A DNA stretch of 64,000 nucleotides from Boothiomyces macroporosus (lineage: Eukaryota; Chytridiomycota; Chytridiomycetes; Rhizophydiales; Terramycetaceae), in contig JADGKB010000034.1 in NCBI GenBank assembly GCA_027604185.1, positions 62,001 to 126,000 on the forward strand. The letters run 5' to 3'. The number at the start of each line of letters is the position of its first letter. Position 1 is the first letter of the stretch. This document shows positions 1 to 64,000 of the stretch, one piece after another. The notes beneath the pieces were generated by a model that was not told the DNA's origin, searched no databases, and saw nothing but the letters and a program-made list of their open reading frames with translations. The position numbers were made by a program, and so were the translations under genes.

Positions 1-837
1 TGTATCACTGCTCTACTTATTTGCCTTACAGCGAAGAAGACTCGCAGCAAATTGAAAGGAAGAGACATTTAGGAAATGGTACTTTTCTTCTTATGTAGAT
101 ATTATTAATATTGTATATTTAGATGGGGATGTTCAATTTGACCCAAAAAGTATAAAAACACAATTTACACACATATATATATTAGTTAAGCACGAAATCG
201 TAGTAGTTAATGGCCAAAGTATTGACGGTTACAGAGTAGCAATGACAAGCAGCGTTGACGTTCCAAAGTTCGGTCCTCCTCTTCCAAACCCACCAGTTTT
301 CGATTCATATATTCGTCTAAACCAGTTCCTTATGGCTAAATGTAACCATTTTCTAATCTAGTAATTAATGGAGAAAACGCCGCTTTGAAAGCTCCAAAGT
401 TCTCCAAACCAAATGAACGCGCACATCATGCAATGTTTGATGATATTGTGGAAGAGTTTTTGCAGCCAGCTAGGGTTCCAAGCAGTAAATCTGATCGCAA
501 AAAAGTTGCCAAATCAATGATTCTTTCCCCATCAGACAAGGAAACGCCAATGCAGATGCACAAGATATTTACACAAGGATTGAAGCAACGCCAATCTTTC
601 CATGGAAGTGCTCCAGAAGTCAATACGCCAATTACTGCTCACTCTCCATTTAATGTGCAAAATTATCCACCACCTCCAGGGCCATTACAAAAACCAAGAT
701 CGGACACTCCATCCAAAGATTCGTTAAATTCGCTAACAAAGCAAGAGCAAGTAATGGAGACTATGGCTGATAGCAGCCCATTAGACTTGAGAAGTTCCCA
801 CTCCAAATCAGAACCTATGCTGACAAAAGGAAAATAG
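1..837 (+). CDS. Rap/Ran-GAP domain protein, 3' part
   Basis: GTPase-activating protein for Rap-type small GTPases. The N-terminus lies before the window. About 264 residues are visible after removing two 20-nt introns (79-98 and 342-361). The spliced frame runs YLPYSEED, then RKRHLGNDIINIV, which carries the family's catalytic asparagine in the GND motif. It continues through FDPKSIKTQF, VDVPKFGPPLP and FLMAKLINGENA, all landmarks of the RapGAP fold. The catalytic domain ends near RAHHAMFDDIVEEF. The last 120 residues or so are Ser/Pro-rich and probably disordered. The stop is 35 bp from the convergent oligopeptidase stop. The domain call is secure; the target GTPase is inferred from the family. 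Confidence 0.9.
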
Positions 838-871
838 TTTAAATAAATACAAGTTTTAGAAAAGGATTTAT

Positions 872-3709
872 TTAGTCATGCCATTCTGCTCCAGTTGTTA
901 GAGCAATAAAGGCATACATGTCGGCTTTCTTTTCGAGAACCATAGAAATTGGCTGGCCAGCGCCGTGTCCAGCTTTGATTTCTAAATTAATAAAAGTTAC
1001 CAATGCGTCCCAAAACAATTTTACCCTTCTTGTGTTGCATTTCGGCAATTAGCTTCAAAGAATGTAAAGGAACAACCCTATCATCATGGTCTCCGGTCAA
1101 AATCATGATTGGTGGGTTCTTGCCTGTTACATTGTGCAGTGGTGAGAAATTCCTCACTACTTCAAAATCTTCTTTGACGTCTGGATCACCATAGTCGGAT
1201 TTCCAGGCATACCCGATGGTGAATTTGTGGAATCTGTACAAGTCCATCACACCTACTTCAGCAACTGCACATCCAAACAGTTCAGGGGCTTGGTTTACGC
1301 ACGCACCGATAAGTAACCCGCCGTTACTTCCACCATTAATAGTAATAAGATTGTGAGAGGTGTATTTTTCTTTTACCAGGTATTTAGCAGCATACTGGAA
1401 ATCGTCAAATACATTCTGCTTGTTCTTTAATCTTCCTTGGTTGTGCCAGCCTAAACCAAACTCACCACCACCGCGCAAGTTAGCAATGCAGTAAATTCCA
1501 TCAAAGTGTTGTACGAATGAAAGAATAGTTGTAGAAAATGAGGGTAAAATAGGAACTCCAAATCCACCATACCCATACAAGACTGCTGGATTTGCAGAGT
1601 TTAGTTCAATATCTTTCTTGTGGATAATGTACATTGGAATCAATGTACCATCTTTTGAAGGATAAAAGACTTGAGTGGTTGTTAAATTATTTAAATCAAA
1701 CTTGACCTTTTGCTGAATGATGGAGTGTGAAGTGTTGAAATCGTATTTGAAAATTTCTCCAGGAATCGTGAATGAAGAAATTTTGTAAAAGAAGTAGTCA
1801 TCCTTTTCCTTTCCGTCTAGTTCAACAACCATCGCTCCAGTTGGTAATTCGATATTCTTGATAAACTGCCCATTAAGATCATAGATTTCCATGACGTGTT
1901 GGACATTTTCCAATCTGACAGTGACAAACAAATTATTGACCGGTAAAACACTTTCTAAAACGCTAGTCTTTTCCGGAATAATAGTTTTGAATCCTTCTTC
2001 AGGTTTCAAGATGTCATAACTGGTGATTTGATTGTTTGGAGCGTTATGAGTGCCATGGAAATAGAAAATGTTGTCTCTGTTGCAAATCAGTCTGTACTGG
2101 AATTCAAATTTGCTAAATTAATATAAACTTACTCTACGATTGGAATGAATTTCAATTCGCCAGTTGGGTTAGCACTTGGTTAACGAAAAAACTTACATGT
2201 AATTGTTAAACTCTTCAATGGCTGTATAATAAACAACATTTTGTGGCTCAGCTAATATTAATAACATTTACTTCCTGGTGCATCTTCTACGAGAATGTAT
2301 TTTCCATCTTCAGTTTGGTGGCCACTAGAGAAATTCGTGTTGATTGGAGATTGGTAGATTTTGATATCATCATCTTGCTTTTGGCTCAATTTATGGTAGT
2401 AAACTGCTGATCCCAAGTTAATATCTGTTTCAGTTCCAGCTTTAGTCTTGTCAACAGCAGGCTTTGGATATTTAATGTAAAGGAAGCCGCTTTCATCCTT
2501 TAACCAATTAACAGATGTGAATTTTGCCCTGATATTAGTAAAATATACCATTCCAGTGGCTCTCCAACTTTGGTTTTGGTTTCAGTGTCCATTACATGAA
2601 TAGATACCCAATCTGATCCAGATTCAGAAATGGTGTAACCAAAATACTTGCCAGATTCAGAGAACGAATAGGCAGACATTGATACAGTTCCGTCTTCAGA
2701 GAGAGTATTTGGATCAAAGAAAATGTCACCCTTTTCACCCATAACGAGAGTGCGGTATAATACTTGCTGACCTTGCAAACCGGCGTTGTAAAAGTAGTAA
2801 TAATAGTTTCCATGCTTTTGATAACCAGAAAACTTTTCAAAATCTGCAGTTTCCTTTAATTTAGCAGCAATCTTTGCCACTGGGTAGTTTGACAAGTACT
2901 TGCGAGTAAGGGCAGCCTGTTCACGCACAAACTTTTCAGTTTCTGGAGAATCCGGATCTTCCAACCATCTGTATGGATCGGCGACTTTATATCCATGTAA
3001 ATCTTCAACTAAATCTTGACGTCTTGCTTCAGGATATTCGAGTGGATACCTTGCCTTTGCAGAAATTAATGGCTTCAAGATTTTGAAAATAACCGCATCA
3101 TTAATATCAAGAGTTTCTCCAACAGCAACATGCAAATCGGACAGTGGAATGTTTACTGTGTTGAAGCGAACCAATTTCTTTTCATCAATTTGAAGATTTT
3201 CCAACTTTGGCTCTTCTTCAGTTGAAACGGCTAATTCACCATTAGAAAGTGCCGCATATCCATTTTGAATATAGACAGATACTCCAACGTCTACGCTTTC
3301 TTGGTCAAAGTAAGGCACGAATCCAAACGTGCCAAAGTACACCAACTTGTCACTGACAAAGTTCCTTTGGATTCCTTGTCCATAATCGCCTTGGTACTTC
3401 AAGTGAAGAATGTAGCTAGAGACTGGGATTTCCTTTTCAAATTCAATTTTAGCTATTCCATCAGTGTTGGTAATTGAAACAGCATCCTGAAAATCCCTGT
3501 TGGTCACAGGATCTTTGTGCCAGTTGATGGACTGGAATGAAACCACTGAGCAGTCAAAAATAGCCAGGTGGTTTGCGTTCAAGCTGATTGACTTTGTTGG
3601 CTTTGATAACGAGAAGCTTGTTAGGAAATATTTACCTGATGGACACTTGGCCGGCAAATTTAGATTTCCCAAATCCTAGAGTGAGCTGATATTTTGTCGC
3701 TTTAATCAT
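872..3709 (-). CDS. Prolyl oligopeptidase (S9A) with M1-peptidase-like N-terminal domain
   Basis: Serine peptidase that cleaves short proline-containing peptides. Removing six introns (3617-3635, 2529-2548, 2252-2271, 2175-2196, 2113-2132, 982-1000; 19-22 nt) gives 905 residues, against about 710 for the usual family member. The S9A part starts near residue 206 with YPEARRQD and DPYRWLEDPDSPETEKF. It ends with the triad Ser761 (GGSNGG), Asp842 (GDHDDRVVP) and His875 (KAGHGAG). The first 205 residues or so are extra. They resemble the N-terminal beta-domain of M1 aminopeptidases: YQLTLGF, TKSISLNANHL, a degenerate FVPYFDQES and a GY.ALSN segment. No M1 zinc motif follows. The ATG at 3709 is the first in frame before the M1-like strand. 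Confidence 0.9.
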
Positions 3710-4088
3710 TTTATTCATTTGTGAAATTAAAATGAACTTTTAAAGGGGAAAAACCACCATGTGATTACCTGGCCGCATCCTTGATTAGATTACTGGGTCA
3801 CAAGAAAATTACTGGTATATATTACACTGTTATTGGCGAAATATTTATTCTATTCTAGAATGCGCTATAGAATAATCGCGACACTAACGGCTTTCATTGC
3901 CTGCCTCTAAAGCAATCGCTTCATGATGCTGATTTTCTACAGCTCGAAAATGCTTCCCGTCAACTTTCTAATTGGATTGCTTAAAATTATCCGCATCTTA
4001 ACCAATAAAAGGATACTCAGTATTTCCAACCTGTTTTTTATTACCAACATGTGCATGTTGTCCTTTTACTTTTTTTTAACTTTCTCAA
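3710..4088. other. Divergent intergenic region
   Basis: This 379-bp AT-rich spacer separates the divergent oligopeptidase and VPS53 genes and presumably holds both promoters. A 16-codon ORF reading MRYRIIATLTAFIACL begins at 3859 but has no continuation with short-intron splice sites, so I do not call it. No RNA gene or repeat was seen. Confidence 0.5.
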
Positions 4089-6497
4089 ATGAACATTAAA
4101 ATCCCACCAAGCCCAGTTTTAAACACCCCATCCGCAATAGCTCTGCTATCTCCCGTCGAGAATTCAGATTCGCCAACTGCCATATTTGAGCAGAAACCTC
4201 GTGAAGAAATAACGATTTCGCAAGACTTGAAGCAACGAATATCATCCGTTTTGGCAACTGAAACCCAGGATTTTCAAGTTATTGCAACTCTAAACGAATT
4301 ATTTCCAAACGAGGAATCGCTGGAGATGGCGGATGAAATATTGCAAAAAACCAGGAGTAGTATAAACAGACTGGATTCAGCTCTTCACACTCTAATACAG
4401 CAGCATTCAAAGGAAAAAAACACAAAAATAATTAACCAAATCCAAGCAGATATCAATGTACTTGATGATTAATTTAGCAACTAGTCAAGCGCACAGAGGA
4501 AATCAAAAAGAAATCCAGAGTGTGCGAGAATGTAATCGTGGAAATTACGCGTGATATCAAAGCACTAGATGAAACGAAAAAGAACCTTGGAGTATCAACA
4601 AGGATATTGAAAAAGATTTATTATTCGGTCAATGCTTTGGAGCAGCTCAAGCAATTTGCATCTAGAAAACAGTATGATCGCGTTGCTGAATTGATGGCGG
4701 TACGAAATACATAATATAGGTGACAATCAAATTGATGGAGCCACTGAAATCAATGAAGGATGTTGCCCAAGTTGTGGCACTTTGCGAAAGATCCTCATCG
4801 TTTCAACTAGAAACAAAAAAGACGATATTTACAGAGTTTGAACATGTATTCTCATCTGGCCTATTTTCAAATTCAGCACCGCTACTATTAGATTCATGTC
4901 TAGTGCTTGAAACTCTAGAGACCGATGCAAAGTATGTAATGTTAATAGTAGAGGTGAATTGATCAAATGGTACAGTGACCTGCAATTGACAGATTATCGA
5001 AACCTGTTTAAAAAGAATCCAGAATTAGCTGGGCTGGCGGACGTATCAAGGAGATACTCTTGGCTAAAGAGATTCTTGAAAACTTTTGATGAACAGCATG
5101 CAATTCTTTTCCCAGAACATTGGAAAGTAGATGATGCTGTAACATTACAATTTTGCTTGGAAACAAGAAAGGACTTTTCGGATATAATGACAAAGGCTGA
5201 GCATGACAATACATTTGATACAGTTGCCATGCTGCAAGCACTCCACACTTCATCCGATTTTGAAGGGAAGCTAGATCTTCGATTCAACAAGAGCCACGAA
5301 GCATCGAAATATTCAAAGATAATCACCAGCTCTTTCGATTCATTTCTGTGGCATTACATTGACATGGAAGATCATAATTTAGCTGAAAAGTTTGAGCCTT
5401 TAAAACAGTCTTTGGGTGAAATCGAAGAAGGGATCTACTCTTCCAGCGTTGATTTATTTTTATTCTACAGACAAACATTTGGCAATTGTGCAAAGTTATC
5501 CATCAAGAAACCATTCTTTGATTTATGCAAAATGTATCAAAAATGGTTAAACAAATACAAAGAAAGTCTATGTTTGAAATTACCAAAAGACGAGCGTAGA
5601 GTATTAACAGAAGATGAGTTGGTAAAACTTTGCGCTATTATTAATACATCAGACTATTGTACTTCTACCACTGGTCAAGTAGCTTTTTTTAATGTTAGCT
5701 TGAAGAGAAATTGATTGAAACGATCGATCCAGATTATAAAACACTGGTGAGCTTTTCATCAGAGACTGAAGGCTTCACAACGTAATCCATATCTAATGTA
5801 GTACCACGGCAACCGCTTTATTGTCTCTTGTAAAATCTGTCGAAAATTATTTTGGAAATGCGTTGAATATCATGTCAAAAAAGAATTGGTCGGCTCTATC
5901 ATCCGTTGGTGATCAATCTGAGCACGTTACTCAAATTGCTCAGGTACTGTCTCAGTATGTACCAATTATACGAAGATCTTTAGCAAACCAAAAACATTTC
6001 CGTTCATTCTGCGACAAATTTGTTGAGACGTTTTTAAATACCATTCAAACCACAATATTAACACGGTGTCGGCCAATGTCGGAAGTAGGTGCAGAACAAA
6101 TGCTTTTGGACACACATTCAATCAACAACATTCTTGTAGCAATGACCATGCTTGGAATGGAAGAAAAGGCACCTCCACCAGCATCATTCACAAAAATTCT
6201 TGGTCGTGGAATAACAAGAATAGATAACCTGCTCAAAGTAACTTTACGCCCAATTGATCCTCCTGAAGCTATCGTAGAAACATACTTTTTGCTGTTCACT
6301 GATCCTAATGTAAACGAACTACAAAAGATTCTAGAACTCAAGGTATATAGTGTTAATTTCAGGGATTGAAGCGAACAGATATGAATATTATCTTGGATCT
6401 GTTTGTTCAAAAAGCACCTCCTAGTGCTAAAATCAAGCTCGAGCCTGAACAGTCAACAAAATTCAGGTTGAATTTTAGTAATTTTATCAATAAATAA
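4089..6497 (+). CDS. VPS53: GARP/EARP complex subunit VPS53
   Basis: Subunit of the GARP tether that captures endosome-derived vesicles at the trans-Golgi. Six introns, all exactly 20 nt, lie at 4458-4477, 4700-4719, 4932-4951, 5679-5698, 5782-5801 and 6343-6362. Splicing gives 762 residues, close to the usual family length. Landmarks are LFPNEESLEMADEI, VEITRDIKALDE, QYDRVAELM, RRYSWLKRFLKTFDE, then VGDQSEHVTQIAQ, VGAEQMLLDTHSI and GLKRTDMNIILDLF. The N-terminal half is predicted coiled coil, as in other GARP subunits. Every intron is needed to keep the conserved frame, so this gene is one of the clearest proofs of 20-nt splicing here. Confidence 0.95.
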
Positions 6498-6522
6498 CTG
6501 TCACTGGAAAATCTATGTTTAT

Positions 6523-7338
6523 TTAGAATGGAGGTGTAATTTCGGTTGAAGGCGGTGGATAGTTTGTAGTTTGAGGTGGGTAATTCGTGTTTGGCGGTGG
6601 ATAATTTGTAGTTTGAGGTGGGTAATTCGTGTTTGGTGGTGGATATGTGCCATCAGGGTAGTCTCCAGAACTAAATGTCGCAACTGTGGTTGGATATCCA
6701 GCAGAAGTCTCGTAAGCTGTCGACACTCTTGGTTGGTCATACGTTATATTAGATGGTTGGTAGCCAAGAGGTTGCTGATATGCATTTGGCTGCTGGTAAC
6801 TGTTTTGTGGATAACTGTCATAAGAAGCAGAAGGTAAATCAACTGGTCCCGCAAACGAAGGCTGCACTTCATTCTTTTTTTTAAAGAATGGTAAAGTAGT
6901 TTTTCTTCTTGGAATGGTATTTGCTGGGTCTAGAGACAACTTTGCATTGAATTTCCTATCGTCCCTTCTTTTGTATAGGTAGGTGCCAACAATAATTGCA
7001 ATAATAACTAGGATAAAGCCTCCACCAATGGCTGACGCTATAATGGTGGTATTTGGAGAACTGCTATTGCCAGCACTTGAAGTTGGTGTAGCCGTCGCAT
7101 AAGTTGTTGTGGCAGGTGTGCTACTTTGGGATAGAGTCGCAGTTACTGTAGTTGTTGGTGCTAATGTAGTCGTAGCCTGAACAGTTGTAGGGGCGGCAGT
7201 TGTAGCTTGTGTCGTTGGAGCAGCAGTTGGTGCATTGGTTGCTGCAGACGTAGCTGGTGGACATCCGACCTTAATGATATCGTTGCAAGTGAGGGAAGCT
7301 TGGGCTCCAATAATTAGAAGGGCTAAATTGATTTTCAT
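6523..7338 (-). CDS. Single-pass membrane protein, Thr-rich ectodomain, Tyr/Pro-rich tail
   Basis: Intronless, 271 residues. A signal peptide (about 1-17) is followed by a short Cys-containing segment and a mucin-like Thr/Ala ectodomain, probably heavily O-glycosylated. A transmembrane helix (about 105-127; IIASAIGGGFILVIIAIIVG) follows. The tail starts KFNAKLSLDPANTIPRRK, a juxtamembrane motif shared with the neighbour at 8638-10032. The C-terminus has repeats of NYPP(P/Q)(N/T)T. A TATA-like TTTAAAAGG sits about 30 bp upstream of the ATG. The layout recalls a fungal wall-stress sensor, but there is no WSC domain, so function is not assigned. Confidence 0.8.
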   Translation of the reverse strand: MKINLALLIIGAQASLTCNDIIKVGCPPATSAATNAPTAAPTTQATTAAPTTVQATTTLAPTTTVTATLSQSSTPATTTYATATPTSSAGNSSSPNTTIIASAIGGGFILVIIAIIVGTYLYKRRDDRKFNAKLSLDPANTIPRRKTTLPFFKKKNEVQPSFAGPVDLPSASYDSYPQNSYQQPNAYQQPLGYQPSNITYDQPRVSTAYETSAGYPTTVATFSSGDYPDGTYPPPNTNYPPQTTNYPPPNTNYPPQTTNYPPPSTEITPPF

Positions 7339-7453
7339 TTCAAAAATTCTGTTCTTGTCTCACTCCTTTTAAACCATTGAAATGTGCCGAGTAGATTAAA
7401 GGGACCAGCCACACGTTCAAATTCTTTTAGTTGCGTATTAAAGAGTGAAGCCA

Positions 7454-7645
7454 ATGCTCAGATATGCAATGACTGACCGCCCAGAAATTTCCGTCACAGA
7501 TCAATCTGGCGAACAGCCATCTCTGCCAGCTCAAATTCCAACTTGCACTCAACCATTTGCGGTAAGCGAGACTTTGTACCAGACACGGAAAACACGAAGA
7601 AAAAACCGCTTTGGAACTCTATTCTTTATTTCTAAAGTAAAGTAG
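7454..7645 (+). CDS. Possible small protein, unrecognised
   Basis: A short frame of 63 codons begins MLRYAMTDRPEISV (a second ATG is at 7469) and ends with a basic stretch (TRKTRRKNRFG). A 21-nt segment at 7562-7582 has GT-AG ends and could be an in-frame intron, but lacks an obvious branch motif. The stop overlaps by 14 bp the 3' end of the convergent membrane-protein gene at 7632. The mildly protein-like composition is the only support; it may be non-coding. Confidence 0.3.
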   Translation: MLRYAMTDRPEISVTDQSGEQPSLPAQIPTCTQPFAVSETLYQTRKTRRKNRFGTLFFISKVK

Positions 7646-8324
7646 GAGGAACGAATCCATTATCTGGGTTCTTTGGTAATAATTCAGGAACTTTGTAAAC
7701 CTTTTTGGATGTGTCAACAGGCTCCCAAGGCTTGTCTGGTCTATAAGTTACTCCAACTTGGCTCTTGTATTCGTTAACAACTGTGCTGTTGTAATCACTC
7801 TGATATCCAACATCGCTCTGAGATTTTCTATTAACGGTTGAATCTTGAATTTCGTTGTAGTTCTTGTAATTATTAGTGTACGGGAGATTTGTGCTGATGG
7901 TATTGTAACCTTGGGGCTTTGTTGGTTGTGGATATATAGTATCACTAGTGGGGTTAAATTGTGGGATATCTACTTTTGCTGGATACTCATAGGCTGCTGG
8001 TGGGGTAGGAGGCTTGAAAGCATTTGGTGGAGGTACGAATGACGGATTGGAATAGCTTGGGCTAAGTTGCGGTTGGGTGGTGGTTGCCAATTGTCCATAA
8101 CTGCTGTACTTGTCACGATCCATTTGAATAGCAGCACTGCCAGCATTCATATCATTGTTTTTTGGTTGCCAGCGAGTTATTCTCCTCTTCATTTTGTGAT
8201 AGGAATCTTCTCTTACCATGTTCTCTTCATTTTCTGGAAGATAGAATGATAGCAATAAGCCTCCGAACAACAAGACGAATATTCCTACTCCAATGATAGG
8301 GCCAACTGTTGCAAAATCAACCAT
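7632..8324 (-). CDS. Single-pass membrane protein with long Pro/Tyr-rich tail
   Basis: Intronless, 230 residues. There is no signal peptide; a transmembrane helix starts almost at the N-terminus (about residues 8-30; VGPIIGVGIFVLLFGG). A basic juxtamembrane stretch (KMKRRITRW) and a tail rich in Pro, Tyr, Asn and Ser follow, with PPP and PPT clusters that could bind SH3 or WW domains. Part of the run of single-pass proteins around the LRR-TM-SH3 gene. A TTAAAAGG TATA-like box lies about 30 bp upstream of the ATG. No known family recognised. Confidence 0.75.
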   Translation of the reverse strand: MVDFATVGPIIGVGIFVLLFGGLLLSFYLPENEENMVREDSYHKMKRRITRWQPKNNDMNAGSAAIQMDRDKYSSYGQLATTTQPQLSPSYSNPSFVPPPNAFKPPTPPAAYEYPAKVDIPQFNPTSDTIYPQPTKPQGYNTISTNLPYTNNYKNYNEIQDSTVNRKSQSDVGYQSDYNSTVVNEYKSQVGVTYRPDKPWEPVDTSKKVYKVPELLPKNPDNGFVPPTLL

Positions 8325-8637
8325 AATTTAATTGCACACAAGTACGCTCCTTTTAAGCGCCTGACCATCAAAGCCTCATCGCCTACCACAAAAACTTTTG
8401 GTCAAACTTCAAAGCAAACTTGGGACTTTTACCCATTTATAACCCTTTCAAGCAGCAGCATGCAAATCTAATATAATTACTTGCACTAAACGCAGTATTA
8501 AGAAATTGGGGGCGTGTCTCGGAACTAGTCTTTGTGACTCTTCGGCACTTTTTCACACGTTTTTCAAAAAATTATATTATAATAGCACTATTGGATCAGT
8601 ATCCGACTCTTAATTATCTTGCGAATCTTTGATAATT

Positions 8638-10032
8638 TCAGTCTTCATTTTCCGAGTTTGATAAATCTTTCGCGGCAGGTGCACCGTCATATTTGGATTT
8701 TTCAATCGAGTCCAAGGAAACTTTGTCATACTGAAGTTGATTTTGATCTAGTTTTGCGTCTGCAAGCATCGCATCAGGGGTTTTTTCATCATTTGGATTT
8801 GCCACATCTTGAATATCTGAAAATCGTTCCAATCTGGATTCCTCTTCAAATAATTCAAACCCAGCTTCTTTTTCTTGATCCACGGTGGTACTTGGTTCAG
8901 CGTGGTCTCTAACCAAATCTTGTTCGATATCAAATCTAGGATTTTGGTCTTGTTCTGGGTCACTTGGTTCCAAATCAGAAAGATCGTCTGGGGCAGGATT
9001 ATCTTGGGCAATATCAATTGCAGATTCCAGTTTAAAATCATCAACCATAACCGGCAAGGATGGTTCTGCCTTTTCATGATTAACATCCATTACTCCAACA
9101 GCAGATTCTCGAGTTTGCTTTTCCAGCTGTTCAAATGTAAGGGCTCCTTTTCCTTGTCCATAGGATCTGCTGTAATCACTTCCCACATTGCTAATTGCCC
9201 GTATTGAGTGATCAAGATCCCCACTAAAGATATCAGATTCCATATGAGATTGATCTATTGGTGTATTGTAAACCTCTGGTTGGTGATATACCCCACTGTG
9301 AATTTTATCAATTATATGGGCTGTGTGATATGATGTAGTAAAACTAGGTGATCTGATTGGGTGAATATCTACAATTGGAACAGAGTTGTATTGCATATTA
9401 TCCAAAGAAGGGTATTGGCTGTAGCGATCTGTGCCTGCAACAGATGATCTAGTTACAGAATAAGCGTCAACGGGTATTTGTGGTTCAATAAAGTCAGCAT
9501 AGGTATGTGTCCCATAATTTGGAATAATATGCTCTGAATAGTTGCTAGAGTTCCTGAACGAGTCCGTGTAATAATCAGACTGAGATTGCCTTTGAGCGTG
9601 CAAGTAATAGCCCTGTACGTGCTCATGGTGTGGTTGAATGTATGGGCTATGTGGTTGGGGTTGAATAGGAGGGTAGTAGGCACCAGCAGAATAGTGGCTG
9701 ACTGTTGTATGTGATAATGCAGGCGAATGGAATGAAGTTGAAGGACCACTATTTGTTGCTCCGTCGTAATCAACCATCTCCATATTGACTACTGGGGGTT
9801 CCTCTTTTGGGACAGCCCTGCCTTTCCGTAGAAACGACAGGGTGCCTTCCTTTTTCCGCTGTATAGTCATTGGTTGAAGAGACAGCTTTGCATCGTATCT
9901 GGCTTTCTTTTTGTTACAACCATACAAACAGCAACCGATGAGAATCATAATTCCCAACACTGCACCTCCGACAATGTAGTAAATATTGTATTTTGGGTCC
10001 AGCGTGAATGATCTTTGTTCCAATCTGTTCAT
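8638..10032 (-). CDS. Single-pass membrane protein with long acidic cytoplasmic tail
   Basis: Intronless, 464 residues from the ATG at 10032. The frame stays open further upstream to 10173 but without ATG, and TTTAAAAAA lies at the TATA distance. A transmembrane helix occurs at about residues 17-39 (IYYIVGGAVLGIMILIGC). The juxtamembrane motif ARYDAKLSLQPMTIQRKK closely matches the neighbour at 6523-7338. The Tyr/Ser/His-rich middle is followed by an acidic C-terminal third. Near the C-terminus it contains QDQNPRFDIE, nearly identical to the last residues of the ankyrin protein at 21125-23694. Function unknown; probably a signalling or scaffold tail. Confidence 0.8.
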   Translation of the reverse strand: MNRLEQRSFTLDPKYNIYYIVGGAVLGIMILIGCCLYGCNKKKARYDAKLSLQPMTIQRKKEGTLSFLRKGRAVPKEEPPVVNMEMVDYDGATNSGPSTSFHSPALSHTTVSHYSAGAYYPPIQPQPHSPYIQPHHEHVQGYYLHAQRQSQSDYYTDSFRNSSNYSEHIIPNYGTHTYADFIEPQIPVDAYSVTRSSVAGTDRYSQYPSLDNMQYNSVPIVDIHPIRSPSFTTSYHTAHIIDKIHSGVYHQPEVYNTPIDQSHMESDIFSGDLDHSIRAISNVGSDYSRSYGQGKGALTFEQLEKQTRESAVGVMDVNHEKAEPSLPVMVDDFKLESAIDIAQDNPAPDDLSDLEPSDPEQDQNPRFDIEQDLVRDHAEPSTTVDQEKEAGFELFEEESRLERFSDIQDVANPNDEKTPDAMLADAKLDQNQLQYDKVSLDSIEKSKYDGAPAAKDLSNSENED

Positions 10033-10408
10033 AGAATATCCTGGGTTCCAGTTTTTTAAAGTGCTTTTTTTACAAAGTTGGGACCCGACTTTGGTGGTTG
10101 ACTGTTCAACTGCTCTCAACTTGCACCCATGGTGGTTTAATATTACTATCAGAAATTGAAGGATATCTGCCAATGATGTATATTGAGAATATCCTAATAG
10201 CCCAATTATTTTTCACAACTATTTTCATCAATAACAAAGAAACGCGATCTAGTCGCCTACTTTGATCTCTGGTACACTGATCTAGGATGGTACCTTACTC
10301 GGCGGTCGGAATTGTATGGATATAGAGCTGGGTGATAATTTCTACCTGAAATAGGGAACATGATCTTTTTTTGACCATTTTTTCAGTGCCACAATTTTTG
10401 TAAAAAAT
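10033..10408. other. Divergent intergenic region
   Basis: About 376 bp between two divergent membrane-protein genes. It contains TATA-like A/T runs near both starts. An open frame continues about 140 bp upstream of the ATG at 10032 without a start codon. No RNA gene, repeat or additional coding frame was recognised. Confidence 0.45.
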
Positions 10409-12759
10409 ATGGCAAATAATGACTGCACAAGCTGGATGCAAACGATTTACCCAAGCTTGTCAGGGACACCGGCCAGTAGTAGCGGTACGTATTGCTGTGG
10501 AATCAATGGAGTTTCATGCTCTGACAATGGGCTAAGTATACTGCAAATTAACCTTTCAAACAAAAGTTTAACTGGTCGCTTGCCTCCTGAAATAGAATCA
10601 CTCACTCATTTAACTGTCCTGTAATATCAGCTCTAACTTAGAAATTTGTCATATAATCAGCTCACTGGGGGTTTACCGTCGAATATACAGCAAATGGTTG
10701 CCCTTCAATCGCTGTATTTGCAAAACAATTCAATTAGCGGAACCATTCCGAATTCCATTGGAAGCTGTACAAACTTGACTGCAATAGATTTCAGCAATAA
10801 CAAGTTGACTGGAGGGTACCCAAAAGAAATTTCTAATTTAAAATCACTCTCAGTTCTGTACTTTATAGCTGATTTAGAAATCTATTTGGAAATTATTTAA
10901 GCGGCACTATTCCTATTGAAATTCAAGGAATGCCAAATTTTGGAAATTTCAATATTACAACTCAATCCAATCAACAAACAATCAGCAATTCATCGTCCAA
11001 CAATAGCTCGCTTTTGAATGGAATTATCATTGGGATAGCACTGGTAATTGTGCTTACGTGTATCCTATTTTTGTACTGGTTACTTGTAATTAGAAGAAAG
11101 AGATTGGCCCATGAACAAGGAATGCGAACAGTAAACACTGATTTGGATCATAGATCCAATTCAAAGCGCGAACCATCAATTTATGTATTTCCTGAAAATA
11201 GAGATATCTATAGTTCGCAGGCTACCTTTTCAGATCTGCCAACCTCTCCAAATGCTTTTGCTCCTCTCCTGCCAGTTACAAAGGATACAAACTATCTGAA
11301 TAGCCCAGTCTATAAACCTGGGTTTGCCCCACACCAATCAAGTTACTATAACTACGAAATGGACTACCTTCAACACACCTACCCTCAGCAACTTGTTGGC
11401 CCATCTCAAGAAACCTTTTCACCCAGAAATATTTACAATCAGAGTCAACCGAATCTAAACGTTTATCAATCAATGATCCAAGTGCTACCAGAGCAAAATG
11501 TATGTGCATCACCAATGGTTGATGTAGATGTCATGCCACCAAAGCTTGATGTTGAAAATGAAAGTGAATTACCCCATTTGAAAGAAAAAGTAAAGAAATA
11601 TGTAGAGTCCCTGACAATTAAAGGGAATATGAAAGCAGTGTTTGAAAAATATGGGGAAGATGGCGTCACAATTTCGTCTGGTATGCAATCCCATCCAGCA
11701 CACCCTGAAAATAGTACAGATAACAAATCAGAAGTGTCCAGCGCAGATGGACGTGCAAAAAGTACATCATTGGAGGCTCTTTCGAATGCGCTAAAGATGC
11801 CTTCAAAAAGATTAGAAGAGTCACTTTTGAAATCCCCCATAGCTTCACAGGTATCCATATCGAATTCCCCATTTGTTGATCCTAATTTGCCTTTAAAACC
11901 AGAGATTACTCCAGCGATTAGCTCTCCACAAGCGAAATTAGATACAATTTACGAAGAGCCCTGCCATGCTCTGCCTGATATTGAAGGAATGCTTTTTGAA
12001 AGATCGGATTCCGTAGATTCAAGAAGCGTAAACACGCCCAACTCGGTTTCGGCTTCAAATTTATCCAGATGGTCCAACATTGAAATGCCGTTCATAATGA
12101 AAAAGCGATTTGAAGAAAATGTTACCCCTGATATATGGCAAAACGGAATTCCAAACAAAATAATCTTCTTTGCGCATGGCGAAAACGCGGTTCAGATATT
12201 TGCTTCTTTTGTGCAGTTCTTGGTGTTCAAATCAAACATTATCAGAAGGGTAATTGCAAACTAATTGTAGGCCGTCTTTCAATTCACTCCAACAAAGGAT
12301 GATGAAATTGCAATTAATATTGGTGACGAACTGGAAATAGAACGTCATCTATTCAACGGTTTTTGCTTTGGAAACAACATTACTACCGCTTCAGAAGGTC
12401 TATTCCCTGCAAAATGCATCGAACCTCCATTTTCGCCAGTGCTTGAATTAGTTTATGTTAACACAATCAATTCAACTCCAATTGAAACACCTCAAAAAGT
12501 CTTATACGCTAGTCAAACTTTTCCGAATCTGGTTCATATCCAACGCCTTAGAAGCAATGTAAACGCAATCAATGAGAAACTGCAGCAAGTTATTAGCGAT
12601 ACTGGAAACAAGATAAAGATTATATTATGTGGGGATTCGCAGGTCTGCCATTATCTGGAAACAAATTTGTTGATTGGAGATCCAAAATTAGATCTGTCAG
12701 TTATTTCAGATGATTATGACATTAAAAGCGGGAAATATCCAACATTCCTGACATGTTAA
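10409..12759 (+). CDS. LRR-transmembrane-SH3 receptor-like protein
   Basis: 762 residues after removing introns 10621-10641, 10858-10877 and 12250-12270 (20-21 nt). The N-terminus starts directly with an LRR cap (NDCTSWMQTIYP, CCGINGVSC) and has no classical signal peptide. Plant-type LRRs follow (NLSYNQLTGGLPSNI, LQNNSISGTIPNSIG, DFSNNKLTG). A transmembrane helix (IIIGIALVIVLTCILFLYWL) and a roughly 350-residue Ser/Pro-rich tail come next. The third intron joins the tail to an SH3-like domain: AVFQFTPTKDDEIAINIGDELEIE, then GFCFGNN, then EGLFPAKCIEPP. The last 100 residues include KIKIILCGDS, faintly like a Rossmann strand. Likely a surface receptor coupled to proline-rich partners encoded nearby (inference). 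Confidence 0.85.
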
Positions 12760-12784
12760 TGAATTAAAATATTTTTAAACTATA

Positions 12785-14540
12785 TTAAGGTATTAATAGT
12801 GGCGGTTGCTCTTCAATTACTTCGTTTTCCATCTTTCTTGGAGGTTCCAAGTTGCTTTGTTGTATTATAACTGGTGGCTGAGCATTTATCGTTTCCTGCA
12901 CTGATTCAGGCTGTTGCCGGGCCTGTCTAACAATCACTGGTGGTTGAGCGTTTATTATTGGTGAATCTGAAGGCTGGAGAGGTACAATTGCGGGTACAGG
13001 TGTGAAAATTGGAGGCATCTGAGGATCTTCCAGTGGCAAATTGCCCTTCAATTCATGAATTACAGGCAATTCGGCTTGTGGTGATCGGTCTAGTGCATTA
13101 AAACTGTTTGAATATTTTTGGCTGTTTGGCGAAATTTGTGTATGATGAGTAGACAATACAGACTGTCTATGGTCCAATACAGCAGTATCCACTGTATCAC
13201 TGCGGTTCATTACATACTGGCTCAAAGTATCGTTACTTGGCGCTGCATACTGACCTTCAAAGTGTTGCATCTGATTTAACGGAATTTGCTGTGTCATTTG
13301 AGGTGGAGACAGGGCATTCTGCTTATAGTAAGAAGTATCATAGGATGGATTGCCATATACAGTGTTTGAATATCGATTTGGGGCAGGATTAAAATCCTGA
13401 TATGGATTGGCTATAATCGATTCTCTCTGGTAAGCAGAATTTAATGGTTGTTGACTTGGGGTCGTCTGTAGTGTTGGTAAATTTGGAGGCGATGCCTGAA
13501 ACAGTTGGTTAGAATTGGAGAGCATGTTGCGCTTTTGTTTTCTCTTTGTTATATACACATAGAATGCAACCACTGCAGCTGCGACGATTACTACTACAAT
13601 ACCAATGGTGATATATACCCCATTATGTGGTGAAGTATACGTACCAGGTGCCGTTTGATTTCCAAGCCTATTGTTAAGATTTGGATTACTTGAAATTGTT
13701 GTAATTCTGCATGTTCTTTACTTGATTTGGAACAGTTAAATCAAAATGATTACCGCTAAGATCCAAGTACACCAACTGCGTAAGTTTTGATAACTCCTGA
13801 GGAATAGGTCCTTGAAGATTGTTATCATCCAGGTACAATTCAGTCAACTGATTCAGCTGTCCAATAGCAGGTGCTAATTGGCCTCCAATTCCGGTATTAC
13901 TTAGCGATAGATATTGGAGTTTTGTTAGAGATCCAATAATAGGGAACAGCGTCCCTTGCGAAAAATCGTTGTTGTCCGCCTCAAAATATGTCAACTGGAT
14001 CAAATTTCCCAAAGACGACGGTAGCGGGCCAGTGAACGAATTTCCTGATAACGATCTACATGAGCATATAATTACAAGGCAGTGAGCTGGTTTAAATTGC
14101 CAATATCGCTAGGCAGTGATCCTGATAGTGCATTGCTTCCCAAGTCCAAGATTTCCAATTGAGGGAGATTGTACAGCCATGTGGGGAACCCTCCACTCAA
14201 ACTCGTTCGAAACAAATATCTGATATCAATTTCAACTTACAACTCTTGTAAATACTGCAATCCTGATATGGAATTTAGAGGCCCGCTTTGTAGCTGTATA
14301 TTGTCAGAGATATTAAACACTCGAAGATTTTTCAGCTGACCTAACTGTGATGGAATTGTTCCCTTGAGGCTGGAGGAATTCAAATAACTGGGTTAGCAAA
14401 GCATACATTTCAACAATATTTTGGTTCTTGCAGATGACTTGTATATTGTCACAGCATTTCGGTGCTTGCAATAGCCTGGCGGTACCTATGAGTGCCGGTG
14501 CTATTGTATTCGTGTATAATTGGCAGTCTGGCAAAGACAT
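12785..14540 (-). CDS. LRR-transmembrane protein with repeated PP-hydrophobic tail motifs
   Basis: 557 residues after removing introns 14388-14406, 14220-14240, 14056-14075 and 13668-13689 (19-22 nt). It begins MSLPDCQLYTNTIAP and CCDNIQVIC, an LRR N-cap without signal peptide. LRRs with LxGxIP-type consensus follow (SLKGTIPSQLGQL, NSFTGPLPSSLG, NNLQGPIPQEL). A transmembrane helix (VYITIGIVVVIVAAAVVAFYV) leads to a Tyr/Gln/Pro-rich tail. The tail ends with three copies of a QPP-hydrophobic motif: NAQPPVIV, NAQPPVII and EEQPPLLIP at the C-terminus. The same motif recurs in the next membrane protein upstream. Its gene converges with the LRR-SH3 gene (25-bp gap). Confidence 0.88.
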
Positions 14541-14591
14541 TTTGGTTTTTCAAAGTGTGGAATTGTGCAAAAAATAGCAAAAGTCACATGA

Positions 14592-14783
14592 CTACAAACA
14601 AGCTTGTCCTTGATCAATTGTAAAGAAATCAATCTGGCTGCCGCTCGACATTATCTTGTCTGCAACTGGTAGAAGCAGTAGATTGATGAATTTGGCGGTC
14701 TTTCTTTCAACCTTGGAGCCTGTCAAAACAATTCGTTGCGTGGATAGGTTTACAAAGCACACAAAAAAGTTGAAATACACCAT
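14592..14783 (-). CDS. Possible small protein, unrecognised
   Basis: A 63-codon ATG frame (MVYFNFFVCFVNLSTQ...DQGQACL) occupies most of the gap between two same-strand membrane-protein genes. Composition is protein-like, mixed hydrophobic. No short-intron splice sites extend it and no family is recognised. It could instead be promoter DNA of the LRR-TM gene. Confidence 0.35.
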   Translation of the reverse strand: MVYFNFFVCFVNLSTQRIVLTGSKVERKTAKFINLLLLPVADKIMSSGSQIDFFTIDQGQACL

Positions 14784-14816
14784 AGTCCATTTATTAAATA
14801 TTTAAAAGAAATGTTT

Positions 14817-15731
14817 CTATTTAAAATTCATGATCGGAGGTTGAGATTCTTCCGGTTTTGATTCTTCTATTTCTGCACTTGCATTATTTTCCACCAATGA
14901 AATGACTGGCGGAATATGCTCTTCTGCACTGGATTGAAGATTGTCACTAGTTGGTTTCAATACCTCACTTGGCAGAATAGCAATGATTGGTGGCTGCTGC
15001 GATTCTGTAGCTGATGGTAATTTGTGTTGGATCTTTACAGGTTCTTGCTGGATTGTTAAAATTGGAGGCTGGTTGATTGCTTCCTGTTTGTGCACAGTAT
15101 GGCCCTGCAATGTAGGTAATTCAGCAACTTGACTAGTGTTATTAAAGCTCATCATAGGCTGTATAGGAGTAAAACTGGCCCTTAGTTGTTCTTGTGGAGT
15201 AGCAAAGTTGGTCATTGGAGTAGAAATACCTGATTCAGCTACCAATGTCTGTGAACCAGTTAAAGTATTAAAAGTGTCAGGAGGAGATGGAACAGTGTTT
15301 TGGGGATTCTGGGGAGAAGAGTGCATAGTACTGTTGACATATTGTTGAGGAGGAGCAAAATTATTATATGGCTGGATAGGAGTATTTTGCGGAGGCGGCA
15401 TCGCTGAATTCATGTAGTTTAATCCATCTTGTGAGGGGCGCATTGGTGGATTCATATAGTTTAATCCATCTTGTGGAGGTGGATAGCCTGGAGGATTGTA
15501 CGGAGGCGGCTGTTGATAACCTACAGGATTTTGATTCATATTGTAGTGCTGGAATTGCTGGTTTTGATTTGCCTTTTTGGATTTCCACCATTGAAAAAGC
15601 TTGACTCCAATGATATAACCGCCAATAGAAAATGCAACAATAACCGCCAGTCCAATGATTAGGTCTACAGTGTCATTCGTCCCTCCACTGGTGTCGTTTC
15701 CACTGGTCATAGTCATGTTGTTCATGTTCAT
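14817..15731 (-). CDS. Single-pass membrane protein with PPPY and QPP-hydrophobic repeats
   Basis: Intronless, 304 residues. A short Asn/Thr-rich extracellular N-terminus (no signal peptide) is followed by a transmembrane helix (about 24-46; DLIIGLAVIVAFSIGGYIIG) and WWKSKK. The tail starts with QQPPPYNPPGYPPP, including a PPPY motif typical of WW-domain (Rsp5/Nedd4) ligands. Two copies of QDGLNYMN come next. The tail ends with spaced motifs INQPPILTI, SQQPPIIAI, EHIPPVISL and ESQPPIMNFK at the C-terminus, matching those of the LRR-TM protein downstream. Probably a cytoplasmic docking tail; no enzyme domain. Confidence 0.82.
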   Translation of the reverse strand: MNMNNMTMTSGNDTSGGTNDTVDLIIGLAVIVAFSIGGYIIGVKLFQWWKSKKANQNQQFQHYNMNQNPVGYQQPPPYNPPGYPPPQDGLNYMNPPMRPSQDGLNYMNSAMPPPQNTPIQPYNNFAPPQQYVNSTMHSSPQNPQNTVPSPPDTFNTLTGSQTLVAESGISTPMTNFATPQEQLRASFTPIQPMMSFNNTSQVAELPTLQGHTVHKQEAINQPPILTIQQEPVKIQHKLPSATESQQPPIIAILPSEVLKPTSDNLQSSAEEHIPPVISLVENNASAEIEESKPEESQPPIMNFK

Positions 15732-16151
15732 TTTTCAAAAAGTTTTTTCAGGCTGATGGTGGCTCCTCCACTCCACTGAGGCTTCACCAAACAATAATCA
15801 AACCGAATCGCATAAAGAAAAGTGTTGACATGATGAATATCTATACCCAGTTAAAAGCGTTCTAAAGCCCAATGAGAATTTCTACTGTTTATTATTGGGT
15901 CGCTCCAAAACATGTGATACCGAATATGCAAACCTGGTATTGTGTCCAGAACTGAGTGGGACTCCAAACTGGATAACATCGCGCTTTCAATTTGTAATCC
16001 ATCGTAGCATTATGGAATGGCTAGATTTTCAATACAAGTGGTAGAAATCTTGATTGTTTAAATCCGCAAGTCAAATAGGATACCTGAAATCATCAATTGC
16101 TTTGTGGTGTTCGTCCCTTGATAGAATATCAAATTCATTGCACACGATTGC
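15732..16151. other. Divergent intergenic region
   Basis: About 420 bp between the divergent membrane-protein and ankyrin genes. I saw no coding frame supported by splice sites, no RNA gene and no repeat. Confidence 0.4.
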
Positions 16152-18653
16152 ATGGCGGAAAAACTTTTCAAAAATATGGATTTCGCTACAACTGGGTTTG
16201 GAGTGATTAGGAGGGAATTAGGCATTATAGGGAGTCATCTAACCATATCAGAGTATCTAGAATTTTGGAAGTGCTCCACCAGCGTTGATATCCCGATAAA
16301 ACCATACCTCACCTGGAATTCTTATGTAGCGTCATCACACGAAATATTCGCTCCTGACCCTTCGCTATTCATGAATCTTGATGCCGAAATCAATGACGAT
16401 ATAATAATATATCTTGGGACTATGGGACACGTCTGCCAATTTCAAAAGTGTTTTTCTAGAAACCGCTTTTCACCAGAAGTGATAACCCAAATTCTCAACG
16501 CTTGTGTGGGGAAAACATTCCCAAATACCTTCAACAACTTTAATTTTAACCGTTCCAGGTTTTATCCGGAAATCATATTCGAAATTGTCAAGGATACAAA
16601 TTTTGATTTTGGATTGGATTTTTCTAGATTGATCTTTTGCGGAGCCGCAGCTGTTGGGGATGTGCAACTCGTAGAGTTTTTACTAAACGATCGTCGATTT
16701 AATCCCAATGTATTACCTGGGAATCCTCTAATTCAAGCGGTAAAGAATGGCCACTTTGAAGTTGTTAAAAAACTTTTATCCGACAATAGAGTCAAACCCA
16801 CTGAAGCTGAAGGGTTGCCAATCGATGTTGTTAGTTTAGCTGCTACCTACAATCATACGGATATCGCCAAACTACTACTAAATAACTCTAATGTTGACGT
16901 AACTATACGGGATCAGTATTATTTTAGATATTTTGTAGTGCAAGGAAATTTGGAGATGGTGGAATACATGTTGAAAACCCCGCTTGTCGATCCTGCAGTG
17001 CTTAACAATGTTGCGATTTGCGATGCATCATTTTATGGGCATTTCGAAATAGTAACTAGGCTGTTGCAGCATCCTGATGTAAATCCTGCCGATGTTGACA
17101 ACAGAGCATTCCGAAGAGCAGCTGAAAATGGTCATTTAAATGTTGTAAGGCTATTAGTAGCAGATCAAAGAGTTGATCCAGCAGATAACTCCAACAAGGC
17201 TTTGCAAGTCGCCTGCAATAATTTACATCTGGAAATTGTGAAAATATTACTTGCAGATCAACGTGTGCTTAATTCAGTAGATGATAATAACGTAATGGAG
17301 AAATGCTGCCAGCGTGGAGACACTGTGTTGGTTGAATTACTTCTTGGATATGCTCAGTTTAATCCTGCTGCCAGAGATAATCGTTGTATTAGAATGGCTT
17401 GCGAAGGTGGACACTATCATGTGATGAAACTTCTACTTGCTGATCCAAGAGTAGATCCAACAATTAGGAATCACGAACTTTTACGTACTGCTACGCTGCT
17501 GGGTCATCATCATGTAGTAAAACTATTGCTGGAAGATGGAAGATGCAATCCAGCACAGATTAGAAATACATCAATCCAAGTGGCTGCAGCCAGTGGACAT
17601 TTTAGTGTACTTGAATTATTAATTAAAGATTCAAGAGTGAAATTTGATGAAAAATATTCACTAGCACTCGAACTCGCTGCAGAACAAAGAAATATTGGTG
17701 TCGTTGAGCGCTTGCTTCCAAAGCAATACAACATTTACGACGGCACTGCGTTTTTTTGGGCACACCAAAATGAATTGCCCAGCCTGTTCAGATTTCTCCA
17801 AGAGATTATTATTGGTAGCACACATGAACATTGCAGCGCCGGCATTCATCAGGATATATCCTATGTGATCAAACTAGGATATACCGCAATGGCTAAATTT
17901 TTACTGGAACAAACAGTGCATTCCAAGGAGAATTTAGGTCAGTTTGTTCGAATCGCAGCATATTACGGACGAGTGGACATATTGCGATTATTAGAATTGG
18001 ATGGTGTAGAAAACGGCGTGTTGAACCAAGCATTTACCACTGTTTGTATCAAAGGCCATTTTTCTTGTGCACACTACTTTTTAAACAACAGAAAATTAGC
18101 GGTTGATCCCTCCCATTCTGATAATCTGCCCTTTAGATTAGCTTGTCGAGCAGGACATTACAGCATTGTGAAACTCCTTGCCAAAGATCCACGAGTAGAT
18201 GTAAATTCACGGAAAAGCCAGGGGTTTAGAATGGCTTGCGGACGCGGCCACTACTCTATAGTAAAGTTCTTGTTACAAAATACCCAAATTATACCCAACA
18301 CGAAAAGCAATCAAGCAATTAGGTTAGCCTGTGCAGAAGGCCACTATAAAATAGTAAAGCTGCTACTGCAAGATCCTAGAGTCGATCCATCAGCTTGTGA
18401 AAGTCAAGCCTTGCAGTTTGCTGCTTACAAAGGATACACCCATATCGTCGAACGACTGCTTGAAGACAGTAGAATAGAAAAATACACTAACAATTATTTT
18501 GCAATTAACGCTGCTGCCTGTTATGGATATTCTGAAATAGTAGAGCTTTTACTACCTGAAGGCCGGATGCTATTTCATCCTCGAACAATACAATGGGCTA
18601 ATGAGATTGGCGCAAATGATTTGTTGCAATTTATAATAGAATATCAAAGTTAA
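16152..18653 (+). CDS. Ankyrin-repeat protein (833 aa)
   Basis: Single-exon ankyrin protein. Residues 1-100 or so lack repeats and may form an F-box-like helical region (LTISEYLEFWK). From about residue 165 to the end, repeats of about 33 residues follow the pattern AxxxGHxxVVKLLLxDxRVDP-xxxxN, typical of large ankyrin families of chytrid fungi. Several repeats are divergent, with a non-canonical block around residues 520-640 (KQYNIYDGTAFFWAHQNELP). There is no transmembrane segment or catalytic domain. The role is presumably protein binding; the partner is unknown. The second ankyrin gene at 21125-23694 shares the repeat type but is interrupted by a 20-nt intron. Confidence 0.88.
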   Translation: MAEKLFKNMDFATTGFGVIRRELGIIGSHLTISEYLEFWKCSTSVDIPIKPYLTWNSYVASSHEIFAPDPSLFMNLDAEINDDIIIYLGTMGHVCQFQKCFSRNRFSPEVITQILNACVGKTFPNTFNNFNFNRSRFYPEIIFEIVKDTNFDFGLDFSRLIFCGAAAVGDVQLVEFLLNDRRFNPNVLPGNPLIQAVKNGHFEVVKKLLSDNRVKPTEAEGLPIDVVSLAATYNHTDIAKLLLNNSNVDVTIRDQYYFRYFVVQGNLEMVEYMLKTPLVDPAVLNNVAICDASFYGHFEIVTRLLQHPDVNPADVDNRAFRRAAENGHLNVVRLLVADQRVDPADNSNKALQVACNNLHLEIVKILLADQRVLNSVDDNNVMEKCCQRGDTVLVELLLGYAQFNPAARDNRCIRMACEGGHYHVMKLLLADPRVDPTIRNHELLRTATLLGHHHVVKLLLEDGRCNPAQIRNTSIQVAAASGHFSVLELLIKDSRVKFDEKYSLALELAAEQRNIGVVERLLPKQYNIYDGTAFFWAHQNELPSLFRFLQEIIIGSTHEHCSAGIHQDISYVIKLGYTAMAKFLLEQTVHSKENLGQFVRIAAYYGRVDILRLLELDGVENGVLNQAFTTVCIKGHFSCAHYFLNNRKLAVDPSHSDNLPFRLACRAGHYSIVKLLAKDPRVDVNSRKSQGFRMACGRGHYSIVKFLLQNTQIIPNTKSNQAIRLACAEGHYKIVKLLLQDPRVDPSACESQALQFAAYKGYTHIVERLLEDSRIEKYTNNYFAINAAACYGYSEIVELLLPEGRMLFHPRTIQWANEIGANDLLQFIIEYQS

Positions 18654-18679
18654 TACCAATATATTTAATTGAATAGTAT

Positions 18680-19699
18680 TTATTTCGCTTTTGGAATAAC
18701 TGCAATCAGCTCATCTTCTAATTTGGTAGCGACATCGTTGTTCTTTAATTTCAATAAAAACTTTGTCAACTCTCCTTGTTTTTCCGACGCAAGGAATTCA
18801 AGATACTTGTCGTTACGCAAATTAATAGGCATTGCCTTGTGTACTCTAACATTTAGAATAACACGATGCACCCCATCAGTCCTCATCACTGGATCAAGTA
18901 TTGCTTACCTATTTGGTGACCGCCTTCGTCCATCTTTAGTATTTTGAATGTACCTAATCCTCTTTCTTTATATTCTTCGTCTTGCCAACAGAACAACTTA
19001 CCGCGAGTCTATATTAGCAAAACTTACAGAATAGACTTGGTTTTTGCTGTCTTCTGAGGTATTCACTGGTTCTAGTCCTAGATTAGCCAATTTTTTGGTC
19101 GGCGTCTCAGTTACAGCTGCTGGTTTATCGTCTTTCTTTGCCAATAAAGAAGAGAATGATGTATCAGATTTTTGAGTTCCAAATCCAACAGTGGTGCTAT
19201 CAGAAAACTTTGAAAATCCTGATCCAAACGTGGTAACATTGGATATTTTGAAATTTGGGGTAACTGGATGCTCTGGATTAAATGTTCCCAATGATGATGG
19301 TTTAATTCCTGTTCCTGGAGTCTTTGCCGCAGCTTTAGGGGTAGATACTGGGGTTACTTTTGGAGTGTCATCTTCAAAATCATCCCAGCTTGCTTCCCCT
19401 TTACCTCCAAATTGCGACGGTATCACCTTGGTTGGTGAGGGTGTCTTGTTATCTGCCTTTTTAGCATTTGCTGTAGATTGTTGCTTTTCAGCATTCTTTC
19501 CTTCCACAGGTTCCTTTTTTCCAGGAGATTTGACTGTGTCTGAATTGCTCTCGTTGCTTGCCTTGTCAATCTTGGATTCCTTTGTAGGCGATCCCGTTTT
19601 AGTTGGAGATGAGACTGGTAGCTTCTTTTTTTGGTTTGATTCCGCTTCTTCTGAAGGCAGAGGTCGCTTCTTCCCAACCTCAGATTCTCGATTTGTCAT
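18680..19699 (-). CDS. YRB2: Ran-binding protein YRB2/RanBP3-like
   Basis: Nuclear Ran-binding cofactor of exportin-dependent transport. Introns at 19009-19027 (19 nt) and 18889-18908 (20 nt) are removed to give 326 residues. The N-terminal 150 residues are Lys/Ser/Pro-rich with a nuclear-localisation-like KKRPLPSEE...KKKLP. A few degenerate FG-type patches follow (FGSGFSKF, GFGTQ). The C-terminal Ran-binding domain reads RGKLFCWQDEEYKERGLGT, then QIVMRTDGVHRVILNVRV, conserved across RanBD proteins. The ATG at 19699 is the first in frame; an upstream GTG frame is ignored. Confidence 0.9.
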
Positions 19700-19851
19700 T
19701 TCCAAGATCACTAAAGAAAAAACAAGAAATTCAATTGATGCGGTTGGACATTAGAATCGACTATGGTAGAATCCCCGGTGCTCTCCTAAGCGTCAGTTAG
19801 GGCTGCTTCCCATTATAATTTCCCATCCACGGTTTTTGCGGTTCATCCAAC

Positions 19852-21105
19852 ATGTTCAGTCAACAGACAATCCATTCCATCACCGATAATCAGATAGGGA
19901 AATTATTATTGGACGGATCCAGTATATATCTAAAGGAAGCACAAGAATTGGCGAATGCGCTTCGAAACAATACCTCAGTTAAAACTCTGGATCTAAGCTG
20001 GAATAAACTGGGATCTGGACTGGATAATGTAGTTGTATCGATAGAGAATACAAATATATCGGAGCTGCTGCTCAACCATACGATGCCAACTTCAGAATCT
20101 ATAAAAGTACTCTGTCAGTACGTGGCAAAATCAACAAAGCTGACCAAACTGGAACTGGGTTACAATAATCTAAAAAATGATGATTTGCAAGAGCTAGTGA
20201 ATGCAGCGCAAGCAAATCCAAGCCTGGCAGAAATGAATTTGTACCTCAATACATTTGACAAACTTGGAACCAATCTAGCTGCTAAATTATTGAACACTCA
20301 TTTGACCACACTTAACCTCACGAATTGTGGGATTGGGCCGGATGGTGACGCTATTATTGGGAATGCGCTGAAAACCAGCGGAATCAAGAATCTGAATTTG
20401 AACAATAATGATATCGGGAATGTATCCAATATATGCACTGGATTGAAATACAATCATTCAATTGAAACTCTATCACTCTCTGGAAATGCAATCAATGATA
20501 TTGGGCTAAAAGAACTTGGGAATGCTATTGCAGAACATCCCTTGCTTAGAGCCTTGGTTTTATTTGATAATCAGTTTACAAAAACTGGTTTTAATGAGCT
20601 ATGTGGGTTTCTTTCAAAAAATCAAGTACTCCGAAAGCTTGGTTTGTCATTGTTCAACACAGATTCTGAATTGACGCACTTTCATGATCTGCTGGCTAGT
20701 GGAATTAAAGAGCTGCATCTAATTACCTCACTACCATTTAACGACATTGATATGATTACAATTGTTCATCATCTGATGGAAAACACAGGTTTAGTCGAAT
20801 TTAAATCAAACTATCCGATTTTGTATGTTGAAGGAATAACAAAAAGAAATGCTTTGATCGCAGAAAAGCTAGATAACGATGTGAGGGAAGCAATAAGGGC
20901 GAGTAGAGTAATATCAAAGCTAAAGTTACCTATGGAAATCAAATTGGATATTCTATCTCACTTTTTGCTTGGGTACAAGCCAAATCAAATCTACAAAGTA
21001 TCACTGTTCTTGTTGGAGACTTTAGCTAGGAAAACTTTGGATTTTGGGAATAAGTTTGATGCAAACGAACTATGGTTCCAAGCATGGAAATATTATTTGA
21101 AATAA
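19852..21105 (+). CDS. LRR protein, ribonuclease-inhibitor type
   Basis: Single exon, 417 residues. It contains about nine RI-type LRRs of about 28 residues (TSVKTLDLSWNKLGSG, TKLELGYNNLKNDDL, IKNLNLNNNDIGNV, IETLSLSGNAINDIG). A helical C-terminal region follows (LKLPMEIKLDILSHFL), which is faintly F-box-like at the wrong end for a classical F-box protein. No signal peptide or transmembrane segment, so it is intracellular, unlike the LRR-TM proteins at 10-14 kb. Probably a binding scaffold; specific role unknown. Confidence 0.82.
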   Translation: MFSQQTIHSITDNQIGKLLLDGSSIYLKEAQELANALRNNTSVKTLDLSWNKLGSGLDNVVVSIENTNISELLLNHTMPTSESIKVLCQYVAKSTKLTKLELGYNNLKNDDLQELVNAAQANPSLAEMNLYLNTFDKLGTNLAAKLLNTHLTTLNLTNCGIGPDGDAIIGNALKTSGIKNLNLNNNDIGNVSNICTGLKYNHSIETLSLSGNAINDIGLKELGNAIAEHPLLRALVLFDNQFTKTGFNELCGFLSKNQVLRKLGLSLFNTDSELTHFHDLLASGIKELHLITSLPFNDIDMITIVHHLMENTGLVEFKSNYPILYVEGITKRNALIAEKLDNDVREAIRASRVISKLKLPMEIKLDILSHFLLGYKPNQIYKVSLFLLETLARKTLDFGNKFDANELWFQAWKYYLK

Positions 21106-21124
21106 AATTGACAATAATTACTCT

Positions 21125-23694
21125 TTATTCAAGTACAAAGCGAGGGTTCTGATCTTGGGAAGTATCTTTAATATCTGCCCGCTCAAGGAAGCGTGGTTGA
21201 TTAATCAGAGCCTCAGAGTTACCTTCTTCATGCGACATAGAACCCGCAGTAGCTTCTTCCGACTTGGTATCAATCAAGAATCTAGGTGTGTTATCAATAT
21301 ATTCTGTGTCTGCCGGAAATGCCGTTTGTTCTTGAACAATACCATTTTGGGAAACATCAAACCTTGGCAGCATCTCATCTTGACTATTAGTAGCTGACAG
21401 AGCAAGGCTTTCATCATGAACGGATTGATTCACAGCCTCCCGATTTAAATTATTGGTATACTCGGACAGATTTTGTTCTACTTCAGCCATAATTTCATCC
21501 ATCAAATTTCCACCTTCTTCCATAACACTTTCCCCTTCCAATGGATTCCTACTAGATACAGATAATTTCGGTTCCAGTGCAGCCTCTGCAGAAACAAAAA
21601 TACCACTTTCCTTATTTAATGCAACTTCATCATCTCCATCCAGGTTCAGGAATGCTTCAGACAAGTTTGCGAGGTTTGAAATGTCGTTATTCAAGGTAAG
21701 ATCATCAATTTCATGTGATACGCCGGTAGACGTGAATGGACCCAAGTCTTCCTCCATCTGCTCATCAGATTGAATGACCACGCGCGGTAGTAAGGCTAGA
21801 TATCGCTCTTCTAATTCATCGACAATAGCCTGGTGTCCATTCATTCTTGCGTGTCTGACCGCTTCTTCAAAATTTAAAAAGGAGGAAAGCCTAGAGTCCA
21901 GTAGCAATGCTCGTAATATTTCTATATACCCACTCCTAGCAGCAGCATAGATCGTATAGTCGTCATCATCAGTGGGATCTACTCTGCGATCGCCGAGTAG
22001 TGTTTGCACCACTTCCAAGTGCCCATTATCTGTTGCGACTCTTATTGCATGATTTTGGTCTGCAGTTGGATCACATCTAGGATCTTTCAATAGTATTTCC
22101 ACCACTTTTGCATGTCCAAACTGTGCAGCGGCTTTTAGTGCGAAATTATCAAGAGATTGAGGCTCTACATCTGTTTTTGAGAGTAACTGTTGCACAATAG
22201 CAATATGTCCATTTTGCGCAGCCCATCTAAACGCTTCAGCATAGCTTGTATTGATATCTTTCCTGACTCTATCATCTGTCAGCAATAATTGAACAACCTT
22301 CAAATGCCCATTCTTACAAGCAAAACGAATAGCATAATTGTTATCCTGCGATGGGTCTACTCTTGAATCTGCAAATAATAGAGAAACAATGTCATAATGT
22401 CCGTTTTTGGACGCAGCATTAATAGCTTGATTATTTCCAGTAGCGGGATTTACATGAGGATGCTGGAGTAATATTTTAACTATATCTATATGCCCATTTT
22501 GTGCCGCCCATTTAATTGCATAATCATGTTCTGCAGAAGGGTCAACCCGAGGATCAGACAATAATAACTTTACGATTTCCAGATACCCTTTACGACACGC
22601 TATCCTTATCGCATGGTTATACTCTGCTTCTGGTGAAACTCTGGGATCCTTTAATAATCGCTCCACTACACCAATGTGACCATTTTCAGCAGCAAAACGA
22701 ATTGCATAGTTGCCATTGACACTTGGATCAACCCTTTGGTCATTCATTAAATAATCTACCACATTTACATGACCATTATTAGATGAAGCCAAAATCGCAA
22801 AGTTATTTGCGGATGATGGATCAACCCTACCTTCTTCAACCAGTAGTTTAACAACTCCAAGATGTCCGTTGGAAGCAGCCCAGCTAGCATTAGGTATAAT
22901 TACCGTATAGCATAGTTATCCTCATCAAAAGGATTCACTCTAGGATCCGCCAGAAATATCGCAACCAATTCAGTGTTGCCAATACTACTAGCCATGCGAA
23001 TGGGATAGTTGGAGTCTACAGCTGGATCTACCCGGATATCAGTTAGCAGCAATTTAGTCAAAGACACATTTCCGCTTGATGATGCCCATCGTAGTGAGTA
23101 GTTGTTGTCTGCAGATGGATCAACGCGATCGTCTTGAAACAAATATTCTGCTATATCGTCTCGGTTTTTTGTACATGCAACCCTAAATGAAAACGAATCC
23201 GAGTCTGATGGATCTACATTGTACTTTTGTATATACTCTTTGACATTCTCCAAATTCCCATAAACAATTGTCCGATGAAACATTGGAGTGTAATATTCGA
23301 TCACATTGAATTCAGACGGAAAAGTTGCATTCAAGAGGTCTAACACAATCGCTGGATAAAACGGGTTGGATTCATCCAAAAAGTAAGTCAAGGCTGCTTT
23401 TTTTAGTGATATATCAACTGTGGTAACTTGCAACAGTCGCTTTACTTCCTTTCCATGTCCATTCGAAACCAAGAACATGAAACTTTCATTGTAAACATAA
23501 TCAACATCCAGCATTAGTAATTCTGAGGGATCTGGATGTTTACTCAACAGCAATGTAGTTGCTTGGTATGATTCAAAGTCGTATATTGGTATCCTGTTTG
23601 TTGGTAGAAATCTGCATGCCATACATAGCTCGTAATACTGTACGAGTGACAAGTGCCTGGCAACCAACTGCAGTTCAGAAGCAATTTTTTCCAT
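21125..23694 (-). CDS. Ankyrin-repeat protein with PRF-motif acidic tail
   Basis: 849 residues after removing a 20-nt intron (22884-22903) that joins two ankyrin blocks (NYAIRWAASNGHLGVV). The frame stays open to a GTG at 23730; ATG 23694 is used. Residues 1-30 are F-box-like (LQLVARHLSLVQYYELCMACRFLP). About 15 ankyrin repeats follow. The C-terminal 220 residues are acidic and disordered, with four spaced motifs LPRFDV, TPRFLID, QPRFLE and NPRFVLE at the very end. The final QDQNPRF also occurs in the membrane protein at 8638-10032. The start is only 50 bp from the stop of the same-strand zinc-finger gene upstream, so the promoter must be tiny or overlap that gene. Confidence 0.88.
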
Positions 23695-23744
23695 TAGTTT
23701 TTCAAAGAAATCACCGAAAATATTAGACACAAAAATTATATTTA

Positions 23745-25478
23745 TTACAGCTTCTCAGCATTTCGGCCAAACTTTTTATCCTTGGCTCTACGGCTGACTG
23801 TTTTGTTTAGTCCGGAATATTTCCTGCTGTCATTCTTGCTCATTAATCTTGGGTCTCGTGTTCCGTCTCCTCCTTCCCAAAAGCCCTTCCCTCGTTCTCT
23901 AACAAGACTCTTTCCGCATACACATGGCTTTTGCGAGTATGGTTGTTCCCTTGAGCAAAAACCACAAACCATCCTTGTAGCCCATTCACCTTTGTGATCG
24001 GATCCTTCATCGTGGCAGATATCGCAAGGAAATAGTTTTGAGCAACACGGGAATCTGAACCAACGATAAGATTTTCTATAATGTGCACAGACACCATTCT
24101 TTGGTAGTGGTTGGTTCAAGGTGAAATGCTCATCTTTTGGTTTTCGAGGGGCTTTTCGTAACAATTTGGCTGGGGTATTATCAATCTTTACAAACTTTAC
24201 ATTCTTTATAGTGATTGACATTTTAGTGTGACAATTTCGGCAGTGCTGTATAGTTGTAGAATCCCTAACCAAGTTTTCAAAGCATTCATTGGGCGATTGC
24301 TCATGATTGCAGTTTGAACATGTCGCAGAGTATTTGCTGGGTAGTAAATCTAAAACAGAGCAGCCTTCCAAATCTAAAAATCCAAGCGAGATTGAGTTCA
24401 AGTGAACAAAATCAGTTCTAAAGTTTGCTGTGTATACTGTAGAACATTTCTTACACGCATTAGTTTGCAAATTTTCTGAATTTGAAGATGGCTTAAGGGA
24501 TAAAAATTCTCCAATGTCTTTGCATCGCAAGCATCTAACTGATATTGATAAAGAGATTGAATGTAGGAGTGAAATATTTTCAAGGTCAATGTTCATTAAC
24601 CTAATCTGAGTTCCTTTGTGACTAATCTCTGGCATTTGAACAGAGTTCTCTTCCACCATCTCTGGTTCTTCATCAGTAGTTACATCAGTCAACTCTTGGT
24701 TATCTTCATCGGATGAGCCAGGATCACCTCCGTAATACACTCTAGCATCTGTTGGCTTTACGAATGCGATTTTTACGCCTACTTCTTGCTTTTCAACCAG
24801 AAAACCTTCGAGCTCTTTATCCATCCACTTTATAATGTCGAGCAAACTTAGTTTTGATAATTCAATCTTTTCCGATACTACTTTTTCAATATTTGTTGTT
24901 AAATTGGACGGAATTTCAGGATTGTTCAATTCCAACTTGCATTTTCTGTCAGTTGGATATAGTATAGGTATAGTGAGCAATACTTGCAATGCTTCCAACT
25001 CGAATGGAAAGTCCGGGTCAGAGGGTTTCATTTCAAATTCCACTGCAATATGGGTAGAGAAAGCTGTAGATTTCGCAGAATACCGTTTTACCAATTGCTG
25101 AATTTCAAAGTCTCTAATATTCCTCGCTCGTTCTACCGGATCCGAAGACTGCTGAATTGTTTTTGATACTGGTCTGGCAACTGCTGGGCGAGATGGTTTA
25201 ACCGGCTGAATATGGACGTTAGTCATTTCTTGCACTATAGATCCAACTTCCTGACCAACAATATCCTTCTTTTTCGTAATCACCAATCCTGGTTTAATTG
25301 TGACTGAATTCTTTTCTCCTGGTTTAACTGTGATTGTATTCTTTGGTCCTTTTCTTGAACTGCTTTTTGGTTTTGACTGTTCTGCTTCAATCGCTGGTGG
25401 TGGATTTGTATGCGCAAACCTACACATTGCTCCAAAATTACATCCTTGAGGAGTACTGAAAAATTGACAATTAACCAT
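23745..25478 (-). CDS. CCCH and CHY zinc-finger protein
   Basis: Single exon, 577 residues. Residues 4-23 form a CCCH finger (C-x8-C-x5-C-x3-H: CQFFSTPQGCNFGAMCRFAH), an RNA-binding type. The centre has paired CxxC knuckles (CLRC, CKKC, CSNC, CRNC). The C-terminus carries a CHY zinc finger: GVCAHYRKSYRWFRFPCCS, then FPCDICHDE, then MVCGFCSREQ and CVCGKSL. The last 30 residues are basic. Similar two-finger proteins occur across fungi, with roles in RNA or ubiquitin biology not well defined. The stop is followed at once by an overlapping AATAAA. Confidence 0.85.
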   Translation of the reverse strand: MVNCQFFSTPQGCNFGAMCRFAHTNPPPAIEAEQSKPKSSSRKGPKNTITVKPGEKNSVTIKPGLVITKKKDIVGQEVGSIVQEMTNVHIQPVKPSRPAVARPVSKTIQQSSDPVERARNIRDFEIQQLVKRYSAKSTAFSTHIAVEFEMKPSDPDFPFELEALQVLLTIPILYPTDRKCKLELNNPEIPSNLTTNIEKVVSEKIELSKLSLLDIIKWMDKELEGFLVEKQEVGVKIAFVKPTDARVYYGGDPGSSDEDNQELTDVTTDEEPEMVEENSVQMPEISHKGTQIRLMNIDLENISLLHSISLSISVRCLRCKDIGEFLSLKPSSNSENLQTNACKKCSTVYTANFRTDFVHLNSISLGFLDLEGCSVLDLLPSKYSATCSNCNHEQSPNECFENLVRDSTTIQHCRNCHTKMSITIKNVKFVKIDNTPAKLLRKAPRKPKDEHFTLNQPLPKNGVCAHYRKSYRWFRFPCCSKLFPCDICHDEGSDHKGEWATRMVCGFCSREQPYSQKPCVCGKSLVRERGKGFWEGGDGTRDPRLMSKNDSRKYSGLNKTVSRRAKDKKFGRNAEKL

Positions 25479-25683
25479 TTATAAAAAAAACAAAGATTTC
25501 TGGGATAAATAATTTTTGGAAAGCGTGACTCAGCTTGCTCGACCAATCAGCGTGGCTTTCTAGATTACTCGATTAGTATCCAAACATTTATGAGATGGGT
25601 GTTTTAATTTGATTTTGTTGAAGGGACTTTATCTGGCACACTCAGTTGCAATTGGGAAAACAATTTATTTTGTATTTTCAATT

Positions 25684-25911
25684 TTACATCCATTCAGAAA
25701 ATCTTTTAATTTGGATTAACTTTTTGGCAAGCTCCTTTTCACTCTTATTGGCAAACGAAATACCTTTATGTAACTTTACTTTATAGAAAGGTGCTGATAT
25801 TGGAGGTGCTACAGTAAAAGTAGAAGCTGAATCATGAGAACCAGTGGTGCCATCCAACCAGTTGATATCACTTTTTGAATCAAGCTGTTCCTGCTCTATG
25901 TTACTTTTCAA
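25684..25911 (-). CDS. Small protein, 5' end unresolved
   Basis: An open frame of 75 codons (KSNIEQEQLDSK...KKLIQIKRFSEWM) has protein-like composition but no ATG. It extends upstream to about 25958 before a TAA. Above that stop, in the same frame, lies MKCFLVLLISLW, a signal-peptide-like start near 26015. A second ATG frame (MFSGTFNFSMDNEDW) is one nucleotide out. Either an intron I could not identify, a frameshift or decay separates them. Not assigned to any family. Confidence 0.4.
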   Translation of the reverse strand: MKSNIEQEQLDSKSDINWLDGTTGSHDSASTFTVAPPISAPFYKVKLHKGISFANKSEKELAKKLIQIKRFSEWM

Positions 25912-26224
25912 TGTAGGTTCGTTTTGGCTAGCAGATATTTTATTTTGTTTTGCAAGTAACGGTTATCCAGTCTTCATTGTCCATAGAGAAATTAAAAGTA
26001 CCAGAAAACATTTCATTTCTTAAAACAGTTCAGAAATCACGTGACAACTTTCAAGAAAGCATTCTACATTCAAACTATACCATTTAGCACCCAAAATAAT
26101 ATCTGCTAACGTCTTTGATTATTTTCGCTTATAATACTACTTGCCCAGATCCAGATATTCGTTTATCCAAATTAGTAAATGTCGTGATTGAATCCAAAAT
26201 GGCGTTTTGAATTTTTGCAAAATT

Positions 26225-27628
26225 ATGCAACAAAAAACATTTGGGAAATATGGTCCGACTGAAGGCCATTTCTACAGCCAAAAGGTGAATAACTTGGATA
26301 CTACTGTTACAGCACAGCTGGATCTGTCATACAAATGTCCATTCAATGTGCATGACTTTAGGGCAAAAGTCAAATTAGCAGCTCATCAAGTATATTGGGA
26401 GCAATCAATGCTGCGATGTTGCTTTACCGACAATGGAGACTTTACTCAGTTCACTGAATTCAAGGATCCAAATCTGATCGTTCCAGTGTATGTGCATGAA
26501 AGCACCAGTTTAAAAATAGTGCAAGAACAGTTGTTGAACAAAGATATTGACATGAAGGGGCCATTATGGTTTGTGACAATTGTTTATAATCCATCTCAAA
26601 GCTTAGTTTCAATGCTGGTGACTTGCTTAGCTGCACTGTTGGATGTCGACTCTTTATATACTGTAATTGACTTGATATTATCAAAACTGGATTCGGCAAT
26701 ACCAGTGACCAGTGAATTTGCAAACTATGGGTTGTTCAATTTCAAATTTCGTCCTGAAATGGATAGTCAATTGCGGAAAAGTTGGTTGGGAGGATACTTT
26801 GATGCTTGGAGACTATACAACAATCAATTACAATGCAGGTTGAATAAAAGTACTGTTACTTCAAAGTCCAGTAAACAGTCGGATAGTGGTACTTGGGAGC
26901 AATATTCAACTAAAATTGTGCAAGCAGAGCCAATAGAGTATGCAAAAGTTTTGAAACTTGTCGAAACTGCTCGTCATGAAGGCACAACGCTAACTGGGCT
27001 ATTGAATGCTGCTAGTTTAGCGTCATTAGCAAAGACTTTTGGCAACCTGGATACTAGTATTGGAGTCTACACTATGATCAACACTAGAAATTACTTGCAG
27101 TATACTGGATTAGGAAGCTATTCGATTTACTCATTCGGAGCTTTCTTTAAGCCCTCAAAGTGCAAGTTTTGGGATTTAGTTTATGCTTCCAAGTTTATAA
27201 TCAAACCAAGAAATGTTCTATCAGTAATCAGAGGCAACGCTTTCCGAGGAAAGATCAATCAGTCAAGCAAGTTGGAATCTATTGTAAACATTCCAGCCAA
27301 AGTAGTTACATCAAATATTGGGGATATATCTTCAAAAGTGTCGAGAGAATATTTTTTGAAATCTTCTGTGCTGCAAGTTCAATCAAGTACTTTCTTTTAT
27401 GGAGATTTATCATTTTTCTTGTCTGCAACTACTTGTAACGGGAAACTGAATCTCTGCCTCACCTATCGTCCAATTAACATAACAGAGCAAGATGCAAGCA
27501 AGTATTTGAAAAACGTTAGAGATTTACTGACTGAACTACCTCCAATTCCAGAAGGTAGAACTATCCCGTTCCTTACCATACTGCTTCCCATTATATTTGT
27601 TTTCGGTGTATCATTTTTGAAAGAATAA
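26225..27628 (+). CDS. Alcohol-acetyltransferase / condensation-fold-like protein
   Basis: Single exon, 467 residues from the ATG (earlier in-frame TTG ignored). Overall layout resembles the BAHD/condensation-type acyltransferase fold, closest to fungal alcohol acetyltransferases: an N-terminal GHFYSQKVNN strand, central ARHEGTTLTGLLNAA and INTRNYL. The usual catalytic HxxxD is absent; its place reads CLAALLDVDSL. Activity is therefore doubtful. The C-terminus has a hydrophobic anchor (FLTILLPIIFVFGVSFL). Probably membrane-attached; substrate unknown. The family call is tentative. Confidence 0.6.
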   Translation: MQQKTFGKYGPTEGHFYSQKVNNLDTTVTAQLDLSYKCPFNVHDFRAKVKLAAHQVYWEQSMLRCCFTDNGDFTQFTEFKDPNLIVPVYVHESTSLKIVQEQLLNKDIDMKGPLWFVTIVYNPSQSLVSMLVTCLAALLDVDSLYTVIDLILSKLDSAIPVTSEFANYGLFNFKFRPEMDSQLRKSWLGGYFDAWRLYNNQLQCRLNKSTVTSKSSKQSDSGTWEQYSTKIVQAEPIEYAKVLKLVETARHEGTTLTGLLNAASLASLAKTFGNLDTSIGVYTMINTRNYLQYTGLGSYSIYSFGAFFKPSKCKFWDLVYASKFIIKPRNVLSVIRGNAFRGKINQSSKLESIVNIPAKVVTSNIGDISSKVSREYFLKSSVLQVQSSTFFYGDLSFFLSATTCNGKLNLCLTYRPINITEQDASKYLKNVRDLLTELPPIPEGRTIPFLTILLPIIFVFGVSFLKE

Positions 27629-27684
27629 AATCTATAATTGAATTATTACAGAATCTTTAAATTCAATTTATTGTAGAATGACGA

Positions 27685-28815
27685 TTATTTCAAGTTTGCC
27701 GAAATGAAATCAGCAAACAGCCCTTTACTCTTCACATTCTTTGTTACCCAGTCTCCAAACACCATTGAGCCAACCATCATTGCACCGCCATTTCGTCCAA
27801 ATGTAGCAACTGCAAATTTAAAGTTAGAAACAGAATAAGTCTTTTTCAATGGAGTATCTGGCTGCAAAACATATTGCAATACATTTGCCACAAGTACTGG
27901 TGCGTGTGAGCGGATATTTGCGGCAAGCTTGACTTCTGCAAGGTCAGCGATATCGCCGAGAGCAAAAATGTTTGGGAAATCTGGTACTTGAAGGAATTCA
28001 TTTACGCGCAAGTATCCTTTGTTGACATAGCTGCTTAATTCTCCGTTCTTTAATGGTGCGCTGTTTGGTGTACCACCAGTGCAAGCAAACACGTAATCAG
28101 CATCAAGGGATTTTCCAGATTCCAAGTTGACAGTTTGAGCACCAGCCTTGGTTTCAATTTGTCCGCCATTAACGTCTTTAACTCTTTCATTCAATAGAAA
28201 TTTAACATTCTTCTTGTTCATCATTTCTTCTAATCGTGCTGAAAACTTTGGTGAAGTGTATTTCATCAACTTTTCTTGTGAGTGGACCAGAGTGACTTTG
28301 ATGTCTGGCAAGTCTGTGGCAATTTCACCAGCTACTTCGACACCTACAGGGCCACCACCGATAATTACCACATTCTTTGCGGTTTTTAGTTCAGAACGGA
28401 CTTTAGCCAAATGGTCCTTCCATTCTTGGGCATTAGAGGTCGTTGGTTTATATGGGAATGGATATGAGGTTCCAAGCGCTACCACGGCTATATCAAAGTT
28501 AATCTGTTCTGAGGCATCAGAGTTTTGCTTTTTGACGATAACGTGGTTTCGATGAACCGATTCGATATTTGCTACAACAAGTGATAGAGTATCTTTGTGC
28601 TTTTGGAAAAATGCAGACGTGTCATATGGTGTTACTATCTTTTCTACGATTTCTTCTTCGACTAGGGCTCTTGGTGCAGCAATATTGTTGAAGGCAAAAG
28701 CATCTTTTGTTATTAATGTAACTTTGTGATTTGTTTTTGCAAGTCCTTCGACAATTCCTTTGAGAGCGGAAATCCCAGCAAAGCTACCACCCAGGATTAC
28801 AATGTGTTTTGACAT
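27685..28815 (-). CDS. AIFM2/FSP1-like FAD/NAD(P)H oxidoreductase
   Basis: Single exon, 376 residues from the ATG at 28815. It has two Rossmann motifs: N-terminal IVILGGSFAGISA for FAD and VVIIGGGPVGVEVAGE for NAD(P)H. A C-terminal FAD motif reads FPNIFALGDIAD. Length and layout match fungal AIF-like quinone oxidoreductases (AMID/AIFM2 group). There is no mitochondrial presequence or transmembrane segment. Probably NAD(P)H:quinone oxidoreductase activity at lipid or mitochondrial surfaces (family knowledge). Confidence 0.88.
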   Translation of the reverse strand: MSKHIVILGGSFAGISALKGIVEGLAKTNHKVTLITKDAFAFNNIAAPRALVEEEIVEKIVTPYDTSAFFQKHKDTLSLVVANIESVHRNHVIVKKQNSDASEQINFDIAVVALGTSYPFPYKPTTSNAQEWKDHLAKVRSELKTAKNVVIIGGGPVGVEVAGEIATDLPDIKVTLVHSQEKLMKYTSPKFSARLEEMMNKKNVKFLLNERVKDVNGGQIETKAGAQTVNLESGKSLDADYVFACTGGTPNSAPLKNGELSSYVNKGYLRVNEFLQVPDFPNIFALGDIADLAEVKLAANIRSHAPVLVANVLQYVLQPDTPLKKTYSVSNFKFAVATFGRNGGAMMVGSMVFGDWVTKNVKSKGLFADFISANLK

Positions 28816-29146
28816 GTTGTTCAAAACTGACGTCGAATTTTATAGTGGAAAATATAGCGGAAAAATGTGGATAGTTTTTCCATCCCCGAGAATAGCCGAT
28901 GTGCCACCCTTTAACTTGGCATTCCAAATAATTGGTTTAGCACTGAAATTAATAAATGCTGATTTTGTTTGTAATAAAACCAGTCGGGTATTCATTTTAA
29001 AGTAAATTAATGGTACGCGAGAGAATTCAGACACGTATTGCACTTTTTGAGGTTTTTTCACTGTCAAATACTATACAGGTATGGGTTTCAGATCGCATGG
29101 GTATGTATCTTAATGTAGGGATAATGAATCAGAGGAACGAACGAAA

Positions 29147-29905
29147 ATGAAACGAAGGTTAGAGACTGGTAGAAGACCAACCTTCTTAGGAACAAAGTAT
29201 TCTTTGTGTATTTTTTCAAAATATGGAAACAACAATGATTTATCTGCTGAGCAAATTGAATCTATTGCACATGGGAACATTACCAAGACGATTTCCAAAG
29301 GAATCATCAATCAAATTGGATATATCATCTTTTTCTGGCAACAATCTGGGATTGGGCTGGGATTGCTTTTTGTTATCAAATTACATGTTTCTGATCCAAG
29401 TCCAGGATCCATACATGATTTGACAATTTTCCGTAATGGCCTGAAATCAAAATTGCGTACTGGTGAAAAGCTGATTGCTGATAAAGGCTATATAGGAGAA
29501 TCAGATTTTATATTGACACCAAAGAGGAATTACAGACATGAAGTAACTGTTGTGGAAGAAAACAATACAATTGAACAAATTAGGCAAAGTATTGAACGAG
29601 TCAATCACCGTCTGAAAATATTCAATTTTATGAGCACAACGTATCGTGGACATGGAATTGAAAGTTTTCGATTTCATGGTGAATGCGTTTCTGTGATTTG
29701 CAAGATCACTAACTTGATAAAAGACCCTTGTCTTCCTAATACATTGTTTATTCCATTTTATTTATTATCAACCTCTCTCCCAAGATTACATACAAAACCA
29801 TTTTCAGAATTTGCAGAAGAGAAGAATAAGAGAGCATACAGTGGAAAGTGTGAATTAAATATTAAGGCTATTCACTTGGTGCTGATATTGAACATCAATA
29901 TTTGA
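29147..29905 (+). mobile_element. Harbinger/DDE_Tnp_4 transposase relic
   Basis: A frame of about 250 codons retains the second half of a DDE_Tnp_4 catalytic domain: DPSPGSIHDLTIFRNGL, then GEKLIADKGYIGE with the second acidic residue, and ERVNHRLKIFNF with the Glu. The N-terminal part (GRRPTFLGTKY) runs directly into this segment. The block that should carry the first catalytic Asp is missing, so an internal deletion is likely. Terminal inverted repeats and target duplications were not found. The 3' end is poorly defined. An inactive remnant, the only transposon trace I recognise here. Confidence 0.75.
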
Positions 29906-29992
29906 TATCAGAATTGTCTTCAGCCACAGACCTACTTGCGCCACATGGAAGTTTGTTTGAAACTTTAACGCCTCATTTCTTCACTTTTGAAA

Positions 29993-30501
29993 ATGGATAC
30001 CATCGAAAATCTTCAAATGAATCAGTTAGAAGGAACAGAAGAGCAAAGGCAACTGGATTCCCTTCGTCTATATATAAAATCTTTAAAAGAAACATCACTC
30101 GATGAATTGATTGAAGAACTTGAAAATTCCCCATTATCATTCTCAACTTACTACAAAAGAACCAAGGACGACTGGGAAAAATACTATGGTCTTCCTGGAA
30201 TTGACATTTACAACCATTTACACTCGAAGCAAGAAGATTTGACTGAAGGACAAAAGTATGGTAATTATTAATAATAGTAGAGGAATATTTATTGAATTAT
30301 GTGTTTGGATTTATAGATACGTTGACTTCATTGTATTCCTCCTCACGTTTGCCAGTGAAGCAGTCGCAGGCATGTCAGGATCATTTGGAGTTTCATCAGA
30401 CACCTGTGTCAAAATCGTCTTTATCATCTGTCTTATCAAAGGATTCATTGAAGAAACAAGACAACTCTTTGAAAAGAAGAAAGGCTCGTACGAGCGATTA
30501 G
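29993..30501 (+). CDS. Unrecognised protein, 163 aa, with a 17-nt intron
   Basis: The ATG at 29993 opens MDTIENLQMNQLEGTEEQ. A 17-nt intron at 30261-30277 (GTAATT...AATAG with ATTAAT inside) joins EGQKY to VEEYLLNYVFGFIDTL. The downstream frame ends in a basic nuclear-localisation-like LKRRKARTSD. Skipping this intron gives TAA at once, and other splice choices lead into a hydrophobic, unnatural frame. Acidic and amphipathic helices are likely. It lies just downstream of the transposase relic, so it could be an accessory gene of the element or an unrelated host gene. No family recognised. Confidence 0.6.
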
Positions 30502-30996
30502 AAAACTAATTTAATATATTATTTATTTGCTATTATAGAGGCGATGGGAGAGAAAAGCGACAGGATTTTTAGCGATACATAACACCAGTGAATTATATCC
30601 AATACCAAACGTTTGAGGATAAGAAAAGTTGTATCACCATCTCACAACTGTGCAAGTACTCTTTGGTAAACAATTTCCAAGAATAAACACTACCACTGCC
30701 AATCCAACTACCATTAAAAATTAATCTCAACTCCCGCTACCGATTAGAGCACCAAAGATTATCAACACTATAGGATTCCCATAGTTAACTAAGCCCCGCT
30801 CAATACCCTCAACTAATAAACAAACTTCATCTTCAATTAATACTGGGCACATGTTTTATTGAAAGTATAAAAAAATCTAAAGAATTAGTTTTGCTCTTGG
30901 TTTATAAAATGATCAGACTACAAGTTTTCTACACTATAATTCAGGCAATGTAGATAAGATTTAAAAGTCATCATTTCAACTGTATTCACTTACCAT
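30502..30996. other. Intergenic region
   Basis: About 495 bp, very AT-rich, between the 163-aa gene and the RPS18 stop (tail-to-tail). I found no coding frame, tRNA or recognisable snRNA. Short A/T tracts resemble polyadenylation regions. Confidence 0.4.
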
Positions 30997-31569
30997 TTAC
31001 TTCTTCTTGGCAACACCAACTACACGTCCTCTACGTCCGGTAGTCTTGGTGTGTTGTCCACGAACTCTGATTCCCCAATAGTGACGAAGACCACGGTGAG
31101 CACGGATCTTCTTTAAACGTTCCAAATCTTCACGGAATTTAGTATCAACAGTGTTGGCAACCAATTGAGTGTATTTACCATCTTTAATATCCTTTTGTCT
31201 GTTAAGGAACCAATCAGGGATTTTGTATTGTCCTGGGTTTTGCATAATAGTAACAACACGTTCAAGTTCATCGTTTGAAAGCTCACCAGCACTAGAATTA
31301 AATGTAAAAGTACCGCTTGGTCAAATCAATATCGGCTTTCTTCAAAACCAAGTTGGAGTAACGAGCACCAATACCCTTGATATCGGTCATGGCGTATTGA
31401 ATCTTGCGCTTACCGTCAATGTTGGTGTTAAGCAAACGGATAATGTATTGGAATTGGGATCTGTCTGGAACAACGATTGACTATATAATTAGTACCATGT
31501 CCTGATATTGATTTTTAAATGATAATTCTATCCAACTCCATCCAGTTGTAAACTATCCTAACTTACCAT
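30997..31569 (-). CDS. RPS18: 40S ribosomal protein S18
   Basis: Small-subunit protein uS13, 154 residues, the expected length. Exon 1 is just the ATG. The first intron is 86 nt (31481-31566) with a TACTAAT branch site; the second is 22 nt (31292-31313). The protein reads [33 protein letters not shown], then [19 protein letters not shown] and [20 protein letters not shown], all highly conserved. The 86-nt intron after the start codon is one of only two long introns in the window. A pair of TTAGGG repeats lies about 105 bp upstream. Confidence 0.97.
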
Positions 31570-31674
31570 GTTGAAAAAGGTGAACAAAAAAACGAGTTGA
31601 ATTTGCTTTCAGAAAAAAATCAAAAATTTCCGACTTGATTCAGCCAATCAGCTTGTAGACAAAAACGTGACAAA

Positions 31675-31687
31675 AGGGTTAGGGTTA
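31675..31687. promoter_or_regulatory. TTAGGG tandem (Tbf1-like box) upstream of RPS18
   Basis: The sequence AGGGTTAGGGTTA holds two TTAGGG-type units about 106 bp upstream of the RPS18 ATG, within the spacer shared with the EF-Tu gene. In several fungi Tbf1-type Myb factors bind such telomere-like boxes at ribosomal-protein promoters. Its role here is inferred from position. Confidence 0.5.
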
Positions 31688-31970
31688 AAAACATTGCAAA
31701 AGAAATACAACTAAAGCAAAGTATCTAATGAAAGTTGTCAAAATAATAATACTAAAACCAAAGAAATATTAGCAATCTTATAGAGGGAACGCATGACTCA
31801 TCAATCTGTATTTCCCTCAAATCGCCTTAGCTTGTATTATACAGATCAGAAAGGTGGTTTGGAGCCTTTTTTCTGGTGCCAGTCACCAATATGCATTATT
31901 CCTGCAGATGAATTTTGCTGTCAAAGGATCTCTAAGCTTGAATTTTTTTTTCATCTGACTTGTTGAAAGA

Positions 31971-33431
31971 ATGTTGAGAACAAATTCAGCTCGCTTATTA
32001 ACCGGGAATGCTTCAACAGTAGTGCGAAGCGTTGCTCCATTTGTAGGTAAATAATTGTTAAATCAGCATCCCGTGCATTCTCTGAAAGAGTTGCTTCCAG
32101 AAATAGCTTCTCGTCTGTCAATTACAAGATGCTTAGAAAAGTACCGGGAACAGCAATTCATGTTCCAGTAAGATATATGTCTGGATTCGTTCGTTCTAAA
32201 CCACACGTTAATATTGGTACAATCGGACATGTTGATCACGGAAAGACAACTTTGACTGCTGCCATTACCAAAGTGTTGGCCCAAGATGGAGGCGGTGAAT
32301 ATCGTGATTATGCTTCTATTGACAAAGCCCCAGAAGAAAGAGCTAGAGGTATCACTATCTCCTCCACTCACGTTGAATATGAAACCGCAACTAGACATTA
32401 TGCACACGTTGATTGTCCTGGACACGCTGATTACATTAAAAACATGATTACTGGTGCTGCGCAGATGGACGGTGCTATCATTGTTGTCTCTGCTACTGAC
32501 GGTCAAATGCCTCAAACCAGGGAACATTTACTTTTGGCAAAGCAAGTCGGTATCACTCACTTGGTCGTATTCGTAAACAAAGTAGATGCTGTCGATGACA
32601 AGGAAATGTTGGAGTTGGTTGAGATGGAAATGCGTGAATTGTTATCGGAATACGGATTCCCTGGAGATGATATTCCTATTATTATGGGATCAGGATTGTG
32701 CGCTTTGGAAGATCGTGAACCAGAAATTGGTGTTGAAGCTATCCGCAAATTAATGGCTGCTGTTGATTCTTACATTCCATTGCCAGTTAGAGATTTAGAC
32801 AAACCATTCTTGCTTCCAATTGAAGGTACCTTGGCTATTTATAGTAGATGTTTTCTCTATTGCTGGGCGTGGTACTGTATGTACTGGAAGAGTTGAATGT
32901 GGTACTATTACCAAGGGTGAAGAAATTGAAATTGTTGGATTCGGTCCTACTTTAAAGACCACTATTACCGGTGTAGAAATGTTCCACAAAGGTAATTGAT
33001 AAATAATGTTAGAATTGGACCGTGCAGAAGCTGGTGACAATGCTGGTCTCTTGCTCCGTGGTCTTAAGCGTGAACAACTCCGTCGTGGACAAGTTATCGT
33101 TAAGCCTGGTACTATCAAAGCCCACAAGAAATTCATTGCTCAGCTTTACATTCTTACTAAAGATGAAGGTGGTAGACACACTCCATTTGTTGAAAACTAT
33201 GGACCTCAGCTCTACTCTAGAACTATGGATATTTCTTGCAGCTTATTGTGGCCTGAAACTGAAACCGGAATTGCCAACCGTAACGAAGGAAAGATGATTA
33301 TGCCAGGTGACAATGTTGAAATGCTTGTCACTCTTCAACACTCTGTTGCCATTAATGAAGGATTAAGATTCACTGTCCGCGAAGGTGGAAGAACCGTCGG
33401 CACCGGTGTTGTTTCTAAAATCGTCGAATAA
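31971..33431 (+). CDS. TUF1: Mitochondrial elongation factor Tu
   Basis: Translation GTPase delivering aminoacyl-tRNA to mitochondrial ribosomes. Introns 32047-32066, 32826-32847 and 32992-33012 (20-22 nt) are removed to give 465 residues. The N-terminus is long, basic and Ser-rich ([10 protein letters not shown]...[12 protein letters not shown]), a mitochondrial presequence. G motifs are intact: [13 protein letters not shown] and NKVD. Domains 2-3 continue [30 protein letters not shown] and [13 protein letters not shown]. The final residues are SKIVE. Confidence 0.96.
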
Positions 33432-33501
33432 AGTAATTATTTCTATCAAGTATCTGATTGCAAAATGTAAACAATGCAAAAAAAGTAAACAAAATTTCGA
33501 A

Positions 33502-34211
33502 ATGGGCACAGACTCTGGAATAACTTCGATAGGCAGCATTGTAAAGAAAACCATTGATTTATCAGATTCTAGATTAGAGAATGCAGAGAAAATCCCGCGT
33601 ATTGAAGCCATTTCAGCAATAAACCTGTCAAAAAATCTGATTGCAGCAATACCATCCTCACTAACATACTACTCGAACCTCATCAAGCTAGACCTCAGTC
33701 ACAACAAAATCACAACACTGGCCAACATTTCAAACCTTCCTCAATTACAAGGACTAAACTTGTCAAACAACTGCTTGACTTCTGAAGCCATACAGGAATC
33801 AAAAATAGATTCTTTAAAGCAACTGACAATGCTTAATCTAAATAACAATCAATTAACTACCTTTCCTCTAATTCTGACTACACTACGTATTTATATCTAA
33901 TCAAAGGTGGACTAACTGATTTGGGACTGGCAAACAATGAATTGGCAGAATTGCCCCAAGAAATTACTGCATTGAAAAACTTGGTAGCTAATACTAACCT
34001 AGAAATTCTTGAGTATTAAAAACAACAAACTGGAAAAACTAACAACTGATTTTGGTTTGTTTCCTAAGATTAGAGGCGTTTCGGTTGCTGGTAATCAGTT
34101 CACTTTGACATCACATCAAATGGACAGATTGTTTTCGCTAATGTCGACCGTTCGTAAGTACTTTTTAATCTAGATTTGGAAGATTCAAAGATTGCTATTA
34201 AACAAAACTAG
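33502..34211 (+). CDS. Small cytosolic LRR protein (LRRC57-like)
   Basis: 216 residues after removing introns 33887-33906, 33984-34002 and 34154-34173 (19-20 nt). Short LRRs of about 23 residues (LIKLDLSHNKITTLANI, LQGLNLSNNCLT, LTDLGLANNELAELPQEI) fill most of the protein. The C-terminal cap reads IRGVSVAGNQF. Size and repeat type resemble the small cytosolic LRR proteins of the LRRC57 group. The third intron changes the ending from STVRKYFLI to STVHLEDSKIAIKQN, which looks more natural. Role unknown. Confidence 0.82.
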
Positions 34212-34245
34212 TTTTTTAATTGATTTTGACTATTTTAATTTAAGT

Positions 34246-34533
34246 TTATTCGCTATCTTCTGGGCCGTCGTCCAGACCATGGCTGCCACCTTCGTTGTGG
34301 AACGAAACAGCATTTAGTCCGTGGTCGCCACCTTCGTTGTGGAAAGGAATAGCATTTAGCCCGTGGTCACCACCTTCGTTGTTTCTTTTATCTAAACCAT
34401 GGCTGCCACCTTCGTTGTGGAAGGAAACTGCATTCAACCCGTGGTCACCACCTTCGTTGTGGAAAGAGTTTTGGTGTGTAGGTAAGGCATATACAGCAAT
34501 GTACAAGGCAGATAAGGCAGCTACGAACTTCAT
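34246..34533 (-). CDS. Secreted repeat-peptide precursor
   Basis: Intronless, 95 residues. A signal peptide (MKFVAALSALYIAVYALP) is followed by five copies of EGG(D/S)HGL, mostly inside units FHNEGGDHGLNA(V/I). One Lys-Arg site (DKRNNEGG) lies between repeats 2 and 3. The DNA repeats are near-identical, so the array is recent or homogenised. The design (signal, repeats, dibasic site) resembles Kex2-processed repeat proteins and peptide pheromone precursors. There are no cysteines. A TATTTAAA box is 30-40 bp upstream. Peptide identity is inferred. Confidence 0.8.
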   Translation of the reverse strand: MKFVAALSALYIAVYALPTHQNSFHNEGGDHGLNAVSFHNEGGSHGLDKRNNEGGDHGLNAIPFHNEGGDHGLNAVSFHNEGGSHGLDDGPEDSE

Positions 34534-34998
34534 TATGGCTCACATTATTACTCAACTTTAAATACCAGAGTGGCGCAATGACCGCCAGTACCACTGCTTT
34601 TTCGCGGTAATTTGTGAAGGATTACAAGAATAATAATTACGTGGCTCAATTCTACTAAAATATAGAATTTGATAGCAGCTCCTTATCATATCATGTGTGA
34701 CTCTGGGTAGAAAATTTCATATAAACCTCCATTAGATTTCAAAAATGTGCTTTTTCAATCGTTCTATTTCGGGAACAATCACTTCATCAAGTTGGTCACA
34801 AAATATAATTTGAATTCACATAGAGTAATGCAATTTCGATCAATCAAATTCGTACTCTGGAGTGGCGAATCAATTAATAACATTTAGCAAGCGTGATCAT
34901 GTCCAACTATGAATTCATAATTGAAAATCAAAATTTTGTAGTCCCTGAGAATTGTGTAACCACATGAGCTGCTAAAATGGAAACATACATGGGTTCAT
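34534..34998. other. Divergent intergenic region
   Basis: About 465 bp between the repeat-peptide gene and the orphan gene at 34999. It holds the TATTTAAA box of the peptide gene near 34560. No other coding frame or RNA was recognised. Confidence 0.4.
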
Positions 34999-36078
34999 AT
35001 GCGTGGAACTCGCGTGGTAGTTAAAAACAAGGGTATACTTTCAATATTCATGGCCAACCAGAATTATACAGCTGGTTCAAGTGTCCATTCTAGCTCCACT
35101 TACAACGATTCAAATAGCGAGAAAAGTATTGAAAATGACAGTCAAAGTCTCTCTGATGGCGAATCAAATACCTCTGGTAGTAGATTTAAGCTAACAATAG
35201 TTATTGGGAGCCAATCTCCTATCGACCAAGATATCTATGCTCTAGAAAACCAGACTGCACCTTCAGATTTTTTTGTTGTAATTCTAGATTCAATAGCAGT
35301 GCAAAACTACATTTCCTATTACACCACAGCAGAATATTTATCCGTAGGCTTAGAATATCTAGACTGGAAGATGGATACATGTAAATATTATAGTAATCCG
35401 ATAAGCGCTTTGACAAAGGGCCATCTTTTAGATTTAAGTCAGCTAGGCTCAGGAAGATATACATTTGGCGGCTCTTTAAAATGCACAAAGAAAGTAGTCC
35501 GATCGCAATTGGGCAGCCCTTCTTGTCCTGATTTCATTGGTGAAATATTTTACAACCGTAGTACAAACGAAAAATATATTGTTATCGCAGATGGACTGTG
35601 GAATGCTGGTCGAGAATATGAATTGAAATACAACTGCGAAATCCATCTCAACGATCACCTTTGTCTATGGGTAAATGACTCTGATATCCTATACTTGTTT
35701 GATACGACAAAGATACTTTACCAAAATGTCCAAGAGGCTCAGGAAAAAATGTTTCTGCCGTTCAATTACAATCTGATTTATTACGCAGAAGCGTTGAGCG
35801 AGCATCAGTTGAAGGTATTCAACTTTTTTGAAGACAGCAGCGTACTGTTCAAGATTGTACATACACTGAATGTATTTCATTTGTATTACTCTGACTATAC
35901 CTCAATGAAGCAGAAGGCATATCCTCTTCGCGTGGTTGATTTACATCCAGTTGGCAGTAACCGCTTTATTGTCAATTTCAACTTTTCATATCCAACTTAT
36001 ATTCCGAAACGATTCAAGTGTGCGATTAATAGAATTGACTATGAAATTAATGCTGGTTTAGACCCCATTCTCTTTTAG
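34999..36078 (+). CDS. Orphan protein, 359 aa
   Basis: Single exon. The start could be ATG 34999 or ATG 35050 (MANQNYTAGSS). A Ser-rich disordered stretch of about 60 residues is followed by a globular region rich in Tyr, Phe and Ile (RFKLTIVIGS, FFVVILDSIAVQNYISYY, KYIVIADGLWNAGREYELKYNC). The pattern of beta-strands and conserved-looking Cys residues (four in the middle) suggests a folded cytosolic or nuclear protein. No signal peptide, transmembrane helix or known domain is recognised. Confidence 0.65.
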   Translation: MRGTRVVVKNKGILSIFMANQNYTAGSSVHSSSTYNDSNSEKSIENDSQSLSDGESNTSGSRFKLTIVIGSQSPIDQDIYALENQTAPSDFFVVILDSIAVQNYISYYTTAEYLSVGLEYLDWKMDTCKYYSNPISALTKGHLLDLSQLGSGRYTFGGSLKCTKKVVRSQLGSPSCPDFIGEIFYNRSTNEKYIVIADGLWNAGREYELKYNCEIHLNDHLCLWVNDSDILYLFDTTKILYQNVQEAQEKMFLPFNYNLIYYAEALSEHQLKVFNFFEDSSVLFKIVHTLNVFHLYYSDYTSMKQKAYPLRVVDLHPVGSNRFIVNFNFSYPTYIPKRFKCAINRIDYEINAGLDPILF

Positions 36079-36316
36079 CGGTGGCTTTTTCCCAATAAAG
36101 AAACTATTGCCTAAAGGAGGCTAGCGGCCTGACACTAAAAATTTCAGTCTTCTACTGAAACGAACTATCTTTGAGCTACTTGCTTCCGCTTCATGGTATC
36201 GATTATTCCCTCACATTATACCACCAACTGATGAGCTTTTCTCGTGATTTCCAATAACACCGCTTGAGGCCGTACCACTTGGTTGCTTTTTTCCTCTTCT
36301 GCTTTTTACAATTCAA

Positions 36317-39300
36317 ATGCAACCTCAAATCAAGGTAGATTTTTACAATCTACTTTCATTATCATGGGCAACGCCGCTCATTCATAAAGCAGCTAAAGGA
36401 AAGCTACAGGAAACAGTACATTATATTGATACAGGACCATCCAGAATTTCCATTCAAGTCTGCAACTATGGTACAGAAAATGAAGCCCTTTTTGGATGAG
36501 TTGGATACCTACCTGAAAGATAAAACAACCGCTCCTCCTAGTTTATACCGTCATTTATTCAAAATATTTTTGCCAGACTTGTACACTCTGGGTTAACCTT
36601 AGATTAACTATTTGTGCTATAAGACTTGTCGGAACACTATTGCTAGCCTTCAAACCTCTGGTAATCGCACAAGTAGCCCAAAATTAACATAGCTTGTGTC
36701 TTATTTGGACCCATCTTCTGACACTCAGCTATGGTTCAATAACATCTTGTACACAGCAGCTGTGCTGGTAATTATTACCATCCTTTGTCCTCTGGTGGAT
36801 AGCTTGTGTGTATCGCTGAGTGTTAATTTTCACTGGAAATATTGTTCACTTATGAACCCATTATTGTATGAAAAGAGCATCAAACTAAGCCCGAAAGCCC
36901 GCTTGGTACATGTTACTGACAGTAGAATTACCAAGGAGGAATTCTGATCAACATTTTCAACAGAGATGGCCTAAGAGTTGCAAACGCGTTGAAACTAGTT
37001 TACAAAGCATTATATCCGATCGCATTTATAGTTATCAATCTTGGATTTCTGTCAACTTTGTTGGGAATCGTTACTCTATACGCTGCGATTACTTTTATTG
37101 TTGTTTTTTCATTTGCTTATGTCGTATCAAAGAAAAGCAACAGTTATGTGGTCAGCGCAAACATCTTGCTGGATACTAGAATGAACCAGCTGCGAGAAAT
37201 ATTCAATAGTAAGTGCCATTAACTCAGGTATCAAAAATATCAAAATTTCAAATGTTACCAGTCATTTTAAAACGTTATTGGATGGAAACTTGGAAGAATA
37301 CATTTCCTTCCAAATTAAAAAGTTTGATCTAGAGCGTCTCAATGCTGCACTTACCAGCTCAACGTCTATTCTATTAAACTCAGTCTCATTTGTAATCTAC
37401 AGTTTGATGGGAAATTCTGTCGATCCCGCTCTGATTTTCCCGGCATATATTTACTTGGACTCTATTGCTGCTCAACTAGTTGCACTCAGTCCTCTTATTG
37501 GCCAATGGATGACTTCACAAGAAGGCTACATTATCATTTCTGATTTCCTGCTCAGTGAAGAATCGACTGAAATCTCTCAATCCCATCAATACACAGATCT
37601 TGCAATCAAGTTGGACAATGTTACCTGGAAGTGGTATGACGCCGAATACCTGAAAAAGATTCACAAGGAACAATTAGATATGAAAAGACATGGCAAGAAA
37701 GGGAATGTTGAGCACATAGAAAACCAAAATACTTTTGAATTGAAAAATCTGAATATTGAAATCCAAAAAGGAAGTTTGGTTGGTATTGTTGGCTCAGTTG
37801 GAAGTGGTAAATCGACCCTGTTTAGCGGATTGGTGAACGAACTATTGCCAATAGAAGGAGAGGTAGTTGTTTATTGACCAAGGTTGTAATACAAGGAAAA
37901 GTCGCTTATGCCACACAGCAGCCATGGATAATGATGGAAAGCATATTAGAAAACATCACTTTTGGAAAGGACTATGAGAAAGAAAAGCTTTTGGATTGTG
38001 TAAAAGCATCAGGGTTAGTCAGAGACTTTAATTCTTTTGAAGAAGGGATGTTTACACAGATAGGAGAAAACGGAATTAATCTTTCTGGTGGACAAAAAGC
38101 AAGAGTTTCTTTAGCCAGATGCTTGTACTCGAATGCAGATATATACTTGCTCGACGATCCTCTCGCTGCTTTAGATGCCCATGTTGGCAAACAACTATTT
38201 GAACAGGTTGTGAAAAAACGCCTAGCTGGTAAGACAGTTCTACTTGCCACCCATCAGCTGCAGTATATGCAGCAGGTAGACAAGATATTGGTGCTTGACC
38301 AAGGACAAGTTTTAGAATTTGGAACATTTGAAGAATTGATAAACAAAGGAGGAACGTTTGCAGAAATGATGGCTAGTTACCAGTATGATCCGCAGGAACC
38401 TTTAGAAGAATCCTCAGTTGAAGAGCTTCAAATAACTGAAAACCCAGAAAAAACGTTGGATATAATCAAGAACGAAAAGAAGCATACTGTAAAGAAATGT
38501 TTACCATAGGGAAACATAAAATGGAGACTTTACAAGAAATTATTTGACGGAATCAAGAATCCCATCTGGTATGTGGCCGTTGTACTTGGATTCCTTTTCA
38601 ACTTTGCTGCAGAATTTATTGGATTGATTATTTTGACTGCTTGGTCGACTGATACAACCGGAAGCACCATCTACTATATTAAACTGCTTATGAGTGCTGC
38701 AATAGGAAGAGTCTTGATATTGTGTAACGTCAATCTAATATAGACGGACTCAATGTTCTGTGGTATCATGGAGGTGTCAGAAACTACAAGTTTTACTTTG
38801 AAAAGATGACTGCTTCAGTTTTGAATACCCCACTGCATTTCTTTGAAGAAAATCCTGTGGGTAGAATTATTAATAGGTTCTCTGGGGATTTATCGGGATT
38901 GGATGGGCAAATATCATTGGAACTGTTAATACTTACCACAAGTGTGTTATCTTTTATAGGCAAATGTATTCTTGTGTGTATTGCTGGTCCTGTTATGATA
39001 GGCAAGTGTTTCTAACTATAGTCGTTTTAATTGTTGCAGCAGGCGGAGTTGCATTCGTTCAAAAAGCATTTGATCTGGCCAGTTTAGAATTCAAAAGATT
39101 ATTCCTACTTAAAAAGACTCCTATGATAGCATTTACATCAGAAAGTTTGGCTGGATTACTGACAATAAGCTTATTCAATGCACAGCAGTACTTTAAACGG
39201 AAATACTTTGGAAAGAATGATGATTACATTTCATTGTTTTACCTTTATGAAACAAATATCAGTTGGTTTCAAGTCAGAGTAGCAGTAATTAATGCTTTGG

Positions 39301-40356
39301 TGAATGTTGGTATAGTGGTTGCATCTCTAGTCTTTAATCAGCATTCTACCATATTCAGTGCCTTGGTTGCTTTAGCGTTGACGCAGTCAGAGTCCTGTGC
39401 AAAGGATGTTATTCTATTAATTAATTGCATCGCGTACAATAAGGCTAATGTATTTTGGCGCTAATGTAGATGAACTGTTTTGAAAGAGTAGTGGAATACT
39501 GTGAAGATATTGATCAGGAAGCACCAAAAGATACTTTGATTGATGAAAAGGTTGGGGAATGGCCAAGTCACGGTGAAATTTCAGTAAAAGGACTGGAGAT
39601 TGCTTACCATTCTAAGCCAGATGTTAATGTTATACACAGTCTTGGTATTGATATTAAAGCTGGAGAGAGAGTCGGAGTAGTTGGCCGAACTGGATCGGGC
39701 AAATCTACATTTGGAACTGCATTCTTCAGATTGATAGAGCCAAAGAATGGGAATATTTTAATCGATGGAGTAGGCAAGTTTCAATTAACTTAGATATTAA
39801 AACTTTGGGACTAAATAAACTGAGAGGAAATATACAAATGATTGCGCAGGAAGCAAATTTATTCTCCGGAACAGTGCGGTTTAATCTGACGCTGGGTCAA
39901 GATATCTCGGATGAAGCATTGTGGTTAGCTTTAGATATGGTTGGACTAAAGACCCAATTCTCCCAACTTCCAGAAAAGTTAGAATACAAACTGCAAGCAA
40001 ATGGATCGAATTTATCGTTTGGAGAAGGACAGCTACTGTGCTTGGCAAGAGTGATAGTCAAGAAACCAAAATTACTGATATTGGATGAAGCTAGCTCTGC
40101 AGTAGACAGTGAAGCTGATCAAACTATTCAAAAAGTACTTCAAGAGCATTTGCCAGACACCACAATTATCAGCATAGCTCATAGACTGAACACTATCGCT
40201 GATTATGACAAAGTAATGGTTCTAGAACAAGGGACTTTGGTAGAGTTTGATTCTCCTTACAACTTGTTGCAAAATCCAAAATCTGCCTTCTCGAAATTAG
40301 TCGATGCAAGTGGGAAAAACAACAGTATCCTAATTCGAGACTTGGCTAAGCAATAA
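36317..40356 (+). CDS. ABCC (MRP-type) ABC transporter
   Basis: ATP-driven exporter of conjugates and organic anions. Removing 11 introns (36416-36434, 36581-36602, 36673-36692, 36906-36925, 37209-37227, 37863-37882, 38489-38509, 38724-38743, 39002-39021, 39450-39469, 39774-39793) gives 1272 residues. It is short MRP type with no TMD0. NBD1 has GSVGSGKST, LSGGQKARVSLAR and LLDDPLAALDAHVG. NBD2 has GRTGSGKST, LSFGEGQLLCLAR and LILDEASSAVDSEAD. The ABCC signature region LNYQGGILINIF precedes transmembrane helices of TMD1. Two introns (39002 and 39774) are GC-AG, each 20 nt. A full-length, apparently intact gene. Confidence 0.93.
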
Positions 40357-40376
40357 AATCATTCATTCATAGAAAT

Positions 40377-40459
40377 TATGTCTGAGAGTTCTAGCTGTAA
40401 CTTAATTCTTTAATCATGTCTGACAGTTCTAGCTGTAACTTAATTCTTTATTTATGTCT
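40377..40459. repeat. 38-bp tandem duplication
   Basis: Two copies of a 38-bp unit and the start of a third (ATGTCTG at 40378, 40416 and 40454) follow the ABCC stop. Each copy contains AGTTCTAGCTGTAACTTAATTC. The unit could encode MSxSSSCNLIL but stops immediately. It lies in the presumed 3' UTR; no function assigned. Confidence 0.8.
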
Positions 40460-40558
40460 GCCATTATATCGGCTTTACAGATCAAAGTAACCTGTAGAAT
40501 CGGCTCCACTCATTGCCCTATATCATTCAACTGGATAACAGTATTAGTACATCATTTA

Positions 40559-41506
40559 TTAGACAGGCTGTTGCAGGTTTTCAAGCGACTCCATAATCTT
40601 TTGGTTCTTGTTAAATACATGGCCATTTCCTTTTGAAGAGAATACAGGAACAAACCATTTCCAACTGTAATCTCCCAAAACACTCTTTATATTCTCTTGG
40701 TATCCGACATTATAAATATTTTTCCGTGTGCTTACGCAGTTTCCATTACTAAGCCTTATTGTAATTGGCCATCCCATTGATTCTAGCGTGGTAGTATTTG
40801 TAGCAAGCAAATTCAGATGAACCATTGCAAACACAAGCAGCACCAATCCAAATATACCAGAGACAATAGGCAATAGCATTGCAGTTACTGACTGGACCAT
40901 TTGCTACATGAGTTCAAATTTACCGTTCCATCAACGTTGAATGAGCTGGGGTTGAATGTAGTGCCGAAAAGCAATATGCAATACAAAGCACCATAGATAA
41001 TAAACAATAAAAAGTACTTGTAGTTGCCCCAACCAACACAGTTATTTACCCAAGGGCAATGATGGTCAAACTTGAGAATACAAGTTCCACAATGCGAACA
41101 ATCTACATCAATAATAATTACGATGCGCCCTGTCTGGTTTATAAATATTACATCCGCCGCAATAGCGTGCAGTTCCGTCCTGCTTTCTTTCAAAGTAAAC
41201 ATCCGCCAATGCCTGTTCAATATCAATTGGGTTTTGCTGAATATATTCCTGCGACCCTCCATTAAGCGGAACCAATAGCGGCGGATTCATTGACGCACTT
41301 GGAACCCCTGGTTTTGTTGTAATTACTTTGTAGTATGACAACATGAACAGTCCAAGGAAGATATGCATGAAAATCAAACATACAACTAACGGTGCGGTGG
41401 TGTATCCTAGTTCAAATAATGTCAAATAATAAGAATAATAAGACCATAACACTAATATAATTACAAATCCAACGGGTGTAAAATTTGCCAGTTTTTGCAA
41501 ATTCAT
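40559..41506 (-). CDS. DHHC palmitoyltransferase (PFA-type)
   Basis: Membrane enzyme that S-palmitoylates proteins. Introns 41103-41121 (19 nt) and 40888-40907 (20 nt) are removed to give 302 residues. Two N-terminal helices are followed by the cysteine-rich catalytic domain: [37 protein letters not shown], shown here only in part by [15 protein letters not shown]. Two more helices follow, then NTTTLESM (TTxE motif). All four canonical helices and motifs are present. It is in tandem with a second DHHC gene 36 bp away on the same strand. Confidence 0.93.
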
Positions 41507-41542
41507 TCTGAAATGGAAAAACCTTGAAACACAAAATGAAAC

Positions 41543-42445
41543 TCAGTCGTTTTTATTCACGGTAGCGCCAGATACAAAGGAAGATGGGAAACTATATCCG
41601 TCACCCAAACTGGTGAATATTGGGACAAACCACCATCGCTGATCGTAGCCAAATACTTGAACAAAGTTTTCCTTGAAATTTGTAGAGTAAATGCTCTTTT
41701 TTGTTGTTATTAAATCTACACCGACTTTAACAATGTACTGGCCTTTAAGGAATTCCACACCGCTCTTGTTGTACAATACCAGACATATGAGCTGGTATGT
41801 CAGGAACACTGCCATTACTGTACCATACAACAGGGCAGCTGCAATGAGCAAGAATCCGTGAAATATCACGACTGGCCACTATGTCAATTCTAATTTACCA
41901 ATTCTATAGGGGTGTTGTTCATGTCTGTAACATGGTACACGCTAGCACCTACAAACGAACTGAGTAATACACCGTAAAAGATGAATAGTAAAAAGAATTT
42001 ATGGTTCCTGAACCCGACACAGCCATTTATCCAGGCACAATGGTCTAGGTTAAAATGAAATACGATCCATCTTTAGTATACATTTGTTGCAGGTACTGCA
42101 GTGATGTGTTCTATTTGGTTTATAATCGTGGCATATTTCGCAGTACCTCGGATCTCCATTCTCCATCGTTTCGATTCCAACCTCGATATCATTTATTGAA
42201 TGTTCCTTCCAATTATGTGATGGATGTCCCGGTCCAGTAAACACAGTTGCCAAGTAAGACCAAACAAACAGGACGAATATTGGAATAAAGAATAGGTTGT
42301 AGAAAAATACTGCTGTTGATGAACCCATTTTTGAAATGTAGCCTTCGTACCCCCATAGTGTTAGAAAGGAAACTGAAATCACAAACAGGCACGGAACTAT
42401 TCTAATGTAGTACTCTAGTTTATCAAGTATCGACAGAAGATTCAT
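41543..42445 (-). CDS. DHHC palmitoyltransferase, second copy
   Basis: 287 residues after removing introns 42045-42063 (19 nt) and 41879-41898 (20 nt). The first intron splits the DHHC motif itself: CNKCILKMD joins to HHCAWINGCVGF. The Pro after DHHC is replaced by Ala, which is unusual. N-terminal helices and a TGPGHPSHNW segment resemble its neighbour. The TTxE motif is degenerate (NKSGVEF). Likely a diverged tandem duplicate of the 40559-41506 gene. Probably still active, since CRD cysteines and DHHC are intact. Confidence 0.9.
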
Positions 42446-42737
42446 GTTGCAATATTTATACGCGTTGTAAAAAACAAAACCTCTCCTTGAAAATAGACCA
42501 TTCCTATCGAGACAATTTTAACTAGCTTTCAATCAGCGGATAGCATCCATGTTATATTTGGATGTAATGATATGAACCAGGTATGGATAAACAAACCGTG
42601 TTATCTGGTTGTTCAATGTTTAAGCAACACCGCATAGAGATATAGAGAGCGCTGCCTGCATAATCAATACCGCAAGCCGAGATGATTGTTGAATGGAAAA
42701 ATTAAGCTAATTCAGCCACTTTAAAATTTACCTTCAA

Positions 42738-44054
42738 ATGCCGACTCACACAAACCTCAACGCTTGGATAACAAACAGAGAAACCAGTCTCAATAGACCG
42801 CAATTAAACCCATCGGTAATGCATCGCTAACAAAGTTGCTTTTACCCACAAAACTTTCTTTTGCCATTGATAGAAACAGTAGAATTTACTCTTCACAATT
42901 TTCAGCTAACGGCGAATATTGCTACATATCAACGTAATTAAAGTTAACTCAGTCAAGATCACAAAGTAATATTTTATGACACAACTGATCCGGCAGAGTA
43001 CAAGCAAATATTTGAATTTCAAGCTGCAGTTGGGCAATGGACTACAACTGGTAAGCCAAAGTTAATCAGACTTTACCATTTCTCCAAACAGCAAGTTCCT
43101 TGCTTACTCGTCTCTTGTTCCATATGTTCACCTTGCACAAATATCAAAGGACGGAAAGAATTTATCGCAAGGAAAGCAGATTATTTTAGATTTTACAGAG
43201 GGAGACCCATCTTCTTTTGCAGTAACTATTTGTTTATTCAGATTTGGTCTTTAAAGTTTTCAGCAAATGGGAGAGAGCTGATTGCTGGAACAAATGATTG
43301 CTCGATTTTCGGTATTTTTCGTTAACGCAGTATATGATATAGAGCGTCGAGAAGTGTTGCATGAAATTCAAGGACATTCCAACGATGTAAATTCAGTTGG
43401 GTTTGTTGATCCGCTGGATCCTAACGTTTTAGTTTCCGGATCTGACGACCATCTGATAAAGATATGGGATAGAAGGTCTTTGGGCGCCGCATGCATCCCT
43501 TCTGGTGTATTAATTGGACACACAGAAGGTATTACCTACGTATCTCCAAAAGGAGACGGAAGGCATATCCTATCTAATGGAAAAGATCAAGCAATGAAGT
43601 TGTGGGATATCAGGTATCTATTATTAACCAAAGACGAATGGCTTCAGGAAGTAAAAAAGACTATTCCGAAACGATAGACTATTGCCCACCTTGGGACTAC
43701 AGATGGATGAAGTATCCATTAAAATCTCCGTTAAAACACCCAAAAGATTGCTCTGTAAAAACATTTGTTGGCCATTCTGTTCTAAAAACACTTATTAGAT
43801 GCCATTTCTCACCTTGCTCAAATTACACCTACACTGGGTCAGCGGATGGAATCATTCACATTTATAGCTTACAAGGAAATGAAAAACATCGTATTAATAC
43901 CAATTCTGTTAAATTTGGTCGATCTAGGCACGCAAGGGATTCACGGGGATTAGTTAGAGATGTATCTTGGCATCCAAATGCACCTTATCTCATTTGTGGT
44001 CAGTGGTTAGAGGATGGAGGCAGGTTGTTGAAATATGATCCTGCCTTTGAATAA
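42738..44054 (+). CDS. DCAF11: WD40 protein DCAF11/WDR23-like
   Basis: Substrate receptor of CUL4-DDB1 ubiquitin ligases in animals and plants. Six introns (42826-42845, 42934-42952, 43051-43069, 43222-43241, 43312-43330, 43614-43633; 19-20 nt) are removed to give 399 residues. WD40 repeats show SSQFSANGEYCYIST, IKIWDRRSL, GHTEGITYVSPKGDGRHIL and QAMKLWDIR. The family-specific PPWDYRWMKYP and SVLKTLIRCHFSP follow. The N-terminus is shorter than in animals. The start ATG 42738 is the first in frame after the divergent spacer. Confidence 0.88.
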
Positions 44055-44357
44055 ACCCTTTTTGTCATTATTGATTGGCAATGTGTTAGCTCCCTATAGG
44101 TGTTGTAAGTTGACTTGTCACGGATACGACTGCAAGTAAAGTACATGCAACGCTGAAGGACACAAAAGGTGTTCTATCAGACTTTGATCTTCCTGTCTCA
44201 AAAACACAATATCTCGTATGCAAGTACTTTGTTCTTGAAACAACAGAATTTCACAAAAGTAAACATCCATTTAGATCTGGAAAGTTCATTTTCAAAATTA
44301 TTGTGTGAGTCACATGACTTGCATCCAATCATATTGTGTGGCTGGTGAGAGAAAAAG

Positions 44358-44365
44358 TATAAATA
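44358..44365 (+). promoter_or_regulatory. TATA box of U1 snRNA gene
   Basis: TATAAATA starts exactly 30 bp upstream of the predicted U1 5' end, the expected distance for a TATA-driven transcription start. Confidence 0.7.
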
Positions 44366-44387
44366 GCCAGGGAAAAGCAGATCAAGC

Positions 44388-44550
44388 ATACTTACCTGGC
44401 TTGCGCTTACTTTGATCAAAAAGATTGTAGGCGGTCTTCGGGGTCATCCAATTGCACACACTGGAAGAACCTGAGGGTTACAACTGCTTCGGCGGTTCGT
44501 ACGAGTAACATTTTTGGTAGCGGGAGGGTTGTTGTTCGCAACAGCTCTCC
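44388..44550 (+). ncRNA. U1 spliceosomal snRNA
   Basis: The 163-nt segment begins ATACTTACCTGGC, the universal U1 5' arm that pairs with GTAAGT donor sites. Stem-loop I has a TTTGATCA loop (U1-70K-type GATCA). Stem-loop II carries ATTGCAC, the U1A-type loop. The Sm site is AACATTTTTGGTAG. The 3' stem-loop GGGAG...TTGTTGTTCGCAACA...CTCTCC is perfect in its inner stem. Every U1 landmark is present in order. It sits between DCAF11 and the 7-TM array and recognises the GTAAGT/GTATGT-like donors seen in the window. Confidence 0.95.
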
Positions 44551-44618
44551 TATAATCCTTGATTAAAATGAAAAAGACTGGTTGCGAGACACTTCTATAG
44601 TATTGTCGTTTATTCTAG

Positions 44619-45434
44619 TTATACAAAAGACGCGGCTTGTTTGTAGGTTGATATGGTGTCTGTTTTCTTGTCTGAAGACAGGTCTGCAGCGAGCATGTGG
44701 CAAATAGAGTAGTGAAGCAATATTTCTACAACACTGCCAACTAGGGAAACAAATCGACCATCTTGATTCAGAGCAGGCGAAAGCATAGCCAGCCCAATCA
44801 ATCCATTTGTAATTTGGATTCCAGAGATTTTCACATAATTGTTTCCCAACTTTCTTACTACGCCATCAGAAATTTGAGCGATATCTTTAACTACATATAG
44901 GATCCAAAAGGTGGACAACAATCTTGGAATACATACGGTACACTGAATCAAATTCACCAGAGTAAGATTGCTAAATATTGCTGGAAGTTTAACGTACGCG
45001 GTAGAGTAATCCAAAATTAGCAAGATTCCATCAACAAACACTCCAAAAGTAATGATAATTCTTGGTCCTTCAGCAATATAAGTGTAGTGTGGTCTAATTG
45101 CCTTCATGATTGCGATAAACTGAACAAATTCATAGTATGCAATAAGAGTTGCGCCAATCCACCAAAAAGTAGCAGCCAAAACACCCAAAAAATTATTTAC
45201 ACCAGTAGAAAATATTCTGAAATGAATAAGCATGACAAAAAAGTAGTAAGTGTTGATTAAAACAAACAGTCCCAGTGCTTTGAATCTGTTTACTCTAGTC
45301 GTGGTGGCTACGATCGTAATCAAGTCCATAGCCAATGTAAGATAGAGAATGAATTCTCCGAGTCTATCGTAAGCAGTGTCATCTGGGAATAATCCAGCTT
45401 GGCGTTTAAAAATGTAAGTGGCAGCAGAAAACAT
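44619..45434 (-). CDS. Tandem 7-TM family protein, paralogue A
   Basis: Intronless, 271 residues from ATG 45434 (the longer GTG frame is ignored; TATAAA lies 40 bp upstream). Seven hydrophobic segments. Family motifs: FKRQAGLF, then DDTAYDRLGEF before helix 1, then WWIGATLIAYYEFVQFIAIMKA in helix 3, written here in part as YYEFVQFIAIMKA. CIPRLLSTFWILYVVKDIA, DGVVRKLGNNYVKISGIQI and FVSLVGSVVEILLHYS follow in order. Not recognised as a known GPCR class or transporter. One of five same-strand paralogues between 44.6 and 52.4 kb. Confidence 0.85.
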   Translation of the reverse strand: MFSAATYIFKRQAGLFPDDTAYDRLGEFILYLTLAMDLITIVATTTRVNRFKALGLFVLINTYYFFVMLIHFRIFSTGVNNFLGVLAATFWWIGATLIAYYEFVQFIAIMKAIRPHYTYIAEGPRIIITFGVFVDGILLILDYSTAYVKLPAIFSNLTLVNLIQCTVCIPRLLSTFWILYVVKDIAQISDGVVRKLGNNYVKISGIQITNGLIGLAMLSPALNQDGRFVSLVGSVVEILLHYSICHMLAADLSSDKKTDTISTYKQAASFV

Positions 45435-45870
45435 TGGGTCTATCGTTATTTGGATTTTGCTGGGATGCACTTTATATGCGATGGATGAATCAGCTGAGGG
45501 GCGTTTGAGAGGCACAACTGTGAAAGGAATTTCGTGGTTCTTTAATCTGATAGGTGCCTCATTTTGCTGTCAAAGAACACTTCAAGTATTGACGGCTTAC
45601 AAAATTGGACATTTTTGCCGAGTTATTTCGGCAAGCAGGAGAATATTAATGCTAATTCAAGCCGTTTCTATTTAAATAGGATTCGGTATTTTCTCTGTTT
45701 CACAGTTTCGTGGCGACAGAAATGGATCTTTTGTCTTGGCGATACAAGATGCCGCTAGTGCTCACAAACTCGAATATCGCTTTGGCACGCTTTTCATTTC
45801 AATATGGTATTGCGAGTAGTGTTAATACCTTTTAAAAGATTTAAACGTGTGGAATTTATTTTACATTTGA

Positions 45871-46746
45871 TCAAAAGTACATTGTTGGGCTTTTATAAGT
45901 CGTCGATGTGAATTCTGTTGTGCTACCTTTCTCGCTGGACAAGTCGGAGGCTAACATGTGTGCAACAGAGTAGTAGAGTAAAATTTCAACAATGCTGCCA
46001 ACTAAGCTTACAAGCCTGTCATCCTTTTGAACCGATGGGAGTAATAATACAAGCCCGACTAAACCGTTAACTATTTGAACTCCAGATATTTTGATATAGT
46101 TTTTTCCAAGTTTCCTTACTACACCGTCAGTGATTTCGGCAATGTCTTTTACGGCATAAAGAATCCAAAAAGTCGATAATAGTCTGGGTATGCACACTAT
46201 GCATTCTACCAAGTTGACCAAAGTCAAATCGCTGAAAACTGGAGGTAAATTAAAGTATGCAGTAGAGAAATCTAGAACCAGTAATACCCCACTAACAAAT
46301 ACTCCAAATGTAACTATGATTTTTGGGCCTTCAGCTAGATAAGTGTAATTCGGCCTGACTGCTTTCATAATGGCACTAAACTGGACAAATTCATAGTACG
46401 AAAGTAGGGTTGCACCAATCCATCCACATACAGCTGCAATTAATCCCAAGACATTATCCCAGTCGTTTGAAAGAAAGTTGAAATGAATGAGCATGACAAA
46501 AAAGTAGTATAGATTGTCGAGAATGAACAGCCCAAGCGCTTTATATCTATTTGATCGTGAAGTGGTTGACGCTAGAGTGAATAGGTCCAAGGCCAGCGTC
46601 AGTACTATCATGAATTCACCCAGTCTGTCATACGCAGTATCGTCAGTGAACAGACTGGCCGTTCGTGCATATAAACGCATTCCAGTCGGTTTGGCTGAAA
46701 CGGAAGTTATGAAGGAATATAACAAACAGATCAATGATAAAGTCAT
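45871..46746 (-). CDS. Tandem 7-TM family protein, paralogue B
   Basis: Intronless, 291 residues. Start at ATG 46746 gives a clean signal peptide (MTLSLICLLYSFITSVSA). An upstream ATG at 46782 overlaps the TATAAATT box at 46772-46777 and is rejected. Family motifs as in the other copies: YARTASLF, DDTAYDRLGEF, WIGATLLSYYEFVQFSAI, CIPRLLSTFWILYAVKDIAEI, DGVVRKLGKNYIKISGVQI and RLVSLVGSIVEILLYYS. It is most similar to paralogue C, suggesting a recent duplication of this pair. Confidence 0.87.
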   Translation of the reverse strand: MTLSLICLLYSFITSVSAKPTGMRLYARTASLFTDDTAYDRLGEFMIVLTLALDLFTLASTTSRSNRYKALGLFILDNLYYFFVMLIHFNFLSNDWDNVLGLIAAVCGWIGATLLSYYEFVQFSAIMKAVRPNYTYLAEGPKIIVTFGVFVSGVLLVLDFSTAYFNLPPVFSDLTLVNLVECIVCIPRLLSTFWILYAVKDIAEITDGVVRKLGKNYIKISGVQIVNGLVGLVLLLPSVQKDDRLVSLVGSIVEILLYYSVAHMLASDLSSEKGSTTEFTSTTYKSPTMYF

Positions 46747-47155
46747 AGTCTTATCCTCATTTCCATAATAATTTATACCCATCGAAAAGTCAGCTGTGTT
46801 GGGCTGTTATTTGCTATTGCTTACGGACGTCTGTGCGTGAAAATAGCGCCTCTACAAAAATGCATGGTCTGATTTGTTGTATGTGCTGTTGTAGGATCAA
46901 AACCAATCTATGTTATTTAAAACAGTTGAAATAGTGCTGGGCGTTTGCTTGGAAGCAGTAGTTCGCTAAAGTGCTACAGATTGAACTTCCTAGCTGCAAA
47001 TGTCAATGCGTCCTGTCCGTGGATTGGGCTACACAGGTATCCCATTCAGAAAGAGATGGGCACCAATTTTTACTCTGGTGAATATTGCGAGTTCCAGTGT
47101 AAATTTAAACGCAACTTTTGAAAAGCAAAATGAGATTTATTCTAAAGAAAATTGT

Positions 47156-48010
47156 TTAAACATAAGACCTAGTGTACTTGTTTGAAGTGGCATATTCGTC
47201 ACCTCTCGATTCACTACCTGACGTCAAATCGGCACTAAGCATATGCGCTACAGAGTAGTAGAGCAAAATTTCAACGATACTTCCAACAAGACTAACAAAA
47301 CGGTCATCCTGTTGCAATGCCGGAACAAGCAACATCAAGCCTACCAAACCGTTCACGATTTGGATTCCAGATATTTTTACATAGTTCTTTCCTAGTTTCC
47401 TGACTACCCCATCAGTGATCTTTGCAATATCATTTACAGCATATAATATCCAGAAGGTTGAAAACAATCTTGGAATACATATAATACATTGGACCAAATT
47501 CACCAAAGTCAAATCACTGAAAGCTGCTGGTAACGTAACGTAGGCAGAAGAGAAATCCAAAACAAGTAAGACTCCGCTAACAAATACTCCAATTGTAATC
47601 AAAATTCTGGTACCATCGGCAACTAAGGTGAATCTTGGGCTGACTGCTTTCATAATGGCACTAAACTGGACAAATTCATAGTAAGAAAGTAAGGTTGCCC
47701 CAATCCATCCACATACAGCTGCTACGAGCCCCAAAAAGTTGTCCCAATCCTGTGAGAGAAAGTTGAAATGTATGAGCATGACAAAAAAGTAGTATGTATT
47801 ATCCAAAACGAATAGTCCCAATGCTTTATACCTGTTGCTTCTTGAACTGGTGGTAACCAGAGTAAGTAAGTCCATGGCTAATGTAAGGACAAGCAAGAAT
47901 TCGCCCAAACGATCATAAGCGGTATCATCAGTTGTGAACAATGAAGTACGTTTGTACAAATGCGTGTTTGCCAACTTTCCAGTAACTGCGTGTAAGAGCG
48001 AAAATGGCAT
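47156..48010 (-). CDS. Tandem 7-TM family protein, paralogue C
   Basis: Intronless, 284 residues. A short signal-like N-terminus (MPFSLLHAVTGKLANTH) and LYKRTSLF precede DDTAYDRLGEF. Helix 3 has WIGATLLSYYEFVQFSAI; later CIPRLFSTFWILYAVNDIA, DGVVRKLGKNYVKISG and HMLSADL. TATAAAGG lies about 35 bp upstream in a GCATATAAA context shared with paralogue A. The extreme C-terminus is Ser/Tyr-rich and differs between copies, so it may confer specific signalling. Confidence 0.87.
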   Translation of the reverse strand: MPFSLLHAVTGKLANTHLYKRTSLFTTDDTAYDRLGEFLLVLTLAMDLLTLVTTSSRSNRYKALGLFVLDNTYYFFVMLIHFNFLSQDWDNFLGLVAAVCGWIGATLLSYYEFVQFSAIMKAVSPRFTLVADGTRILITIGVFVSGVLLVLDFSSAYVTLPAAFSDLTLVNLVQCIICIPRLFSTFWILYAVNDIAKITDGVVRKLGKNYVKISGIQIVNGLVGLMLLVPALQQDDRFVSLVGSIVEILLYYSVAHMLSADLTSGSESRGDEYATSNKYTRSYV

Positions 48011-49175
48011 TCAATCATTTGTCCCAGTCGGTGTCCTTTATATGCGACTTGTTAACAGGTGATTTGGGGCGCTAACTTTTTGTGCAACGATAAAATCGTG
48101 GAACCTACATAAAAATGTACTAATTCCGAAACATATTAATCTCGTAAAAAGAATGAAAACTAAAAATATTCAATAGTGAAAATACAGTTGAAATCAAGTC
48201 TTGTAAATTGATTTTAAAGATTTTTTTCAAAGTTCATCGCCAAATATAGAAATCGAGGGGTTGCCAGAAATAGTTGTGGCATGAAACAAAAAACAGTCAA
48301 AGACCTCATTGACCTCCTTATCGAAAAGTATCAATTACACCGCATGTAGGAGGCGCTATAGGAATTAAGTTTGCAATGATCATTGCGCTCAACGTTTCTA
48401 CTATTTGGGTTGTAAAAGCCTTGACTGTCTTGCAAAGAATGGATTTTTACAGAATGGCTGTGTTCTTAAGTACCTAGAATTGGTAATGTAAACCAACACT
48501 AGTAAATTGGCCCCTCAACAATGAATAGGTCCATGAATGAAGGAGATGTTCTATAATTGTATTCGAGAGCTCCATTGTTGTATTCGAGATCTTCATTGTT
48601 GTATTCGAGAGCTCCATTGTTGTATTCGAGATCTTCATTCTTCTTGGAGATTGGTTACTAGCATGATAATCAGTAGTCTGCAATTTACACTTACCATTTA
48701 TCGTCTGTAAGCCCATCAATTTCGTTTTATTATGTCTTTAACTCGCAGACTTCTAATGCCTCTATCACTACTTCCAACTATATAATATCCCAAATTTTAA
48801 TTCTAGACTTTCCTTTCCGACCATATATAGTATTTGAAATATTCCACAAATCGTTTAAAACAGAGTGCGATCACATTCATGGTCCATCACGCAAAGTACC
48901 AAGGCAGTCTCAACCCTCTATTTTTTGAGCCTTTTCAAATAGCTCAACGGATTGAAACCACACGTCAGGAAAAAGTCATCTCTGCAATAATATTGTCGCT
49001 GCGACACTCTAGCGGTTAAGCTACTTTTCTAAAAGCAAGCGAATCTCATTTGATCTCTCTTTCTCTGCTATGCGGAGCTTGTTCGTTTGGGCCAGTCAAA
49101 GTACCCGTTGGCCATTGTTCTCAGACCTCAGTTTTCTTCATGAACCCACGCTGGAAATTTTCATAATTATATTCA
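48011..49175. other. Intergenic region with minisatellite
   Basis: About 1.16 kb between paralogue C and the SDR gene. It holds the 21-bp repeats at 48553-48636 and several short frames without support. MKQKTVKDLIDLLIEK (near 48281) looks peptide-like but stops soon with or without splicing. No tRNA or snRNA recognised. Confidence 0.45.
48553..48636. repeat. 21-bp minisatellite, four copies
   Basis: Four 21-bp units of ATTGTTGTATTCGAGA(G/T)CT(C/T)C alternate between GAGCTCC and GATCTTC endings, giving a 42-bp higher-order period. The period is a multiple of three, and on the minus strand an 81-codon frame reads (M)KISNTTMELSNTT repeatedly. No other coding support exists, so I call it a minisatellite. 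Confidence 0.85.
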
Positions 49176-50157
49176 ATGGATTTCTGGAAAAGTATCACCC
49201 CATTCCCTGAAAAAAAGTATTCTGTCGAACAAATCCCTAATCTCAAAGGAAAGATTGCAATCGTTACTGGTGGAAATACTGGTGTTGGGTTTGCAACTTG
49301 CACCGAACTTGCCAGAAAGGGTGCCAAGGTATACCTCGCTGCAAGATCAGATGAAAGAGCCAATGCTGCTATTGCTAAAATCAAGCAAGAAATTCCGGAT
49401 GCCGACATTGTTCATCTGAAGCTTGATTTGCAAGATTTAAAGCAAGTAAAGTCAGCCGCCGATACTTTTAAATCCAAAGAGGCCAAGCTTGACATTCTTA
49501 TCAACAATGCGGGGATCATGGCTTGTCCTTTTGCCCTTTCTAAAGATGGAATCGAAACTCAGGTACATTGAAAACTAACAAAAGTTTGCTACCAATCACG
49601 TGGGACACTATTTGCTCACCAGAGAATTGATTTCCACTTTGCTCAAAACTCCAAACCCAAGAGTAGTCAACCTCAGCTCACTGGCTCACTTGCACGCTCC
49701 TGAACATGGTATTGAATTTGACAAGATTAACGACGAAAATGCACTCAATACTTGGGCAAGATATGGTCAATCCAAACTTGCAAATATTCTCTTTACTAGG
49801 GGATTGAACAAGAGATTTGGAGATAAAGGCTTGCTTGCCAACAGTGTCCACCCGGGTTGGGTCAACACTGAATTGGATCGTGGTATCCAACAATCTGCTG
49901 GAATTTTTTACACCATTACCTATCCAGCAAACTGGTTGACTCAAAAGTTGATTGCATTGACTCCGCTTCAAGGCGCACTTACTTCCCTTTACTGTGCTAC
50001 TTCTCCTGAAATTGAAGAAAAGAAGATTAGAGACAAGTACTTTATTCCTATTGCAAATGAACAAGAATCTTCTCCGCTTTCGCGAGACGAAGCTCTCTCT
50101 GAAAAGCTCTGGAAGTTTACTGAAGATTTGGTAAACGAAAAGTTGTCAAAGAAATAA
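49176..50157 (+). CDS. Short-chain dehydrogenase/reductase (retinol dehydrogenase-like)
   Basis: NAD(P)-dependent SDR. One 22-nt intron (49563-49584) is removed to give 319 residues. The cofactor motif is VTGGNTGVGFA and the structural motif LINNAGIMACP. The catalytic motif is YGQSK (YxxxK), with upstream Ser in NLSSLAH. The layout matches the fungal/animal RDH11-WWOX-type group. The gene is on the opposite strand to the 7-TM paralogues and splits the array into 3 + 2 copies. Substrate unknown. Confidence 0.92.
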
Positions 50158-50217
50158 ATTTTGGTTGCATTTTTAATTTTGTTCAACTTTGAAACCCCCC
50201 AATATATTTATTCATAG

Positions 50218-51033
50218 CTATACCGTTGTTTTCTTTTCCTTGTACGAGGTAGATATATCCGTGGAACTGTTTGATATGTCTGCTGCCAGCATATAGCAGA
50301 TAGAGTAATAGAGCAAGATTTCAACAATGCTGCCAACAAGACTGACAAAACGACTGTCATCTCTTACATCTGGAAACATCATTACAAGCCCAACAATACC
50401 ATTAATGATCTGGATTCCAGAAATCTTGATGTAATTCTTTCCCAGCTTTCGAACAACCCCGTCAGTCAGTTTTGCAATATCTTTAGTAACATATAGAATC
50501 CAGAAAGTAGACATTAAACGAGGGATACAAATGATACACTGTGTAATATTGACCAAAGTTAAACTGGACAGAATTGGCGGTAATCGAATATATGGAGAGC
50601 AGAATGCCAAGAAGAGCAAGAAACCATTCAGAAAAACCCCTATCACGATAATCATCCTTGGTCCTTCAGCAATAAACGAATAACTTGGTTTGACTGCCTT
50701 CATTATGGCAATGAACTGTAGGAATTCATAGTAAGATATGGCAGTAGCCCCAGCCCAACCACAAATGGCAGCGATTAAACCCAAAAAGTTGTTGGTAGCA
50801 GCAGAGAAAATATTTACTTGCATCAGCATCACGAAAAAATAGTACAGATTGTCTAGTATGAACAGGCCGAGTGCTTTATATCTATTAGCTCTGGTAGTTG
50901 TTAGAGCAAGAGTGAGCAAGTCCATCGCCAACGTAATGAATAATACAAATTCAGCGATTCTGTCATAAGCGATGGGATCAGAGAATTCGGTATGCGTGGA
51001 AGTAGCAGTAGTATTGGCAGTCGAGTTGGTCAT
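50218..51033 (-). CDS. Tandem 7-TM family protein, paralogue D
   Basis: Intronless, 271 residues from ATG 51033; an open frame extends upstream only through a TTG. TATAAAA lies about 30 bp upstream. The N-terminus is Thr/Asn-rich (MTNSTANTTATSTHTEF) without a signal peptide. Family motifs are slightly diverged: DPIAYDRIAEF, WAGATAISYYEFLQFIAIMKA (helix 3; Gln and Lys kept), CIPRLMSTFWILYVTKDIA and DGVVRKLGKNYIKISG. It is the most divergent N-terminus of the five. The gene is tail-to-tail with the SDR gene, 60 bp apart. Confidence 0.85.
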   Translation of the reverse strand: MTNSTANTTATSTHTEFSDPIAYDRIAEFVLFITLAMDLLTLALTTTRANRYKALGLFILDNLYYFFVMLMQVNIFSAATNNFLGLIAAICGWAGATAISYYEFLQFIAIMKAVKPSYSFIAEGPRMIIVIGVFLNGFLLFLAFCSPYIRLPPILSSLTLVNITQCIICIPRLMSTFWILYVTKDIAKLTDGVVRKLGKNYIKISGIQIINGIVGLVMMFPDVRDDSRFVSLVGSIVEILLYYSICYMLAADISNSSTDISTSYKEKKTTV

Positions 51034-51505
51034 TATGCCAAACCTAAAAGCGAATTGTTTTATACCAAGAAATCGCGGGCTTTGAAACAACCGTTTTTTT
51101 AAGTGACCATTTTTGGAATATTAATTTAAAGTTTGGAATGTTGCTAACATGCATGGTTAGTTTTACCATTGTTTTCATACTTCCTGAACGTAGCAATGCG
51201 TAATTGTGAGGTTTCTCTGATGTCCCTCTTTTCCTTTTGTTTGAAAGGAAGTAGACTTTGGTCCCCACGAAACTATTTGTGACACGAAACACAAACGGCT
51301 GTGCAACGAAACGCTCGAAATACTAAGCGTTACATTGCTGATCAAGTATGTATACAGGAAAACCCATGTAATGATTACCTGTGAATGAGCAATGTCGCCA
51401 TCACTTCAAGAAAGATTAGTGAATCCATTTCTCTACCAGTGGCTCAATCTGGAACAAAACTGCGGGCCTTTCACAAAGAAATAACTTTAGCTACAAAAAA
51501 GTTTA

Positions 51506-52420
51506 TTAAGGTCCTTGGGATTGAGAAAAGTAAGCATTGTACATGGCGGTAGTCTTTTGATCCTTGTATGAAGTAGTACCGTCTTCACTAGAGTTGTTGG
51601 CCAATTCAGCAGCCAGCATATGGCAAATGGAATAATGCAGCAAGATTTCTACAATACTACCTACAAGCGAAACGAATCTGCTATCCTGGTTCAAGGCAGG
51701 GAACATCATTGCCAAACCAACCAAGCCGTTTACGATCTGGATACCAGAGATTCTAATATAGTTCTTTCCTAATTTTCTAACTACACCATCAGTGATTCTG
51801 GCAATATCTTTGAGTACATACAAAATCCAGAAAGTAGACAGCAAACGTGGGATACAAACTGCACACTGAATCAAATTCACCAAAGTCAAATTACTGAATA
51901 TTTCTGGCAATTGGATGTTGTATGCAGTGGAATAATCCAATAGCAAAAGGAATCCAGTAATAAAGATGCCAAGCATAATGACTACTCTTAATCCTTCTGC
52001 AATATAAGCTTGACTTGGTCTGACAGCTTTCATGATTGCGATAAATTGAACAAATTCGTAGAATGCAATAGTGGTTGCACCAGCCCACCAGAACAAGGAA
52101 GCCAATACACCCAAGAATGCACTGATATCACTAGAGACATCATTGCAGTGAATGATCATGACCAAAAAGTAATACATGTTAACAAGAACGAAAAGCCCCA
52201 TGGCCATATATCTATTCTTTCTTGTGGTAGTAGTGACAATGGTTGCTAAATCCATAGCTAATGTCAAGAAGAGCATAAATTCTCCAAGTCTATCATACGC
52301 AGTTGTAGAGTTGAACAAAGTTGGTGAGGATTGACGCACAAACAACTTTACAGTTTCAATTGGATTAGCAGTCACCATTGCTGTGCTGCACAAGAATACT
52401 ATGAGGTTGGTAAGAGACAT
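51506..52420 (-). CDS. Tandem 7-TM family protein, paralogue E
   Basis: Intronless, 304 residues. Signal peptide MSLTNLIVFLCSTAMVTA, then FVRQSSPTLF and STTAYDRLGEF. Helix 3 reads WWAGATTIAFYEFVQFIA; then CIPRLLSTFWILYVLKDIA, DGVVRKLGKNYIRISGIQI and FVSLVGSIVEILLHYS. A TATAAAAGG box is at 52448-52456, about 30 bp upstream of the ATG. The tail (SYKDQKTTAMYN) differs from the other copies. Most like paralogue A in helices 2-3. Confidence 0.87.
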   Translation of the reverse strand: MSLTNLIVFLCSTAMVTANPIETVKLFVRQSSPTLFNSTTAYDRLGEFMLFLTLAMDLATIVTTTTRKNRYMAMGLFVLVNMYYFLVMIIHCNDVSSDISAFLGVLASLFWWAGATTIAFYEFVQFIAIMKAVRPSQAYIAEGLRVVIMLGIFITGFLLLLDYSTAYNIQLPEIFSNLTLVNLIQCAVCIPRLLSTFWILYVLKDIARITDGVVRKLGKNYIRISGIQIVNGLVGLAMMFPALNQDSRFVSLVGSIVEILLHYSICHMLAAELANNSSEDGTTSYKDQKTTAMYNAYFSQSQGP

Positions 52421-54064
52421 GTCTATAAGTACTGTTTCCTTGTGTTGCCTTTTATAAAACCGCTTGTATCAGGTGAGTGAAGGCTCTTTACTGAGGCGCC
52501 TCCAGTACCCCTTTTTAGCGCCAGTTGTTCTTATCGTTGGCAATGCCCCATTGCTCGGTCTGGGACCAAAGCTAAAAGTTTGTCCAATCTTTTTCTGAAA
52601 AATTGGTGCTAAAATACAATAGATCAGTGATTTTATGTAGTATTATATCTGGTGTTGATTGAGTCGTTTTCGATTGAGTATTTTCGTAGTTTCCCAGTCG
52701 ACTGATTTTTGTTCCCTTTTTATCCAAATCGAGTTTCACAAAGAAAATAGTTTTGGAGCAGTAACCATATATGTTTAGGGAATAAATCTGATTAAACAAA
52801 CAACTACGAGGAATAAAAGTAGGCATTCCGCACTCATTTTGGCCATTTCGATTAATTATCTTTTAATTCATGCATTGTACAATGAGGGCCACAAAAACAG
52901 TCAGGTTCCCAGTTTCAGAACCCATTGAATATGCCCCATTTTCGAGTGTTCAGATTATTTATGTTGGAAAATAGAGTGAAAATTAAGTAGCATGTCGACC
53001 CTATTTACCCATGAATTCACCTTGTGCTTTGAAAAGGACGCTTGTAAAGCCTACATTTACGTCATGAAAAACCCATGAAACCAGAATAATCAAAAGAGTA
53101 GAGTAGCCAATTGATAGAGGAATTGAAGGTATAATCAGTAGAGTATTCACTCATAATTTACATGCGAGTGTGGTTAGTGGAGGCGCATCCTTGGCAATGA
53201 GTGGCGATACATCCTTTTGAAATTCTGTCAGACTTGAACGTCTATCAATAACCAGAGTTCATGCGGAAACTTTTGCTGTTGGGGTAACACAAGGCATTTC
53301 AAATCCATTGGATACTATCCAATCCTTCTACAGCTGGGCTATAGAGATATCTTATGGAAGATCTCAACAGAGCAAGTATTTTTGAGACAGGTAATAAAGA
53401 ATTTGGAGATGAATTTCTGTCATTGCAAGATTATTTCGTTTGATTCAGTACAAAAGAACTAGATGTCGATGAAAATACACTTCTACCCTTGATATTGATG
53501 AGAGAATTGTCCATTTTGCAAGGCAAGACGACAAATTTATCTACACAGATAATGTTAAACGATAAAGGGATCAAAATCCCGTGAAGAGAGGTCAGAATTC
53601 CTACATATTTGAGTTGGGGTTTCATCGTTCCTTGAGGAGGTCTCATATTCCTGTCTCTACCAAGGATATTGAATTTATATTAATCCTGTTGTTTGTGCTG
53701 TACTAATAAACAATTCCCAACAGTAATTACAGAAATAGTTTACTCCAGATTTATTCTCAACTCTCAGAATGTCATGGATATTACTCTTGATTACTAATTC
53801 AAAGCAGCCGCTTGGTAATTATCCTAATGGAAATCAGTAATTCAACAAAATGTTGCTCCTTTTATAACTCGAACGAGCGATTGTCTTATCTGTTGTTACA
53901 CAACCAAGCGGACCAATGGTTTGGGCTAAATTAGAATGCCTTTCATTTAATCACACTCAGTCATCACCCCAATGTTACACGAATTTCCTTTTTCGTTTAA
54001 ATTAAGAGATGGGGCTTGACCTGCGCTTTTCTTTAAAGGACTCTAAATTTTTTTAATTGCAAAA
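52421..54064. other. Large intergenic region
   Basis: About 1.64 kb between paralogue E and pyruvate kinase, the longest gene-free stretch here. Only short unsupported frames are visible, such as MEDLNRASIFETG near 53354. No RNA gene or clear transposon was recognised. It may contain the remains of a decayed gene or distal regulatory DNA. Confidence 0.4.
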
Positions 54065-55805
54065 ATGAACAGCACGTATATCGAACAATCTAGTAAGAAT
54101 TCATCTGACAATAGCTCGCCCGGTCCAGATAAAAAGCAAGATCATCTGCACTATCGGTACGCTATAATTAATCGCAGGTCCAAAAACCCAGTCTGTCGAA
54201 GCTCTTGGCAAATTGATTGAAGCGGGAATGAACGTAATGAGAATGAACTTTTCCCACGGAACTCACGAGGTATTTCCAATCTGACCCAGTATCACAAGAA
54301 GACCGTTGATAACTTGCGATCCTACCTCGCATCTTCAAAATCACCAAGAACCGTCGCCATTTTGTTGGACACTAAAGGACCAGAAATTAGGTTATCGATT
54401 TGTTAACAATAGATCAGGAAAGTTGGTTGATCACTGTGACAAGAATTTGGTTGCTGGAAGTACTTTTACATTCCATAATGATGAATCACGATTAGGTGAT
54501 TCCACTCAAGTTGCCACTACTTATAAATCATTGGCCACTACCGTCGTCCCTGGCGATAGAATCTTGGTTGATGATGGTCTCATTGGAATGGTGGTCCAAT
54601 CCGTTGACACCGAAAAAATGGAAGTTGTCTGCACTGTTGAAAACGACGGAGTTTTGGGCGAAACCAAGGGTGTTAACTTGCCAGGAAAAATCATTGATTT
54701 GCCTGCAATTACCAAAAAGGATGCAGCAGATATTCAGTTCGGAGTCGAAAACAACGTAGATTTTATTGCTGCTTCATTCATTAGAAAGGCTTCTGATGTC
54801 AATGAAATCAGAGATTTGATCAGGGGAACTGGAATCAAGATCATTTCAAAGATTGAAAACCAAGAAGGTCTTGACAACTTTGATGAAATTCTGGATGCTT
54901 CTGATGGTATTATGGTTGCTCGTGGTGATTTGGGTGTAGAAATTCCAGTCGAGCAAGGTGATTTAAACTAATCATAGTCGCTAGATTCCAAAAGATGATG
55001 ATTAGAAAATGTAACATTGCTGGCAAGCCTGTTGTTACTGCAACTCAAATGTTGGAATCCATGATTGTCAACCCACGTCCAACCAGAGCTGAAGCTACTG
55101 ATGTAGCAAACGCAGTTTTAGATGGTTCAGACTGTGTGATGTTGTCTGGGGAAACTGCAAAAGGTGCCTTCCCTACCTTGGCTGTCTCGATGATGGCTAG
55201 AATTTGCCGGGAAGCAGAGGCTGATATCAACTACTCTGAACTATATCCATCTCTCAGAAGACATTTGCAATTGCCAATATCCGTATCTGAAGCTGTTGCT
55301 GCAAATGCAGGTATGTACTAAAAGTTGTCATGATGAAAAGAGTCAGGGAGCCTCTGATGTATTTTACATGGATGAGTTAGACTCTGTGCGGCACTTGTTT
55401 GGCGCTTTTGAACAACATTTTGATCAGACTAACCCTAGTAAAAACCAGTTGGGACGTGCATGCTGCATTGATTGTTGTATTGACTCAAAGCGGTGCTACT
55501 GCCATCAACATTTCAAAGTACCGTCCAATCGCACCAGTATTGGCAGTCACTGCTTCCCACCAAGTTGGTAAGTACTTTTAATATTAGCTCGCCAATGCCA
55601 AGTATTAAGAGGTATATATCCATTAGTTGTTGAATCCATGTCTGGAACTGAAAATATTATTCATCGTGCAATGCTGTGGGGTGTTAAAATGGGTATGGCT
55701 CAAAAAGGCGATGCAGTTGTAGTGACTTCTGGTGTTTTAGAACAAATTGCAGGTTCTACCAATATTATGCGTGTATTGAACTGTGTTGGCTTTGAACCAA
55801 ACTAA
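54065..55805 (+). CDS. PYK1: Pyruvate kinase
   Basis: Final enzyme of glycolysis: phosphoenolpyruvate plus ADP to pyruvate plus ATP. Seven introns (54093-54114, 54157-54177, 54270-54289, 54391-54412, 54958-54977, 55311-55438, 55568-55587) are removed to give 495 residues. Six are 20-22 nt; the sixth is 128 nt. Motifs: [84 protein letters not shown] and [10 protein letters not shown]. The C-terminal domain ends [12 protein letters not shown]. Donors are varied (GTTATC, GTGATT) yet the frame is perfect. Confidence 0.96.
55320..55421 (+). ncRNA. Possible intronic box C/D snoRNA
   Basis: Inside the 128-nt sixth intron of pyruvate kinase. A terminal stem (AAAGTTGT with ACAACATTT) flanks a perfect C box ATGATGA (55330-55336). 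A CTGA D'-like box (55354-55357) and a GGATGA C'-like box follow. The D box position reads TTGA, one mismatch from CTGA. The size (about 102 nt) suits a C/D snoRNA. This would explain why the intron is six times longer than normal. No rRNA target was identified. Confidence 0.4.
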
Positions 55806-55993
55806 TTAGCAAATAAATTTTAAGTATTTTCGCAAGATTATGGAATGCTTTGCCTAACAATGACATCGCCATTATTTCATAAGCCTGCTGAATTTTCGAG
55901 GGGCCTGATTTGTCGCACAACCAAGTTTCACAATGAATGACAAAGTGCCCCCGTCATGCTATAAATATTCTCTAAATATTAGTGCAATTTAAA

Positions 55994-56842
55994 ATGTACA
56001 AAGCATCTCTCCTTCCAAAGAAACAAAGGAAAATCTGGAATCTCTTGCTGACTGCAATCCTGGGGCTCCAGCTCTACGCCATATTCCAGCTCTCTACTGA
56101 TCTGAAGACACTAAAGTGTAAAGTCGAGCAGAATCAAGTAAGATTGCAAGACAAGGCTGCTGTGGTTCCCAAAAAAGAGCATCTGCCCCACGGCCACTAC
56201 CTAAAAAACATCGCAACTCGTCTGGACGACCCTCAAATCCCGCTATATCCTGACCAAGAATACTCGTACGATGATTTTGAATCTATCTTTGAATTAAAGT
56301 ACTTGGGGCAAGTCGTTGTAAAGAATTCTGCTTTGGAAGCGATGCTAAACAAACACGATATTTACACTGATGAAGAATATCTATCCGACAAGGAAACTAA
56401 AGATAACTATGCAAAGAAATTCGAGTCGTATCTTGAACAAAAAGATCACAAGAAGGAGCACATGGAGCGATATGCTGTCAAATGGGCATCAAAAGAAACT
56501 GGCTTTGGATTGTTTGCCAAAGTTGACATTCAACCTGGCGAAATCATTGGCATCTACACTGGTGTTTTACATGATGGCGATGAAAACACTGACTTTACTT
56601 GGTACTATGCTTCCAGTGAATTTGCTTCAGGCCACCTTGAGCTAGGAGTTGATTCTTTGACCGAAGGCAACTACTTTAGATTCGTTAATCATCATGATAC
56701 CCGTTTTAATGTAATTTGCGATAGGGTTCCGTATAACAACAGATGGCATTATTTCTACATTGCAGTCAGGCCAATTCAAAAAGGCCAACAACTACTGACC
56801 CACTACGGCGATGATTATTTTGAAAGCAGAAGCAAAAACTGA
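55994..56842 (+). CDS. Membrane-anchored SET-domain protein
   Basis: Single exon, 282 residues from ATG 55994 (upstream GTG ignored). A hydrophobic N-terminal helix (about 16-37; IWNLLLTAILGLQLYAIF) behind basic residues predicts a type II membrane anchor. Residues 155-280 or so form a SET domain: GFGLFAKVDIQPGEIIGIYTG, shown in part by GEIIGIYTGVL, then YFRFVNHHDTRFNV with the NHH core and QQLLTHYGDDYF. No post-SET cysteines. Likely a protein lysine methyltransferase with an ER or Golgi location (inference). Confidence 0.82.
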   Translation: MYKASLLPKKQRKIWNLLLTAILGLQLYAIFQLSTDLKTLKCKVEQNQVRLQDKAAVVPKKEHLPHGHYLKNIATRLDDPQIPLYPDQEYSYDDFESIFELKYLGQVVVKNSALEAMLNKHDIYTDEEYLSDKETKDNYAKKFESYLEQKDHKKEHMERYAVKWASKETGFGLFAKVDIQPGEIIGIYTGVLHDGDENTDFTWYYASSEFASGHLELGVDSLTEGNYFRFVNHHDTRFNVICDRVPYNNRWHYFYIAVRPIQKGQQLLTHYGDDYFESRSKN

Positions 56843-56889
56843 ATAAATGTCTTGTAAATAGTGCCTACTTTTTTTTGACTTTTTTTGAA

Positions 56890-58375
56890 ATGGTGGTGGA
56901 ACTAACGACTTCTAGAGTCGATAAAGGGACTTCAAAGTTTGCGCCAAATATTAAACCGAAAGCAGTCAGGAGGAAACCAAATGCCGGAAACAATTCCAGT
57001 GGAACTGCTGCTCCACCCCCTACAGCACCTGCTGATCCAGCACCAGCAGAAGCAGAGACAGAAAAGACACCAGTAGCAAAGCGGAAACGATCATTGTCGA
57101 TATCAGGATTGCCGAAAGGATTAAAGTCACCTGTTTTGACATTTACTTCTCCCCCAGCTCTTGATACATTGACAGAACTTACTGCCACTCAAGAAACCCT
57201 AATAGCAACTCCTCCACCAATTAGCATAGAAAAACCTGTAAAACCGGTGCAGAAAGGAAATATTATTGCGATACCCCAGCGGCGACAAAGTATCGCACCC
57301 CTTTCAGCATCAATTCACACTCCTATTGATATACCTCCAATATTCACCAACCCAGAAATCAATATTGAAACAGCAACAATGACAGAGCTGATTACCCATC
57401 CATTCCCTAAAGGAAAAAAGTCCAAAAGAGAAGAAGCTAGGTTATTGGAAATCAAAGAAGCCAGAAAGCGCAAAAAGGTAGAGGAAGATGTAAAGGAAGA
57501 AGTGAAACCAAAAGTAATACCTGAAGCACAGTATTTTGCATTTAATTTAGGTCGGCTCCCGCTGAGGCGTTTGTGCTGGTTGATGGTCAATTGGTTTTCA
57601 ATCAAGCCTCTCTTCAAATGCCTGTACAGCAAGATTTTATAGAAGAGGGTGATGTTATTGAGGAAGATGCGCAGTTGAGATATGTAACGTCCGCATCTTT
57701 CAGACGAAAGCACAAACTGTCAGCATCAAAGTGGACTGAGCAAATGACATTGAAATTCTACGATGTACAATTTTTTAACAAAAGGGGCTATCTTACTTTG
57801 GGACGGATATGAAAATGATTAGTTACATGTTTCCAGGAATGACCCACAAACACATTAAACTAAAGTTCAAACAAGAGGAAGCAAAGAATCATCATTTAGT
57901 TACTAAAGCGATCAGAGAGCGCAAGAAAGCGCCGCCAGAATTAAGACAGAGGATATTAGCCAGTATTGATGCCAAGCGCACTCTGGAAAATGCACAGTAT
58001 GTAAACAACCCAGCCGAAACATCGACTGTGAAGAGAGAACCCCCAACAGGTGGACTAAAAGTTGAGGAGGAATCGCAGCATGAAGAGGAGAAAGAAAAGG
58101 AATCTGAAGTGGAGGAGCCAAAACCAAAGAAATCTGTGACTTTTGAGGAGCCAGTTCAAGAAAAATTGCCTACATTAGAATTAAAACCAAAAACCCTAAT
58201 TACCAGTGGCCCAGCTGGTCCAAAAGCCAGAAGGAAAAAGAAAGTATTTGAAGATGAAGTGTTGCCTGAATTAGAAGCACCAGCAGAGGCAGAAGAACCG
58301 GAAAGTGCGCCTGCACCTACGATGAGAAAGGCCAGGGCAGTAGCTCCACCAGAAATTGCGTCTGCAAAAAGATAA
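56890..58375 (+). CDS. BDP1: TFIIIB subunit B'' (BDP1)
   Basis: RNA polymerase III initiation factor. Introns 57531-57550 and 57765-57784 (20 nt each) are removed to give 481 residues. The N-terminus is Pro/Ala/Lys-rich. The conserved core begins APAEAFVLVDGQLVFN. The extended SANT domain reads SASKWTEQMTLKFYDGLSYF, GTDMKMISYMFPGMTHKHIK and LKFKQEEAKN. The second intron lies within the SANT domain. The C-terminal third is acidic and Lys-rich. It is a single-copy essential factor in fungi, so this is a strong case for 20-nt splicing. Confidence 0.92.
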
Positions 58376-58399
58376 TAGTACTAATATACATTTTATTAT

Positions 58400-59879
58400 T
58401 TACACCAGTAGTGGTTGCCGATTATCCGATCTTTTCGCCGAATGTGAGCTTGTCTTTCTGGATACAATCTTCATTGTGTCGCTAATTCGAGTTGTAAGTG
58501 AAAGATGTAACATTAATGAAAATACACTAAAACCAGTGGCATCCTGATAGGCAAGGTCACTTCCTAACAAGCTGGTATGTCGCTTTATATAGCCAACTGT
58601 AACATACCCTCCAATTGAAACTATTTGACAAACAACGACATGCGGTAAATACGGATCTGCTCTAATCAGGTCCTTAAATTTTTCAAACAATGGCTTATCA
58701 CCCAAAAGTAGCAGACTGAGCAAGATAGGGGGCAAGCAATCCCAAAGATACATAAAGAGGATCCAAAAGAAAGAATATGTGTTCCACGTAATCAAGAAAT
58801 TTTGTAATCCAGGGCTAAGCTTAGCAATCAAGTTGTCACTGCCCCCATTCAACAAATAATCGTAATAGCTTCCTCCATTCAGTAAAATATGAATGAAAAC
58901 AACCGCTACTTGAAAGTAATATATCGTGAATTGTCTAAATTAAAAGTGATTACCTCGTCTTACCGAATAACACCAAATTATACAAAAAGCTGGACACAAT
59001 TGTCGACAACAGCGTGCCAAAATTAAAAAACAGTGTGCGGATCTCTGCGAAAATAGACATGGATTCTTCAGACGGAAAGATAGTTGCCCAGAATATCAAT
59101 GAAAGTATTGACCACGCAAGAAAACACAACTGATAAACAAGAATTAGGTGGTTGAGCAGTTTCTTGTTCGCTTTGAAGGTGTAGATTGACTTGATTGGAC
59201 AATACAGAGCAAGCAAGATAGCAGAAGAGTACATGGCCGCGCCAATGTAGTCAAATGTGATATGGAAATGTGGTACCAGTGCTGAAAGAGGAGTATATTG
59301 AATCCATGCGTAAACCATAGTGGCATCTGTAAAGATTTTATATTCTACATGAACGTTTCCCAGAAGGGGTGATGCAATATTCCGTGGTTGTTCCATGTTG
59401 ATAATTGTGTAATTCCCGATACATCCAAATTTACTGTATATTGTAAAGTTGTATCTCTCGCATGTGTAATAGCCATCAAAACAGGTACCTTCTTGGGCAT
59501 GTATTAACATCATGTAATATCCAAATAAGGAATGCCTGTCATTTGCCGAGAGTTTACAGTATGAATTTGAGTTGGCTGCTGTAGGCACCACACTATTCAA
59601 ATCCTGGTACCAGGACGTACTGCCACTTTTGTAATATGTATCCAGTAGTGATACGGTACAAGCAGTTCCGTTAATTGGAACATAGCAATTATCTGTATCT
59701 CCGACTGTAAAATCGCTGAAATGAAATCGAAAGAACGAGGGCCAAGTTTCGTTTAGTTTGTTATCGTACGAATACGGATTGGATATGTAGAATACGTAGA
59801 TTGTGTCAGGAGCAGTTTGACAGTTTGGGGCAAAGAATTGATTCTCAACAAGCAGATTCGCGGGTTCGATGTTTGACAT
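58400..59879 (-). CDS. 7-TM protein with large Cys-rich ectodomain
   Basis: 486 residues after removing one 19-nt intron (58935-58953). About 205 N-terminal residues contain many Cys and N-glycosylation sites (NETW, NGTAC, NFTIY, GNYTI). Seven hydrophobic segments follow (starting HITFDYIGAAMYSSAILLAL). The C-terminal tail is short, Ser/Arg-rich and ends RQPLLV. Topology matches a receptor, but no GPCR signature was recognised. No signal peptide is evident at the ATG (MSNIEPANLLV). It is unrelated in sequence to the 7-TM array at 44-52 kb. Confidence 0.82.
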
Positions 59880-60013
59880 GAAAAGTTACACGTCTTTTTT
59901 TCATATTAAAATGGAATCTATGGTCCTGAGTATCACATTTCTATTGTTTACTTGTCCGGAAATCTTTTCGTTTTGAAACTTTTTTAATAACCGAGATGAT
60001 AAGAGAAACTATA

Positions 60014-60502
60014 TTATTCTTTATTGATCGAGTAAAACTTGAAGCAAGAGATTTTCGCACTGATGATTGTAAACATTGAATACCAGGAAAATACAGAGAA
60101 CATTGCGGCAAAAGTACACACACTTCCCAATGAAAACACACTGATGACTGAAAATTGAGATACAACGGAGATGTATGAGAATTGCGAAATGAATGCGACT
60201 TTACAAAACTGACAGGCGATCGCATAATCACCGAATTGGGCGAATGGCTCAAATTGATAAGGCGGTTGTGCGACTTCGTATATTGCGAATGCAATAGCGC
60301 CAAGGATAACCGGAATAAATATAACTAGGAATACAATTCGTAGTAGTTTGAATGGATCTTTTTCTTTAGGCTCTTCCATTTGTAGTATATGTACTGGAGC
60401 CTGTGTCGGAGGTTGATTTAAAGGCTCGGTAGAATTTGATTGATGATTTGCATTTGACAAGTAATCGTTGTATGGTGGTGGATCATCCTTCTTTCCAAAC
60501 AT
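60014..60502 (-). CDS. Small membrane protein with PPPY motif and Ser-xx repeats
   Basis: Intronless, 162 residues. An N-terminal DDPPPYNDY gives a PY (WW-binding) motif. A transmembrane helix follows (about 52-73; LLRIVFLVIFIPVILGAIAF). After VAQPPYQFEP the C-terminal 65 residues show Ser at every third position for about 30 residues (SQFSYISVVSQFSVISVFS), with hydrophobic residues between. Such triplet repeats could build a beta-helix or solenoid. Probably extracellular repeats anchored by one helix. Function unknown. Confidence 0.75.
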   Translation of the reverse strand: MFGKKDDPPPYNDYLSNANHQSNSTEPLNQPPTQAPVHILQMEEPKEKDPFKLLRIVFLVIFIPVILGAIAFAIYEVAQPPYQFEPFAQFGDYAIACQFCKVAFISQFSYISVVSQFSVISVFSLGSVCTFAAMFSVFSWYSMFTIISAKISCFKFYSINKE

Positions 60503-61150
60503 CCGCTTTGTTTTTTGAAAAAGAGTGAAAATGCGACAGTTTCGCCACGAATCGCCACCATCATAGCCATTACTTGGTTGCTGCGTTTCATTAGCACATG
60601 ATTAACAAAGGTAATTTTGATTGCTCCACGTTGTCTCACAAGAAGTATTATACCACTGCTTGTGATCTATTAATCCACATTGCTAGATTGGGAGTGAAAT
60701 CTTATGTGGTACTATTCCTTTAGTTTAAAATTTGATCACAGGGTTTTAATTTTTCATTCAGCCAAATGGCTGAATTTGTTGGGTGGATACCAACAGACCC
60801 AACTCTCGATCCTTGATTAGCGATAAGAAAGATAAACCTCCCACTGCAATCCGCCAGTTTAATCTCTAGGTATTGTACTATAAATTTGCAAAGTTTGCCA
60901 AAATGGAGCCTGACATTCCATAAAACTCCCAATCAACTTATTGGTTTAAATCTGGAACCCGATTCGCGCATTGATACAAGCGGTCAACATTCCGAACATT
61001 GATCAAGCGAATAAGAAACGTTTAATAATCAAGCCAATTACGACTCTTGAAGGTATTAACCAGTATTAATGGTGATCCAATGAGATTTTTTTCATAAAAC
61101 GTTTTACCAAGATATGGTAATACAGGGCAAAATATTTTTCACTTTTTTTC
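60503..61150. other. Intergenic region with short hairpin
   Basis: About 650 bp between divergent genes. A perfect inverted repeat TTCAGCCAAATGGCTGAA lies at about 60757-60774. A 70-codon minus-strand frame (60720-60932) has no support. No tRNA or other RNA gene recognised. Confidence 0.45.
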
Positions 61151-61305
61151 ATGGAGAAGACTGATTATCAAAGAGTAATTCTAATTTAAAATAGCTTGCG
61201 TTAATGTTAGATGTAAAGTTAAAGTGGGCGATGCATAAGGTTCAATTGAAGCAAGATTTAGAAGCTGCAAGGACTCTAGTCGATTTAAGTAACCATGTAA
61301 TATAA
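61151..61305 (+). CDS. 44-aa helical protein with 20-nt intron
   Basis: ATG 61151 opens MEKTDYQR; a 20-nt intron (61175-61194, GTAATTCTAATT...ATAG) joins LALMLDVKLKWAMHKVQ. The continuation LKQDLEAARTLVDLSNHVI ends at TAA 61305. The peptide is one amphipathic helix with heptad-like spacing. It faintly recalls small DASH kinetochore subunits (Hsk3-type), but lacks their C-terminal half, so that is a guess. Support is the well-formed intron and natural composition. Confidence 0.5.
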
Positions 61306-61757
61306 ATCTGTTTTTATTTTCAGTAGTGTACTGAATGCTTGCAAGTGGATTTAATTTTAGAATTCTAGCTATCAGTTCTAGAATCTCTTGTGGACACTTT
61401 TTCTTGAACGCATTAGGTCCGCAAAGAAAGATTTTTCATGTAAATATACGCTTTTTTGAATGCAAGCTTATTTCAATCTCATTGCAAAGTAAATGGTCAT
61501 AAGATCATATTTTCACATTTTGGTAATTCGGAAATTTAGCCGCTATTCCGCAAAAATATCGTATTATAGTTTGGGAAAGTCTGAATTACTCGAGTATCGC
61601 TAGTCTTTCAGTCCAATTAGTCTGCTGTGCACAGCATCCTCTACAATCAATAAAAGCGTGTAAGTTTGACAATTTGAAATTGTCGAAAAGTTCAATATCA
61701 CTACTTGCCGATTCTTTAGGAGCTGCCTGCAAATTTCATCTTTACAATTTTTCTGTA
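61306..61757. other. Intergenic region
   Basis: About 450 bp, AT-rich. An imperfect inverted repeat (AGAATTCTAG ... TTCTAGAAT) lies near 61353-61384. No coding frame or RNA gene recognised. Confidence 0.4.
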
Positions 61758-62210
61758 ATGCAATCAGAAATTGCAAATCAGATTTGCTCAATTTTAAACA
61801 CCAGTTTATCAGATGATTTGTTTACTAAAGCGTTTAATTTAAACCTGATCGAGACTCAACTACAGCTGAAATCAAACGAATTACAAAAATTACTGGAAAG
61901 GATTCAAAATGAACATTACAAGATCACCAAAGAACTGGAAATACTGGAGCCAAAACCCAAAGAAAAAAGAGACGTTGATTTACTAAAAGAAAAGAAATTA
62001 CAATATATGGATAGAATCAGAGATCAGGAACTACCAGATGTAGATTTACTTGAAAAAAAGAGGTTGCTAGTAATCAGACTCTACAATGAATACAGAGAGA
62101 AACAGAATCGATACCAAGCGCTTATAAACCTGCCTCCAGACATTAACCTTGCAAAAATGAAATTGGAAATTCTCAGAAAACAAGTGGTACCTCTAATTAA
62201 TGTAGAATGA
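61758..62210 (+). CDS. Small coiled-coil protein, possibly augmin HAUS1-like
   Basis: Single exon, 150 residues from ATG 61758 (upstream TTG ignored). Nearly all helical and highly charged (KSNELQKLLERIQNEHYKI, EKRDVDLLKEKKLQYMDR). The C-terminus contains YQALINLPPDINLAKMKLE. This 'LPPD..LAKMK' ending reminds me of small HAUS/augmin-type coiled-coil subunits, but that link is weak. It could equally be another microtubule or kinetochore coiled coil. Confidence 0.6.
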   Translation: MQSEIANQICSILNTSLSDDLFTKAFNLNLIETQLQLKSNELQKLLERIQNEHYKITKELEILEPKPKEKRDVDLLKEKKLQYMDRIRDQELPDVDLLEKKRLLVIRLYNEYREKQNRYQALINLPPDINLAKMKLEILRKQVVPLINVE

Positions 62211-62396
62211 GAAAAAGCAGCAGCGATTAGATTTATTTAAAGTTTAGACTTTAGTCTTTTTTGTATTTGAAGAGAAGCAATCCTCCACATCAGGTTAATA
62301 AAATCTTGCATTTGTAGAGAAAGTTTTGTTCTAGAACGGCCGCGATTTAATTCGGACGAAAATGAGAGCGAATTGTTTATTGAATAACCGCAACTT

Positions 62397-63096
62397 TTAG
62401 ATAATGCCGGCTCCGCCGTAGCCTAATCCACCACCTGAATTACTCTCTGCTTACCCATTCCGCCGCCTAAGTGAGATAGATCGTACCCATTCCGCCATAG
62501 CCTAGACCACCTGAATCAATAACATTTACCCATGCCATAACCTAAACCACCTGGATCAGTTAAAATTACCCACGCCACCTGGATTACACTCTCTTTACCC
62601 ATTCCAGCACCTCCTAAACCACCTGAATTACTCTCTGCTTACCCATTCCGCCGCCTAAGTGAGATAGATCGTACCCATTCCGCCATAACCTAGACCACCA
62701 AATTCAGTAAGACTTACCCATTCCTCCACCTAAATCAGACCAAGCTTACCCATTCCTCCACCCAAACCACCATATCCACCTTGATTAACTTTATTTACCG
62801 AATCCACCGAAACCTGGGAATCCTCCGTAGGCACCTACACCACCACCATAATTACCATATCCTTGATCTCCAGCACCAGCTTCGTTCCATTCAGTTCCTC
62901 GGTTCCAACTAGCACCTTGATTCAACCCTTGTGCGGCAGCAAGTGCACCAAGCTGATCTCCATAGCCATTGTAACCTATGAATCTCTTTTCAAAAGTAGG
63001 TGTTGCTGCAGGAGCAATAGCACTAGTAGTCACAGTAGGAACACTTTGAAAATCAAAGATGTTTGCAGTTACAGCACCCAATAACAGTGAAAGCAT
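62397..63096 (-). CDS. Secreted Gly-rich protein assembled from micro-exons
   Basis: 164 residues from 11 exons. Exon 1 (62799-63096) encodes a signal peptide (MLSLLLGAVTANIF), a Lys-Arg site (TFEKRFIGYNGYGDQ) and a Gly/Tyr region. Ten tiny exons of 30, 12, 15, 12, 24, 9, 21, 24, 12 and 38 nt follow. Introns are at 62780-62798, 62730-62749, 62690-62717, 62655-62674, 62623-62642, 62579-62598, 62551-62569, 62511-62529, 62467-62486 and 62435-62454. Nearly all exons start GTGG and end ATGG in phase 1, encoding GGxGYGGMG-type repeats. Reading through the introns meets stops. TATAAA at 63121-63126 is 25 bp upstream of ATG. Likely a wall or adhesive protein. Confidence 0.8.
62431..62699. repeat. Duplicated exon-intron segment in Gly-rich gene
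   Basis: An 81-bp segment at 62431-62511 recurs at 62619-62699 with one mismatch (188-bp offset). Each copy contains two complete introns and the exons between them (12 and 24 nt in one copy, 12 and 15 nt in the other). Introns 4 and 9, and introns 5 and 10, are thus identical. This shows amplification of exon-intron units as a block. Confidence 0.9.
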
Positions 63097-63216
63097 TAGC
63101 CTGGCTTTCACCTTACCTTTTTTATACTTTTTGAAGTTTATGTCATGCGCATTTAAAGCTTAAATACAATGTCACTGCATGTAAAAGTTAAATTACTTAT
63201 GCAAAAGGTTTATTCG

Positions 63217-63529
63217 TTAATGGTTGTAGCTTTCTTGCAATTCATAGCAGTACTTTAATACTGGGATTGAGCCTTGGGAGCAGGCATACATAGCACATTG
63301 AGATAGTTGTGAGTTGTTTTCGGATTCTTCTGCTGCGAGATAACACATTTTGCCAATATTATTCCAATCGTTATCTTCAGTGTTTCTTTTCCCGAAACTG
63401 TTGTAAGAACCTGCAAATCCTGGTGCATAGCCAGAGAATTGCCCGTTATTGTAGCTGCCAGCAAAGCCAGTTGCATATCCGCTAAACTGTCCTCACGATT
63501 GCTAATGCTTGAATCAATATTTCTAGCAT
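63217..63529 (-). CDS. Secreted Gly/Tyr-rich protein, apparently frameshifted
   Basis: From 63492 to the stop at 63217 the frame reads GQFSGYATGFAGSYNNGQFSG, a Lys-Arg site (FGKRNTED) and a Cys motif MCYLAAEE, LSQCAMYAC and YCYELQ. This parallels the neighbour at 63626-64000. TATAAAA at 63552-63558 predicts a start at ATG 63529 (MLEILIQALAIV, signal-like). However, that frame hits TAG and would need removal of one base near 63493 to join the repeat frame. No intron solves this, so either the gene is broken or the sequence has a one-base error. Confidence 0.65.
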
Positions 63530-63625
63530 ACTGATCTGAATCAACGTCTTCTTTTATATCCTTGCAATTCCAATGCGCATTAAACAAAGGCAAATTTAAG
63601 CAATTTATTTAAAGCAAATGCAAAA

Positions 63626-64000
63626 TTACCAACCAGATGGCACTTGTCCTCCATTGGTGTTGCTTGATGCTTGTTCCAATTGGTAGCAATATTGTAACTG
63701 AGTAATAGAACTATTGAGACAAGCGTTTCTGGCGCATTGTGCTAAAGTTGGGCTACTTTGAAATGTGGTGCCTGCAGTGTAACATTGGCTTGCAAAGTTG
63801 ACTTCTTGGTTTGTATTTTGGGATTGAGCATCTCTTTTCCATCGAGTACCAGCACCATAATATCCTGGCCCATATCCACTGAATTGCCCGTTATTATAAG
63901 CTCCAGCACCATATGGAGAGTAACCACTGAATTGGCCATTGTTGTAAGCACCTGCACCATATGGAGTGTAACCGCTAAATTGACCAGCTCCACCAATTCC
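63626..64000 (-). CDS. Secreted Gly/Tyr-rich protein, 5' part missing
   Basis: 124 residues of the C-terminal part; the N-terminus lies beyond the window end. Three repeats of (N)NGQFSGY(T/S/G)P(Y/G) with YGAGAYNN between them are followed by a Lys-Arg site (RWKRDAQSQN). A C-terminal Cys domain reads QCYTAGTTF, LAQCARNAC and YCYQLEQ. The Cys spacing matches the downstream paralogue. Probably a secreted, Kex2-processed structural protein. There is no start codon inside the window. Confidence 0.8.
   Translation of the reverse strand, partial: GIGGAGQFSGYTPYGAGAYNNGQFSGYSPYGAGAYNNGQFSGYGPGYYGAGTRWKRDAQSQNTNQEVNFASQCYTAGTTFQSSPTLAQCARNACLNSSITQLQYCYQLEQASSNTNGGQVPSGW

Follow-up and report, generated by a model that had tools for sequence, protein, structure and literature searches.

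The window, by which we mean the whole 64,000-nt stretch analysed (positions 62,001-126,000 of contig JADGKB010000034.1, forward strand), belongs to the 15.2-Mb genome of Boothiomyces macroporosus (Chytridiomycota, Rhizophydiales; assembly GCA_027604185.1). The following genes and introns were placed there (intron lengths in nt in brackets):

1..837 (+), gene fragment; introns 79-98 and 342-361 (20 each), weak calls because the model crosses the window edge and the translation is out of frame
872..3718 (-), prolyl oligopeptidase; introns 982-1000 (19), 2113-2132 (20), 2175-2196 (22), 2252-2271 (20), 2529-2548 (20), 3617-3635 (19)
4089..6497 (+), VPS53; introns 4458-4477, 4700-4719, 4932-4951, 5679-5698, 5782-5801, 6343-6362 (20 each)
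10436..12759 (+), LRR-type membrane protein (by eye; gene model only); introns 10621-10641 (21), 10858-10877 (20), 12250-12270 (21)
12785..14540 (-), LRR-type membrane protein (by eye; gene model only); introns 13668-13689 (22), 14056-14075 (20), 14220-14240 (21), 14388-14406 (19)
21125..23694 (-), ankyrin-repeat protein (by eye); intron 22884-22903 (20)
29993..30501 (+), predicted gene (gene model only); intron 30261-30280 (20)
30997..31390 (-), ribosomal protein uS13-like (by eye); intron 31292-31313 (22)
31971..33431 (+), mitochondrial EF-Tu; introns 32047-32066 (20), 32826-32847 (22), 32992-33012 (21)
33502..34211 (+), leucine-rich repeat gene (by eye); introns 33887-33906 (20), 33984-34002 (19), 34154-34173 (20)
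34999..36078 (+), predicted gene; intron 35180-35200 (21)
36317..40356 (+), ABCC transporter; 11 introns starting at 36416 (19), 36581 (22), 36673 (20), 36906 (20), 37209 (19), 37863 (20), 38489 (21), 38724 (20), 39002 (20, GC-AG), 39450 (20), 39774 (20, GC-AG)
40559..41506 (-), DHHC-type gene (by eye); introns 40904-40923 (20), 41103-41121 (19)
41543..42445 (-), DHHC-type gene (by eye); introns 41879-41898 (20), 42045-42063 (19)
42738..44054 (+), DCAF11-like WD40 gene; introns 42816-42835 (20), 42934-42952 (19), 43051-43069 (19), 43222-43241 (20), 43312-43330 (19), 43614-43633 (20)
44388..44550 (+), U1 snRNA gene (RF00003) with the canonical 5' end AUACUUACCUG
49176..50157 (+), short-chain dehydrogenase-like gene (by eye); intron 49563-49584 (22)
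51506..52846 (-), predicted membrane protein; intron 52788-52807 (20), a weak call linked to the gene through an unsupported 169-nt gap
54065..55805 (+), pyruvate kinase; short introns 54093-54114 (22), 54157-54177 (21), 54270-54289 (20), 54391-54412 (22), 54958-54977 (20), 55568-55587 (20)
55311..55438 (+), 128-nt intron of pyruvate kinase, GTATGT .. CAGACTAACCCTAG, homology-supported
56890..58375 (+), putative BDP1-like gene (an earlier reader's name); introns 57531-57550 (20), 57765-57784 (20)
58400..59879 (-), predicted membrane protein; introns 58935-58953 (19), 59716-59736 (21)
61758..62247 (+), predicted coiled-coil gene (by eye); intron 62187-62205 (19)
62397..63096 (-), glycine-rich gene or two genes; eight 19-20-nt introns starting at 62435, 62467, 62511, 62551, 62579, 62623, 62730, 62780, the first six spaced by 9-24-nt exons; low-complexity, the least certain set

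In the window, a trained intron model that permits GT or GC donors made 83 calls: 73 short ones (16 of 19 nt, 41 of 20 nt, 8 of 21 nt and 8 of 22 nt) and 10 longer. An earlier note on this DNA had counted 76 introns, 73 at 17-22 nt and 42 at exactly 20 nt; both short counts were reproduced closely, whereas the total was higher and the range narrower, with no 17- or 18-nt intron among the final trained-model calls in the window (floor, 19 nt). Several of the nine longer calls besides the 128-nt intron joined neighbouring genes. GC-AG introns made up 2 of the 11 in ABCC (39002 and 39774), and a 56-nt intron placed in this gene by a GT-donor-only model was superseded by a 20-nt GC-AG intron once GC was permitted. 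In the wider sample used for intron statistics (264 kb), the trained model made 431 calls, 12 of them with GC donors (8 in introns of 19-22 nt); 388 were 18-25 nt long and form a narrow ultrashort class at or below about 25 nt, and the short-intron statistics exclude the 43 calls above 25 nt. Ultrashort introns were the norm, as had been claimed, in the window and in 20 other 10-kb stretches pooled.

Because the trained model learned from its own calls, its sharp length edges are partly self-reinforced. A motif-free gene finder, with GT..AG ends as sole requirement and a flat length prior of 10-80 nt, returned the same length peak on a noisy base: in 264 kb, GT..AG gaps peaked sharply at 19-23 nt, with a mode of 20. 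There were 162 gaps of 19-23 nt, compared with 25.7 +/- 5.0 (range 17-38) for 13 control dinucleotide pairs, the mean excluding GC-AG (14 gaps). At exactly 20 nt, 79 gaps were found for GT-AG vs. 3-10 in 14 other pairs, and GT-AG alone among the pairs tried showed the length peak.

Homology was read across 38 short junctions in six conserved genes, of which 29 were continuous, as was the one long junction compared (1/1), that of the 128-nt pyruvate kinase intron, which is the window's one long intron with homology support. All six VPS53 junctions were continuous in Terramyces and other chytrids, bearing out the earlier claim of six 20-nt introns, and every short-intron junction of pyruvate kinase was continuous in several chytrid relatives; protein P0027 of a relative (1551-bp contig, source 'lgn') ran uninterrupted across all junctions of the latter gene. 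Ungapped alignment to PDB entries covered 4/6 junctions of prolyl oligopeptidase (6jci), 2/3 of mitochondrial EF-Tu (6gfu), 6/11 of ABCC (8sx7) and 5/6 of the DCAF11-like gene (DCAF11, 9ptu). The PDB alignments were read by eye, and a script printout was used for VPS53 and pyruvate kinase. The nine uncounted junctions comprised two in prolyl oligopeptidase (one uncovered, one beside a 3-residue gap), one in EF-Tu (uncovered), one in the DCAF11-like gene (at the edge) and five in ABCC, three in weak or gapped alignment parts and two outside the alignment output. Public Boothiomyces and Terramyces proteins already join several of the short junctions. Reading frame, homology and motif support the ultrashort introns as real, and from these we infer splicing itself.

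A perfect YTRAY occurred in 119 of the 171 motif-free gaps of 17-24 nt (shuffled mean 33.5, maximum 45, 200 shuffles), and in 92 of the 171 its A preceded the last G by 5 or 6 nt (shuffled mean 6.7, maximum 15, 500 shuffles). The consensus in the trained set was YTAAY, with T at -2 in 98% of 387 introns when the motif was sought 3-7 nt before the last G. With motif position left free, the branch A, assigned from the motif and not from a lariat, stood at position 14 or beyond in 354 of the 388 trained short introns (14 in 125, 15 in 159, 16 in 49) and at position 13 in none of the 388; the best motif fell at positions 9-12 instead in 34, and at positions 8-12 in 22 of the 119 motif-free gaps. 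The distance from branch A to last G was 5 nt in 163 and 6 nt in 153 of the 388, which agrees with the tight packing of branch A and AG described earlier. Fourteen nt to the branch and 5 nt to the last G thus give the 19-nt floor. Of the donor GTANNN proposed before, GTA was recovered, followed by a weak signal (A, T, T at +4 to +6; G at +5 in just 21%). The acceptor was AG, and the branch-to-AG stretch leaves no space for a polypyrimidine tract. U12-type introns carry an RTATCCTT donor and a TTCCTTAAC branch; this signature was absent from the consensus donor (GTA, weak at +4 to +6) and branch (YTAAY). The GT-AG or GC-AG ends, a branch site complementary to U2, and genes for U1, U2, U6 and core proteins point to U2-type introns.

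The U1 gene scored 68.8 bits against RF00003 (E 4.8e-17), just below the gathering score of 69.5. Besides this U1, the genome contains two U2 genes and one U6 gene; U2 carries GUAGUA, and the pairing parts of all three RNAs are canonical. Genes for PRP8, SF1, Slu7, Prp18 and a U2AF65-like protein were found in the genome, each split by 19-24-nt introns in its gene model. Loss of U2AF65 for lack of a polypyrimidine tract was rejected, as a complete-looking gene was found (family search 230.7 bits, below the cut-off of 310.3). So was loss of the second-step factors Slu7 and Prp18, considered in view of the short branch-AG spacing and of Stentor: both genes are present. RED_N, a candidate for tolerance of short spacing, gave no match in a search of a kind that cannot show absence. 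The proposal of a spliceosome tolerating tight geometry was borne out as regards the tight branch-AG spacing, while a changed machine found no support, the parts looked for being ordinary.

We consider it most likely (probability about 0.9) that ordinary U2-type spliceosomal introns have here been reduced to a steric floor. The helix between 5' splice site and U6 (about six intron nt) and a short U2/branch helix would abut with almost no linker; 14 nt would be the minimum for the first step, and about 5 nt the minimum that puts the AG in reach for the second. Deletion may have driven almost all introns up against both spacing limits. A few introns (43-46 nt, and one of 128 nt) would have retained a strong donor and extended U2 pairing upstream of the branch, for which ultrashort introns would offer no space.

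The longer introns were sought by a strong-consensus genome scan in which GTAAGT and CTAAC were fixed and lengths of 15-46 nt were visible. Its 75 distinct matches comprised 64 at 19-23 nt, one at 26 and ten at 36-46, with none elsewhere. Since the reversed pattern outnumbered the real one (117 vs. 80 matches), matches need judging by gene context. Gene models (J-domain, TPR, NudC-like, STT3-like and others; named by eye) treat seven of the ten long matches as introns, and excising each of the seven extends the open frame across the site, the smallest gain being that of L042 (208 codons vs. 198 acceptor-side and 37 donor-side codons). For C1:153634 a 19-nt intron was the better reading, and C1:208358 and C88:52137 were without clear gene support. 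One gene model has a further 43-nt intron missed by the pattern. U2 pairing was evaluated for nine long introns, leaving out the last three matches named and adding the 43-nt and 128-nt introns: the sum was -85.1 vs. -49.8 +/- 6.4 when shuffled (0/1000), and, taken singly, 5/9 surpassed their own shuffles at the 5% level. Among 254 short introns, U2 pairing was no better than in shuffles, an imperfect control as shuffling shifts the fixed donor; 129 of 383 short introns, which had no TAAY at the usual place, were omitted. Rfam matches to a snoRNA in the 128-nt intron were unconvincing (one at 21.3 bits vs. a gathering score of 54, on the opposite strand).

Tentatively, and at rather less than even odds, the spliceosome may take introns of two separate geometries, with hardly any introns in the zone between: in the compact one the branch is 14-16 nt from the 5' splice site and U2 pairing is short, and the extended one combines a strong donor and a long U2/branch helix with a distance of at least about 37 nt. 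If so, the gap would be a mechanical discontinuity in spliceosome assembly, measured by two hard spacings. A serious competitor, to which we give roughly one chance in three, is that the ultrashort introns are real and the 43-46-nt class is an accident of the search pattern, with no forbidden zone. The fixed motifs and blindness past 46 nt speak for such an accident, as do the richer reversed pattern and the three long matches misread or without clear gene support; in 264 kb, moreover, a motif-gated search gave just one long intron (128 nt), and GT-AG gaps showed no excess over controls at 24-42 nt (47 vs. 91) or 43-46 nt (8 vs. 18). Against it stand the seven frame-extending matches, the 43-nt intron found outside the pattern, and upstream U2 complementarity, which the search did not select.

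Removal of the segments without a spliceosome, by DNA excision in another life stage or by ribosomal bypassing, is very improbable: their sizes approach those of internal eliminated sequences in ciliates and of bypassed segments, whereas the GT/GC..AG ends, the fixed-spacing branch motif, canonical U1, U2 and U6, the core factor genes and the want of a length peak for other dinucleotide pairs all argue against it. Chance or annotation noise, with gaps rescuing frames in low-complexity or misassembled sequence, is least credible of all and is refuted for the intron set as a whole, as the earlier note had maintained, by the 162 vs. 25.7 gaps, the residue-level continuity at 29/38 junctions and the public proteins that already join several, even if every control pair yields some gaps and the few window calls in low-complexity or poorly framed models could, like any single unsupported call, still fall.

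With ordinary introns at a steric floor as the preferred reading, a spacing of 13-15 nt between 5' splice site and branch seems to suffice in most Boothiomyces introns, to judge from sequence motifs; the spliceosome parts identified in the genome look normal. For the human B complex, the available text of one paper argues that the geometry needs about 52 nt unless the structure changes (PMC6692369). Boothiomyces introns may act as a natural ruler for the smallest spliceosome substrate: because the branch is readable in sequence, minimal spacings from 5' splice site to branch and from branch to AG can be read from hundreds of introns, a measurement impossible in lineages that lack a branch signal. 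Gene models of chytrids in public records can be damaged at ultrashort introns; the two Boothiomyces records examined (VPS53 and pyruvate kinase) each miss coding sequence there.

Yarrowia and Giardia introns are mostly longer than the Boothiomyces class. Unlike Boothiomyces, Yarrowia, Trichomonas and Giardia have intron-poor genomes. In the accessible parts of the literature, these three share with it a branch at a fixed distance from the AG and the missing polypyrimidine tract (PMC2483917), and the shortest Trichomonas intron is 23 nt (PMC12316389). In the searched literature, which left most subscription papers outside its reach, no fungus was reported to have a 20-nt intron mode.

Outside fungi, the size class is already known (nucleomorph, Stentor, Mikrocytos), according to the portions of the sources available, on which the following comparisons draw. 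The likening to nucleomorphs and ciliates held for the former at 18-21 nt, while Stentor and Mikrocytos introns are even shorter. Mikrocytos mackini has a narrow class of 16-17 nt (PMC10245619); this reduced parasite, whose spliceosome is reduced too, has 224 introns, compared with 388 short calls in 264 kb alone in Boothiomyces. In Stentor coeruleus, introns are 15-16 nt long and the branch A is at position 10 of 15, 5 nt from the end (PMC9505925). Ultrashort introns are likewise the norm there, the 5-nt branch-end spacing is the commonest in Boothiomyces, and U1 and U2 motifs are canonical; the distance from 5' splice site to branch is at least 4 nt shorter, a strong branch consensus is lacking, and Slu7 and Prp18, present in Boothiomyces, are listed as N/A. 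The introns of the Bigelowiella natans nucleomorph (18-21 nt) have a largely GT(A) donor and are described without a branch-point signature (PMC10245619; PMC2483917). The near-identical narrow size range and intron richness are shared, whereas the nucleomorph is a reduced endosymbiont nucleus and Boothiomyces has a 15.2-Mb fungal genome. Where some ultrashort-intron lineages are reported to have a degenerate or absent branch signal, Boothiomyces has a strong, mostly anchored YTAAY.

A gene finder was run on 264 kb of the 15.2-Mb assembly (216 contigs), comprising the window (bases 62001–126000 of contig C34) and twenty 10-kb stretches from contigs C1–C20, with codon usage taken from long open frames and a gap of 10–80 nt allowed under a flat length prior for given end dinucleotides. 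With GT..AG ends, 320 gaps were found, 162 of them at 19–23 nt and 79 at exactly 20 nt, vs. 17–38 gaps at 19–23 nt for each of 13 control dinucleotide pairs; GC-AG gave 14. In this sample, GT-AG showed no excess over the controls at 10–16, 17–18, 24–42, 43–46, or 47–80 nt. Among the 171 gaps of 17–24 nt called without motif training, 92 carried YTRAY with its A separated from the last G by 5 or 6 nt (6.7 after shuffling).

A model fitted on these gaps, with GT or GC donors, placed 431 introns in the same 264 kb, 388 of 18–25 nt and 43 longer; the short ones had a density of 1.97 introns for each kb of coding sequence in the models. Extrapolated by simple proportion, the genome would hold approximately 22,000 short introns. 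Lengths were distributed as 18 nt (1), 19 (65), 20 (175), 21 (78), 22 (52), 23 (13), 24 (3), and 25 (1), a distribution whose edges may have been sharpened by the training loop; the peak obtained without motif training had the same place and floor. The commonest length was 20 nt in both sets, as the earlier note had claimed. Its count of 73 ultrashort introns in the window was also reproduced by the trained model, at 19–22 nt rather than down to the 17 nt originally given.

With the motif free to lie anywhere, the putative branch A was at position 14 or later in 354 of the 388 short introns (125 at 14, 159 at 15, 49 at 16, 16 at 17, and 5 later) and never at 13; the best motifs at positions 9–12 (34 introns) were taken as chance matches. 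The distance from this A to the last G was mostly 5 (163) or 6 nt (153), with 7 in 22 and 4 in 15, in agreement with the tight packing described previously. Restricting the motif to 3–7 nt before the last G (n = 387) placed the A at 14 in 133, at 15 in 174, at 16 in 56, later in 22, and earlier in 2. The two spacings were roughly independent, with some lean to a total of 20; the combination 14 + 4, an 18-nt intron, was observed once vs. 5.5 expected, though the length prior likewise counts against this combination. The donor was GTA followed by a weak preference (+4 A 59%; +5 T 44%, G 21%; +6 T 54%).

Homology supported the predicted introns, with 29 of 38 short junctions in six genes ungapped in homologues; the other nine were left out of the count because they had no coverage, lay at the margin of an alignment or next to gaps, or fell outside the displayed part. 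The VPS53 protein was 86% identical to that of Terramyces sp. JEL0728 over its full length, and all six junctions were gap-free there and in most other chytrid proteins covering them. In pyruvate kinase all seven junctions (six short and one of 128 nt) were continuous in Polyrhizophydium, Batrachochytrium, Gorgonomyces, and Spizellomyces. Support extended to 5 of 6 junctions in a DCAF11-like gene, 4 of 6 in prolyl oligopeptidase, 2 of 3 in mitochondrial EF-Tu, and 6 of 11 in ABCC, where four of the six lay within a weak domain match (40 bits). A pyruvate kinase homologue of 497 residues (P0027; 87% identity), with all junctions closed, was found on a 1551-bp contig of source 'lgn', which we take to be Logan, and probably represents a relative's transcript.

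The public VPS53 record of B. macroporosus (Rhizophydiales, Terramycetaceae), to which the window's protein is 100% identical over 68% of its own length, starts past intron 2, joins introns 3–5, and diverges at intron 6. For pyruvate kinase, the Boothiomyces sp. JEL0838 record is without the 14 residues encoded by a 42-nt exon that two tiny introns flank, and it also differs at the 128-nt intron; the Globomyces sp. JEL0801 record has residues missing at two of these same junctions. Public annotation therefore already implies the existence of some 20-nt introns, which, as far as we found, have drawn no comment.

Other features of the window were as follows.
62397–62678, minus strand: glycine-rich gene with six or seven 19–20-nt introns in 282 nt and exons of 9–24 nt
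44619–52378, minus strand: five genes for multi-pass membrane proteins that resemble one another (by eye), without introns in the models restricted to GT donors
29081–29905, plus strand: DDE-type transposase-like open frame (by eye)

Two intron sequences of the glycine-rich gene each occur twice, and the gene would form a microexon array, perhaps made by tandem duplication. A dehydrogenase-like gene sits among the membrane protein genes. Elsewhere, one 21-nt intron-like string occurs three times on contig C143 (578, 2599, and 4620; 2021-base spacing), either in a tandemly repeated gene or in an assembly repeat.

The whole genome was also scanned with the pattern GTAAGT N0–30 CTAAC N2–3 AG, by which lengths of 15–46 nt are visible. 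Among 75 distinct matches, 64 were of 19–23 nt, one of 26, and ten of 36–46. One of the ten was better read as a 19-nt intron and two were without clear gene support; the other seven (44–46 nt) serve as introns in gene models, and at each site the open frame becomes longer when the intron is taken out. A further intron, of 43 nt, is present in one of the seven models. Three bases separated CTAAC from AG in 9 of the 10 long matches vs. 31 of the 65 shorter ones, and an AG lay at most 6 bases upstream of CTAAC in 7 of 10 vs. 10 of 65. For nine long introns (the seven plus those of 43 and 128 nt), the summed U2 pairing score was reached by none of 1000 shuffles, and five beat their shuffles singly at the 5% level, whereas pairing of 254 short introns was weaker than in their own shuffles (mean −2.8 vs. 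−3.5). Long introns are rare, a motif-gated search yielding one in 264 kb and three control searches none. Because the reversed pattern gave more matches than the true one (117 vs. 80), the claim of a long class draws its support from gene context and pairing rather than from the number of matches. Two identical 45-nt introns lie 21.6 kb apart on contig C3 (193597 and 215214), the one at 193597 within a gene that looks STT3-like by eye, and reflect either a recent duplication or an assembly copy.

The U1 snRNA gene was missed by the default scan.
44388–44550, plus strand: U1 snRNA gene, 5′ end unchanged, 0.7 bits below the Rfam gathering score

The pairing parts of U2 (two genes) and U6 (one gene) were canonical. 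The U2 genes have diverged (142 and 135 bits), with the branch-pairing part and what precedes it identical. PRP8 (searched by its N-terminal domain), Slu7, Prp18, SF1, and a U2AF65-like gene were all present, each with 19–24-nt introns in its gene model; a genome search gave no match to RED, a miss that does not establish absence. Tolerance of tiny introns thus finds no explanation in a missing or odd part among those tested.

The best reading is of ordinary U2-type introns driven to a size floor, to which we assign a probability of roughly 0.9. Sizes, spacings, motifs, and the inventory of spliceosome parts were observed directly; that the introns are spliced, that the branch A is used, and that the helices touch is inferred. 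The 14-nt limit would be set where the 5′ splice-site/U6 helix abuts a minimal U2/branch helix, and the 5-nt limit by an AG just past the branch. Only tentatively can a bolder proposal be made, that two intron geometries are permitted with a forbidden interval between them.

The ultrashort size class is already known outside fungi; within the literature searched, ultrashort introns as the norm in a fungus, an anchored branch site, and an infrequent class of long introns that pair more extensively with U2 are new. According to a 2008 survey (PMC2483917), a branch-point signature is absent in dicyemids, in Paramecium, and in the nucleomorph of B. natans, from all of which B. macroporosus departs in having one. 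In Stentor, the published account places the branch A at position 10 of a 15-nt intron (PMC9505925); on that description the branch-to-end spacing is 5 nt, the commonest value in B. macroporosus too, and the two lineages differ in the 5′ part of the intron.
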